Assembly (NCBI GenBank): GCA_958009085.1
Contig: OY253681.1
Span: 558,001 to 622,000, forward strand
Length of the DNA: 64,000 nt
Source: Protoeuglena noctilucae
Lineage: Eukaryota > Chlorophyta > Pedinophyceae > Marsupiomonadales > Marsupiomonadaceae
Reading direction: 5' to 3'
Under the pieces are notes generated by a model. It was not told the origin of the DNA and made no database searches. It saw nothing but the letters and a program-made list of their open reading frames with translations. The position numbers were made by a program, and so were the translations under genes. Positions 1-64,000 of the stretch are shown here, one piece after another; position 1 is the stretch's first letter, and the number at the start of each line of letters is the position of its first letter.

Positions 1-374
1 GGCCCGGCGGGCCAGCCCCGGCAGGGAGACGGGAGGCAGACGGCGCGGATGACCAGAACACGCGAAAGGACGCGCTCAGCGGTAAGACTCGAGCGAAGTG
101 GTTTGCGTCGCGTGATTTGATGGGTCAAGTCGTCACCAGAATCTCGAAACGGCGCGTGTGCTGCACAGGGTCGGACGGGGTGGCTGCGCGTCGAATCCCT
201 TCGAGGACACCCGCGATGGACAGACACTCGGGCTCTTTTACGCTCGTGAGCAGCGACGCTGCTGAACTTGCGGCTTGCTATGCCGTCCCACTGGCCGCGA
301 CATGCACAGCACGCGTGGCTAGTGCGCGGGAAACACAGGACATGCCGAGGCACAGACGGGCTAGATACGGTGCG
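1..374. other. 3' flank of the ATR gene, no gene seen
   Basis: This stretch lies beyond the stop codon of the ATR-like gene. The open frames that cross it on both strands are arginine- and proline-rich and resemble no family I know. I see no RNA gene or repeat. Confidence 0.4.
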
Positions 375-3300
375 TCATATCCACGGCATCCACCAGATGT
401 ACATGCCCCCCAGGTTGTCCTTGTCGACGGCTTCCTGGATGAGCCGGTGGACGTGCCCCTCCACGGACAGAGACAGGCTGGGTATGGATGCGACTCCAAT
501 GAGCGTGCCGTTGATACGGCCCTGGATCTGCCGCAGCGCATCGAGCGCAGCCGGGTTCTCCCCCTCCGCCGCCCTGCGTGCTGCGTCCTCCTCGGGCCGT
601 GGGGACTTGCTGCTCCTCCAGCTCCAGTCGACGAGCGGGTCGTGGACAAAGCTCTCCGCCACGGACATGACGGTGTCCCGGTTTGCGCGGAGGGCCGCCA
701 GCGTCATCTCGCACACCTTGCGATACGAGCCCTCCACGCCCGTCACCCCCATCGCGTCCACCACGTTCTGGGTCAGCCGGAACGGCACCAGCTCCGGCTT
801 CTCGAGCGTCAGGCCCTGCGGCAGTGGGCGTGTTGCGAGCCTGCTCACGGGCCGCCCGCTGCACACCTCTGCACATCTCCGTGCAGCCACCTGCGGCACG
901 CGTCTCCGGGCACTGTCCCCAGGCTCACCTTGTCGAAGAGACACCCGAAGTCGATCATGACGGCGTCGCCGGAGCTCGCGTCGATGAGGATGTTCTCGCC
1001 GTGGCGGTCCCCCAGTCCCACGACGTGGCCGACCATCGACCACACCGCAGTCGTGCACGTGAAGTTCTTCCGGGCTTGCAGCCACTTGGACGGCTCGAAG
1101 TAGCGGGAAATAAACCACCTGGGTGCAGATGCACAGCGTTCGGTCTCATGAAGAGCCTCGCAAAGCACGGCCGCACCGACGTGCATCTCAGCCACTCACT
1201 TGTGGAGGCGGGGAGGGAACCGGGACAATACCTCGTCCAGAATGTCTGACGACCTTTTCTTCGCTGCAATGCCCTTGTTGTAGATGTCCTGGACCTCCTC
1301 ATTTGTTTTCCTGGAGACGAGGGCAGCACAAGGAACAGCTTGGCGGCCTGCAGCACACATGTCAAGGCACCAGCAGTGCTTGCAGAGTCGGCTTCTCACC
1401 GCCCATCGTACATCCCATCGAGCACGTACACCTCCTGGCAGCAATTGCGGAAGCCGCTCGTCCGCTTCACCCACTCGACCAGCCCCGAGTCCTCGACCAG
1501 CGGCGCCACGTAGTAAGTCCGCATCTTCAGCGAGCGCTGCCTTGCGGCGGGATCTCTGGCAAACACGCGGTTCATGACCGACGCCATCTCCATCATCCTG
1601 TCGCACGGGGACGAGGCAGGAAGGCATATCGCAAGCTGAGAAGGTGTGGGGTTGGAAGAAGAAGAAGGCACGAAGAAGCCAATCATCGCCTCACCGTGTG
1701 TCCTTTCGAAGGTCGTCCTTTGGCTTCGCCAAGAACCAGTATTCCTCCCCGTCCGAGCCTCGCACGCGGATCTTCTTGGGGCGCATGAGCGATGCCAGCA
1801 ACTCAATCGCGTCCTCCACCCCGTGGAAGGACACGCTGACGGGGAAGGCCACGTGCTTGTCGTCCGCGGGAGGAGCGCTGTCGGGCGGGAGGACCAGGTT
1901 CATCGTCTGGCGAATGGGCAGGAGCACGCTGCACGGCAGAGCACGCTCGAACTCGGGGAGGTTGGCTCTGCGGGAAGAGGCGAAGGACTTCTCAGCGCTG
2001 GCGCAATCCAGGGCCACACGAGTTCCAGACGGTTTAGAGCTTACTTGAAGGACAGCGTTTTGACCGTCTTGGGTGCAGGCAGAGTGCAGAGTTGCTGCAG
2101 TCGGCTGTGCAGGACTTCAAACTCCGCGAATATGGACGGGGATGCTTGCCGGCGCTGGTCTGACTTGGCGCTCTGGAGGACCTCCAAGACGCGCTCTTTC
2201 CGCACCTCTGCGTAAAAGGACAAGCTAGGTGTGACGGACCGGCTGTGCCGAGTGTCTTGAAGTCATCGGACCCGCAGGCCATGACAATACGAATGACAAT
2301 GCGACTCACTTGACTGGGAGCGGACGCTGGAGGCTAGCATCCACAGAGCCTGGCCGGGATACTGCCGCGTGGCCCGCACGAGGATGGACTTCGCGACGCC
2401 GTAGATGTCCTGGTGCTGGTGGACGATGCGCGAGACGAGCTGAGGAAGGACGGACAGCCACAGGTACACAGGGACACCCTTCGCGTGTGTGCGGAGGGCC
2501 TTGACGACCTCGGTCACGTCGCTGCGCCGTTGCACCTTGCTGCGTGTCGCAAATGCGCGTGCATCTGCACCAGTAGACGGCTCAGCCTCGGCGGCTTGCG
2601 GGGACCCCGCGAGGAAGAAGACGGTGAGCATGCGTGGCAGTGCCTGGAAAGTAACTTCGGACCCAAACACAACAGCCTGGCAGTAGCTGCTAATGACGGC
2701 AGGCGCGTACTCGGCCCAAGGCCTCTCAAAGTGCACGCTGATCTTGGACTTGGAGCCGAAGCGCAGCCCCGCCTCAGGCACTCCGGCGTTCTGCAGCTGC
2801 CGCTGCCGCGCCCCCTCCATCAGAGCATCGGTGTACTTGGCCAGCTCAAAGTACGGCCGATGCCACGCTGGGCTCGCTTTTTTACTCTCGTCGAACAGGC
2901 CCATCACCTCTTCGTGACCGCCTTGGCCTGTCTCTGCCTTCCAGACGGCGAGATGCAACGCCACCTCGGCGCGCCCTCGCGCGGCTTCCGTGTCCTCTGC
3001 CATCGGTCGGGTGCTCCCCAGGGCATTTCCCGCGCGAATGTCAGCCAGAGCGTGCTCGAGAAGCTTGATAGCCCTGTCTGGGTGATCCCTGGCCCACATG
3101 AGCCTGGCGACTTCGACCACGGCTCCTGGAGCTTCCTCCCGCATGGCCTCCAGCGCGCATATGTCGGCCACCTCCAGATGCCTCGCCTCTCGGCAAGCGC
3201 GAGCCCGCTGCAAGCTGAGCTCGCCGGAGAGCCCGGGCACGCCGAGGAGACGTGCCATCTTTTCTCGAGCCTCGAGCACGGGCTCCTGCGTGGCCAAGGC

Positions 3301-6300
3301 CTGCTCCGTCAAGGCCAGCCGCAGGCCCCAGCGCAAAACGCCTTCAAGCTCCCTGCGCGACGGCTCCCGCCCCGGAACCAAGAACATCACAGCCGCCTCT
3401 TCCAGCTCTTGCAGCACATGGAGCCGCACCAGCAGCGGGTACGCCCGGCTGTACGACTCCATCGTCGCGGCGGATAGCGGCCGCATGACCTCTCTCCGTG
3501 CCGATGCGAGAACATCTGCCAGTCCCTCCGCATCCCCACGCCGTGCGGCAGACAGGATCTCCCCAACCTGTACCTCCCACCCCTCATCTGCACCGAGTCC
3601 AGACGTGCCACCCTTTCCCGCACGACCCGCCCCAGCATCCTCCAGGAACTCGTCAAGGTCGTCCCACTGCGCCATGCGCCATGCTGCAGCTGCTCCCCAG
3701 CTCGCAAGCTCCCTGGCGTTTCCCTGGCCCACCTCCCCGCACGCAGCGAGCCCGTTCACGTCGTGCAGCACTTGCTCCTGCTGCCCCAAGCGCAGCATGC
3801 ACCGCAGTTGGCCCCGCCGCAAGGGCCACATGTCCGCACCGGCCGCCCTCGCCGTGTGAGCCGCCTGACCATACAGCGCCAGGGCACGAGAGAAATGCCC
3901 GGTCTTCTCCGCAAGGAGTATCTGCAGGTCCAGAGACAGCGGGCCGCTCTGCAGCGCCTGCACGCCCGCCAGGCCATCAGGCTCGTCCAACGCAGCGTAC
4001 ACGCGCTGCAAGAAGGCGACATCGCCGGGCTCAAAGGTCGCCTGCACGAGAGCTGCAGGGTTCAGCCCTGTTCCGGCGTTGCCCCTCGTGCCACGCATGT
4101 GCCGCTCCAGGTACAAGAGGGCGCGCTCGTGCGCCCCGCACGCATAGCTTGCCCGAGCTAGGAGGCCCAGGTCCACGGACCTCAGCAAGTTCTCGAGCTC
4201 CTCGGCATCGCCAGGGGACAGGTCACCTGAAGCAGGGAAGGTTAGACTGCTACCGCTCCCTGAACGGCTCGCGCGGCGCTGCTCCAGCTGGCACATGTAC
4301 ACGTAACGCCCTATGGTGTCGAGAAGACCAAAGACGGCTTGCAGCGCCAGCGGGTCTACGGCATCCGGGCCCTGCTGGGCGTGAAGCAGAACAGCAACAA
4401 TCTCCTCGCGAATTCGGTCCGCTGCAGCTGTGCCCTTGGCGCCGCTCGCCACCACCTGGCAAGCCACGTGGTGCAAAGCATAAAGCATGAGCTGGACATC
4501 ATGGTGCAGCAGGCCGCGCAGAGCATCAAATGCGCTCTTCCACGGCCCCGGGTCTACAAAGTCCATGAGCTGGCGAATCCACGCGTGCAGCCAGGCCCGG
4601 AAGCTCAGGGTCGGCGAGAAAAGGACACCCTGATCGCTGGGGCGCGGGGCCTCGCCCCGGAATTTGGACTCTAGAAAGGGTCTGACTACCGGCTGGACGT
4701 CGGCCCGTAGGACATCAAACAGCTGCCTCTCGCCGGGCTCGTACTCGAGCTGCAGCAGGGTCTGCACCGCAAGCATCGCGTTGGACAGTACGGAAAGGCT
4801 GGGTGTGACGCGGAGGAGTCTCACCAAATGTTGTTCTGCCACGTCTTTGGCAAAGAAAAGGGGCCGCGTGTGCAGCACGAGATCTCGTGCCAGGCGAACG
4901 GGCAGGCGTGCGGGGTCGATGGCCCCCAGGACGCCCAGACACTCTGCGCATCGCAGCTGTATGCGTCGACCCATGTCACTGGGACTGTCAGCGCTGGCGC
5001 AAGCCAAGAGCCCCCGAACCAAACGAAAAATGGCTTCCCCAGGGTGCTTACGAGTCGCGCGACTGTTGCCGTCAGGCTTCCCGCCAGGCTGGGAGTCACC
5101 GACCACGAGATCGGTGGCGCTCGGAAGGGCCTCCAGCTGCCTCGCCACGGCAGCGGCAAAGGGCCCGGCGCCCCGCAAGTGGTGCAGCAGCTCACCCAGG
5201 CTCGCCAACCGGACGCTCTCTGCTTCGTGCTCCAGGCCTTCCGAAAGGAGGGCGACCTGCTCCATCGCTGTCAAGTTGCCACGTGCGTGGCTCAGAGTAG
5301 CGTTGACCTCGTCGAGGCCATCGACACTTGTGAGTGGCGGCAAGCGCTGGAGGGCCTCCTGCCCGACAGCAGCCCCATTATCGATGACAAGCCGATGCAT
5401 GACCCGAGCCGCCGCGTCCCGCGACGGTGACGTGTCGTCGAGTAATGGCAAGAGAACGACCACGATGTGGCTCGCCATACGCGCCAGCTCCGCTCGCGCA
5501 TGCGCAGCCAGAGTATCGACCAGCACCGCCCATGCACCAAGAGATGCGCTGCGCACAGCCGCACCCTGCAACGTCAACGCCCGCGTCAGGAGCGCCGAGA
5601 ACTGCGGCGCAACTTCCGTGACTTGGGCGCCGGCAAAGGAGACCAGCATGGCCATGACGCGAACAGCGCGCACGGTGTCTGCCGCCCCTGTGGGAGGGGC
5701 CCCAAGCGGTGCCAGGTTTCGCGGCACTCTCCCATCGCAGTAGTCACTGGCGTAATGCAGCATCTCCATGATGCGAGAGTCCTTCATCAAGAACTTCTGC
5801 GTCGTAGAAGGACACACCGGGAAGCATGAGGATCTGTGGGGGAAGTGCAAGCAGCTGTCTCATGCCTACTGAGGCCCACCTGGATGACGGCCATGTGCCC
5901 CTTCTTTTCGCCTTTCCTCCCCATAAGCTCTTCCTCGAGCATGTGGCAGAGGACGGGGGCCAGCGCTGCCCCGCAATCAGCCACCTCCTGGGCTGGCAGG
6001 GTCAGCTTGTTGGACAAAGCTTGGAAGGCGGGGTTATCAGCCACAAGCCAGAGCACTTCCCAAAAGAGCTTCGTCAGGCCGCCAGAAAGAAGCTCTGCGA
6101 AACGCGCGCGGTCCTCTCCCTCCCCAAGCCCCTCAATAAAGCTCAACGTCTCGCCGAGGCGCTCGGCACCGTCAGAGCGTCCGACCCGCTCGTACACCAG
6201 CCTCCCGATGGCCACGTGCAAGAAGTTCTGCACCAAAACCCACTCCGGATTGCTGCCCTCGTACCGCAGGTGCCACGCGAGGTGACGGAGGCTAGTCCTG

Positions 6301-9300
6301 TCGCCAAGAGCGCACAGCCGGGGCAGGACGACCGGCAGGAGGAAGGCGGCCAGCGCCACTCCGGGGCCAGACGCGATCGCGGCACGACGCCCCTGCCACG
6401 TCTCAACTTGAACTAGCTCTGCCAGCTCGTGGAAAAGAGCTGGACGGCTTTCGAGGTTGCGAGTGATGTACTCGAGGACCCAGGGCTGCCCTCGGAGGTA
6501 AGAGGCGACCGAGTTGCCCTGTGCACGGGCAATGTTGCTCAAAAGCTGGCCAGCAACGGCGCTGACAAGGCCCAGCGCCTCGGCGTCCAGTTGCTCAGGG
6601 TCAAGCGCATCCACCAGCATGACGAGGGCTGTGGCACTGTCCTGGGGCTGCAGATCGGCAGCACTCGACACAAGCGCCGCCAGGGTGCGCAAAGCCCCCA
6701 GATACTCCCGCGGGTTTCCGCTCACCGCACCGACGAGATTTCTCAGGAAAGTGACGGGCTGCATGGCGTCCACTCCAGCAGATTGCGCATCGGGCGGCAG
6801 AAGGGCGGACGCACAGGTCCGTGCGAAGATCATGACGGCAGACTGCACGTGTGCGTGGGTGGAGGTGGCGAGGGCAAGGCAGGCCTGAAGCCTTGGACGC
6901 ATGCCCTTGGCGGCCAGAGCCGCGATGTCTGGCGGGACGAGGAGGGCAGCGGCCAGCAGAGCCGCCTCCTGCACTGCGCCCTGAAGCTGCGAGCAGGCCA
7001 AAGACGCCTCGATGACCGGCCAGACAAGGTGACGCTGGCGGACGGGGCCCCCGGATCGCATCTGAGAGCTCTCGGCTTCTTGGGACTGGAGACGGCGCTC
7101 ATTGCGCTGGAGGAGGCTCTCCACGGCGTCTGCGAACACGTATCCCCACTCGGGGGCCTCCCCCCGTGCGGTGCTGGATCGAAGAAGTCCTGCTATCGTG
7201 CTGACCAGGAAGCGCACGGCGCACACGTGGGTGTGGCCAGCCGACCGCATGAGAGTCTGCGTTTGAAAGCGATTTTTGCCAGTTAGGTCCACTTGGGGGG
7301 GGTGCATTTTTGCCAGAAAAGGGCCCTGACCTCGGGCCTTACCTCGATACCCTGGCAGGTCGCTCTCAGCACTTCTGGCTCCTCGGTGCACGTGAGCTGC
7401 TTCAGAATGCGAGTGAGGCTGGCCTCCGGGTCCACGCGAGAACTCTCGGCGCCCTTGGTGGGCCTCGCTCTGCAGATCACCACACAAATATCCCGGGTTG
7501 GTGCCGCCAGGACTTCCGCCCAGTGAAGCGTCAGGGCAAGCGACGCGCTCTTGCCTGTCCTTCGGGCCTGGTGACGCCGCGTCTTTGTTTGCCAGCCACA
7601 TGGCCTGCGCCAGCCGAACTGCGTCCTCTATGACACGGCATGCGTCGCCGGCAGCGAGACGGTCGCCGTCAGCCATGCGCTCCAGCTCTTGGAATGCCAG
7701 CCCCCCTTCACCGCTCCTCAGGCCCACCACGGCACACAGAATGAAGCTCAAGTGCACGGGATCCAGCGCCTGGTTCGCCTGACCCTCCACCTCATACCGG
7801 GCCACCCGCTCCAGGAGCACACGCACGTCCTCCAGGTCGTCGCCTGCCGCCAGCACCGACAGAGCGTGGAGACACGCGAGCGCCCTCAGACTCGACACGA
7901 AGGGTTTGCTGGCCCGAGCCAATCCCAGCGTGTGTGCCAGCTCCAGCGCCGGGGAGGTGACACTGGCGACCCCTCTCCCGCCCCTTGATGCCAAGACGCA
8001 GCCCAGCATCAGCGCCTCCTCTAACTCTCTCGTGGTCAAAGTAGTCGACTCCCGAAACCTCGATCGCACCATTTCCAGGCGCGCATCCAAATACGCGCCG
8101 TGGGAGGGAAAGGTGCCCCCGGTCTGCGGCTGATCAGGGGAATGCCCTGATGCCGCTCCGGCGTTCGCAACCTCAACGCAACGATGCGCGCGGCGGTGAA
8201 GACACGACGTCGAGCCCCCTCACCTGCCAATCCCTCACGCCTGTGCGCTGGCGTTTGGCTGGTGGGTCATCTGCATCGTGCCCCGCCTCGAGGGTCGAAC
8301 CGCACTCATCGCCGGCAGTCCGCACAAGCAGCTGTGCCGCCCCAGCGTCTGGCAGGAGGTCGACGAGGGCAGGGTACAAAGCCTGGCCCCCTGCTCCCCA
8401 GGCTTCTTGTAGGAGGGCACAGCACAGAGGCTCCAGGCCGGGCAAAAGCACAGGGTTGGCTTGCAGTAGATCCGAGACGGCATATGCCAGTGCATCCAGC
8501 GAGTCTGCGGGTGAGGCAGGCGGTGGGGCCTGCCGCCGCGCCGACTTGGCTGGTCGAGCACTAGTCCAGACACGAGCTGCGAGGCCCCGCGACAAACCTG
8601 GCGAGGGCCGTGCGGAAGATACAATCCCGGCAATGGCACGCGCAGCGTCACGGGGGCAGGCCTCCAGCCCATCCCAGGAGCGCACGCCCTCCGCCAGTGC
8701 GGCAACCACGTCATGGCCAAGGCTCTGCGGAAGAAGCAAGGACAAAAGCTCTGACGCCCGGCACACCTGCGATGTGCTCTGGCACGGAGGAAATGCAGGG
8801 AGTTCGCAGGGCTCACCTCGAGAACCCCCACCCTTGCGACCGCATGCAAGGCGTCCAGCGCTGCCGCTTGGCAGTCCTTGTGGGGCCCGGAGCACCAGCG
8901 CAGCACGCCATGCAGCCGCGGCGAGGCCAGCCTGGCTTCGTTAGGAGGTAGCACCAGCGCAAGGGCGTGGAGGAGCTTGCACACGTTCACGGCAAGGGTC
9001 CTGCAGGCAGATGAGGAAGCCGCTGTTGTGACCCCTAGCAGGGCGGCACCGGGGAACAGGCGCGACCGCTTTTGCGCTTGCACTGCGGTCGCACTTACTT
9101 GGCAGACGCAGGGCTCGTGACGGTGTGAAGGAGGCCGCCCCCTGTCGCCACGGACTCGGCTGTGATGACGGCGTGGAACTCCCCCAGGATCGTCAAGGAC
9201 ATCTCAGCCCCGGGATACTGCGTCAGCAGCTCCTCACACAGCGCGAGATCCTGCGCGGCAAGGTACGCACATACATCCACACCGGCCGGCAGGTGTTGCA

Positions 9301-9982
9301 GCATGCATGCAGCCGCTGGGGGCGCAGCGTCACCTCCAACAGGTTGACGAGGTCGGAGAAGAGCGCAAGCCCCTCGCGGCTCGCGTTCGCCCCCAAGATC
9401 CCGAACAGCAGGAACAGGGCGTTGAGGGTGCTGCCGTGGGCCGGCTGCAGAAGCGGCTCCTTCAGGGTCGGAAGCAGCCTGCAGGTGTGTGGACGGTGGG
9501 GGCTGCCAGGTGCGGGCTCTCCATCGGATCGCGTGCACACTGTCCCGCGTCCCAGTGCATCGCACCTGCTGGCGACCGTCCAGGCCTTGATGCGGTGCTC
9601 CCCGGCAAGCATGGTGGGGAAGCGGCTTAGCGCATGGACGACCAGCTTGACGAGCGATATGACGGACTTGACACGGCCCTGAAGTTTCCGCATGCCATCC
9701 GCGTCAAGAGGGCGGCTCAGCGCCGCTGCGTGGGCGCCGGAGGGGCAGTGACCGGCCGAGGCGCTCGCCTGGCTTACAGATGCCACTGCAGCCGGCCCGC
9801 GACTCGCCTAGAGGCGACATGACGCTGTCCACCAGCTTGACCATCACTTCACGCATTCGGTCGTCGAAGGCCGGCTCGAGGGGTCTCTCTGCCGGGGCAG
9901 CACCAAGCCCCAGCGTGAACTCATGGAGCAGGGCGGCAATCTCCGGGCCCGCGCCGCCCGAGCTTGCTGATGCGCTTGACAT
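375..9982 (-). CDS. ATR: ATR/Mec1-type PI3K-related checkpoint kinase
   Basis: DNA-damage and replication-stress checkpoint kinase that acts with ATRIP in the nucleus. It starts at an ATG at 9982, and the N-terminal HEAT-type exons run down to about 5850. One exon, about 5800-2310, carries a UME-like helical segment, the HEAT/FAT solenoid and the motif HPNQ-like IVHQHQDIYG followed by YPGQALWMLAS, as in ATR. The kinase begins near 2010: VRGSDGEEYWFLAKPKDDLRKD is split by introns from the catalytic loop GLGDRHGENILID and the metal motif MIDFGCLFDK (about 1060-930). VPFRLTQNVVDAMG and HDPLVDWSW then identify ATR rather than ATM, TOR or DNA-PK. A FATC tail ends the protein (DNLGGMYIWWMPWI, stop at 375). 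Many short introns interrupt the gene and I did not fix every exon edge. All catalytic residues I looked for are present. Confidence 0.93.
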
Positions 9983-10419
9983 GAGTTAAACAGCAGCTGT
10001 CAGTGTCATCCCGGGCCCCGGGGCGTCATGTGCGGCGGGTCCGCCCAGCGCAGCCCAGCGCGTCCAACACGAGGGCCGGAAGAACAGATCTGAAAGGATG
10101 TGCAGAAAGATGGTAGCGGCCAGGACTGTGGGGCAATGCGAGTGAGCTCCGTCAACGCGAAACCGGGGCAGACGAACATGCTCCGCTCGGTCCGCCGGAC
10201 TTCCGTGTCGGGCATGGTTACGTCCCGTCGCAGAGTGGGATTGCCATCAGATACCTCGAGGACGTTGGCACTCGGTTTGTTGCCAGGAGCTCTCATCTCA
10301 CGCTTAGCATCGGCGGGGCTGCGAGCCTCGGGACACTCTTGCCTCGTTTCTGAGCTTCGCAGTGCGAGGGACGGCGTGAAAGGTTGGCCAGATTCTTTAA
10401 ACGGCAAGCGTGCGTCTTC
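9983..10419. promoter_or_regulatory. Divergent intergenic region between ATR and the LPA1-like gene
   Basis: A 437-base gap separates the two divergent start codons, so it probably holds both promoters. I see no convincing TATA box or repeat in it. This is placement only; no element was recognised. Confidence 0.4.
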
Positions 10420-11735
10420 ATGCTAAGCGCTCCGCTGGTGGCGGGCCGCTGCGGCCACGGGGTGCGGGGCCCCCTCAGCTCTGCACCCTCGTGGGGCCCA
10501 AGACCGGCCGCGAGGCCTATCCACGGCCGCCGAGTTGTGCGGCAGACATCATCTAAGGTCAGCTATCCAACGCGACCGCGTTGGTTCAGACAGGGCCTGC
10601 ATCGAACGCTAGAGCCGGGGTTGCATCACAATCACCCACTCTCATTCTTCGCCTCCCCCGCGCAGGAGAGGGAGTCGTACACGTTCTCGAAGCAGTACAA
10701 CGACGACGTCTACTTTAAGATTCGGGCAGAGGCAGAGGCGCCCTTCAGGTCTTTTCGGCTCGTCATCTTTGGCTTCCTGGCTGCGAGTGCCCTTTCTGCG
10801 ACGCTTTTCGGGTTGCCGAGGGTCGTTGGAACGCTGGCAGGCGCGCCAAATGCCAAGGTGACTGCCGAGCCCGCACCGCTCGCGTACCAACGCGCACACG
10901 AGCAGCCTGACGCTGCCGGCCCTGCCCCCCCAGTCGGCGGCGGAGGTGGGGTTGGACATGGCCATCAACGTGGGGGGATTGGGAATCTGTGGGTACCTGG
11001 CAAAGCGGGAGCTCGACGCGAGGAAGAAGCAGATTGCGAGAATCATGCGCGAGGAGTCCCTGGGGCAGTGCCAGGTGAGCCGAGCTGCAGTGCCGTGTGT
11101 GTGCTACCGAGCGCGTGATCCCCCAGCATGCTCAATCGTTCCTGCTGTCACATTCTCCAGGTCCAGCTCTCGACGGGCAAACTGGTCCGCATGGAGAAGC
11201 TGCGTGGTTTCTCACGGTGCATCATCTTCGCTGGCACGCCCAGCCACGTCACCGCTTGCCTGGCGGCCGCCGAGCCTAACAAGGAACGGCTGCTTGAGCG
11301 CGGGGTGACCCTGGTTCCGCTTCCCCTCTTTGGGGCCGAGGAGGAGGGGGTGCCGCCGGTGCCAGAGGGGGAGGACAAGAGGTGGCGCGTCACACCTGTG
11401 AGGCTTGGGGAGTGGGAGAGCTGGCTTTTGGAGCAGATGCGACTGGCTGGTGAGAGACTGTCCCGTGCCGACCCGTGGGGCCTTCTGGCAGACGCACGGG
11501 AGAAACTTTCCACCACGCCTGGCATCGCCTTACCCTCCCTGCAGGGAAAACGGAGGCGGACGCAGCAGCCAAGGGCCTGTACATCGGTCTCCGCCTCGAC
11601 GGGCGCGTCAGGGCTTCCGGGGTGGGCATGCCGCCATTCGAGCGCTTCAGCCTCGAGCTGGCACCCGTCGGGGGCGCAGGCGCGTGGAGCGGCCTGCTCG
11701 ACGGTTTCGACGGCCGCGTGAGCATGTTTCAATAG
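10420..11735 (+). CDS. LPA1/REP27-like (DUF3493) plastid membrane protein
   Basis: Probable chloroplast protein related to LOW PSII ACCUMULATION 1 / REP27, a family linked to photosystem II assembly and D1 turnover. The first ATG (10420) opens an Arg/Ser/Pro-rich presequence that looks like a transit peptide. The DUF3493 signature follows from about 10663 (ESYTFSKQYNDDVYF, then AEAPFRSFRLVIFGF), with two hydrophobic segments (SFRLVIFGFLAASALSATLF and one around DMAINVGGLGICGYL). Introns follow GAPNAK (about 10857), after LGQCQ (about 11074) and near 11451. A probable intron, AAG|GTCAGC to CGCGCAG|GAGAGG, separates the presequence from the mature part. The C-terminal part (to GRVSMFQ and the stop at 11735) contains a thylakoid-protein-like segment GLYIGLRLDGRVRASGVGMP. 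No TPR repeats are visible, so it may be a relative of LPA1 rather than an orthologue. Confidence 0.68.
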
Positions 11736-11810
11736 TCGCTTTACCGTCATGGCAATCGTGAGGGAAAGATGATTGTGCTGAGGAGCGGAAAGGGACAAGA
11801 AAAGTCGCCC

Positions 11811-12255
11811 TCACTCCTCCTCTGCTTTCTTGGCCGGGGGCACCCCGCAAGGGAGCAGCATCTTTTGCATGAGGTTGAACTTGACCCTGCGAGGACGCCA
11901 GGGCGGAAGCAGTTGCACAAAGAGCCCGGCCGGGGTCATCAAGTGCAGTGCAGCGCCTGTGCCTCGCCTCCCAACCGCCTCATTCTCCGCCAGCGCGAAG
12001 TACAAGACCATCCCCGAGTGCCCGATGTAAGACGCGAAGCTGTCGCGGTGCATGTTGACGGCCCACTCACTGCGAAGAGGGGGGGGCGCCCACGAAGAGC
12101 TCGCGCGCTGCGCAGCCCCAGGGACGCACTACGCGCGATCCGTCGCCTCCAAGCACTCACAATTTGGCAATGTCCGGGTGCCCCGTCCCTACGTGCTTCT
12201 GCTGGAGGTGTTCCAGCTGGGCGTAGATGTTGAAGCGGTCCATCTGCGTCGCCAT
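11811..12255 (-). CDS. SF3B5: Splicing factor 3B subunit 5 (SF3b10/Ysf3)
   Basis: Small subunit of the U2 snRNP SF3b complex, which recognises the branch site. Exons are 12255-12161, 12069-11968 and 11886-11811, giving 90 residues against about 86 in animals. Family motifs are MDRFNIYAQLEHLQQKHVGTGH, FEWAVNMHRDSFASYIGH, AENE and RVKFNLMQKMLLPCG. Intron 1 is GTGAGT...CAG. Intron 2 (11967-11887, 81 bases) starts with GCGAGG, not GT; removing it gives AENEAVGRVKFNLM, which has exactly the usual spacing from AENE to FNLM. The intron is in frame and stop-free, so an unspliced reading would add 27 foreign residues. The gene ends close to the 3' end of the convergent LPA1-like gene. Confidence 0.93.
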
Positions 12256-13014
12256 GGCTCTTCCCTAATGAATGACGAACGAGCGACAGCTCCGGCTGCG
12301 AAAAGGGGGGCTGGGACCCCGCGAGCGGCGCCCAATCGCACAGGCGCAGACGCGAATCGCCGCACTGCCTCCGTATCAGCGCGGCTGCGCAACCTCCCCG
12401 ATGTCCGCGCTGACACGCTCTGGGTGGGTGAGATGGTGGCGACTGACCACTCTAATTGCGCCAAGCTCTATAGACCCGGGGAAGTGTAAGAAAGGGCGTT
12501 TACCAGAGAAAGTGTGTCACGCGCATTGCGCGAGGGGGCCGTGCGACGGCGGACGAGCGCCAGTTCGGCGATCAAGTCCTCAGCGTGATCGACGGAACGC
12601 GTCGCGCGACGGCGGACGACGCGGCGGCGCCGAACGGGTCCTGCAGGGCGGCGCGGCGACCGCGCGTGCCGCGGACGGCAGCTTCGAAAGGAGAAAATGC
12701 CAGGGGCGGCGGCCGCGGGACGTCCGCGGCGCGGCAGACGCAGCGCGGAGCTAACTGCAGTGGGCAGGGATCGCGCGCGCTCCGCGGACGACGGCGACGA
12801 CCTTCGTCGCGGCGGTGACGTGTCCGTTATGACGGGGTCGATCGCACCGCGCGTGACGCGAGGGCCCGGACGTCCCGGCGACCGAGTGCCGGGCGCGCGC
12901 GGCGGTGTCGTGCCGCAGCGTTCAACGGGGGCGGTCCCGGCGGCTCCCGGCGCCGTGCGACGCGCGAGCGGCTATGCGTGGGCGGGCCGCGACGAGGACA
13001 TGGTCGGCGGCGCG
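12256..13014. other. Gene-poor CpG-rich stretch upstream of SF3B5
   Basis: The first 200-300 bases presumably include the SF3B5 promoter. From about 12540 the sequence becomes dense in CG dinucleotides (runs such as gcgacggcggacgac), visibly unlike neighbouring genes, and this continues into the helicase remnant at 13015-13500. Open frames on both strands are simple Arg/Ala/Gly-rich readings of this composition and match no family. It may be the flank of an inserted element. Confidence 0.4.
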
Positions 13015-13500
13015 TCACGGCGCCGCGCGGAGCGCGGCCAGCGACGCGTGGGCCGGGCGCATGTGGCGCATCGCGTGGAGGACCTGGACGATCTTGAGGT
13101 CGACCCCGCACGCCCGGAACATTTTCTTGAACTCCTCCCTGCTGTGCCTGACGAAGTGCAGCTGCGCGGCCGACTGGACGCGCGACATGGCCACGTACGC
13201 GTGGCCGCTGGCGAAGCACCCCGCGAGGTCGACGAGGACGTCGGTGGCGTACGTGCTGCCCTGGGCCTTGTGCACCGTCATGGCACCGTGCAGCGTCACG
13301 CAGTGCCTGAATATGAGGTTGGCCGACACAGCCGTGGTCGCCGTCGGGACGACGTGGAAGCCCACCCTCAGAACTTCCCGGTCCCAGCGCGCCCGTGCAC
13401 GACGAGGGACATTTGAGGAATGTCCCCGCCATTCCGTCGCGCCCCGACCATCTCCAGTGGCACGGCCAGCGCCGCTGAAAAGCCGTCGCACCCAGCTCTC
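13015..13500 (-). pseudogene. Decayed PIF1-type helicase, C-terminal fragment
   Basis: The segment reads, on the minus strand, a clear C-terminal superfamily-1B (PIF1/RecD-like) helicase piece. FHVVPTATTAV leads into the motif AMTVHKAQGSTYATDVLVDL and then ASGHAYVAMSRVQSAAQLHF, the conserved end of the motor. The frame stops at 13015. Just upstream in a different frame is SLVVHGRAGTGKF and a stop, which resembles a Walker A loop with the final Ser/Thr changed to Phe. No intact N-terminal motor or start is present, so this looks like a broken copy, as left by Helitrons, Polinton-like or viral insertions. The local composition differs from the surrounding genes. An alternative is one exon of a larger host PIF1 gene, but I find no other exons. 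Confidence 0.62.
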
Positions 13501-14128
13501 CCACCGTCCCGAGCCTGGCCGGCCTCCACAGCACGGGCCCGGAGATCGGCCGATGCAAGGAGGACGTCCCGACGACCGCGCCGTCAACAGGCTGAAGTAG
13601 ATGGGGTATAACGACGCCGCCCTGGCAACCCAGGCCGAGGTGGACCGCATCTTCGACGACATGACCAATAAGGCCGCCACGCCCCGGAACCTCGATGCCC
13701 TCCTCGTCAACCTCAAGAACTCCTCCGACGCCGACGACGAGTGAGAGGCTGTATGCCACAGTCTGCCAACCGCAAGCGCTGCACGCCTGCTGCAAGTCTG
13801 CTGCTAATCTGTCATAGACGCAATTGAACGAGTGATCGCTGACACCCGTCGGAAACCATCCTCAGAGCTTAAGCCGGGGGCCAGGGCCCCCCGGTCCTGA
13901 TCATGAAACACGGCTCCTCAGGCTCTGGCAGGGAAGCCAGCCTGGAAGTTTCACGTACCAGTATAACCAGGTCACCCAGCAAGCGCTTTTTCGGAGTGAC
14001 TTGCTGTAAGACGTTGCCGCCGTGGCGTCCGCTGCGTGTCCCCGGCGCTCCGCTGGCCAGCGTCAGGCACTTTCTGTCTTGCCCCGGCCGGGTGCGACAG
14101 CCTGAAGAGCGAGACAGCCCCAACGCCC
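13501..14128. other. Intergenic region upstream of prolyl 4-hydroxylase
   Basis: No supported gene. A 47-codon plus-strand frame (13601-13744) starts with ATG and ends in an acidic tail SSDADDE. It has protein-like composition but no recognisable homology. The last few hundred bases should include the promoter of the gene starting at 14129. Confidence 0.35.
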
Positions 14129-15884
14129 ATGGAGCAGAATGTTTGGACTACGCAAGTCACGAAAATACAATGTGGACCGCGGAGGACTGCGCTAACGCTA
14201 GGGCTGGCAGTGTGCGCCCTCTGCATGCTCGCAACTGTGGCGACGGCCGCCCGAGGATCCTCGAGCAAGCCCGTGGAGCAGCCTCTCATCGGATGGCAGG
14301 TGAACGCATGTGGCTTTGGCGCCTTGTGCAACAGAGGCTTCAGACGGGCAGGCCTCGAGCCGGACACTTGTCCCATGGACTGCACTCGCATCCCTCTGTC
14401 TCGGGCCCGAAATCAATGTCTGCGCCTGCCATCGACTCGTCTCTGCAGGGCGAGCAGTATCCCAGCGATCACAAGGGCCCGGGGCCGGCAGGGCTGCCAA
14501 GCGACGCGTGGCTCGAAGTCATCAGCTGGGAGCCCCGGATTTTCGTGTATCACAACTTCCTCTCGGAGGAGGAGTGCGACGAATTGGTGGCGAAGGTGCA
14601 TGTGATGGGGTGCGACATCGTGCTGACGCTCACCGGGGCCTGCTCATGTGCACAGCCACCCTCCCGACGTGCTTCCTCGAGCGCAGGCCAAGCCGCGGCT
14701 GGCTCGGTCCGGGGTGGTGGACAATGACAGCGGGGGTTCTAAGATTGACTCGGTGCGGACCTCTAGTGGGATGTTTTTTGCTCGCGGCGAGAACGAGGTG
14801 CTGCAGGCGATCGAGCAGCGCCTCGCGGAGTGGTCGCTCATACCCGTCGAATATGGCGAGGGCATCCAGGTGCAAGCCAGTGTACGATGCGTCCAGCCAC
14901 GTGGCGTTTGTGCAGACGGTGTTCCACGCCTGGGTGGTGCCCTTCGCAGGTCCTCGAGTACGAGATTGGTCAGGAGTACAAACCGCACTTTGACTACTTC
15001 TTCCACAAGGAGGGCTCCGACAACGGTGATCCTCGAATGCGGCGGCGCCCTGCCTTGCCTGGCTGCAGCGCTCCCACGGCACTTCCTCCGCCCTACGCAG
15101 GCGGCAATCGCATGGCTACGGTTCTCATGTATCTGGAGACGCCAGATGAGGGTGGAGAGACGGTTTTTCCCAACGTCCCCTTCAAGGGGCCAGCGGACCC
15201 GACGTGAGCAGCCCAGGAACTGAGGGGCGACGCCGACATGAGGCTTGGAAACGCTCAGCGCAGTGTCGGATCCTTCTCCCCACAGGGTCAGCGAGTGCGC
15301 GAAGGGCAAGGTCGCTGTCAAGGCGCGGAAGCGTGACGCGGTGCTCTTCTTCAGCCTCAAGACCACGGGCGAGCTGGACAACGGCAGCAACCATGGCAGC
15401 TGCCCGGTGTTAAAAGGCACCAAGGTGCGGCAGCCAGCGCTTGGCGCAGAGCCCAGGAACTTAAAACGGGTGCACTTTGCTGCGGCCAGCACGTCCATGC
15501 CATCTCACTCTGCTCTTGCAGTGGGCTGCCACGAAATGGATGCACATTGGGAGGTACGCGGTCGCGGGGGAGAAGCCGGTGCGCTTGGAGGCGGTCAAGT
15601 TCAAGGAGAGCAAGGGGCCCAAGGTCCCGGGGTGCGAAGACCAGCACGACTCGTGCGACGGGTGGGCCGAGGCGGGGGAGTGCGACAAGGTGAGATGGGC
15701 CACAGGGTGGGACGCCGGCAGCTCACACCGGCTCCTTGCCCACGTTCCAATAGCTGCGTCGAACCGCGCGCCCATGCAGAACCCTGCCTACATGGTGGGA
15801 GACGCGAGCCGCCCGGGCGCATGCCTTGTGTCGTGCGGGAGGTGCGACGTTTATCAGGCGGCCAAGTCCAAAGGAACGGCATAG
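14129..15884 (+). CDS. Prolyl 4-hydroxylase with C-terminal ShKT domain
   Basis: 2-oxoglutarate/Fe(II)-dependent prolyl 4-hydroxylase of the secretory pathway, acting on hydroxyproline-rich wall or flagellar glycoproteins. The ATG at 14129 opens a short Lys/Arg-containing leader and a signal-anchor segment (TALTLGLAVCALCMLATVATA). The catalytic domain follows, with WEPRIFVYHNFLSEEECDELV, then RTSSGMFFARGE, then VLEYEIGQEYKPHFDYF holding the HxD iron ligands. TVLMYLETPDEGGETVFP and the distal His in NGSNHGSCPVLKGTK complete it, then WAATKWMHIG. After this a six-cysteine ShKT module (CEDQHDSC to CLVSCGRC) ends the protein at 15884. Introns are GT-AG with consistent phases (for example after PRIF...LVAK, IQ, DNG, PT, GTK and CDK). 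A TGTAA element at about 15899, just past the stop, could be a green-algal poly(A) signal. Confidence 0.9.
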
Positions 15885-15977
15885 GAGAAACACGATAGAT
15901 GTAAACATCGAGATGTTAGACAGCGCGTCGCCGCTAAGCGTTGGGCGCAGCGAGGCCTTGAGGGCATGCGCCACCGC

Positions 15978-18900
15978 TCAGCTTAGGTCGAATCCCGCCC
16001 CACTTCTGATGGCGTAGAGGAGCTTGTCCCGCATGATGGCAGTCGAGGGGTAGGGGGGCAGCTTCAGGAGGTTCATGCACGTGGCCGCCGTCGGGAGGCG
16101 GTGGACGGCGTCGCGGTCGCCCACGTGCCCGGCCATCTGGATGCCCATGCGCGGCTCCAAGTACCCGAATCCCAGCAGCGGCGGGCGGGAGCAGCTGGTG
16201 ACGAACTTGAGCAGCAGGCCCTGCTCGTGGGGCGTGAAGGAGGACAGCGCTTCCCAGAAGTTGTGGATGATGGGGTGGTCGTCCGCGTACCCCGCCCCAT
16301 AGACCACTGCGGCGGGGGAGGCACGGGACATGACTCACTCGCACCGGCCTCGTCTCTGCCCGCCATTTCACGCTCTGTCTCTTCACTCACCGTGCCTGCG
16401 GAGGTCCTCCACGGCCCACCCGCCGTCCGTCTCGACGCCGCTGATGAGCATCTGGATCTCTTGCCCCGCGAACATTGAGATCCACCGCGAGTCGATGACC
16501 TCGAAGAAGCCCCCCAGCAGCGCCTCGCACTCCCTGCGGCACTGCACGTTGAGCTTCCAGTGCGCCATCAGGTGGACGTACCGCACGACGTTGTCGTTCG
16601 TCACGGGCACCTCGCGCCCGTTCGGCACGAGGTCCACGACGCGCTTCTCGCCCTGGGCGTCCACCTCGACGCTGAACGTCAGGCTCAGCTCCTCCACGTC
16701 CCCCGTCAGGCGGTACTCTTGCAGGAAGGCCAGGTTGCGGTGCAGCTCCGGGTCGAGCGACGGGAGGTCCTCCAGGTCGCACACCTCACCCCTGCGGCAA
16801 AGCCCACAAGCCATGCGAGGCGCCAACAGGCACGGGCAAAGCAGCACAAAGGGCCAGCAAGCCGAGCGCAGTCGCGTGGCGGCTGCCCCCGCCCCCGCCC
16901 CTCACCGGAATTTCTTAAGCAGGAACCCGGCTAGCGGCAGCTCCATGAGGATGCCCTCGTACACGGCCTTCCCCAGCATGCGACCGAGGAAGGACAGCAG
17001 CCGGAAGTGGTTCCCCGGCTCCCAGCCGCTCGACCCCGAGAAGGCCGGGTACACGCGGTGGTCGGCGGTGGAGGAGAAGAGGCCCGCGTCCGGCTGCAGC
17101 GCGGCCTTCATGAGGCCTTCCAGGAAGTCCTTGAACAGCCCGCCCCCGTCCACGCCCGCCTCCTCCAGCCCGTGCTGGTCCACAAACATCACGCGGAGCT
17201 GGCGCTTGAGGCCCTCCCCCGAGAGGTTGAGACCCGCGAAAGCATCCGCGATCAGGTGGTCCCGACGCACCCGCACGAACCGCCCGTCGCCCATGGGCCC
17301 CGCCCACCCGCGCCGGTGGCGCTCTCGGTCGTGCCGCACCACCTCGCTGAAGGCCAGCGCGCGCTCCATGAACGCGACCAGGTACGGCGCCACCCTCAGG
17401 AGCTTCCACACCCGGCCGCCCCCCGCGCCATGCCGGGGCACGCCGCGCCCGTCCAGCGCCGAGCCCCCGGCCTCTGCCGACCGCGGCATGCCCGCCCATC
17501 GCCCCTGCTGGACCCCCTCTGCGGCCGCAACCAGGGGCGTCCAAGCCAGCGACGCGTCCCCCGCGAGGCCCTGCCCCGACGGCCCCACCCCCTCGTCGTC
17601 CGAATCGTCGTAGCTGTCGGCGTTGGCGATGGCCACTGCGTCACGCACCAGCGCCTCCCCAGGGATCTGCCCCGTGTGGAACGCCGCCTGGGGCGCGAGC
17701 GGCTCGCGCAGGTGCCGCGAGTAGAGCTGCGCGTACAGCCGGCCGCAGGCGCCCTGCGCAGCCGCCCGGAGGCACTGCGGGGCGCCCTCGACGCCCGTCG
17801 ACGGCGCAGACGGCTCGGACCACAGGAGCCGCGTCAGGGCGTCTCTCAGCATGGGCACCAGCCCCCGCTGCGCCCGGAGCCCCTCCCTGCCCGGCATCTC
17901 CGAGAAGAGGTCGGCGGGGGCCAGGGGCTTGCCACGCACGCGCAGGTCCTGCTCGCTGCACACGATGAGGCCGATGCTGAAGACGTGCGAGAGGAGCGTG
18001 AGCGGGAGCAGGTCCCCGGGGTCGCCCCGCGCACGAGCGAGGGGTTGCGCTGCGGCCTCGTGCCAGGCGGAGGGGTGGCACTGGCAAGGGCGCAGGTAGT
18101 GCCCCCACAGCGCAGGGACAAGGTTGGTAGAGAAGGCCAGCGTGCGGAGCACGTTCCCACGCGCGGGGTCCTGCCGGGCCCATGCGAACAGCAGCGCCTG
18201 CAGGAAGGGGCGGGTAGAGCTTTCACACGATGTTCGCAAGGCAACACATTGATTACCGGCAACACCACACATTCGCCACTCGCCTCACACAAATGCTGCA
18301 CGGCCTGATGGTCGGCACGCGGCAGGTCCGAGCCCTCAGCGGCCAGGTCGGCGCACGTGGCCATCCACCCAGGCCACAGGCAGACCTGGATCAACGGCTT
18401 CAGCAGGCCGGGCTGGTCGAGGTCGGATATGGCGGCCCCCACGGCGCCCCCGTCATCGCCCGGCCCCTTCTGCAAAGCCGCCACCTCCAGCGTCACCAAC
18501 GCATTGCACAGCCTGGCGCCCGCACGGACGGACACGGCGACGAGCTCGCTGTGCGCTGCGCTGTCCTCCGCGAGGTCCATTGACGAGCGCGCCAGGGACC
18601 CCGTGCGCTGCACGACCCGGGCGCGGCGGCTCTGCAGGTCGCGAATAGACTCGGCCAGCCGAGCGTGCACGTGCGGCAAGGCCACGGCCGACAGCGCGAG
18701 CAGGTTGCGCAGCACGACCCGCGGCGTGCCACCATCAGCCCGCAGCGGCGCCGGGGACCCCAGAAGCGCCACCCACAGATCCACCGACGCCTCGGATCTC
18801 AAAGCGGGGCAGACGTCCAGCAGGCGAGGCACGCGCAAGAGGCCCATGAGGGATTCCACGGCGACCCCCCTCTCGGCTGCTGCGGGAGGGAGAACCTTGC

Positions 18901-20019
18901 ATGCCTCGACCAGGCCCGCCACCCACGCCACTGCGAGGCTCTCCAATGCCGTCCCCTGGCGCGCCTCGGCCTGGCTCTTCGCCCCCCCAACGCCATCAAC
19001 ACCCATTGCCAACCTCCGAAGGATGGCGCACAGATAGGCGAGGGCTGGGCGCCTCCGCGAGTCAAAAGGGCCCACCCAACTCTTGCAAGACCACAGCAAG
19101 ACGCTTGGTGCGAACCTGTCGTTCTCTGGTCGCCCAGACGCTCCAGCCACGATGTCCCGCGCGCACGTGACCGCCGCGCTGGCAGCCGCACGCACCTGCG
19201 GCGCGGGTATGGCATCCGTCAGCCGATGCTCGCACGAAAGCCTGCAAATCGCCCAGGCGCATTCAGCCAAGCAGCTCACGTCAGCAGGCGTAGGGACGCC
19301 ATCCACGCACATCCGCACGTCCGCGTGATCCACCGTCGCGTCCTCCGATGCAGAACCAGCGCTGGGTGTTGCCAGTAGGATGGTTGAACATGCATCGAGC
19401 TGTTCTTCGAGAAAAGAGAGCACGACCTTGAGCAACGCCGCTGTGCTCGCCACCTCCACGCCCCGCGCCGAGTACTCCGCCCATCCCTCGCACAATTGGC
19501 CGAGCTTGCGCACACAGTCGGCGTCCTTGGCGTCGAAGAAAAAGCACAGCTCCTTGACGCGTGTCCAAAAGTCCCCGTGCGTTGGCAGTCGCCATCGCAC
19601 CTGCAACTCCCTGCGTGCTCTGCGAGAAGCAGCCGCCGAGGACGGCAGGCGTGAGTCCACAGGCATCACGCGTACCTCGACGCCCATTACAACGATCGGG
19701 CCGGGGCTTGCGCGTCACCTTCGCAGGTCTCGCTGCGCTCGGAGCCAAGCCTGGATCTTCAGCGCGGCGTTTGCTGCGCGGAGGTCGCTCTGGCGCTTGG
19801 CCCGCTCCTGCGCAAATGCGATGCGTTCGTGTCTGCTCACGCCCACGCTGACCGTGGCCGCCTCCATCGGGAAAGCATGCGGAAATCGCGGTTTGCAAAG
19901 CGTCGACCTAATTCCCGATGTACCTGCTTGGCGCGTCGGAGAACATCCTCCCGCGACTCAATGGCACTCGCCCCCTTCAAGTTCACGCGCCTCTCCCTCT
20001 TCAATTGCCCTGAAAACAT
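15978..20019 (-). CDS. UPL6/UPL7/UBE3B-like HECT E3 ubiquitin ligase
   Basis: HECT-type ubiquitin ligase of the group with an N-terminal IQ motif. The start at 20019 gives MFSGQLKRERRVNLKGAS followed by an Arg-rich helix and an IQ-like stretch (ALKIQAWLRAQRDLRR, about 19720-19760). These match the N-terminus of plant UPL6/7 and animal UBE3B/C. The middle is a helical, poorly conserved region. The HECT lobe covers about 17400-15978 with MFVDQHGLEEAGVDGGGLFK and FRLLSFLGRMLGKAVYEGI. It ends with FWEALSSFTPHEQ, RPPLLGFGYLEPRMGIQ and the catalytic cysteine in LPTAATCMNLLKLPPY, then AGFDLS. One intron (about 18283-18198) appears to begin GCGAGT: GAG|GCGAGT...CAG|GCGCTG joins HLCE to ALLFAWARQ. Target specificity cannot be read from the sequence. 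Confidence 0.9.
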
Positions 20020-20246
20020 TTCACACTCCTTGCGGCTCCAGTGTTGCGACCAAATCAATCATCAAAGCATCAGGTCGCTACCGAGGGCCCCTCAAGTGCG
20101 ATAGCAGGGACGGGGCGCCGTCCAGTGCGTAAGGACGCTTGTTAGGACCGCTACCTGAGTCGCCAGTCAGTCCGTCAGATCCCCGCCGCCAGGGTGAGGA
20201 GAGGGCCGAGCTCCGACGCTCTACCCTGCCTCCAATACCCGCGCCC

Positions 20247-21328
20247 TCAAGACAGCCCCGAGGCTTGCAGCTTGGCAGTCAGGGCAGCGATCTTCGAGTC
20301 CTTGAGGCGGACGAGGGTCTCAAGCTTCGACACCTGCGAGCAGACGTCCTGCAGCTCAGAGGAGACCAGGCGCGAGGAGATGCGCGGAAGACACCGTGGC
20401 GGCAGTGAAAACGCACCTTCGCCTCCAGGATGGCGCACGTCTCACGCAACTCGTCGACCTCGCGTGCGGAGCCACGCCCCACGGCGGCGGTGGTCCCCTG
20501 GCCAGCGTGCACGGACCCTGCCGAGCGAGCACCCCAGTCCCCCTGCGCCGCCGCGCCGTCGCTGGAGTGGGGCGCAGGTGGCACAGCCGAGGTCGGCGTC
20601 TCGCGCCGCGCTCCAGGGCTCGGGCCCACGTCGTTGGGGGTCCCCATGGGCGTGGCCGCCGACGAGTCCGTCTGGTCCAGGCCGGCCTTCGCGGCCTTGC
20701 GCGTCTGCATGCGGGTCGACGGCGACATAGTCGGGGAACTCGTCCCTGTGTCCCTCGACCACGCAACAGGCCCACGTGCCGCGTAGGCTTGCCTTGTACG
20801 TCGCCATCTTGACCTTGATGAGCTTCAGCACGCGCTCCACGGCCCCCTGGGTGCAGTTGGCCACGGACTCCATCTCGTGGCGTGGCAGGGAGAAGCCCAG
20901 GCGTTTGAACACCTTGGTGTTGAGCGTGTTCCAGTTGTACATCTTCTGTTGGACTGCGGGACGGGGTGGGGAACAACACGTCTTCCCACATACCAGGCTG
21001 CGTGGCGGGAACGAGCCAAGAGCAGCCACACGCGCCAGGCCACCAAGAGGCGCACCCGAGTTTGCGGGGGAGTAGTTGTGCAGCTCCACCAGGTTCGGGA
21101 AGTAATGCCGGATGACCTCCGCGCACAGCACGCCGTCGCTGAAGTCCCGTGCAATGTTACGCTGCAGAGCAGGGGACGGTGGGGCCTGAGCTTGCCTGCT
21201 TCTGCCCCACCCACGAACCACGCGCATTCCAGCTCCGCGACGAGGGCCATTCGCACCTTGGGTCTTGACAGAGGAATCTCGTCCACCCACGTGTAGAGCG
21301 CGTGGAGCTCCTCCTCCGCGATGTCCAT
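20247..21328 (-). CDS. SPEF1: SPEF1/CLAMP calponin-homology protein
   Basis: Microtubule-bundling protein of the axonemal central apparatus. The start at 21328 reads MDIAEEELHALYTWVDEIPLSRPK, and after an intron (AAG|GTGCGA) continues RNIARDFSDGVLCAEVIRHYFPNLVELHNYSPAN. A further exon follows (about 20960-20780) with WNTLNTKVFKRLGFSLPRHEM and NCTQGAVERVLKLIK. Together these form the single calponin-homology domain typical of SPEF1. The rest is a Ser/Pro/Ala-rich linker and a C-terminal coiled coil (SSELQDVCSQVSKLETLVRL) to the stop at 20247, also as in SPEF1. Its presence implies a 9+2 flagellum. It is transcribed in the same direction as the HECT gene downstream, 227 bases away, and divergently from MIS12. 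Confidence 0.9.
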
Positions 21329-22265
21329 GATTCCACCGTCCAGCCACTGCGGCAGAGGTATTGGAATGTGGGAATGAGCTCGCACGCGGGCTGGCTCCGA
21401 TCCCAGACCACGCGCAGCATACACGCCCTCGAGGTGACCAGGGAGTGGTCCGCCATGGCGCAGTCGCGAGACCTGGTGGCGCCGGGGCCCTGCGCCTTTG
21501 ATGGCATGCAAAAAGCGCGTAGCCCGCGCAGCGCCGCGGTCCGTCGAGTCCGCCGGCGCCAGCTCACGCGATATACTGAAACACGGGCGAGGTGAGCATG
21601 GACCGGAGCGGGATGAGGCGCGGGATCGCGCAGCAGGGGTTGAAGGACCGGTCGGGCCTCATTCCCCCCCACCCCGCCCCAGTGCAGTCGGCAAGCAGTG
21701 GCGCGGCGCGGGGGGAGTATCTCAAGTTCGATGAGACTTCGGGCTCGCAGAGCCTGATACAGCAAGCCGCGAAAACGCTCCCTCCATGCTGCTCACCACC
21801 GGCGCCGCGCGCACTTCGAGTCCTCCGTGCCTCCGAGCTGCGCTTTACCCACTTATGCTGTCTTTCGTGGTCGAGATTCCCCTCTGCGCCCTCACGCGCC
21901 CGCAGCGACCGCTCACAACGGTGGGCCAAAGCGATGTTCCAGGCCAGCCCCGCGCGATGCGACGATCCCGATTTGAATGTTCTCGCGGGGGCCGTCATCG
22001 GTCACGCCCCAACCGCCACCTGAACGACGTCAGGCGCAAGTGGGACTGACGGGGCATCTGCCGCGCGTGTCGAGACCCCCCCCAGCTCATGGCGACGTCA
22101 CTTCCTCGATATCTTGACGTGGCTTCGGACGACAGCAGTTCCAGCGGCACCCCTGCTCCCACGGCACGCTTGCTGTCGCGCCTTCCCCGCCTTCCTGGCC
22201 CTCATTCACGCCCTAGTCCCCTGCTTTGCCCACTTGCGGTGGGAAGCGCCGCGCGAGCGCGTGGG
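21329..22265. promoter_or_regulatory. Divergent intergenic region between SPEF1 and MIS12
   Basis: About 940 bases lie between the divergent starts. The plus-strand frame from an upstream ATG at 22089 runs into MIS12 and could extend it, but the extra 59 residues are low-complexity Ser/Pro/Arg and absent from the family. I see no RNA gene or repeat here. Confidence 0.35.
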
Positions 22266-23550
22266 ATGGACCTGGCACATTCAACAGCGGAGGCAGGAGG
22301 CGGGGCCACCCCCGTGGCCTCCGCGAAGGACGTCTTTGGCTTCCAGGCGTCCGAGTTCGTCGCAGACCTCCGACTGGCCGGGTGTGCAGCGCATCCCGGT
22401 CGCCGCGAGCGCGAGCCGGCCACATTTCCGCGCGAGCGGGGGTACGACAATCGATCCTGGCGCTCTCACGCAGGAACGCGTGCCTCGGGGATGCCTACGA
22501 CGCTTTCGAAGCCTCGCTGGAGAAATGGGCAGGGACGCGCGGTACGTGGGGGCATCAGGGTCGCAGGCCTGGGCTCGTTGTGGTTCGTCTGTGAGGGGTG
22601 GCGTATGTGACGGATGGCGTGGCGTTCCCCCATCGCAGGCCACAAGGTTCCGGCCAAGCAAGTCGACGTGCTGTGGAAGGAGGCCCACACCCGCCTGCAG
22701 TACTTCATGGACCGGTTCGAGCTCTTTGCGCTGGGGACCGTCTTCCACGTCCCGGCCCAGTTAGTGGGGAAGCCTCGGTGAGCGGAGCCGCAGCAGTGAT
22801 TGTGGTGCCTCGCATCGTTGCTGTCGTGGGGGGAACCTGGGCGTCTCTCCCTTCGCAGCAGCGACGCGGAGGCATCGGGGCCGGATGAGGTGGCGGAGGA
22901 GGACGTGCAGGCGATGGAGGAGGAGCTGGAGCGAATCCGGTCGGATATTGTGGCCACGAGGGCGGCGGCGCGGCTGCTGAAACACGAGGTGCGTCGCCTG
23001 GAGTGGCTGGGGTGGGCCAGGTCCTGTCCGCCCACATGCCGTCCTTTTCGCTGCGCCCGCTACTGCCCCGGCGACGCGGCCGAGTAGCCGCTACCGCTAT
23101 GGACGCAGGTGGAGGCCTTGGAACGCGAGCTCGAGCTGACGAGGGACGCGCGGCCGTTGGCGGAGCTGGCGGAGCAAGGGGGCCAGGCGGGGGTGGAGGA
23201 GGAGGCCCGGGCGGTGCTGGACTTGGCGCGCCGCCTGGAGCAGCTGCTCACGGTCACGGAGGATCTGAGGGTGAGTGCTGGGCTACATGCAGCGCATTCT
23301 GCCGCGTGAAGCAGGCTAAGAGCTTCTCTGTGTTGCTGCTAGGATAGGGGCATGCTAGGATAGGGGCACTGCATGGCACGCCATGCCAATTAGCCTCTCC
23401 TCCCTGTTTCCTTCACAGTCTCAGGGATGGCCACCCACGACCGAGGCCCAGGAGGACGTCGTGGAGGCGGCGCGCCGGCGTGTGCGGCAGGTGGGCCTCC
23501 AGGCAGAGGATGCCTCCAAAGTAGTCGCGAGGAGCCGCCTGCCGCGCTAG
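22266..23550 (+). CDS. MIS12: Kinetochore protein MIS12
   Basis: Subunit of the MIS12 (MIND) complex that connects CENP-C/CENP-T to NDC80 at the outer kinetochore. Six exons (22266-22381, 22474-22541, 22639-22777, 22859-22988, 23109-23270, 23419-23550) join with consistent phases to 248 residues, close to the family length. The N-terminus has the signature KDVFGFQASEFVADLR, then DAYDAFEASLEKW. The second helix pair reads VLWKEAHTRLQYFMDRFELF followed by VFHVPAQL, as in MIS12. The remainder is coiled coil (EEDVQAMEEELERIRSDI; ARRLEQLLTVTEDLR). MIS12 is poorly conserved, so the identification rests on this ordered set of short motifs plus the coiled-coil layout. The upstream ATG at 22089 is an alternative start. 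Confidence 0.75.
23337..23368. repeat. 16-base tandem duplication in a MIS12 intron
   Basis: The unit tgctaggataggggca occurs twice head-to-tail, exactly, inside the last MIS12 intron. It is probably a replication-slippage product with no coding effect. Confidence 0.8.
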
Positions 23551-23654
23551 CTTGCTCGGTGGCCAAACGACGGCGAGGCTGCCCATCCACTTGGGGGGGA
23601 GGGAGGCCGGCAATCAAAACCCACACATTGAACGACACGCATCCCATCGAAACG

Positions 23655-26600
23655 CTAATTGCCCGCAAGTCTCTTCGCGAAGTTGTCAAGGCTGAATTCG
23701 TCCTTGTACTTGTCGGCGTCCGCTCCCGCGCGCTCCAGCTCCGCCAGCGCCTCGGCCAGCGCGCTCTGCTTGGCCTTGCGCCGCCCCACCGACTCGGGGT
23801 CACTGAGCCCCAGCAGCGCGTCTGGCTCTGTGGGCAAGACAAGTCAAACAGATTCGGCACGCATGCCGCATCGAGGCCAGCAGCATCGCCAGCCCCCGGC
23901 CAACGACCAGCCCGCTGCGCGCCTTGCGCCCCCGACGGTGCGTCTCGCTTCCCATCGCCCTCAAAGAGATTGAGGAGCTGCGAGGTGTCCATGGACGACA
24001 GCGCCATGTTGTCGGCGTTGACGACCGCGTTCGCAACGTCGACCTTGAAGCGCTGTAGGGACATGATCTGCTCCTCCAGCGTCCCTTGGACCTGTGCATG
24101 ACGCATGGCATGCACGTCGCCAGGCACGGCACCGCACAGCAAAGCCTGGCACGGCACGGGCGCGAGCCACATCGCGGCAACTCACCAGGATGCGGTACAC
24201 GTTGACGGTGCGCCGCTGGCCCAAGCGGTGGGCGCGGTCCATGGCCTGCAGGTCCTTCATGGGGTTCCAATCGTGCTCCAGGAACACGACCGTGTCCGCC
24301 GACGTCAGGTTCAGGCCCAGGCCCCCCACGTGCGTCGTCAGGAGCATCTGCGTGGGTGGCAACCCGGGACCTCACAGCCCACACCCCAGTGGGCAGGCCA
24401 GGGCTGTGCCAAGCTCCCACGCACCACTGGCACGCTGGGGTCCTCGTTGAACTCCTTGACGACGCGGAAGCGCTGGGCAGCGTCGACGGAGCCGTCCAGC
24501 CGAACGCTCGGGACGCCCAGGGGCCGCAGCACGTCGGCCTCCACGAGGTCCAGCAGCGCACGGGACTGGGCAAAGACCAGGGCGCGGTGGCCACCCGCCT
24601 CGCTGCCCGCTACGGCCTGCGGGTAGATTTCGTAGAGCAATTTCGGCCCTGCATGTCCACCCAGGGCTGCGGGTCTCGCGGAGGTGCCAGCCATGTCCAA
24701 CGCCCCACCTCCTGCCCCTGCTCCTCCGAGGCCACCCCAATCCCGCAGTCCACCAGCAGCTCCTTGAGCGCCATGAGCTTGGGCGACTGCGCGACGTCGC
24801 GGAGGGCCGCTGCGACGGCCGTGGGGTCGCACGTCCCGAGCGCCTCTCTCGCGGCCTTGGCGTGGCCCGGGTCGGACAGATTGAGCGCGAGACCGGGGTG
24901 GCTGCAAACTTTCCGCATGACCTGGGGCGCAGCACAAGGGAGGGTGAGCTGCTTCACCCGAAATATGCACCGAAGATCACATGCCGCCGACCACCACGGG
25001 GGCCCAGTTATGGCCAGTCGTGGCATGCAGCCGGCGAACGACATTCTTCGGCTCTCACCTGGAGTGCCTGGAACACATGCGTCGTCTCCTTGCCCGATGC
25101 AGCTGAGCTCGACGGCCCCGGCTCCCCCCCTGCACCCCTGTCGCCCTCGTGCGCCCCACCCAGGCCCCTCGCCATGTCAAGCAGAGCCAGCTGCAGGGGC
25201 GTGGGGTCCACGAGGACGTCCTGGATGATCTTGGGAGGCAGGTCCTTGAGCACCTGGTCCTTGGTGCGCCGCAGAATGAACGGCATGACCTGCCTGTGAC
25301 GCAGGAGGGCCACGGGGGGATCACGGATGCGCTCGCATCCTCGCCGCATGAGTGCCTTTCGCCATGCGTTTCTCACTTATGCAGTTTGTCCAGCGCGAGG
25401 AGGCCCTCCTGTGCGTCCTTGACCCCCTTGCCCTGCCGCCGCGTCTCCTTCAGCGCCCTCCCGAACTTGGCGTTGAAGGCGCGCTGGGAGCCCAGGAAGC
25501 CGGGCATGAGGAAGTCGAAGATGCTCCAGAGCTCGAGGACGTCGTTCTGAATGGGGGTCCCCGACTGCAGAAAGGCTTGGACGCATCGAGCGTCAGGTGC
25601 TGCCGGGGGTCGGCAACGCCAGGTCGAGTCCATGCCCGTATGCCCGCACACGCACCAGCACCAGCCTGTGAGCCGCCACTAGGCGTTTGCAAGCCGCAGT
25701 CACGGCGCTCTTCGGGTTGCGGATGGCGTGGCCCTCGTCGAGGACGGCGTAGTCCCAGCTCCTGCTGGTGGCGACGGCCACATCCGCACGCAGGGACTCA
25801 TAGGACGTGACGGCGAGGTTGGGGGCGTTGGGGTTTGCCGAGAAGACCTGCGCAACGAGGATGTCAGTGATGGCGACGGGAGGTGCGGGGGAAGACGGGG
25901 TTAGGGCGCTGACCTTGCTGACCACGCACCTGGGCCCACAGACGCTGCCGTTCCACCCCGCTCCCCTGGATGGCGATGGGTCGGAGCACTCCCCCGGGGA
26001 TCCACCGGGACACCTCGTGAGCCCTGCGTGGCGCGTGAGGTGCAAGCATATGCGTGCCTCCAGCACTGGTCGCTAGTAATAGGCAGCCCTTGGCAAGCCC
26101 TGCCACGCGTGCCTGCGCCCCCAGACCACCTCAAGCCTCACCAGTGACCGACAAGAGTGGCCGGGCAGACGACCAGCGAGGGGAGGGGAGGCGGGGAGGT
26201 CCCGGGGTTGTCGCGCCATGCCTGGGCAGACTCGGCCGCACTGGAAGCCATGATGGCTGCGCTTTGGAGAGTCTTGCCCAGACCTGAGCGAAGGAGAACC
26301 GCAAACCTTCAAAGACCCGCGCAACATCCTCGGGAAAGCACTCCCTCCCTTCCCATGCAGCGAACAATGGCGGCCTCACCCATGTCGTCAGCGAGCACGC
26401 CGTGGAGATGGAAGTGCCGCAAGAAGGCCAGCCAGTTGATGCCATCCTGTTGGTAAGGCCGCAAATCCCCCGCAATCGCGACCGGCAACCTGCAGGACAC
26501 GCCAGCAGGCTGCATCACTCGGTGGCAACCCCCAGCCCTGCCATGCTCCCCTTCCAGCGCGCCCCGCACCGGTTGTCCTGAGCCTTGGAGTTGTCCAGCA

Positions 26601-29600
26601 CCTGCTCGACCAGACGCGACTCCTGGGCCAGTCGCTGCGCCAGGGCGGCGTCCAGGCCCTCGGGCGGGGTAGCGCCCTGGGCCAGCGCCAGCATGGGCAT
26701 GAGGCGGCCGAAGGTGGCGGAGGCGTAGGCGCGCATGTCGGGTTCGGGGTCGGACATGCGCGCGAGGAGGGGGGTGAGTAGCAGGGGGCTGTACGGCACC
26801 AGGTGCTGCGACGAGGCTGCCAGTAACGCGGTCAGACCCACGCCCCCACGGCGCGCGGCGGCGCTCGTCATGTCCGACATGACCGCAGGGATGGCCGCCA
26901 GGAGGTACGGGAGGACTAGGCGCGGGTGGCTGTCCGTGAGGGCCGCCAGGGCAGACGCCGCCGTGTCTCGCACGACCTGCGGCCAGCGTCCATCGACAGG
27001 CCAGGGTGGGTCGCCTGCACATCTGGAGTATCTATGATCGCCGCGCTTCTCCACGCACCTGCATCTCGTGCTTCAGGCACCGCAGGGCCTGGCCAAGCGT
27101 GGGCAGTGACCCCTGGACCAGCGCTGCACTGAGCGCGGCTGCCACGACGCGGAGGAGGTGCAGGGCGTCGAGGAGCGGCTGGACGGGGCCTGCGATGTGG
27201 GCGAACGGGGTAGGAGCGTGGCGGGACCAGCAGGGAGTGTGTGCGTGAGTGGTGTTGCTGCGCTGCTGACCCTCGCACCTGCCAAGAGGTCCTCAGGCGA
27301 CCGGCCTGGCGCAAGAGGACCCGTCAGACGCTCCCAGAGCGGGCTAGCGTGGATCGGCAGCTCGGCACCGAAGCGAGTGCACAGGGCACGCAGGGCCTCC
27401 TGGTCCCCCGACTTGGACCGCCACTGCCCGCCTGTCCCTGCGTCGATGCGACAACACCCTGTCGATGCATGCTGACAGCAATCGCAGCTTCAAATTCCCA
27501 AGTGGAGCTTCTTGCCAGCTCGCGCCCCTCACCTGCCGACGCTTCGCCGTTCGCGTCGCTCCCCTCCACGGCGTCGCCCTCCTGCGTGCCAGCCGGCGCC
27601 CCGGCTCGTGGCGCCTGCGTGGCTGTGCACGCCAGCTCGCAGACGTTGGCGATGATCTTCGCGTTGGGGCTCTTGGGCCGCGTGGAGCACTGGCTGACGA
27701 GCACCGCCAGTGCAAACGCCACATGCAACGCGAGCGTGGGGTCCGGCTCCCGGCGCACGGATGCCATCAGGGGCTGCGGACAGGTGGTGACCAGGTTGCC
27801 ATTCGAGCTTACGTGCTGCACCCCAACGCACAAGCTGGAACAGAGAGATCCACCCTCGCACACAGCCTGCTGACGCAGTACATCTGGTGCCCATGCCCCA
27901 CGCCGCTTCCTCGCCTGGATCAACGCATTGAGCTTCACGGGGAGCTCCCCGGCCACGACTGCTGCCGCTGCCAGCATCCCCGCCGCAGACACCGCCTGTG
28001 ACTCCAGCGCCGCGGCTGCCGTGCGTGCCGTGCCCAGCACCCGGTCCCACACGCGCACCGCCTGGGCCGCGGATGCTGCGCGGTCGCCGCCGGAGCTGGC
28101 CAGCGAGGCCAGGGAGGCGGGCGGCCCCGGCTCCAGGACTCGGAGCGCCAGCCGCGGATCAGGGGCGGCCAAGTCCAGCCCTTCCACCAGCGCCATGGGA
28201 CACCCCAGGGACTGGCACAGCCCGGACAAGGCCTGCATCTCCATCGACAGCACGCGAGTGTGCCCCTGGAGCTCCGGGCACAGCCCCCAAGGCCCAGACA
28301 CAGCGGCGAGGACGGCCGAGTGCATGGCGCCCACCTCCGGGACGTCCGCCAGGGTCCCCGAGGGACGCGAGCGTGCCCAGATCGTCTGCGCAGGCACAAA
28401 CCAGAACAAGCTTTCCATATTTGGTCGAACAACACAGGGAGGGCGCTCGGCGACGCTCCGACCCCTCACCAGCAGCAGGGACGCTGCAATCTTGGGGCTC
28501 CATGCTGCCCCCCTCAGCGCACCCCCCACGGTCGACGCCACCGCTTCCCGCAGAACCCTCTCCTCCCCCGGACAGCCCCCCGCATCCGCCATCGCCACGA
28601 TCGCCTCCGCCACCGCCACCGCCGCCTCCATCGGGGCGCGGGCCCCAGAGCCCACCTCAAAGCCACGCCCGCAGCGCCCCATGCTACCCGAGCAGGCGAG
28701 GAAAGACTCGGCCAGGTCCTGCCCTACCACGGACCCTCGCGGCAGGGACATGAGCCCGAGCCACCGGGGCAAGCGCTTTGCCACGTCCGCGGGCGCCCCC
28801 GCCGTAATGCTGACGGCACCCGCTAGGGCAGGCACTGTGCCTGCCGCAGCACGCACCACCTCCGCCTCTTGCTCCGTCGTCAACACCTGCACAAGTGCCT
28901 GGCCGATGGTACCGAGGACCCCCGGCAGCCACCGCTTCGTGACAGCGCTGCCAGGCGCGACGGGGCGCTCCAGCAGGCCCCTGAGGCACGACAGGGCGGC
29001 CAAGCGGACGGAGACGATGTGATGGAAGCAGAAGGGAAGCGTGCGGGGCAAGAGGGACGCGCGGTCCAGCTCCGGCACGTGGCCGAACGCGTGCATGTCG
29101 CCGAGGGCCATCATGGCGCTGGCTGGGAAGGAGTTGAGCTCGTCCTCTATCGCCAGGGCTCGCTCGAGCTGCGGAGAGAGCGCGGAGGCAAGTGCTCATG
29201 CGGAATGGTGGCGACCCCTTGTGGGTCTGGTCAGCCGTCCAGCAGGCGCTCACCGCTGCCACCACGCGCTTCAGGTATCCCGCGGCCCTCGGCCGGAACA
29301 AAGCTGGCAGGACCGGCTTCAGGCACTGCGCCGCCACCGCCTGACACATGTCCGGGTCCCGCTCCAGCCCTGCAGCCACCGCCCCCAGCACCGCATCTAC
29401 CGCGGATGCCATCCCGTCAGCCGGCGGGCCACCCCCGCCCTGACCCGCGAAGCCCTCTTCTGCCTTCACAGCACCCTGGCCGTCCCCCACCGGCCCGCTT
29501 GCGCCCGTGTCCGCGCTTAGGAGCGCAGCCTGCACGGCTGCTCCCACGTACTTGATCCCCAGCAGGCCCCCGTGCTGCGTCTCCCAGCCCTCGCTGACAC

Positions 29601-31900
29601 GCGCCGCCATCTGCCCCAGCTTGAGCAGCAGCTGCTCCAGCTGATCGCGCTCCAAGGCCCGGGCGACCACCCCCAGGGCCTGGGCTGCCGTCTCGCTCAC
29701 TGGGGCGGTCACCTGCGACGTGGGACCGGACCACAGGGGCTGTCACAGGTCATGGCCATCTCCCAAACCATGCTAATTGGCCAGAGCCAGGCACGGGCAG
29801 CAGCGACAGACGCCACTTGTACATTGCGCCATGCCACGCCCAGGAGCACTCGCCTGGGAGTCCTGGATGTCCGTCAGCCTGTCGATGGCCAGAACCACGC
29901 ACAGCCGCACAACGCAGTTCTCCATCCACACTCGGTGGCGGCGGGCCTCCTCCGCGGCCATGGGGGCGTCGGAACCGTGCGCAAACATCAGCCCCGGCCC
30001 TGCGTGATGGGTAACAAGGGTGCAATCGCATCTAACAGCCCCATCACAGGGCGGCACGTGAATAGAGGTGGTTATATATGCTGATACAACTCACCATCTT
30101 CCTTCTTCACGGCCCTCGCCGCTCTCTTCCCCGCTTCCGCGCCTGCCGGCTGGGCGTCCCATGCATGTCGGCTGGCCCCACACCCCTTGGCGTGCCATGT
30201 GAGGATGTCCCGCAGTGCCGCAGCTGCCCCGTGGCGCACCTCCCAGCACGGATCCAGGAGCGCATGGTGGAGTTCGTTGCACAGCGTCTGGAAAGGCCAT
30301 CGCCCTGCCAGGATGGCCTGGTGCTCCTGCATGCGATGCAAACCAAATGGCATCCAGCAATCACTTAAAGCCCGCTTTACAAATGCAACGGCCTTCTCCC
30401 CATCTCGTCACCTTCGCTGAGTCCACCTCTGCGCCAATATTGCCCCAGATGAAACCGTCGTCTCCAGGCACATCCTTGCCACCATCTGCACCCTTCTTCC
30501 ACTTCCCTGCGCCAAGGACATGCAGATCGAGCTTCGATGGCCGCAGCCCACGACTCCGGAACGCAACGGACGATTGACAGGCGACAACACCGCCGCCACC
30601 CGCCTGCCGTGGCGACCATCGTGCTCGTGGCAGCCCTGCGCTTCAGCCTCGCCCGCTCGCGCGTCGACATCTGCAGGGCTGACTGCGACATAAACACGCA
30701 GGAATGAGCGTTCATCACCGTCTGCTCATCGCCTAGTACCCAGGCCATGACAGATCAGCATCGGGTATGCAGAGCATCATGCCACAGTTGTGCCCCACAC
30801 TGCGCTCGGCATTCCGAGGCCGGAACCCCACCTGCAAGGCGTCCGCAGCCCCGCCCTTCTCCTCCTCCCCGCCCGTGTCTGCCGCCTCGTCCTCCCGCAT
30901 CACGTCCTCCTCCCCCACCCCCACGATGTCTGCAGGCATCGACAAGTGACCATGGCCCCTCGCACTGCACCCCACCTCTACTCCCACCTGATTTAATCCC
31001 CTCTCGCCTTGAATCCCCAGCGTGCTGTCCAGGTCCTCCAAATCCAGCTCTCGCAGCAACCGCCTCCGCAGCTGACGCTTGCGTTCCGCGGGCGGCAGGG
31101 ACCGCAGGGACCGCTCCCAGTCGCTCTGCTGCTTCATAGGACCCTTCACGAGCTCGATGCCGCTCCCGACGACGGCGTCCACGTCAAAGCCCGACAGGGT
31201 CAGCAGCTCCCCATCGTTCGCAGGGTCGGACGGGCTCGGCCCATTCGACTCCGCATCGGGACCGCCCGCGCCACCCACGGAGGGCCAGAGGTCGACCGTG
31301 GGCGGGTGGGGGAAGAAGCGGGCCATGAGGCCCAGGGCATCGGCGGCAGCCATGCGCGTGTCCCAGTCCCGGTGGCACAACAAGGGCGCGATCCTCCACT
31401 GGAAGGACATCAGGTGGTCCGGCGACGAACGGCACAGCTCCGCGAGCTGGCGGCCCGCCTCACGCTTGACATCCGCGGTCGTGCCCTCTGGGGGAAAGCA
31501 GCATCGGCGGTCGGTCAAGGTCGCCACTCCGGGGAGCCCACGCGCTGCGCATGAGGCAGTCCCTACAGTCGCCAGCCACCGTCGGCATGTGAGGAGACTA
31601 CGCATGCATTGGGCGAGTCCCCAGGGCTTCGAAAGACCCCGAGGGAAGGAGCACGATCCAAGGGAAGGGGCGCCTGACTGTTTGCGCGAGTCGTTGCGAG
31701 AGGACAGCAGCTCTTCGCGTTATCAAACACATCACCAATTCGCCACGATGAGCAGGGGATCGAAAAGCCGGCGATGGGCCTCTATAAAGCAGGCCCAAAC
31801 CTACCGCTGCCTCTTGGACGCTAGGCGCTTCGAAGCAGCACGCACCCGTGAGGACGCGCACCAGGCGCTGTACGCGCGTGCCACCCTTAGCTTCAGACAT
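23655..31900 (-). CDS. BTAF1: BTAF1/MOT1 Swi2/Snf2 ATPase that removes TBP from DNA
   Basis: Swi2/Snf2-family ATPase that dissociates TATA-binding protein from promoters. The start at 31900 reads [18 protein letters not shown] and, across an intron, [18 protein letters not shown], matching the MOT1 N-terminus. HWDTR-like [14 protein letters not shown] begins a long HEAT-repeat array (about 31500-26500). The motor starts with [29 protein letters not shown], joined across an intron to the Walker [14 protein letters not shown] (about 26400-26240). The Walker B box is DEGH ([14 protein letters not shown]), then [76 protein letters not shown] and [18 protein letters not shown]. The C-terminus ([47 protein letters not shown]) is diagnostic of MOT1. 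About twenty introns are present; exon edges are not all fixed. Confidence 0.94.
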
Positions 31901-32534
31901 TTCGGTGACGCGCGGCAACTACGGTCGTCAGGGCCGGCATGACGTCGGCGTCCCTGCTGGGGATGGCGCTGTGCCCGCGCTCCAGACAGCGACTTGGAGA
32001 CTTGTGCGGATACCTGATGCTTTAGCATTCCCGCTGGCGAGCACAGGGCGTCTGGCAAGGTGTGATGTCGGTGTCTGGCAAGCCGCAGATCCCCGATCCT
32101 CATTCGCCCGCGAAAGCGGTATGCAAACGAGTTCGCGGACATCTGCAACTGTCAGCTGGGAAGGGAAACAAGCTTGGAAACGCATAGATTGCAGTGTGGT
32201 CCACGTCTGGCCCTGCGCGTCTGCGATCTCGACACCGGTCGCTCAGCGGTCTCGTCGTGTGCACGATGGGAAGTCCTGGCGACTTCCCGTTGCGAAGGGC
32301 GCTCGATCATGCCCGCATGGGCTTGGAGGCGTCGGTTGCGAGGGCGGTCGCTGCAGGGCAACGGTGCGTCTCGCCGGCGTGACCGACGTCCGTGCATGCG
32401 CTGCCTCGTTCACGTTCTATATTCCAGGCACTCGATCCTGGTGTGGGCATGCTTAGTGAGGCTCCTACCGGCCCTCGCCAGGGTTGCACGGCGTGCAAGC
32501 AGGTACCACGGCCTTCCTTCGGCGCAGTCTTGCC
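31901..32534. promoter_or_regulatory. Divergent intergenic region between BTAF1 and TIC22
   Basis: A 634-base gap separates the divergent starts and probably contains both promoters. It is less GC-biased than the flanking exons. I recognise no gene, repeat or RNA in it. Confidence 0.4.
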
Positions 32535-34354
32535 ATGGATGCTTCTCGACGGATCGACGAAGCGTGCTGCAGCTTGTGCGCGGGGCTGGCGAGCGTCGCA
32601 GACGACTTGATGCGCCGACTCCCGCAGCCGCAACGTCTGGGAGCGCTGCCTCATGCACTGGTGAGGGCAGGTCGGCTTGGTCTCCGCCTGGGAAGCAGCT
32701 GACGTGGAAGTTGCGCTCGTAATTGACTGGATGGGTATTGAGCGACGGCCCGACAGGGCCGGCCCAGGTGTCGTTGCTCAGCATCGCCTGTGCCGGCTTC
32801 CCTGCAGCCCTCCCCGGCATCGGTGACGCTGGCCTCCCAGCGACTCAATCCTTGCGTAGGAGACGTCGCTCTCGAGCCCGAATTCATCCGCTCCCGCCTC
32901 CAAGCCATCAGCGTCTTCACGGTCGTGAACGCCGAGTCGGGTGAGCCACGGCTGCGCCTGTGCCACTGGGAGCTGGGAGAGGGGGCCAGGGAAAGACTGA
33001 GGCGAGGGGGGCGCATGAGCGCAGAATTGGTCATCGTATATTCCGCCTTGAGGCACCCACAGAGTTCGTGCTCATCAGCGGCGAGGAGAATGCCAACCAA
33101 GCGGGGCCGCAGCTGGGGCTCTTCTTCTTCAGGCGGGTAGCGTGGCCGCAAGTTGATCCGCGGCTATGCTTGCGACGCATATGAGCTCCGTTACACCTTG
33201 CTGCTGCACTCGTGCCCTCCGCAGGCAGCGGGATGCCGAGTCCCTGGTGGAGTCGATCGCGGAGGCGGCGCCCTCCCTGGCCAAGACGACTCGCATCATC
33301 AAGGTCTCCATGGATCGCGTTTACGATTTCCTGCGATCGCCGGACGCCGCGGCACTCAAGGATGTGGGGTTCCGGCTGGTCCCGGACCTCACAGAGGTGA
33401 TGCGCGCTGGCAACAGATTGCAGAGGCTGCTGGACGAGATGGGGGCGGCTCTGGACTGGGACTGTCGACATGCGGCATGCGCGGAGAGCTTCTCCGTTCC
33501 TGCTAAACATGCAGGTCAGCTGTGCTCTGAGCATGACGGCCGGGCCCAATGCCTCGCCCACGATGTCCTTCCAAGGGGTGCCCCTCTTCCAGGCAGAGGG
33601 CTTGTCCGTCAAACAGGGAGGATCAAAGTACTACCCCTTGTTCCTGTCCAAGGCGAGGAGTTTGGATGACTGTCAGATGGGGTGGCATTCGATGGGCGCT
33701 TGGATTGTCTTTGAGCGAGACCGGCGCGGCGAGCTTCTGTGGACATGCGCTCCTCCGCAGACGGACTTGGATGTGGCGGTGCGGTCGGCGCAGGACACGC
33801 GGCTGCTGGGGCGCATCAAGCAGCAGGAGGAGAGGGTGAAGGACATCCGGTGAGCGGAGGGGGGCCTGGACTTGTGCCACTTTGCGAGTGGGTAGTCCTC
33901 GAGGGTTCCCACGTTCGATATATGACCGTTGTCCTCATGGCCGTCGATTCCAGGGCGGAGATCGACAAGCTCAAGGCGGACCACCGGCGGGCCAAGAACG
34001 AGCGCCAGAAGAACCGTTTCGCGATCAAGCTCGAGAAGGCGGAGCTGAGGTTCAAGAAGGCGGAGAAGCGGCTCAGGGACACGCGGGCGAGGCTGAGCCC
34101 ACCCAAGGCGAGGCAGGACGGGGGGCGGCTCGCATGGCTTCCTGTCCGTGCCATGCAGCTCGGGCCATGCCTGTTGGGGAAGTTATGCACTGCAGGTGGA
34201 AGTGGGGATCCTCGAGGACGTCATCAGCCGCATGGAGCAGGACACCTCGGGGGAGTGGACCGGGGTGATGTTCGTGCCTCCCGGGCAGCTGAGCACGCGG
34301 AGGGACGCCGCAGGGCAGCGGGCCAAGGGGACGACGTTGAAGATTGCCGCATGA
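32535..34354 (+). CDS. TIC22: TIC22-like chloroplast protein-import factor with inserted coiled coil
   Basis: TIC22 acts in the intermembrane space of the chloroplast envelope during protein import. The start at 32535 gives MDASRRIDEACCSLC. Exon 2 (32808-32940) holds EFIRSRLQAISVFTVVNAES and exon 3 (from 33063) EFVLISGEENANQAGPQLGL, matching the first TIC22 half. RDAESLVESIAEAAP, KVSMDRVYDF and FRLVPDLTE follow. The second half begins SFQGVPLFQAEGLSVKQG and continues YYPLFLSK. An in-frame, stop-free intron at 33653-33760 starts GCGAGG; removing it gives LFLSKTDLDVAVRSAQ, the usual SK-x-DL pattern. The domain is then interrupted by a highly charged coiled coil (RIKQQEERVKDIRAEIDKLK to KKAEKRLRDTRARL, about 33800-34100). 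It resumes with VEVGILEDVISRMEQ and VMFVPPGQL before the stop at 34354. That insertion is not usual in TIC22. The N-terminus is not a clear transit peptide. Confidence 0.85.
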
Positions 34355-34359
34355 GCTTG

Positions 34360-37200
34360 TCAGCGCCTCGGCCAGAAGGGCACGGCCCGGCTCAGCAACC
34401 GCGGCACCAGCTCGCTCTCCGGGTCTGCCGCGCGGTAGGCTTTGAGCTCTTCGACGCCTCTGCGGGCGCGGTGCGGTGAGGGGACGTGAAGGTTGCGCGT
34501 ACATTGAATGGATGTCGTGTTACCGTGCAGGGCCTGCCACGGGGGCCACTCACGCATAGATCGACTCCTGCACCGCCTGGTACGCTGCGGCACAGCGACT
34601 GGGGTCCCTGGCTGCCCCGAGCGCCAAGGGATCGATGGGGGGGCGGAACGTGAAATACAGGCGCTTGGGGCTGGGCACGGGCACGGGCGTCAGAAGCGGC
34701 GTGCCCCTCAGGCGCGTCAGGGGCGGCACCACCTGCGCACATCCCCCTAAAGGGCTGTTTGCAAGGCGCATGCATCCGTGCGTCCGTGGCGCCATCCCGC
34801 AGCGCCCGCAGCTCACCTCGTCCAGTGACTTGGCGAGGTCCGGGAACAGCCTTTCGTAGACCGACTGCACCAGCGGCCCCGTGAGGGGGTTCTCGAGGAT
34901 CTCTGAGGTGTCCATGCCGAGCTCAAAGGCCTCGTCGCCACCCAGGGCCGCGAAGGGCACGATGACGGCGTTGGTCCGCGCCGCCAGGCGGATTAGCCCG
35001 GGCTGCTCGGACCAGAACAGCCGATACTCCTCCCCCTTCCGCTTGTTCACCTCCCTCGCGCCCCCCGGGAAGAGCAGCACCGCCTCCCGCGCTTTCAGGA
35101 GGCGCGCGAGGTTGGTTGCCGAGGCCGGCACCGCCCCGAACTTTTCAAAGAGCGGCCCGAGAGGACCGAGCCAGTGGCCGGGGTGGGCCACGCTCCGGAG
35201 ATCGGTGCCGCGGCGGTGCATCTCCAAGACGAGCAGCGGTGCGTCATAGAACTGCGGAGGGAAGCAAGAAGGTCTAAGCGACACAATATGTGACCCATCC
35301 ACTCACGCAATAGCTCACTCCTGCCCTCACCCCAAACAGCGTGTGGTTGCCCACGAACAGCACCCCGCGCCCTCCCCCGGGTGCCAGGCGCGGGAGATGC
35401 TCCTCCCCCAGCACCACGGGGTCCGCTGCCAGCCGCAGGGGCCCGAGGATGGACTCCCACTGCGCCCAGTCCGCCTCCGTGGCCCGGGGCACCCCCGTCA
35501 GACCCTCATAGCGCGGCTGGCCTGCACCCGTCTGCCGCACCCGGGACCCTCCTTCTGCCTTGGCACGCGACACCTGCACCTCGTCGCTTGCCACACCACC
35601 TCCCGCCACGGCCCCATTCACACCCCTCTCCACATCTCCCGGGCCAGCTCCCCGATCGACTCCCGCGGATGCCACTGCGGCATCGCCCCGGGCTCGCCTG
35701 CCCGCAGTCCCGGACCCCGTGTGCCAGGCGCCGCGCGTGGCAAGCCCCATCCCGCCCCCCGCCACCGGCGAGCTGGCACGCGTCCCCCGCCCCGTCGTGC
35801 TCGGCGCGGAGACCGAAGTGCTGGCCGCTCGCAGCGCAGGCATTGCCTCTTTTTCTGGGACAAACCTCCATGCGTCTAAAATCGCAGCGAGGTCCACCCC
35901 CCTCTCGAGGAGCGGCGCGTGGGCGGAGTTGGACAAGATGTGCCGCGTGCACTGTGGCATGGCGCGCACCAGCCGGGAGGACTCTGCCAGGGAGGGGAAG
36001 AGGCGGTCGCAGGCCGAGGCCACGATGAGCGTGGGGTGGGCCACGGTCGCAAGCTCAGCATCACTGAGAGCAGGAATGGCGGCGTCGTGAGCACGGCACA
36101 AACAGCTCACACGCGCGCACCTCGGCATGCCATGAGGTGCAGCGGCTGCACCTGACGGTTGCACTTTGCAGGAGGCGCAGTCGCCACGCCGCGGCCCCTG
36201 CCGCCCCGCTCGGCACCGACTGCGCTCCCATCGCCATGGCCACGCGCATGGAGCTCGAGGACGTCCCTGCACCCGCATCCATGCTCATCATCCTCTGCAA
36301 CATGTCCCTTGCGTCATGGTCCACCCTGCTCTGGTCTGCAAAGATGATACGCATGCGTCTCTTGGTCCAGTCATGTCATCCGGGCAGTGCCGTCCAAGCC
36401 TTGGTACGCCGAGGAAGAGCTCACCAACAAGCAATGGCAGAAGAGCTCCCTGCGCTAGGCTGAAGAGCTCATCCGTAAACGCTCCCAGGAGCCCAGTGCC
36501 CGCCACCAGGCTCGGCAGGCCACCCAGCGACTGCCGAAAGCTGGTGGCGGGGTTGACGAGCACGAGGCGGTCGAAGAGGCCCCGGTCGCGCAGGGACACC
36601 TTGAGAGCCAAAACGGCGCCAAAGCTCTCGCCCACGCAGACCACCTCGCTGGGCTGCAGGAGCGCCACCTCCGCGCGCACGAGCTTGGCCGTGCGGTCGA
36701 CCAGCGCATCCCATCCGGACCTGTCGCTAGCTGCGATTCGCAGCGCGCGGACTGCAAAGCCTGCCTCGGCGAGGCGGGCCGCGTGCGCACTGCGGACAGA
36801 GTAGCACAGAGCTGCGCATGAAGCGCACGTCTGCTACATCGGAACGGGCAGCCGCAGCTCACTGTATGATGGCGCACCGGATGGCAAGGCCCGTGCCGTC
36901 CATTCCCGGCAGGAACAGCAGCAGTTTGCTGTGTGGGCCAGAAAACCCGTCCACCGTGACGAGCTCAACCGATCCATGAGCTCGAACTTCGGTCCACATC
37001 TCTTCATCGCGCACTCGGGAGCGTATGGCGGTTTCGACGGTCCCCCTTCGGGGCCGGGTGCGCCTGGGGAGGCCAGCGTTGCATTCCGAGGTCGTTCGGG
37101 GTCGGAAGACACGCTGGAGCTGGGAACCCAGAGGACGCGTTTGAAGGGTGCCGGAAGTAGCCGGAGCAGTTGTCGATGGAAGCGAAGGCTGCCTCATGGT
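34360..37200 (-). CDS. Phytyl ester synthase-like hydrolase/acyltransferase
   Basis: Bifunctional plastid protein of the PES1/PES2 (esterase/lipase plus DGAT-like acyltransferase) family, which esterifies free phytol and makes triacylglycerol in plastoglobules. The ATG at 37200 (MRQPSLPSTTAPATSG) opens a transit-like presequence. An alpha/beta-hydrolase domain follows: LLLFLPGMDGTGLA (about 36900), the nucleophile elbow VVCVGESFGAVLAL (G-E-S-F-G), LVLVNPATSFRQSL, then PTLIVASACDRLFPS and the His region SNSAHAPLLERG. The acyltransferase half reads RGVLFVGNHTLFG (H-x4 block), FYDAPLLVLEMHRRG, LLFPGGAREVNKRKGE and IRLAARTNAVIVPFAALGG. The last exon ends SELVPRLLSRAVPFWPRR at 34360. The acyltransferase block is NHTLFG, as in this family, rather than the usual NHX4D. 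The start is the least certain part. The gene is convergent with TIC22, with five bases between stops. Confidence 0.87.
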
Positions 37201-37460
37201 GCTGGTGGCCCTCGTGTCCCCCGGCGAACCAGGCGACCTGGCGCGGAATCGCCGTTGCACGGCCTCCAGCCTCAACGCTTGTTCCAACACCGTCGATGTG
37301 TACACGATACGCGTGACAAGTCGACAATGCGCCACCAGCTCCAAAACTGGCAAGATTTTCACCAGAGACAACACCACATCGCTGTGCAAATGGCTTTGCC
37401 TACCATCCACGCATCACTCTTAACGCATCCCATGTCGCGTAGGATGAAGAGGCCGCGAAC

Positions 37461-38906
37461 ATGGGGGACCTGGTGTCCGACGGCAGGGTGCACGTCTGGG
37501 AAGGCGCGCTGGATGGCGAGGCAGCCGTGCTGCTGCGGCGCGAGGCTATAGACATCGCAAAGGTGCGTGAGGGGTGATCTTGGCAAGTATCATCCTACCC
37601 ATCTGTGGCGGCTGCGTTTTAAGCGTGCGATACGGTCGTGGCAATCGCAGTGCCCGAATTTCTGGACCCCCCGGGATGTCCTGGAACGAGCATGTGCCGC
37701 CATGGACGCGGGCGAGGCCCCCGACGCAGCGCTGACCAGTGCAGAGGTGGCGATGGCCCACCTCCTCGCCCTCAAGCGGCCGTTGCTCGAGGGCGTGGCG
37801 TGGAAGGGGGTCGAGTGGTGGGCGCAGGTGTACGAGCCAGGGAAAGGGCTGGCTTTCCATTTTGGCAAGTAGCACGACCATAGCCTGCCTGTGGCTGGCT
37901 GAGGTGCCTTCCTGTGCCCTCGTTTGAGCTGCCCCGCACCGGCCCTACACGCAGACAAGGACGAGCAGGCGCTGGAAGAGAGGGGCGAGATGCGCTTTCC
38001 GCGCTGGTCAAGCGTCCTTTACCTGACGGGCGACCCCACCGACGCGGCGTCGAGCCAGCGCCAGGGGCCCACGACCATCATCGACCAGCGGCTGTGCGAC
38101 GGGGAACCGGAGCCGCTCAATCCGCATGCCTGCGCCCTTGTGTTCCCGAGGCGAGCACCGCGCTAGGCAAGGGTTGGTGCTCGGCAGCCCAGTGGCACTT
38201 TCATCACCAGCGTTGCCGTGCATGGACGCAGTGCGGGACAGTTCTGCGCTTTCGACGGGAGACTGGCACACGGTGTGTTGGACTCGGGAGAGCCTTCTCC
38301 CCGACTGACTCTCCTCGTCAACTGGTGCGCATGGCTCTGCTGTGGAGCGGTTCAAGGCACCCACGATGAATTGATGGCAGATGTCTGCCCGACTTGTACC
38401 CTCTCTGCAGGTGGGAAGAGCAGCCCCGGGGGATCTCTGGGGTCCCAGGGCCGTCCGAGGAGCGAAGTGGGCGGGCAGAAGACTCAGATGACGGCACGTC
38501 GCCTGAGGTTAGCACCTCCTCCCAGGACGAAGGCGGGGAGGAGTCGCAAGGTCGTGAGCGGTACTCGCGGGTGGGCGGGGACGCGAGCGCGGCGTCGAGA
38601 CTGAGCCGAGGGCAGATGCTAGGCCGAGGGGCGTGCAGGAAAGCAGGTCACTGCCACGTGGCCCTCGCCACGGCTTTCGCGCGACTGGGAGACGTCCCAC
38701 CTGAGGCAGCCCTTCCCGTGGGGATGCTAGCCAAGGCCTGCGGGGCCAGACTTGTTGGGGAGAGCGCTGTGAGCGTTCTGACCATCGCCCATCCGGAGTG
38801 TGTGCTCTTCCCTCTCGACTCCGAGCAGGCGGCGGACCATGGGGTGGGTGCCGTTCTCGTCCCCGCTAGCGCTGTCGGATCCTTTTCTGATACCGATTCG
38901 GATTGA
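37461..38906 (+). CDS. 2-oxoglutarate/Fe(II) oxygenase-like protein with unknown C-terminal domain
   Basis: Exons 37461-37562, 37651-37864, 37955-38150, 38211-38324 and 38411-38906 join to 373 residues. The middle resembles a 2OG-Fe(II) oxygenase fold: WWAQVYEPGKGLAFHFDKDE gives the first His and Asp ligands, then RFPRWSSVLYLTGD, TTIIDQRL and CAFDGRLAHGVLD with the distal His. A basic residue follows in SPRLTLLVNWWEEQPRG. The His-x-Asp pair is created only by splicing: intron 2 starts GCAAGT (37865) and joins HF to DKDE. Intron 3 starts GCGAGC (38151). The C-terminal 165 residues are a Ser/Glu/Asp-rich linker and then a compact domain (KACGARLVGESAVSVLTIAH, ending SFSDTDSD) that I do not recognise. 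Substrate is unknown. The gene is divergent from the phytyl-ester-synthase-like gene, about 260 bases away. Confidence 0.72.
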
Positions 38907-39353
38907 AAGCCGCGCCGGCTAAAAGAGGCGGACAAAATCGATACACGGGTCACTGGCGCAGGAACCTGCGGCAGTCTTTCCGAGGCAGCAAGCCCCGGGA
39001 CGAGCGCGGCAAACAAGGGGTGGGACATATGCAGTCGCTGTGTGACGGCGCATGCGACAGGGCATTGCGAGTCACTGCAGCGCGCAGGGTTGGGCATGCA
39101 AAAGCAAAATGGCGCGGGGTCACGTGTCGCAACTTTTGCAAGATGGATGTGAACACACTGCGGCTCATCAAGCGAGAACCGCGCCTGCGCCTCCCGTAAC
39201 AAGTGGAGTCGACGACAGCGGTTCCGCGGAGGCGCGGCCCCGGCGGCCATGCGACCGTGGCCGTCACTGCTGACGTCCGCGGGCCACCTGGCCCCCGGCA
39301 GAGGCCTGGGCCCAGCGCCTCCCGCAGGCCGCCGCTCATCTCGGCGTCTTATC
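38907..39353. other. Convergent 3' intergenic region, oxygenase to channelrhodopsin
   Basis: This stretch lies between two stop codons facing each other and should hold both 3' UTRs. I see no gene, repeat or RNA structure here. Confidence 0.4.
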
Positions 39354-41461
39354 TCACTTCCTGCGGTGCTTGACGAGCATGGAGCCCAGGACGGCCGAGT
39401 CGAAGGGCGTGCCGAAGCTGGGCCCCGTGATGAAGTCGTCCGTGCCCAGCATGGCCCGCTGGTCCGCCGAGGAGGAGAAGGCGACCGAGGCGACGCCGTA
39501 GTTGCGGATGGTGGTCACCAGGTTGGGGTACTGCTGCGCCAGGGTCGGCTGCACCAGCACCATGTCCACCTTGGGGCCGTTCTGGCGGAAGTAGTCCAGG
39601 CACTGCACGGCCTCCTCGTCGGAGCGGATGATCTCGACCTGGATCTGGCTCCGCAGCTTGTTCAGCTCCTTCACGAAGAAGTTGCCCAGCTCCTCGTCCG
39701 CCGTGGCCACCACCACCAGGGCCGTGGCGGGCAGGTCGCCCATCGGGTTGCCGCGCGCGCTGCCCTTGCCGCGCAGGCTGCCCCGGATTTTGCTCTTCCA
39801 CCCGGCCTCAAGGTTGCCACCCGCGCGGTCGTCCTCGAGCTGCGGGTGCGGGGGCCAGGTGTCGAGGGGTCACGACGCGACACAGGCAGCACATCATGAC
39901 GAAACGAGGCGCCACGCCTGGCAGACCCCATCGCGGCACGCGACCGCCCCCGCCACCGAGCCTGCCGCGAGACTCACGTCGAGGGACGTGCGGGTCTTGA
40001 TGCCCTTGGACTTGAGCTGCCGGGCCAGGCGCTCGATCGACCGCCGGCGCGTGGTCAGGGCACGCGTGGAGTGCGTGACAGCCTCCTTGTCGTTCTCGTC
40101 GGCGAGCACCTGCAGGGCGAGGGAGGGGCGAGGTGAGACGAGGCGGCGCTCGTGACGCCACAGGCGTGGGCCTCGGCGACGCGACGCAGAGACCGCCGGC
40201 CTGGGGGGCACCGCGGCGCCGCCAGTCACCGTGAGCTCCCGCTCCTGGCCCAGGATGACGGTCTTGACGCGCTTGGTGTGGTGGCCGTTCATGACCACGT
40301 GCGTGTGGACCAGGTAGCGCAGGTACCAGGCGAACATGCCCCAGATGTTCTTGGAGATGAAGTCGATGATGGCGTGGGCGATGAGGTCGCCGTAGCGGTC
40401 GAGGTGCCCGAAGCCCGTGGGCCCGAACACGAACATGACGGGGAAGAGGGGCCAGGAGAGGAAGTAGGCCCAGGTGAGGAACTTGACGCCCCTCTGGCAG
40501 ATGCCCTGGGGGACGATGTAGTACGCCTCGATGTAGACCTGGGCGGCGTTGTAGAAGGTGTTGATGCCGAAGAGGGCCCCGACGCAGAAGAAGAAGATCT
40601 TGAGGCCGCCCCGGGAGAAGGCTGCCAGGATGCCAAACATGATGGTGCCCTGGTCGGACGTGAGGAGGACCATGGTGCGCTCGTTATACTCCTCGTTGAG
40701 GCCCGTCACGTTGGACAAGTGGATGAGCAGCACCGGGCACGTCAGCAGCCACTCCGTGTAGCGGAGCAGCACCACCGACTGGCCGTCCGCCACGTAGATC
40801 TTGAAGGGGACCGATTCGGCGAAGAAGACGTCCACGATGTAGTAGATACTCTCGATGAAGGCCACCCACAGCACCTCCCACCCGCAGGTGGCGTAGTAGT
40901 ACTGGGGGCGACGACGGGGCGGGCGTTCCGCGTGCATAGCTGGTCATGGGGGGAGAGGGGGCGTCCGCCGACACGCGTGACAATGCGGGCGGAAGTCAAC
41001 GCTGCCGGGACTCGCCTGGTACGCGAACCAGACGAAGCAGGCGAAGGACGCGATGAAGCAGAACCACGTGAGGACCTTGGCAGCCGTGTGCTCGTTCTCG
41101 GTCCCCGGCTTCATGTAGCTAATCTTGCAAGTGTTCGGCTGGTAATTCTCGACCTCGTAGCCCATCTCCTTGCAAGAGACCGGGCACGTGCAAACCCACT
41201 CGTCCTGCCTCTCGATGGACTTCATGTACTCCTCGTACAGCGTCGCCGAGAGGTTCGCCTGGGACGGAGCAGGCCGCGAAGAGGTCAGGAGCACGGATCA
41301 GGGGGCTAGAGCCAGGCGCGCCCTCGCGGAACCCCGCCACACACCTCAAGATATGCCTGGCCCTCGTCGGTGACGCCGCCAATCGTCTCGCCGAGGGTCG
41401 CCGCGCACAGCACCGCCATGATGGCTGCTAGAAGCAGCACAAACACCCTTCTCCCTCTCAT
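39354..41461 (-). CDS. Channelrhodopsin (light-gated cation channel, eyespot photoreceptor)
   Basis: Retinal-binding light-gated channel that triggers phototactic currents in green-algal flagellates. Five exons (41461-41345, 41258-41016, 40901-40230, 40109-39978, 39839-39354), all phase 0, encode 549 residues. There is a signal-like start (MRGRRVFVLLLAAIMAVLCA) and a Cys-containing ectodomain. Seven helices cover about residues 98-325. The retinal lysine is K304 (IIDFISKNIWG), with counterions E170 and D300, R167, and the DC pair C175/D203 (RYTEWLLTCP; TSDQGTI). HLSNVTGL follows helix 3. An ungapped alignment to Chlamydomonas ChR2 has a constant offset of 47. E137 (ChR2 E90), S110 and N305 (central gate) are kept, while ChR2 K93, E97 and E101 are Tyr, Asp and Ala. 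A basic linker leads to a C-terminal Rossmann-like domain (about 421-549) shared with algal channelrhodopsins. Intron 2 starts GCGAGT. Confidence 0.96.
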
Positions 41462-42236
41462 CCTCCCTGCAGACGTTGAGAGGAGCCGGGGGAGCGTTAA
41501 CAGGCTATCACATGCACTCTGCCGCCCCGACTGCGCGTCGACCGCCGAGTCTCCGCGAGCAGTCATCGTCATTCGAAATGAGGCCGCATGTCAAGCGCAG
41601 GAGGCTGCCTCTGCGCTGCGCGAGCAGCCAGAAGTGGGGTCGAGCCGACAGCGCCGCGATCAAGGTCCCGCGGTCCCTCTGCACTCCGATAGCTCACGAC
41701 AAACAGGGCGGCGCAATCGATGCCCGCCCCCGCCGACAAGACGAGCGGCCGGCGCGGGGCGAGTGTGCCCTAGGAGTCAACGGCCGCCCAGGCCTGGAGT
41801 AGCCGCCGTTGCGGTCCCCTTCAGTCACGCTGTGCTCATATTAGCCGTTCGTGGTTCCGAGTGCCGATGCGGACGCCAGCGCGAACGGCAGGGCGTGGAA
41901 TTCGGGCCCCCGATAGCAACTCCGGACCGCGTCCCGAAAAAGGCGAACGGAAGGGTGTGAGAGGTCGCTTAGCATCAATTGGTCCACCTAGAGTCAGAAT
42001 CGGTGCCGCAGAATGTCGCCCGACGCTCACCTGCCTCGATGTCTCGCTCGGCGTCTTCCCCCGAGTCTGCGCGGCGACGAAGCCCCGCCCTTTGCTCCGG
42101 ATGTCGCTTCTCGGTCCCAGCAACTCAGGCACGTCACGGCGGCGCAGGAGCTCAAGGCAGCAACTCTGAACTCAGGCACGCACTTGAAGCTGACGTCGAG
42201 CCGTCAGAACCTACCCCCGACCGGACCTGAGGCGAC
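41462..42236. promoter_or_regulatory. Upstream region of channelrhodopsin / 3' flank of PTPA
   Basis: This 775-base gap lies 5' of the channelrhodopsin and 3' of PTPA, both on the minus strand. It should contain the channelrhodopsin promoter and 5' UTR. It is less GC-rich than coding sequence. I see no clear TATA box, repeat or conserved open frame. Confidence 0.4.
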
Positions 42237-43585
42237 CTAGCGACTCGGCGCTATAGCTACTGGTTGCGGCGGTCGAGCCGCGGCGACACGCTCAGGCGGC
42301 CACCCGAACACGGACCCGAAGAGGAAGTGCTGCACCACGGGGAGCTTGGCCAACACCTCGGCTTGGTACATCTTCATCATGCCCACGTTGACCTGTGCCG
42401 CAAGCGACGGACTGCAGTGATGTCTCGACACGCAATGCAATTGATTTCACCCCGCCAGACGGTCACCACATGCGCCTTTGACTCGCCTTCGACCATGACA
42501 CCACGCCGGAGATGTCGTTCAGCATCGGGGATGTCTCCGCCAGGGGACCCTTCTTCACGCTCTTGACGAACGCCACGCATCCTGCGCCGGCGACGGAGGT
42601 GGACGATGCAGCACCCAGAGAGAGCTCCATCAGCCCCCATGCAAAGGCAAGTGACGCGCACCGAAGTACAGGTACTCGGAACTGAACTCCTCGAGGTAGC
42701 GCTCGTTGTGGATGGAAGAGGGCTGGAGGAGCGGGTGGTCGACGAGCTGAGCCGCACCCCAGAAGAACGGGAGGAACTGGTAGTCGTCCAGTCCCCACAC
42801 TGCGGGGGTGCAGCCGTTTGCGCGCGTCGCAGCGCCTGTGCCCTCGACTCCTGCCGAGACTATCGCAGCCAGCATGGCCAACTGCCCTGTCGCCGCCCCT
42901 TACGCACCTCCCTGGGACCCCGCAGGCTCCAGCCAGTAGGTCGTCTGGATGCGCCGCACCAGATCCAAGTACCGCTTGAACACGCGCAACACCAGCGCTT
43001 TTCGGTCCGCATCCGTCACCACGCCAAGCTTGGCCAGGCAGAAGAGGAGAGCGGCAAGGTTCGTCTCGTGGCCAGTGCCGTAGTCAATTCGCGTCGCGTT
43101 GCCAAAAGACTCCACCAGGTACGGGGCCAGCTCGACCGCGGCGCCCTTCCATGTCTCGGGAAGCACCTCTTCTGCAGCCGACGTATGCGACAGGGTGCTT
43201 TGCCCGCTGCTTTAGACAGGACCTGCTCGGCCCAGCGAGCGCAAGCCTCGCACCCAACATGGACTCCGCCCTGCTCTCAATAGCAGCGTACAGCTTCCGG
43301 AAAGCCGGGTTGCCGTAGCGCATCGCCTGGGCCGCCGGCGGCACCTCGCTGACCATGGCGTCGATGCGGTCCAGCATGCGAAGGAGGGCCTGCAGGGGTG
43401 GAGCGGCGCTCTCAGCGGACGCACCACCAGGCCTGATGCACCCGCTTGACGGAGTCGAAACCAACCTGGCAGGAGTCGGATACGAATGCTTGAGCGGAGA
43501 GGGTCTGGCCTTTCACAGCCTCGTTCAGGCTCATCAAGAAGGCCACGAACTCTCTCGCGGCGTCCGAACGTAGGAACGCCTCCAT
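42237..43585 (-). CDS. PTPA: PTPA, PP2A phosphatase activator (peptidyl-prolyl isomerase)
   Basis: PTPA activates protein phosphatase 2A and loads its catalytic metals. Motifs in order are [20 protein letters not shown] and LNEAVKGQ (43585 on), [26 protein letters not shown], and [24 protein letters not shown]. Then come [78 protein letters not shown], and [26 protein letters not shown]. All are classic PTPA signatures, including the GTGHE loop. The intron from 42486 starts GCGAGT, joining WSK directly to VNVGMMKMY as in the family. The N-terminal residues ITSQQD before the ATG at 43585 also look family-like, so the true start may lie in an upstream exon. Stop at 42237. Confidence 0.92.
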
Positions 43586-43698
43586 GTCTTGCTGCGACGT
43601 GATGTGCCGAGACGCGGGCTGCAGGGGACGGGCGAGGGAGTGCGTAACCGTATCCACCGGCGGGTTCGCCGCCGCGAAGCGCCCGCGCCGGTCCCCAG

Positions 43699-44339
43699 TC
43701 AGACCTGCCACACTCGACCGTCCACGTGCATCAGGGGGGCTGGCATGGCCGGGTTGGCTTTGATCAGGTACGGCGCGGGGCGCCGGGCCGCGCTCGACGC
43801 GAAGTTGGTGGCCTGATTGGCTGCGCCCGAGTGCCCCACGCCCGTCTGGTCCCCTCTTGCGAGAGCCCAGGGGGCCTTGGTGGGCTCCATCAGCCGCTCT
43901 GGCTCTTGCTTTGTGCAGGCTATGCAGTGGAAAAAGTTGCTCACCAAAAAAAGGACTGCTACTCGTGGGGGAACCGGGCAGCACGCTATCAGCGAACCTT
44001 GAAGTGGCCCCACAGGCAGCTTGAGTCACCGCGGAAGATGACCTCGCCGGGCCTCGGACGACGTGTGGCGTAAGGACCGTGCGCCAGATCGCCCGTCTGC
44101 CGCGCTCGGCGGGGCCCCCGCGCCTCACCAGCGCAGGCGAAGCAGTTCGTGAGACAGAGTAACAGTTTCAGCAGGGGACTCCTTCCCACATTGTCTGCGT
44201 CTTGTGGAGGCCCCTGCGCTGAGAGAAAGCTGAGAAGATGGCTGCACGAAGCTTCGGCTGTGAAATGAGCTGATACTGGAGTCGTGTCCGCCAAATGGTT
44301 TTCGAGGCGCGCAATGCCCGCGAGAGCCTCGTCATCCAT
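43699..44339 (-). CDS. Hypothetical Cys-containing protein
   Basis: The reading starts at an ATG at 44339 (MDDEALAGIARLENHLADTT) and continues through LLSFLSAQGPPQDADN to LLKLLLCLTNCFACAGE and VIFRGDSSCLWGHFK. After a probable intron near 44000-43945 a second piece reads CTKQEPERLMEPTKAPWALA and PYLIKANPAMPAPLMHVDGR to a stop at 43699. The two pieces have protein-like composition, unlike the opposite strand, and share several cysteines. I do not recognise the family, and the splice joint between the pieces is not resolved. It may instead be the 5' part of another gene or of PTPA. It faces CEP131 head-to-head about 100 bases away. Confidence 0.35.
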
Positions 44340-44441
44340 GAGGCACGTGCCGCCAGCCGCGGTGTTTGCATTTGAAATCTCCGGGCCGCCGGGCTTCAGC
44401 AAGCTCGTTGCGCGCTCAAATGCGTGTGCAGGTACACGTCG

Positions 44442-47400
44442 ATGACGGCCTCCCCGCGCTTCCATCCTCTGCAGGAGAGCAAGAGGCTGCTGATGCAGGC
44501 GCACCTACGTTCTGAGAAGCAGGGTCGTCCGGATGAACCGCGGGGTAGCGTCGCGATATCCTCTGCTGAGTTCCAAGGTATGGCTCGCGAGGGCGCGCGC
44601 CTGCACTCGCAGGGGTGTCGATCACGGGGACGCACGGACATTGTCGCCCTTGCACGCAGAGTTCACGCGGGAGGTGGCCGCGCGAATCATCCAGCATCAC
44701 TGGAAACGGTGGAAGGCTTCTGTCAGTTCCTCGTACAGGGCAGGCGAGTCGCGCGGCGTCGCAGGCACGGTACATCCTAGCGGACGGGGCAGGGGTGCAA
44801 GTCATGACGCTGTGTCCCGCCGCGCCTGCAGTGCGTCGAGGTCCCAGCCTGTCCAACAAGGGGCTCGCAGGTCGGAGCGCACCCAGCATGGCCATGAGGC
44901 ACGAGCGTCCCCAGACGCTGAGGGTGGGGGGCGTGAGGGGAGTCACCCCGGCACGCCCGGCAGAGAGCGACGCGTCCGGGATGTCGTCCACCCCATCGAC
45001 GCCCCAACCGCGCCCATCTGCGCCGGCCTCCGCTGTGCCGGGGCCCCACCTGGCAGGGGCCGGCAGGGGCATCTCCCAGGCTGGGGTCACGCACCGGGCA
45101 CGTGATGTCCCAGATGTGCTCGACCTGGACCAGTCAGACACGGACCAGGAGACGTCCTTGAGGGAGATGCGCCGTCAGATGCGGGAGCGCCAGGCTGGCA
45201 CGGGGAGGGCGGAGGCGGGGACGCGTGGGTCCCAGCCTGCGGTAGTGCAAGAGATGTCGGGCCATGAAGGGACTCACCGCGTCAGCCGCGCTCACCCCAC
45301 CTCCCGCGGTGCTATCGAGGCTCCCGAACACCACTCGGAACGACACGTGGCCCGGGAGGCCGTCCCAGCATCCCCGGGCCCCCAGGCGTCAGGCATCAGC
45401 GAGTGGAGCGTGAGCTCTATGAGCTCCTTCTTGGCGCCGGGGAACCTGTCGGCAATTAGCCGAGAAGCATCGTCCTCTGGGCTCGCCTCCGAGGCGGCGG
45501 GCGTCGCGCTGCGTGACGTGGCCAAGACCAGGGGTGGGGCGGCACCTGCAAGGGTGGGCCAGAGGGACGGTAGAGGTGGGTCCGGGGCGCGAGCGCCGCC
45601 GCCAGACAGGGGCGTTGCCTCCCGAAGCCGGTCTCGAGGCAGGGGGGGGATGCCTGCTGCCAGTACCCGTCCCAGCGTGTCCCGCGCTCAAGGGAGTGGC
45701 GCTGGCACGGGCAGGGGCGCCCCAGCTCGGCAACCCGGGGCGGGGGGGAGAGCTCTGCGAGGGGGATGCGATGCATCCACAAGCACAGCTGCAAAGGGTG
45801 AGAGTGAGTGTAGGAGGGGCACACTGCGGCACTGTCAGCAACGCTGATAGTACAGTGACTACAGTGACTTGACCAGACGCGTCTGCTAGCCAGTGCGTCC
45901 CACCCCAGACCCTTACGAGCACCCCGCAGTCACTCTCGCAGGCCGACCGAGGAAGGCGGAAGTTGCCAGGGCACCACAGCCTGCCGCGACTCACAGTCAC
46001 ATCGGCGACCTCGAGGACGATGTGAGCGACGCCGACGACGACCTGCCCCGGGCGCCGGCACCGGCTTCGTCCATAGCCCCCGACCTGGCGCGCCGGGCCC
46101 ATGCGGATGGGTTTCGCGAGTGGGACACCTCCCACGAGTCGGTGGGGGCGCACCAGGCCGCGCGGCTGCGGGGCCGTGACCACGGGGCCAGCGGGGAGTG
46201 GGGAGGGTCGGCCACAACGACCGCGGCGGCGCCGGGCACGCCTCGTGTGGGCGGCATGTCCCGCGCCAGTTACTCGGGGCTGAGCTCCCGCGGGCGCAGC
46301 CGCGACAGCTCCGTGCTGGAGCCTCGCCGGAGAGACGGCAGGGTCGCGGACCACGCCTCGCACGGCGCCCTGGCGGGCGAGGCATCGCAGCTCTCGCAGT
46401 TCACGGTGGTGACGGAGGAGGACCTGTCGTGCAGCAGCGGCGGGGGGGACGCAGCGGGCGCCGATGCCGCGGGCGTCTTGAATGGGCGGGGGGCAAGCGT
46501 AGGGGGAGATGCGGGTGGCAGTCACGCCCGGGCTCGGCAGGCCAGCGCGGGACTGTACGTGTGCGGCACGGACGACGACGACGAGTCGTGCGTGGGACCG
46601 GAGGACGAGACCCCTGACTCGTCCCCCGCCAAGGGCGCGGAGGCCGGGGTGGCGGGCACGGGGGCGAACGACGCGCAGGTGCCGAGCTCCACGGAGACGA
46701 CGGGCGTGGTCGGGGCCCGGGTGTTTGAGGGTGCGGCGCGCGGCCACACCCCCGAGACGCGGCAGCACACGCCGGGGTCCCTGGCCCACTCGGCGGGGCT
46801 AAAGGGGTCGGGATCCGCTGCCGCCACGTCCGCACCGGGGACCGTGTCCACTACGCCACCGTCCATGGCGGTGTCGCGGGTGGCGATGGCTGGCGCAGGG
46901 GCGGGGCCAACACAACAGGGCGGCGTCGTGCCCTCCCGGCGAAGCCGAGAGGCGTCGAGCGCCCGCAAGTCCCTGCAGGGCAGCCTCGATGCGCTGCTTG
47001 GCCCCCAAGGGGCGCAGCTGGCGGGGACATCGGCTGGGGAGGAACCCGGGCGCTGCAGCGCCGAGGGTCGGGTGTCCTCCGGCACGGCAGTTGGGGACCT
47101 CAAGTGCGACGCCGAGCAAGGCGCGCGTGGCAGCCATGTGGCGAGCATCCTGCGCTTCTTGGAGGTACGTGGCGGGACGCGTTTTGATATCTGGGCTCCT
47201 GGAGGGCGTTGAATGCGCTTCGTGCAGGGCATGCCAGCATGCACCTCTTGCATCCCATCTGCGACGGTGCAACTTGAGATGATCCCCATCTGTGCCGTGC
47301 AGGAGTCCGAGAGGGAGACCGCCGAGACGGCTGCACCAACATCCCGAGGCGCACAGGCCCTGCCCCCCTGCGGCCCCGCTCCCCACGCGTCTGCGAATGG

Positions 47401-49867
47401 GGCGCGGGACCTGCCCCAAGGCGGGGTTGCGGCAAGCGGCCACCTCCCGGACACCCGGGACGCGGCGGACGGGGACCGGTCGGCAACGCTGGCCGCCGCC
47501 GTGCTGGGGGGTATCAAGGAGGTGGGTCGGCCTGGCCTAGCTCTCTTGCAGACTTCCCTCCGTCTGTAGCGCCGACTTGATCGCCACCTGTCGCCCCCCT
47601 CCCACGATCTCTGCCCCCGTACCCAGCGCCTGGCCCGCTACGAGGCGGCGTTGGACGAGCGCACACGCCGGGTGGGGGCCCTCGAGGCGCAGCTGGCGGA
47701 GGAACGGGTCACGCACTGCGCGCGGCTCGAGGAGGCGCAGGCGGCTGCGGCACGCGACGCCGACGCACAGCGGCGCGAGGGGGAGGCCGCGCTCCGCCGG
47801 CACCTGGAGTTCATAGACCGCCTGCTGGGAGACAAGGAGGCGCTGGCGGCACGGTGCGAGGAGCTCGCGGGGCAGGCGGAGGCGCAGGGAGCGCGGCACC
47901 AGGCGCAGGTGGCGGCGATGCGGGCCGAGTTTGTCAAGGAGCTCAAGAGGCGAGTGCGGGGGGACGGGGTGGGAGGGCATGACATCGTGAGTGCGTTTGC
48001 TTGAGTGCTATAGAGGATGGCGATGGGTTTGGGTCAGCCTCGCACCGTCTCGACCACGCAGGCACAAGGAGGCGTGGGCTGCGGCGGAGCAGGCCCGGCG
48101 GGATGCGTGGAGCCGGGAGCGGGAGGCGGAGATCAAGGAGGCCACGGTGCGCGGCCTGGAGCCCGAGGTGCAGCGCCTGGTGGCACGCCACCGGGGCGAG
48201 GTGCGGCGGGTGGAGCAGGCCATGCGGGAGGAGCACGAGCGGGAGAGGGAGCGGCTGGCGGAGGAGCACAGGGCCGAGTGCCGGAAGCTGCGGCAGGAGA
48301 CGGCCGAGAGGGTGGAGGAGGCCGTGGAGCGGGAGCGGGAGGCGGGGGCGGAGCGGGCGCGGGTGGCGCGGGAGGCGGCTGAGGCAGCGGCCGCGGCGCA
48401 GCGGACGCGGCTGCTGGGGGAGTGCGACGCACGCGTGGCGGAGGCCGAGGCGGCGCGGCGGGCCGAGAGGGACCGGGCGGCGGCGGAGGTGGAGGCGTGC
48501 CGGGCGGCCGCGGACGAGCGCGTGCGGCAGGTGCGGGATGCTTTGGAGGAGGAGCGACGCGCGGGGGAGGCACGGGTGCGGCGGGCCCTCGAGGTGCAGG
48601 CGCAGGTGAGGGCGGTCGCGGGGTGGCACGGGGCTGGTGGGGTCGCTGCTGAGACCAGCTTTGTCGCCTTGTCAGAGCACAACCTGCCGCTCGGCCAGTC
48701 TGTGTGTGTGTCCATCCCTTGCAATAGCTCATGTCCTCCCGTTTCGCGTCCCCCCAGGAGTGGGAGGTCCAGCAGGAGGCGTGGCGGCAGGCAGTGGCCG
48801 AGCGTGCCAAGCGGGCGCTGGCAGAGAAGGAGGAGGAGCTCCGGGAGCAGCTGGCCCAGCAGCAGCGGCGAGAAATCGACGCCGTGGCGGACCGGTGAGG
48901 GCTCCAGAGGGCCTGCGCCTCCCATGCCATCTTCGCGAGGGTCTCTAATGGCGCGAGCATGGCCCCTCCTGCTCCGAGCTGGGTGCCTTCAAGATCACCT
49001 CTGCTGTGTCGCAGGCTGGAGCGCGAGCACGCGGACCAGATCGAGCAGCTGACGCGGTCCGTTGCGCGGGCGCACCAAAACCGCATCGACGATCTCATGG
49101 GGGAGGTGAGGCGCCAGCCCTGACATCCGCTTCTGGGCCAAGTGCAGGAGGCTCGCGACGTGCCACACCGTGAGCCCCACCGGCGAATCCCCGCCTCCCG
49201 CAGGTGAGCCGCCTCAAGGCTCTGTTGTCCGCCACCACCGCTTCCCAGGAGGAGGCCGAGGGGCGCGCGCGGGGGGCCGACGAGGAGGTCAAGCGGCTGC
49301 GGCGGGCTCTGACGGAGGCATCCCAGCAGTACCTCGACCTGGAGAGGAAGGTGAGGGCGGGTGCAGGGGTGCGTGCGGACGAGAGGCGTGAGGCGTGCGC
49401 CTGTCGTGTCATATATGCGGCTGAAAAGTGCCGTGAGGCGTGGAGTGAGCGCCTGTCGCGTCCCGCACACAGGCGCGGGATGCAGAGCATGACTGGCAAG
49501 ACAGGGCGGAGGCGGTGCGTCGCCTGCACGAGGAGCGGGCGTCCCTGGCCGAGAGAGAGATCGCCGAGGCACGCAAGGAGTGCCAGGAGCTGCGGGCGCG
49601 CCTCGTCGATGCCATGAAGGTGCGGGAGCGCAGGCAGGTGTGCCGTGCAGCTGGGGCGGAGGGTTGGGCGACGTGTGACGCGGCCCTGATGCCGTGCGTC
49701 CGCAGAAGATGGACGACACGAAGCGCTTGCACCAGGAGCAGATGGCGGCGGTGGAGGCGCGGGTGCGGGCGACGGTGGTGGCCAAGGACGAGGCCATCGC
49801 CCGCCTCCGCGCGGAGCTGGGGACGGTCACAGAGCAACTGCGGAAAGCCGAGGACCTCTGCGCCTAG
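44442..49867 (+). CDS. CEP131: CEP131/AZI1 centriolar-satellite and basal-body coiled-coil protein
   Basis: CEP131 localises to centriolar satellites and the ciliary transition zone and supports flagellum formation. The signature KEATVRGLEPEVQRLVARHR (about 48140-48200) is nearly identical in animals. An IQ-type calmodulin motif (FTREVAARIIQHHWKRWKA, about 44660-44720) sits near the N-terminus, as in animal CEP131. Between them lie about 840 residues of Ser/Gly/Ala/Pro-rich disorder (44730-47560). The coiled coil runs from RLARYEAALDERTRRVGALE (47630) to AVEARVRATVVAKDEAIARL and LRKAEDLCA, stop at 49867. The intron at 47950 starts GCGAGT: AAG AG|G CAC joins ELKR to HKEAW in frame, whereas the nearby GT would shift the frame. 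The first exon is uncertain. An ATG at 44442 fits, and VCRYTS before it also reads open. Confidence 0.88.
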
Positions 49868-49914
49868 GCCGACGACTGGCACTGGATTGATGCATGCTGG
49901 CGCCCTTCAACGCC

Positions 49915-51135
49915 CTACCCTGTCGCAAAGGTATACTCCACCTCCCTGCCGTCGTAGTCCACGGCCTTCCCTGTCCTCTGGACGGACAGGAAAGCCCGCA
50001 GGGCAGCCGTGGCGCGTGGGGGCCACCGACCCCGGACGCGGTCCACGGCAGCCGCCTTGGAGTAAAGGAAGCCTCCCAGCCCATCCTGCGACGGGCCGAC
50101 AGGGCAGGCAGAACGTGACACGAAGCTGGCAGGTGCTTGGCGCTGGCATCTGCCCAACCAAGCCAGGCCTACGCTTACCTGGCTCGACTGTAAGGCACTC
50201 CACTCCCCCTCGGCGCCCGCCTCGTCCCCCAGACCCCACAGGAAGGCAACGAGGGCGCAACGTGCGTCGAGGAAGTCCCCGTCGCGCCGTAGGAGTTGCC
50301 TTGCCACTCTGGGCGAACGAGAGGGTCAGGGGAGGGGATGGTTTGACAGCAGAGAAGCAAGTCCATCCAACTCTCGCCAGGGGCTGTCATCGGCACACCT
50401 GACGGCTTCCTGGTCCCTGCCCTGCTGGAAGCGTGCCAACGACAGGTTGGCCAGCGCGATGGCCTGCAAGCAGCATGGCTGGCCGGTTAGGCACGGTGAA
50501 CTGGGTCGCACCCACGCATCTGAGAGCTGCTCCTTCCGAGGGATGCAAGTGCGCAACGACTTGCCTCCATCTCTGGGTCCTGGGACGCCGCCTTGTAGCT
50601 TGCAGCAGCACCATCCCAGTCACCCAGCGCCCCCTGAGCGTTCCCGAGGTTGTTGAGGACCACAGCATCCGCGCGGCCCTTGGATGCGGTCTCCAGTGCC
50701 GCTGCGTGCTCCAGGTCGGCGGCGGCCCCGCGCCAGTCTCCCCGCTGCAGCCGGCTCGTGCCCCGATTCGACCAGCTGGCGGAGTTGCCGGGGTCCAAGT
50801 CGATGGCTCTGGACCACAGTGACTCGGTGTTCTCCGGCGTCACCATGGCCTGAGGGAACGCAGGGGCTCTGATAACCGCATTATCCGGCCGCGCTCTCAT
50901 TCACAGGCAATTCAAGCGTCGTGTCAGCCACCTGCCGATACAACTCGACGAGCTGCGGATCGATTCGAGCTTCGGCTGGTTGTTCGGGGAGGAGAACGAG
51001 CGTCCCCGTCGTCAAAAGTCCCAAAATGCCTCTCCTGCCGAGTAACGTACATGCACATTTGCAATCGCGGGCGGCCGCCCCTCGAACTCGGCCACATCGG
51101 CCCAGGTTGGTGTGCACGGCATGCATCGCAAGCAT
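49915..51135 (-). CDS. TPR-repeat protein, probably thylakoid-lumen or plastid targeted
   Basis: The ATG at 51135 opens MLAMHAVHTNLGRCGRVRGA, a basic presequence. A hydrophobic segment (GILGLLTTGTLVLLPEQPAEA) follows and ends in AEA, as in twin-targeting peptides of lumen proteins. An intron beginning GTGAAT joins TLELP to AMVTPENTESLW. TPR motifs then follow: WSRAIDLDPGNSASWSNRGT, RLQRGDWRGAAADLEHAAAL, VVLNNLGNAQGALGDWDGAA and ALANLSLARFQQGRDQEAVR. The C-terminal part (FLDARCALVAFLWGLGDEAG; DGREVEYTFATG) is conserved-looking but without named function. It resembles plastid TPR proteins involved in photosystem assembly, but I cannot assign one. It converges with CEP131, with 47 bases between stops. 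Confidence 0.7.
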
Positions 51136-51240
51136 AATCCGTCTCAGCGTGCGGGCGGTCGCATTGCTGTTACGGCTCGATTCGGCATCGTTTAGAATAA
51201 GTGCGACTTTACAAACTGGGACTGCGGCACCGCCTTATGA

Positions 51241-51260
51241 GGCTCCTAGCTCTAGGAGCC
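51241..51260. repeat. 20-base inverted repeat upstream of the TPR gene
   Basis: Arms ggctcctag and ctaggagcc are perfect reverse complements of nine bases with a two-base centre. The repeat lies about 105 bases upstream of the TPR gene's start codon. It could be a dimeric transcription-factor site or a chance hairpin. Confidence 0.6.
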
Positions 51261-51413
51261 AGCCTGAGGCGTCGCCAGTCCTGACACATGGCAATGCCGC
51301 GGGGCGAATGCAACCTCGCGCAGCACCGCGGCGTTGGAGGCGGTCGACAGGGTCACAGGCAGTCACCGGCGCGACCGGCAACTCTCAGTATGCCGCTGCT
51401 CACGTCTGCTCGC

Positions 51414-52551
51414 TCACTGCAGCTCGTTGATGATGATTTCCTTGATCTGGTCAGCCGGCAGCATGCCCTCGGTGCGGAGCGCGGGCTTGGTCTTGTCGGG
51501 GCTAATGAACACGAGCGTTGGGAGGCCCCTGCGAGGAGCGGGCACGACTGCGTCCCGACCCGCAGCGCCGACACGCTCCCACGCTTCCCTATTCGCCCCT
51601 CTAACCCCCAATTCCTCACCTGATCTGCAGCTGCTGTGCCAGGTCCTCCTCCTCGTCGCAGTCCACTTTCAAAATCTTGACAGCGTCACCCATATCGGCG
51701 GCCACCGCCTCCAGCTCCTTGGCCAGCATCAAGCACGGGCCACACCATCTGCGGGCACGCGGCGACCGGTGAAACCTGGTTTGTGGAAGCAACGCAACGG
51801 CCGCAACCAACGCAGAGCGACACAGCTGCTGCAAGGAACCATGGCGCACAGTTGCGCGGCTCACGTCGCATAAAAGTCGATGACGATCGGCCTGTCGCGC
51901 TCGGCGATGGCGATTTCCAGGCCCGACGCGTCCACCTTCTCGACCTGCCCCTGCGAGCGGACAGCAGAGAGGCGTCGGCGTGCCCTCAAGAGCATGGCGC
52001 CTTGCTGCGCCGTCCCACGGCCCCGCCGGTGCCCGAACCACGCCCAGCCTGATTAGCACGCCACCCTCAGCATGAACAGGGCGTGATGCAGGCAAGGAGC
52101 TCAGGAAGTCTGGCGCGTGGGACGGCCCCGGGCCGTAACAACAACAGCGGGCTTCGGCGGTCGTCAGGGAGACGAGCAGCGCACGGCGAGGGCCAGTCAG
52201 GGGGTCACGGCAACATCGACGTAGCATAGCCTCGCATGGGCTGGATAACAGGGCACAAAAAGCTCTACCGTCGGCCGGCGGGGATCTCGGCACGTCACCA
52301 AGAAAGCCGACGCACTGCTCCTCGCCTGTGCGCGTACGAGCTCCCTGCGCGGCACCCGGTCCCTCCTTACAGACAAAACAAGCCCAAGAGGCCGCCGAAC
52401 CGCCCCCTGCGGGCAAGAAAGCGGCCATCGGTCGCCATACGGGCGCGATGACACGAACGCCGCCCTGCCATCCCATGCATGCCCCCACGACCGCCACCTG
52501 AATAGTCGGGGGGGTGGCCCTGGGCAACAGGGCACACCGCAGGCGCTGCAT
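51414..52551 (-). CDS. Chloroplast thioredoxin z (CITRX-like)
   Basis: Redox-active thioredoxin of the plastid nucleoid transcription machinery. Exons 51944-51865, 51748-51620 and 51528-51414 are certain. They read VEKVDASGLEIAIAERDRPI, VIDFYATWCGPC (WCGPC active site), KILKVDCDEEEDLAQQLQIR, and GLPTLVFISPDKTKPALRTE followed by GMLPADQIKEIIINELQ. The RTEGMLPADQI ending and the FISPD segment point to thioredoxin z/CITRX rather than f, m, x or y types. The WCGPC box is itself completed across an intron (GCG AC|A TGG). A first exon at 52551-52498 (MQRLRCALLPRATPPTIQ) fits in phase and looks like a presequence, but it makes a short protein of 125 residues. A longer upstream first exon is possible. 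Confidence 0.84.
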
Positions 52552-53078
52552 TGGAAGGGACTGTCGCTGGGTTGTGATTTGAAAGCAAACGTGACAGCAA
52601 ACCAACAGTGAAGTGCGATCTCTGTGATCCCTGACTGACCGTCAGCTCCGCGGCCTTCGAGGGATGAACACACGCGCGCGTCAAGCGGGGCATTCCCTGC
52701 GCGGGGGCCTTGCGGCGCTGTCCTGTCGTGCAGAGACGCCGACACGAGCATGTATGTCTTGTCGATGAGCGAGCTACCGCCTAACACACTGGGTGGGATG
52801 GCTGCTGGGGCGGCACCCGCCTGGGGCTCGACACATGCGGGGGCCTGTGGGTTTTGCTGAACCTATGACGCTTCCGCCGCATCCGCATCCCGCGTGGATC
52901 TTTTAGCTACTGTGACGCCAATACCAACTCGCTAGCTGATGGAAAGCTTCGGTGTGCCGCGCACAAGTTGACCTCCCTTTGGGTCGGTTTCGGCGTGGGC
53001 AAGGGGCCGCATCGGCATCCCTGTACGGATAGCGGCACGGTTACCTCCACGGGGTCGCGAAGCTGAGCCTAGTCCGCC
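52552..53078. promoter_or_regulatory. Divergent intergenic region, thioredoxin z to WDR49-like
   Basis: This 527-base region lies between divergent starts and probably carries both promoters; part may be 5' UTR or a missed first exon of thioredoxin z. No repeat or RNA gene is seen. Confidence 0.35.
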
Positions 53079-56000
53079 ATGTCGCTGCTCCAGAACTTGA
53101 CCGTCGAGGACCTCCAGGTGAGCAGCCAGCGCCAGGGTCCTGGGCCCGCTCTTCCGCATCCCGACGCGGAGTTTGATGCGCGTGAACTTGCTCGTGTCCG
53201 ACACGACGGCTCGGTGGCATCGGTGACCTCCGCAGATCATGAAGGCCATGCTGGAGAGCATCCCGGAGGGGCAGAACCCAAATGGCTACTTCACGAAGGA
53301 GCGATTCGCTTCCGTCATGAACGCCACGCTGCCCAGTCTGGGATCCAGGGACGACCGTGCCCAGCTGGAGTCCCTCTTCGATCAGATAGACACAGGCAAG
53401 TTGCCATGCGAGGCGGGGGCACGGGCGGAGCGGCACATGTCAGCATGATGTGCCGCTATTCGCGCATGCTAGCCGCTCCCCTGTTGCTTGTGACTGTCGG
53501 TATCCGTGCACCTAACTCCATGACATTGGAGAGGCCCAGCACCCCCTGCTCGCTGTTGCTTGCAGACGGGGTGGGTTTCGTCACGTGGTCGTCGGTGTGC
53601 AACTTCATCTACTACGTCGAAGAAAATCTCGGAAGCAGCAGCGTCGTGGAGCGGTGGGAGCTCCTGGGGCCCACTCGCATGACCAAGGCCCTGCGGGACA
53701 AGTGGCACCAGCAGCCCGTGGACCGCATCCGGTACTGTGCTGCGCTGGACAAGTACTTCACGGCGGGGAGGCGAGGGGCGGGCGCTGCGACGCATGCGCT
53801 GCCATGTCCTCTGCCGGCGATGCGAGAGCCTGCCGGGGCTACGGCCACGAACGGAAGATGGGGCGTCGCGGCTGCAGGGATAGCACTGTCAAGATCTGGC
53901 AGGGCCGCTCGCTGATCTTCCAAGCATCGCTGGACGTCGGCATCGCCGCCCAAGTGACGGACGCGTGCTTCGTCACTGGGAAGAAGACGCTGGTGAGGCA
54001 GGGTCAGCAACCCACGTCCAGCCGTGCGTGCCAGGGCGTGCTTGGGGACGGCTCTGTTACCGTGGGTGCCACATGCTCTGTGCAGGTCGCTTCTGCCATG
54101 GACGGCAACTTCTACTTTTTTGAGCTCCACCGCGGCAACTTCGAGTATCGGGGCCAGATGACGGGCCACACGAAGGACGTGGGAATCCCCATGTGCCTCG
54201 CATACTTTCACAAAGACCGCACGGGGCAGCACGTGGTCCTCTACGGGTGAGGCAGGGGAATGGGAGGGTGGCCGTGCAGGGTGTCTCAGCCATGGCGCAT
54301 ATGGTAGCTGCCAGTGGCGCGCCACTGGCTTCGCCATTGCAAATCCACTTCAAGGCTGAGCTCATGATTTCGACCTGGTGCGCCGCAGAGACACGCTGGG
54401 GAGGGTGGGCATGTTCCTGGGTCCCTACAAGCGCATGAAGGACCCTCTGGTGGAGGAGTTCAAGGAGATGCAGAAGAAGGACGGCAAGCAGCACCGCAAG
54501 ATGCTGGACAGGGCACCCATGGCCAGGGTCGGGGTGGAGGTGGAAATCATCGATGACGGGCACCGGGACTGGGTCACGCAGATCCACTTCTGCGAGAAGA
54601 GCGAGGTGGGGGCGACGCACACCGATGGCCCGCGTGCCGTCGTTGCAGCGACCTGGAACAGCCGCCCGCCTCGGGCAGCTCAGCGTGCTGTGCCGGGTGC
54701 ACTCACCTCATGCATCGTTCCCTGTGTCCCAGATCCTCATCTCCAGCTCCCGCGACAAGACCCTCCGCGTGGTTAACATGGAGACGCGGCGGCCCATGGC
54801 CGTATGCCGCCTGCACACCCGCGGGGTGGTGGGATTCGACTACTCGTACGAGCTCGGCATCGTGGCCTCTTACGCCAACGAGCGCCAGGTCATCGTCTGG
54901 GTCGTGGACGGCGCCTCCCACCTCATCACGATCAAAGTCCCCACGGTCCTCACCGGGGCAGCCATCATCTCCGCCACCAACCAATTATCCACCCTCCACA
55001 ACGACTACTCGGTTCGACTCTTCGACATCCGCACCGGCGCTCCATTGCAGGTGCCGGGCGCTTAGCGAGCCACGGCAAGGCTGCACACGACCCTGGATGT
55101 GGTGACATGTCAATGCATGGTGCCCGTGGCTTGTTCCCGAGCAGGTCTTTGAGTCGAAGGACATGCCGGGGCTGGTGGACAGCAAGCCCACGAGCATCGT
55201 GTACGACGCATCGCGGCTGCGGCTCATCACGTGCAACACGCGCCCGATGCCCTGGGCCTACCGGTGCGTCGAGACCCTCACCCAGGGCCACAACGGCCCC
55301 GTCCGCACCATCACCTTCTCGCCCTCCTTCAACGCCATCATCACCGGTGAGCGGGGCCCTGAAATGCATGCGGCACTTGCTTTGGACTCCGCCTGCATGA
55401 CGCGACCCTTCCGCACTGCCCACCGCGTGCCACGCAGCGGACGAGAACTCCATGGTGATTTCCTGGGACATCCAAACGGGGAGCGTGCTCGCACGGATCC
55501 CCAACGCGCACGCCCCCGGGAGGGTGACTGCGCTGGCCGTCGACTCGTCCGGCCGCCGCCTCCTCACGGGAGGGTCGGACGGCACCGTGCTGGGCTGGAA
55601 CTTTGTGTCTGGGTTCCAGACGACCAGGTGAGACGGGTCGGGGATGGCTCGCGGCACGTCATTTATGGCTGCGCAGTCCCTCGATCAGTAAGTCTTCCGC
55701 GGTGTCGCTCTCATGGCTTGCCTGGTCCTCGAGTCACCATCTCTTCGTCCGACTCTGCGCCCAGGTACGTCGACGTGAGCGAGGACGAGGTCGCATGCAT
55801 TGAGCACTGCGTGCACCCCCTGCGCGGGTCGGCGTGGGTGGCCGCGGGTGGGTGGCGTGGGCGGCTGACGGTGTGGATGGACGACGTGGCAGCAGACTCG
55901 AACGTGTCCAGCAAGGCCCTGCGGGGACACACGGCGGACGTGGTGACGCTGTCGTACGACCCCGGGACGAATCTGCTCGTGTCAGGCGACGCGTGAGTGC

Positions 56001-58712
56001 AGCGCCGGCGCCCCTCGCTGACGATGCATGCAGCAGTCTTCAAGCAAAGCTTGATTCTCCCACACCGTTAACATCTGCAGTTCCGGCAAGATCCTCCTCT
56101 GGCACCTCACCACGAGCTCCCGCCGGGTGCAGCTCAACCACCAGGACTTCCTGACCCCTTTCTCGGGTCTCCTGTTCGACATCTCGTGCGAGTGTGCCGT
56201 CATGATCCCGGCAGCAAGGTTTGTGGCCGCCGACAACGATACGCAGCACCAGTCTCCTGGCCCCCACCGACAGACAGCCCTTTACAGACTTCACCAGACG
56301 TCATGGCACCGTGCGCAGGTCCTCCGAGCTTGCGCGCACGTTGGACGCCACGGTGCCCATGGCGCGCGGAGTGGAGGGGGAGGACTCAGTCGCCACCGTG
56401 CAGTCGGCACTCGATGTGGGGCGCCCCGACATGCCCATGCTGCTCACGGCCACGGCGGACGGACGGCTGCTGCTGTGGATGTTCGCGCGGACCGTCGGGG
56501 CACGCAGCCTCTTCCTCAGGCGAGGCAGGGGCAGGGTTGGGGCTTCTTTAAGCACCTCAAAGCATGCAAACACTCAGAACTCCCACTTAATCGTCCCCAC
56601 CCCTCTCTGGCCTCAGGTCTCAGCTGAACGTGACGAGCAGCCCCATGCACCAGGTCACGGCCATTGCCCTGGACGCCTCTCGCCGCCGCCTCCTGGCCGT
56701 GGGGGACTCGTCGGGTCTTGTGCTCCTCCTCGACATCTCCTCCCTCAACAACGGCACCGAGGCTGGCACATCGCTCCGGTGCTGCCGCAAAATCGCCCAC
56801 TTCCAGGCGCACCCCAGCGGCAACCCGGTCGCCCTCCTCACGCTCTGCTCCATGCCGGGGAGCGAGGACCCCAGCTTCATCGCCGTGGCATGCCGCTCGC
56901 GAGAGCCCCTCCTCTTCGCCCTGGACGGTCGCCTGGTGAGGGCACGGAAGCCCCAGCTCCACCCTGCTTTCGCCTGGTGTGCGCCTGCCGGCCCTGACAC
57001 CTTGACACCCGCCCCCGCGTCCCCGCAGGTCACGGATATCTCCGACGAGGCGCGCCTGGGCAACCACACCCCGCGCCCCAAGGTCGTCAAGGCCAGCTCG
57101 CAGGCGCGGGCCATGCGGCTCGACTCGGTCGAGGCGACCGGCTCAGGGCTGCACGACGTCTTCTTCCGCATCCACGACGAGAGCACGTGGATGGACCCGG
57201 ACGCCATGCACGTCATCCCGGCCGAGGCCGTGTGGAGCGTGGAGCAGGAGGCGGTGGACGTGGACGGGGACGGGGACGGGGACGACGGGGAGGGCGAGGG
57301 AGAGCCTTTGGATTCCGAAGTGGAGGAGGGGCTGTCTCCGGAGGCGTCGGAGAGAGAGGGGAGCGGGCAGGGGCGGCCGGGGGGTCGAGGGCCGACTGCA
57401 ACGGGGCAGCCGGGCAGCGGGCGGGGGAGCGGGCTGGCGCGGCGGGGCCCTGAGGGCATGTCGATCCAGCGCGCGGTGAGCAACGTGGTGTTGGAGGACA
57501 TCAAGCCCGGCCGGTGGCGCCGGAAGGGCGGGGCGCTGGCGGAGATTGAGGAGGGCGACGAGGGCGGGGAGGGAACCGAGGGCGGGGGCATTGAAGACAG
57601 CGCCTCCTCCACGGCTGTGCTCGAGGACGCGGCGAGCAGGGGGCGGGTGGCGAGCAGGGGCGCGCTGGGTGCGGCGGGGGGGACGTCGTTCTCGGAACGG
57701 TCGCCTCTTGGGAAGGGGCGGGCGGGCCTGGACGCCGCGCTGAAGGTCGGGGAGAGCGGGGCCAAGGTGGGCCGACGGACATCCGAGCGGGACGGCAAGT
57801 GGTCGTCGCCTCCCCGGGTGAGTGACCGCGTGGGTAGGCACGTCGGTGCCCGGAAGCGCACGCAGCGGAGACCCCATGAGGCGCAAGCGCTGCGTCCCCT
57901 TCCCCGGCACCGCAGACGCGCGCGGAGATGATTGCCGAGGCGCGCGCGCGCATCCCCTACAACCCCGAGGTGGAGCGCATGCTGGAGCGCCAGATGCAGG
58001 CGGCGACCGTCAAGGCCGAGCGCAACCTGGCCGAGCGGGAGGCGCGGAACCGGGGGGAAGAGGCGGCGTGGCGGCGCGGGGAGGGCCCGTTGTCGAGCGC
58101 GCAGTCGCGGATGCGAGTGTACGACATCACCGAGGTGCCGGACACGATCGACGGCGTGCTGGCCACCGTGGGCCTGAACTACCTGACGGACCCTGTGCTC
58201 AAGGCCATGATGGTGAAGGACGGGCGCCGCCGGCGGGAGCGGGGCGGAGGGGACGGCGCAGGGGGCGACGGGGGCGGCGAGGAGGGCCGCGAGCGGGGGG
58301 CAGGGTCCGGGACCGACGGGGACCGGCGGGGCAGCGTGCTGGCGGAGCTGGCGGGAGTGCAGGGTGGGCGCACGCGGTCGGTTGAAGTGGCCATGGAGAT
58401 GGACGAGGTGCGGCGCACGGGGCGGACACACACTTTGGCTTGAGGGTCCCTGTACGTCGCGCTCGTCATCACGGTATGTCAACCCTCGACCCTGCGCAGA
58501 TGCTGGAGGCCATGATGAAGAAGAGCCGGGCGGCCAACGTCCCCATGTTCGAGCGGGGGAAGCAGGCCGAGGTCTTCCGGAGGCTAATCATGGCGAATCT
58601 GAAGCCCGAGCATGTCGAGGAGGCGCGCGGAATCGCCGCCGTGCAGCCGCGCAGCCGACGGGTCACCCGGGTCGAGGGAGACAGGGACGGGGCGTCCTCG
58701 GACGACGATTAG
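53079..58712 (+). CDS. EF-hand/WD40 flagellar protein, WDR49/CFAP337-like
   Basis: Large axonemal-type protein with an EF-hand N-terminus and two WD40 propellers, the layout of WDR49/WDR64 and of FAP337, an inner-dynein-associated protein. The start is MSLLQNLTVEDLQ (53079). A helix-loop region follows (IMKAMLESIPEGQNPNGYFT; LFDQIDTDGVGFVTW). WD repeats run about 53880-56940: DSTVKIWQ, ILISSSRDKTLRVVNMETRR, SVRLFDIRTG, VRTITFSPSFNAIITADENS, RRLLTGGSDGTVLGWNF, SGDASGKILLWHL, LLTATADGRLLLWMF, AIALDASRRRLLAVGDSSG. A disordered acidic/Gly-rich stretch (57240-57800) and a Glu/Arg-rich helix precede YDITEVPDTIDGVLATVGLN. The last exon (58500-58712) ends in GASSDDD. Three introns start GC: 53396 GCAAGT, 53771 GCGAGG and 56520 GCGAGG. 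Each is needed to keep the frame (for example KYFTAGR|DSTVKIW). Confidence 0.85.
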
Positions 58713-59014
58713 CAGATGTCAAAACGCTAGATGTCGAAACGTCTGAAAGACTCTGTTGTGGCCTGGCAGGCAAACTGGCTGAGGGTTTAGAATCTCATGA
58801 AGCGTAAAACAGGTTCAGAGCTTGCAAGATGGATACATGATTGACGGGGACAGGGCGAGATTGACATCTCACGGCGAGATCCGTCCAGATTGGCCAGATC
58901 TCGCTCCGTGTTGGCTGCGCCCCGTTCTGGACCGCGGTCTATCATATACGTGTTTGGACATTCTGCTTATAAGACCGCTGCAAGCCTGCCCAGGAGCTGG
59001 CGGCGCTTGCCAAC
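58713..59014. promoter_or_regulatory. Intergenic region and probable promoter of the kinase gene
   Basis: A TATAAG hexamer at 58968-58973 lies about 42 bases upstream of the ATG at 59015, in one of the few AT-rich patches of the area. It is a candidate TATA box only. No other element is recognised. Confidence 0.35.
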
Positions 59015-62000
59015 ATGGCAACCGTCTCTCAAGCCGTTTTCCTGGCGGCCAAGGTCGTGCAGCTTACGCGGATGTACCGACAGAACGAAAAGGTGCGCGT
59101 GCATGGGCTGAACCAGTCGGGATCGGCTGGATTGGCGAAGCAAGCGCGGCAGAGGAGAGTCCCGCCTCCGACGCAACCCTCCGGCTGCTCCATTGCAGGT
59201 TTTTCGGGAGCTCCACGACGATGTGGAGAAGTACGGGTTGTATTTAAAGGAGAAATGGGGTCGCGCAGACAGGTGCGTCTTCGTGACATGCGAAAGGTGC
59301 TGCGGCAGAGCACGGTAGCGACTGGTGCGGGCGATCACGAGCTGGACCCTCCTGCAGCGTCGACGAGGACCTGATGGAGCTGTCGGTGGAGGAAGACGTG
59401 GCTCTTGGCGAGCTCGGAGCGGTCCTGGAGCGCGTCATGCGCCGCCTAAAGCTGTTCCACGGACGACCCCGCCCTGTCAAGTTCGCGCTAGCGGCGGCTC
59501 TTCAGCGGGACGTCGAGGATCTCCGCAAGAGCATCGCGCGGGCGTGGGACAACGTGACGCTGGCCTCTCTGCGGAAGGCATAGGTGATGAGCGCTGCGCT
59601 GTGTTGCTGTTCGGCCGCCCATCACAGCCGCATGGCACGAAGCCGACCATCGATGCGCAGGAACTCCACCGGCGGGTGACGCGGCAGGACAAGCGGATCC
59701 AGCGGCTGCTCCAGGGGCACTCGACATGGGCGGCCGACACAGAGGAGCGTGGGATGAACACGATTGTGATGGACCACATTGCCCAGGGTGCCAGCGAGTG
59801 GGACGCCCGCATGGTGCGGTTCGCGACGGACGACTGGGCACGCCCCATCGACCGCGGGGGCCAGGGCGCCGTGTTCGAGGGTCGCGCTGGCAACTACTCA
59901 TTCGCCGTCAAGGTGGACCGGGAGGGCTTGCTTGCCGAGGCGGACGACACCACATCGGACAGCAGCCGGCAGCGACGCACGGGGTCCCAGCCCCGGGGGG
60001 AGCTGTTGCTCTTGCGGGAGGGCCGCATCATCGAGTCTCTGAAGCACCCGTACGTGGTGGAGCTGCTGGGCACGTGCAGCGGTGAGGCGGGGGCCGCCGT
60101 GTTGCTCTCTCGTGCCTATGCTTGGGAGTCACGCTGCTATGCGACGTCTCGAAGGTGCCATGCCATTCTAGGTCTCCCCCGTCACCTGGTCGCAGAGCTT
60201 GGCCTCACCTGCCTGGTCATGAAGTATGCTCGGGGAGGTAAGCGGTTGCGACAACAGCACGAGTCATGGCAAGGCACGGACAGGGCGATACACCAACTGC
60301 TGTATAAACCTGTCTCCAGGCAACCTCATGCGTCGTCTGGGCGTGGCGCACAAGGCCGCGGACCGGGCGGTCGAGACGGGCGAGAAGCACCTGCCCTGGC
60401 TGTCGTGGGAGGCCCGCCTGCGCATCGCCGCCCAGCTGGCATGCGTCATCCGCGACCTCCACGCGCGCGGGGTGCTGCATCACGACCTCAAGCCGGAGAA
60501 CATGCTGCTGGACTCCTGCGGGACGGCCCCCTCCATCCGCCTCACCGACTTTGGTACGTGACACTTGTGCAAGTCAGACACACGTTGGCACGGGATGCAA
60601 GCAGAGAGAAAGCCTGAACCTTGACGAGACCCTGCTCTTTGTCACGCAGGCGTCGCCAAGCGCGCCCCGCGCCCCACCGCCCCCGGCTCGGCCTTCCTCC
60701 AGGCCAACGCGACGACCATGATGGGCGCGGGTACATTCGGGTACAAAGACCCGTCCTACCGACATGAGGCGGGCGTCGCATACGCCCCCCACCACGACAT
60801 CTACAGCACCGGGGCCATTCTCCTGCAGCTCGTCACGGGCCTGGACGTCTTCGAGTCCAAGCGGCTCGTCAGCACCCCAGAGCGCCCCCGCATGCGCAGG
60901 GAGATCCCCGACCCCCGTGCCGCCTGGCCGGACTGGCTCTGGCGACGCATAGTGGCCCTGGCCTGCCGCTGCCTGGTGGAGGTGGACGAGGCGGGCGCCC
61001 CGAAGGAAGCAGGAGTGCCCCGGCGGCCTACCGCGGCGGAGCTGGCGGACGAGCTTGAGCGCCTCGCTGCGATCGCAGAGATCAAGGTGAGAAGACGCGG
61101 AGCGGCGCACTTGCATATGTGGTGCTGCGGCTGGCGGTAACTCTCATGGCGGCAATCGCCGTCGCAGGTGCACCGCCGCGCGCTGGTCACGGACGAGGTG
61201 GAGGACGTGAAGCAGCCCGCGCTGGCCGTGTTCGTGCGCAACCGGATGCTGGGGGCCGCGGCAGTGGCGTGTTTGACTGTGGTCGGCCTGGCTGGCGTGG
61301 CGTGGCTGCTGCGGCACACGGTGGCAGGCCAGCGCGCCCTGGGTGCGGGGCAGTTCGCCATGTCCTACGCATACTCGGCAGGGCTTTCGATGCAGCCGTC
61401 CTGGCGGGCCCCGCGCATCACCCGCCGACAGGTCCTGGCTGCTGTACTGCTGGCTGCTGGAGCGTGGGCCCTGCACTGGGCACTGCAGCCTCCGGTGAGC
61501 GCGGACGCAGCAGGGGCCGCAGCTGGCGATTGATGGCTCTCGACAGAGTCAGAAGCTCTGAGGCTGGCCCGGCCTGCAACGGCATCTTCGGCTCCCCTCA
61601 CGAACCCCTGGTCCGCAGTCTGTCGTGCGTGTGGAGGACGAGGAGGGCCTGCGCAAGGCTTTGAGGACGCCAAGCACGATGGCCGTAGACCTGCACGGGG
61701 CCGAGGTGGTGCTGAAGGAGGTCGTGATCGTGGACCGCAAAATTGCCATTCGGAACGGGACGCTCAAGGCGGCGAGGTCCAAGGTCGGGAACGGCTTCGC
61801 GCTGCGGGTGGTCCAGGGCGGGGACCTTCTTTTGGATCACGTGCAGCTCACGAAGTCCGGCCTGTGGGTGTGGGAGGGCTCGGCGGCGGAGCTGTCGGGC
61901 TGCGTGGTGCAGCGGGCGCCGCACCTCGGCATCTGCACCGTGGGTGCGGGGTCGCGATGCGCGGTGCGTGGCGGTTCGGTCCAGAGTTCCGGGGAGTCGG

Positions 62001-62302
62001 GCGTGGGGGCGGCTCTCGGGGCCCATGTGGAGTTGAGCGCAGTGCAGATCGAGCGGGCGGCCAGCTTCGGAATCGAGTGCTACGATTCCGGCAGCCAGGT
62101 GGCCGTCTCCTTGGGCACCGTGGCCCATGCGGGGGACTCGGGGGTGCACTGCGAGCGGGGCGGGCGCGTCACGCTGTCGGGCACCGTGCTGGCGGACTGC
62201 GCTCGCTGGGGTGTGTACACTGTAGGCAGACAGAGCGTGGTGGTGCAGGACAGCGTGACCTTCGCCCGCTGCGGCAAGGGGGTTACCCGCACAGTTCGCT
62301 GA
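59015..62302 (+). CDS. Helical bundle-protein kinase-two TM-beta-helix protein
   Basis: Nine exons (59015-59092, 59199-59272, 59358-59553, 59628-60081, 60172-60237, 60320-60553, 60650-61086, 61168-61494, 61619-62302) join in phase to 849 residues. Residues 1-116 form amphipathic helices (MATVSQAVFLAAKVVQLTRM; AVLERVMRRLKLFHGRPRPV; KFALAAALQRDVEDLRKSIA) with HeLo/MLKL-like layout; a brace-like helix follows (VTRQDKRIQRLL). The kinase (about 185-510) has a Gly loop DRGGQGAVFEG, lysine K211 (FAVK), catalytic loop LHHDLKPENMLL (D345, N350), DFG at 366-368 and GYKDPSY plus DIYSTGAILLQL. It looks active, with HHD replacing HRD. Hydrophobic segments lie at about 541-561 and 602-618. Residues 640-849 contain about six 23-24-residue beta-helix turns (GLWVWEGSAAELSGCVVQRA; FGIECYDSGSQVAVSLGTV). 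The exon 3/4 joint is the least sure. Function is unknown; cell-death or receptor signalling is only an inference. Confidence 0.8.
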
Positions 62303-62562
62303 GCTGAGGGGAAGCTGGATTGATTCGGGCCTTCCACGGTCGGGCAATGTCCTGACGTTCTCGAGTTCTGGTGTGCAAGGCTGTCGTCTCCTATTGCAAT
62401 ACCAGGGACGTCATCTGCCTTATACGTCATACTGCTTGAAGAAACGTGATTGGCTCACGTCATGTTGTCTGGCACTGCTCGGTCACAGCAACAGGGGCAT
62501 ATTGAAGACTGGATGCTCTGGTACGCATTTCAACCGGGTGAGAAATAGCTATGACATGCGGA

Positions 62563-63534
62563 TCACTTGACGCCGTCCTCGCCACCCGAGAGGGCGTGAA
62601 TGAGGTGCCGCAGCAGCGTCGTGAGGTGCTTGCGCATGTTGAAGCTCTCCCGGATCAAGAACGCCACGTCCGAGTTGACGACCTTGAGCTCCTGCAGACA
62701 GGGCCGGAGAGGCTATTGACCCATCGACAGCAGGCCTGGGTGCCTGCCCTGCGGCCCTATTCGCTCCTGCCCTCGCCTGGCGGAGGAGCGAGTACCCCGA
62801 AATGAGCACCGGCGCCCCGTTGATGGCCAGGTTGGCCGCAACCAGCGCCGCCAGGGGCACCAGGGTGAGGAACATGCCCCCCAGGCGGCCCATAACCGAG
62901 AGACGGTTGCTCATGAACGTCCGGCCGTGGATGAAGCGGCCGCCTGCGAGCGTGAGCAAGCGCCGACGGTCAGCGAACGCGTTCGGCTAACAATCACCGC
63001 GGGGGAGAGCGCGCGCTGCTCACTGATGAAGACGGCCGATGCCAGGGCGAGGTAGATGGTGCGGACGACCCCCTGGTACTGCGCGAGAGGGCGACGGGCG
63101 GCTCATCAGAGCGGGACTGGCGAGCGAGCGAGTTGAAGAATGACTGCACGAGCGGGGCTTGCCTCGGCGATGAAGAGCGTGAGGAGGAACATGGGTGTGT
63201 ACTCGGCGAAGTTGCCGTGCGCGCGGATGCGGCGCCCCATCAGCTTGTCGCCGCCATCCCTGCGACACGCGCGAGCAAATGTAGGTTGTTGTCGCCGTGC
63301 CGCGGCCAAACAAAGCATCAGCCGCCCTAAGAATCCCTCGCGGCAACGAACTCGCCCGTACGCAATCGCCTTGGCCCTCCGCGTGCGGATCACCACCAGG
63401 GAGAGGATAAGGAACCACACTCCCAGCACAGATGCCGTGAACGAGGTCACGGGGAGCGCATGGAAAGCGCGGAAGTCGACGGCCTGCGCGCAGGACTTTG
63501 TGATGTTGGCCGATGGCTGCAGCCTGGGGCGCAT
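62563..63534 (-). CDS. MAPEG-family membrane protein
   Basis: Member of the MAPEG family (microsomal glutathione S-transferase/eicosanoid enzymes), predicted four-helix membrane protein. Exons 63534-63356, 63259-63163, 63078-63024, 62943-62777 and 62691-62563 join to 208 residues. Signatures are SVLGVWFLILSLVVIRTRRA then IAYGDGGDKLMGRRIRAHGN and FAEYTPMFLLTLFIAE, the family's GD-x-x-x-RAHGNFAEY core. Later come RFIHGRTFM and MGRLGGMFLTLVPLAALVAA, and a C-terminal helix (ELKVVNSDVAFLIRESFNMR) beyond the usual domain. Introns 1, 2 and 4 start GC (63355 GCGAGT, 63162 GCAAGC, 62776 GCGAGG), and the family core GDGGD is formed only by splicing intron 1. The ATG at 63534 is the first in frame; the family usually starts nearer the first helix, so an upstream exon is possible. 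No catalytic role can be assigned. Confidence 0.83.
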
Positions 63535-64000
63535 GCCGTTGGCTTCTTCGGCCACTCTTCGGTCCACCCATCCAGACCGCGCTCAGAGCGATACTTGGCC
63601 GAGTCGGGAGGGCACGAATTACGGCCGGAGAAGGCGCGAGTCGCCCCCCGCACACTGCAAGCCGAGATGACACGCCAACAAGTCGATCGAGGTCGCGCCG
63701 CCTCACCATACCCGACGAGCCAGCAAACACTCGTCCTGCGACAGCAGGGACCCCCTCTTCACCGCCTCAAATGCTGACCACCCCGTGCTTGATCCACTGA
63801 AGGCACAGGCCTCTCTCGCGATCCCCGCTGCAGATCCTGGCGAATGGGCAAGCAAGTGGTGGCGCACGCAAGCTCCAGGACGCTTCCAAAACGCGTGGTC
63901 AGAAAGTGGTGTCGGTGTCATTACACTCGGCGAAGCAGATGTCCAGTTGTCAGCTGCTTGCCCGCCAAATACTCGCTTTGAAGTCGAGACGGCCACAGAC
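63535..64000. other. Window edge, no gene recognised
   Basis: This region is 5' of the MAPEG-like gene and probably contains its promoter. Frames on both strands (for example minus strand 63703-63996) have no recognisable family motif and the window ends here, so a truncated gene cannot be excluded. Confidence 0.3.

Follow-up and report, generated by a model that had tools for sequence, protein, structure and literature searches.

About one in seven modelled introns begins with GC, mainly at otherwise strong donor sites, in sampled parts of the Protoeuglena noctilucae genome

By the gene models made here, about one intron in seven begins with GC in the sampled parts of the genome, and C at the second intron position (+2) is tolerated mainly in donors that are otherwise strong. 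The sample was made up of the window, which is the whole 64-kb stretch of DNA analysed, and 200 kb of contig C1 (264 kb together); contig C7 served as held-out set. GC donors were placed in 29 of the 138 introns modelled in the window (Table), in 58/410 in C1 and in 11/107 in C7, or 98 of 655 modelled introns. This is the count of GT versus GC donors proposed earlier for the genome, run on the sample. The original prediction had listed at least 14 GC-donor introns in the window, a frequency well above the usual 1% or so. All 14 positions are the first base of an intron and read GC[AG]AG on the sense strand, and all were placed by the model trained on the window and C1; a model of C1 alone recovered 12, missing 38151 and 18283. 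The high frequency was borne out, the fourteen being an undercount. The acceptors are ordinary, as had been said, with 29/29 GC introns of the window ending in CAG; the AG is a fixed requirement of the model, whereas the C was learned.

Table. GC-AG introns modelled in the 64-kb window. Gene labels in quotation marks are those of the original prediction. Introns marked HMM are the 14 predicted ones, all of which the C1-only model also recovered except the two so remarked; "model only" marks the further introns.
Positions	Strand	Gene	Placed by	Remarks
7470..7554	-		model only	
9726..9807	-		model only	
11887..11967	-	SF3B5	HMM	
18198..18283	-	"HECT"	HMM	missed by C1-only model
20705..20792	-	gene with sperm-protein CH-like domain (Pfam CH_2)	model only	
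21347..21426	-		model only	GCGTG, weak
23828..23922	-		model only	GCGCG, weak
27774..27914	-		model only	
29713..29853	-		model only	
30507..30603	-		model only	GCGGG
30930..31007	-		model only	
33133..33224	+	TIC22	model only	GCGGG
33653..33760	+	TIC22	HMM	
34108..34195	+	TIC22	model only	
37865..37954	+	"oxygenase"	HMM, also C1-only	GCAAGT, TG before donor
38151..38231	+	"oxygenase"	HMM	missed by C1-only model
38583..38709	+	"oxygenase"	model only	
39840..39917	-		model only	GCGTG, weak
40902..41015	-	channelrhodopsin	HMM	
42393..42486	-	PTPA	HMM	public protein P0002 crosses junction exactly
47950..48061	+	"CEP131-like"	HMM, also C1-only	
50464..50564	-		model only	
51951..52061	-		model only	GCGTG, weak
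53396..53565	+	"WDR49-like"	HMM, also C1-only	
53771..53877	+	"WDR49-like"	HMM, also C1-only	
56520..56616	+	"WDR49-like"	HMM, also C1-only	
62692..62776	-	MAPEG	HMM	
63079..63162	-	MAPEG	HMM	
63260..63355	-	MAPEG	HMM	GG before donor

The gene-structure HMM was trained without homology on the window and the 200 kb of C1, at first with GT donors, after which any dinucleotide was allowed and the priors were re-estimated; acceptors were fixed as AG, with the preceding C learned. For the C1-only model, GT-donor training was combined with a prior of 1% for each other dinucleotide, and C7 was scored with the frozen re-estimated model. GC introns emerged unprompted. After GT-only training, equal 1% priors on the non-GT dinucleotides (iteration 3) gave 455 GT and 72 GC donors among 548 introns and at most four of any other kind. 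With all 16 priors equal, GC was called in 77 of 551 introns and every other non-GT dinucleotide in 3 to 12, in a noisy run with 102/551 donors that were neither GT nor GC. The GC calls exceed a chance motif, since GC alone stands out under equal non-GT priors; a chance motif was rejected as their source on the equal-prior runs and the context controls given below. The 9 of 548 HMM introns with a donor other than GT or GC are probably errors. Median intron length was 101 for GC and 105 for GT introns and the learned acceptors were also alike, although both classes share one HMM and may be drawn together in these features. Two genes of C1 had odd first introns in their models.

Evidence for the removal of GC introns was found at the protein level. 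The public proteins P0002 and P0122 read exactly through four GC junctions, one in the former and three in the latter. P0002 (181 residues) is 99% identical to the PTPA query from the window. P0122 (254 residues) covers a genomic stretch of about 1210 bp (765 coding and 445 intron, summed by hand) and its source contig, of 1012 b, is shorter than that; the public contigs behind both proteins appear to be RNA-derived. Judged from these protein sequences, the introns at the four junctions appear to be taken out of transcripts. The introns begin with GC and end with AG, as U2-type GC-AG introns do; the HMM allowed AG only, and the exact proteins and ungapped junctions give independent support. 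The SF3B5 junction (donor 11967) aligned without gap to human SF3B5, the channelrhodopsin junction FAYQ^YYYATCGWE (41015) to the C1C2 channelrhodopsin (PDB 3ug9), and the three MAPEG junctions (63355, 63162, 62776) to a relative, P0242. A GT-only model of MAPEG, compared by eye, had an insertion or deletion at all three. Pfam scores were higher for GC-spliced than for GT-only models, with 116.1 against 103.7 bits for SF3B5 (SF3b10) and 144.1 against 124.3 bits for TIC22 (Tic22), where the models differ at three GC introns. A protein search with MAPEG found no transcript from the same species, and a Pfam search with the protein labelled as oxygenase (gene of 37865) gave zero matches.

In the modelled introns, the rest of the donor consensus is stronger at GC than at GT sites. 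The full core context AG/GC[AG]AG (the slash marks the exon-intron boundary) was present in 68/87 GC donors and the corresponding AG/GT[AG]AG in 75/452 GT donors (Fisher p 6e-29). GC-AG introns of plants, animals and fungi also have a stronger remaining donor consensus. The context AG/GCGAG or AG/GCAAG noted originally applies to most of the 14 sites, AG preceding 12 of them, with TG at 37865 and GG at 63355. Under the same prior for each non-GT dinucleotide, donors were called at 56/144 AG/NN[AG]AG sites with GC, 75/104 with GT and 0/819 with the other 14 dinucleotides. With all 16 priors equal the calls were 60, 71 and 6, after re-estimation 68, 75 and 0, and in the held-out C7 9/21, 12/17 and 2/161. 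Expressed per context, C occupied +2 in 68/143 full-context donors and 19/396 weaker ones; the higher GT prior of the HMM biases GC calls toward strong contexts, but the difference persisted with equal GT and GC priors (71/146 and 28/394) and with all 16 priors equal (60/131 and 17/318). The 48% of C at +2 in the full context is below the C/(C+T) of 0.62 in intron base composition, so that +2 is not free. Computed U1 pairing came to -9.94 kcal/mol for the contexts of GC donors when U was put at +2, against -7.58 kcal/mol for GT donors.

These are probably ordinary introns of the major spliceosome, in which a change from T to C at +2 is tolerated where the remaining bases fit the splicing RNAs very well. 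The observed basis is the frequency in the sample, the protein-level removal of four introns, the canonical 5' end of the one U1 gene found, the canonical U6 box, and the strict context. T at +2 would have turned into C in ordinary U2-type introns, and a GC-rich mutation bias may be what keeps converting GT to GC. Selection would purge C from average sites but act weakly at full-strength AG/GYRAG, where a near-perfect remainder of the donor could offset the lost +2 contact above some threshold of tolerance, the recognition machinery being presumably otherwise normal. Against mutation bias stands Micromonas RCC299, with 2.7% GC-AG introns at 64% GC (PMC3033335); by this value the GC content of a genome alone does not predict its GC-AG fraction. 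More tentatively, and on balance doubtful, the donor rule of the lineage may now be AG/GYRAG, with any pyrimidine accepted at +2 once the exon (U5-type) side and the +3 to +5 (U6-type) side are satisfied, drifting toward base composition with neither introners nor a change of U1 RNA. Such a rule would offer a natural measurement of the value of +2 as a function of the remaining site.

An alteration of the machinery outside the U1 RNA sequence (U1-C, LUC7, U6 contacts or RNA modification), making +2 any pyrimidine, is the strongest of the competing explanations and still unlikely. RNA modification or U1 snRNP proteins were proposed by Iwata and Gotoh for Aureococcus and Micromonas (PMC3033335), a single LUC7 gene was found here, and most GC donors fit both the AG (U5-type) and RAG (U6-type) halves of PMC11732430. 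The U1-C zinc finger nevertheless aligned without gap to human U1-C, its substitutions being of uncertain effect, the U6 ACAGAG box is canonical, and no observation links a machinery change to the GC donors. Relaxed U1 recognition at +2, as suggested originally, agrees with the data in that C is tolerated there, but not in the rest of the site, where GC donors are the stricter class.

An origin of the GC introns from introner elements with a GC donor is very unlikely; the precedent is Micromonas pusilla, in which 53% of IE-A1 introners carry such donors (PMC3879977). No introner family was found among the 548 sampled introns, nor for the one GC intron searched genome-wide (53396..53565, WDR49-like gene), which matched its own locus only. 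Only two non-self pairs occurred at E<=1e-3, one of them a 24-base match between a GC intron and a GT intron, and all six introns that matched elsewhere in the 264 kb were GT. Real and shuffled introns gave 3 and 2 pairs at 30 bits and none at 35, and a donor/acceptor repeat signal was absent (6.10 versus 6.02 matches). Old, decayed introners are a possible source.

Slightly less probable again, and very unlikely in absolute terms, is a U1 snRNA variant altered at the base that pairs with +2; such a variant has been suggested to recognise the GA donors of Eurytemora (PMC7072748). Inspection of the U1 5' end, also suggested earlier, brought no changed U1 RNA to light: the one U1 gene found (41/427 candidates scored) has the canonical 5' end, AUACUUACCUG. 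The altered 10-mer TACTTGCCTG, with the base needed to pair a C at +2, occurred 20 times in the genome and 18 times in the reversed control (raw counts), and a dedicated U1 would have no need of a stricter context. That the introns are misread, with other GT donors or intron retention instead, has a negligible chance: the public MAPEG prediction P0243 does read through or into two GC introns and the HMM does err, as in its fusion of the PTPA and channelrhodopsin genes, but retention would disrupt the frame in 71/87 GC introns, homologues are ungapped at five window junctions and public proteins are exact over four.

The GC-AG excess is a new example and not a new phenomenon; of the algae compared, Emiliania huxleyi is not a green alga. 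The excess counts as an example because a like one has been published for a few GC-rich algae (PMC3033335 and PMC4028052). GC-AG shares are 39.6% in Aureococcus anophagefferens and 22.2% in Micromonas pusilla, against 98/655 modelled introns here; both resemble the present case in a GC-rich genome, a high GC-AG share, similar GC-AG and GT-AG lengths and a canonical U1 5' 11-mer, and such fractions were termed an enigma (PMC3033335). In Micromonas the GC donors have been linked to introners (PMC3879977), whereas no introner family was detected in our sample. Emiliania huxleyi, with a genome of about 65% GC and canonical AG acceptors, has 56% GC-AG among 241 hand-mapped junctions (PMC4028052), a majority where GC donors are a minority here. 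In plants, animals and fungi, introns with the same GC donor and AG acceptor make up about 1% (PMC6310983, PMC7072748) and are roughly tenfold rarer. In a tree of the window PTPA and 24 named proteins chosen from 120 listed matches, it paired with Pedinophyceae sp. YPF-701 (support 93/90, under the tool's strong mark). The genome adds a high-GC-AG case, perhaps from another green lineage (pedinophyte), for which introners are seemingly not responsible; again the U1 5' end is unchanged, with C at +2 sharply dependent on the remaining donor. Gene prediction that accepts only GT donors can be expected to get roughly one in seven introns wrong in this genome; the public record P0243 does so for two.

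A minor-spliceosome origin was considered and set aside; only one AT donor occurred among the 548 introns, and a genome search for U12 snRNA gave zero matches, its controls giving no signal either. A k-mer scan of the introns showed no clear branch-point motif. At the loci around U1, U6, U1-C and LUC7, kept out of the totals, where some models look wrong and one has internal stops, the frozen HMM gave GC donors in 6 of 20 introns.

GC-AG introns were found to be real and frequent in this genome (26.3 Mb in 26 contigs). A gene-structure HMM, written so that introns were not called by eye, was trained without homology on the window and on positions 300001-500000 of contig C1, with the acceptor fixed as AG and intron length limited to 35 to 1500. 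Restricted to GT, it settled at 534 introns, their donor resembling CAG|GTGAG. Opened to all 16 dinucleotides (prior 0.85 for GT, 0.01 for each other), it gave 548 introns at iteration 3, of which 455 began with GT, 72 with GC and at most four with any other pair; re-estimated frequencies gave 452 GT, 87 GC and nine others in sum. Decoding with all 16 priors equal was noisier overall (551 introns: 372 GT, 77 GC, 102 for the remaining 14 together, 3 to 12 each). Retention would break the frame for 71 of the 87 GC introns, comparable to 389 of 452 GT introns.

With the re-estimated HMM, GC introns made up 29/138 in the window and 58/410 in C1, a difference that is not significant (Fisher p 0.06). 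A GT-only HMM trained on C1 and run on the window with 1% priors called 22 GC introns out of 148, and the reverse test, trained on the window and run on C1, 44 out of 419 (others ≤4 each). On 50 kb of contig C7, held out of training, the frozen re-estimated HMM gave 11/107 and the GT-trained HMM with 1% priors 10/110. The GC frequency remarked on in the original prediction extends beyond the window, with 98 GC donors among 655 modelled introns over window, C1 and C7 samples. All fourteen positions predicted as GCGAG or GCAAG donors read GC[AG]AG on the sense strand, and 12 were recovered as intron starts in the window by the C1-trained GT-only HMM with 1% priors.

The cleanest control for donor choice was the fixed context AG|NN[AG]AG, counted on both strands.

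Donor calls at AG|NN[AG]AG by dinucleotide NN
Sample	Priors	GC	GT	Other 14
Window + C1	1% per non-GT pair	56/144	75/104	0/819
Window + C1	all 16 equal	60/144	71/104	6/819
Window + C1	re-estimated	68/144	75/104	0/819
C7	1% per non-GT pair	8/21	11/17	3/161
C7	all 16 equal	9/21	11/17	5/161
C7	re-estimated	9/21	12/17	2/161

Protein searches were performed with the PTPA model, a C1 gene model and MAPEG. Residues 1-181 of the 198 of public protein P0002 (source label jgi, contig of 1374 b) match the PTPA model exactly, spanning two GT introns and the GC intron; its final 17 residues continue where the model wrongly runs into the next gene. P0122 (label lgn) matches a C1 gene, whose closest relatives are C-terminal processing peptidases, along 254 of 255 residues, across three GC and two GT introns. 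Since this match covers about 1210 bp of genome and the contig measures 1012 b, the contig appears spliced, and we infer that it is a cDNA. The MAPEG search returned no transcript-like match of this kind. The GC-spliced models scored higher than the GT-only models against Pfam SF3b10 (116.1 vs 103.7 bits), Tic22 (144.1 vs 124.3) and MAPEG (65.6 vs 53.6).

Locations of GC introns and other features (positions in the window unless a contig is given)
Feature	Location	Observation
SF3B5 GC junction	11967	human SF3B5 gap-free at the junction
Channelrhodopsin GC junction	41015	C1C2 gap-free at the junction
PTPA GC intron	42486	crossed by P0002
MAPEG GC junctions	63355, 63162, 62776	relative P0242 gap-free at all three; GT-only model, by eye, insertion or deletion at each
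P0243, public protein marked as window-encoded	63079-63355	by eye, translates across GC intron 63355, stops within GC intron 63162; an annotation error of the sort GC donors produce
U1-C gene, modelled intron 2	G000:C1:1785753-1785910 (L023, L024)	starts with GC donor, TCAAAG|GCGAGC
LUC7-type gene	G000:C1:730690-731383 (L025, L026)	one found in genome (2/2 candidates scored)
Candidate helicase fragments	12500-13900	by eye; GC-rich, between genes

Relaxed U1 recognition at position +2 had been proposed, with the U1 5′ end as the place to look. The only U1 gene found begins AUACUUACCUG, its end unaltered; U6 carries ACAGAG, and the zinc fingers of human and host U1-C align without gaps. GC donors keep to the consensus more tightly than GT donors at −2A (0.90 vs 0.59), −1G (0.99 vs 0.92), +4A (0.86 vs 0.59) and +5G (0.97 vs 0.86), which speaks against general relaxation; C at +2 is nevertheless tolerated, mainly in strong sites, occurring in 68/143 donors with all five core bases vs 19/396 with fewer (71/146 vs 28/394 with GT and GC priors equal; 60/131 vs 17/318 with all 16 equal). 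With C/(C+T) at 0.62 within introns, +2 in strong sites thus nears background composition but stays below it. Both the AG (U5) and RAG (U6) halves of the donor, in the terms used in PMC11732430, are present in 68/87 GC donors vs 75/452 GT donors. This looks like a compensated loss, for which mutation bias may be the driver, rather than general relaxation. In the 264-kb sample (window and C1 stretches L002-L021), 29% of GT donors (GTGCG) but 6% of GC donors carry C at +4; acceptors read YGCAG, and 82% of GT introns have G at −4.

A high GC-AG fraction is of a kind already known in other algae, to which this genome adds another case. PMC3033335 puts the GC-AG share at 39.6% for Aureococcus, 22.2% for M. 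pusilla, 7.7% for Chlorella and 2.7% for Micromonas RCC299, reports a canonical U1 5′ end for Aureococcus and both Micromonas, and terms the cause an enigma; for E. huxleyi, 56% of 241 junctions are GC-AG according to PMC4028052. Searches of open-licence papers pairing pedinophytes with introns or with GC-AG brought up no title on the matter. In Micromonas pusilla many GC donors sit in introners according to PMC3879977, whereas here only two similar pairs were found among 548 introns (window and C1), hardly above shuffled introns, and a genome-wide search with one GC intron returned only itself.

The host is a green alga, judging by the top named matches of the window's PTPA, which are green-algal proteins. 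In a PTPA tree of 25 rows it pairs with Pedinophyceae sp. YPF-701 (support 93/90), which does no more than suggest an affinity to Pedinophyceae. The window, positions 558001-622000 of contig C14, has a GC content of 64 to 70% in 4-kb steps. The candidate helicase fragments may be of PIF1/Helitron type.
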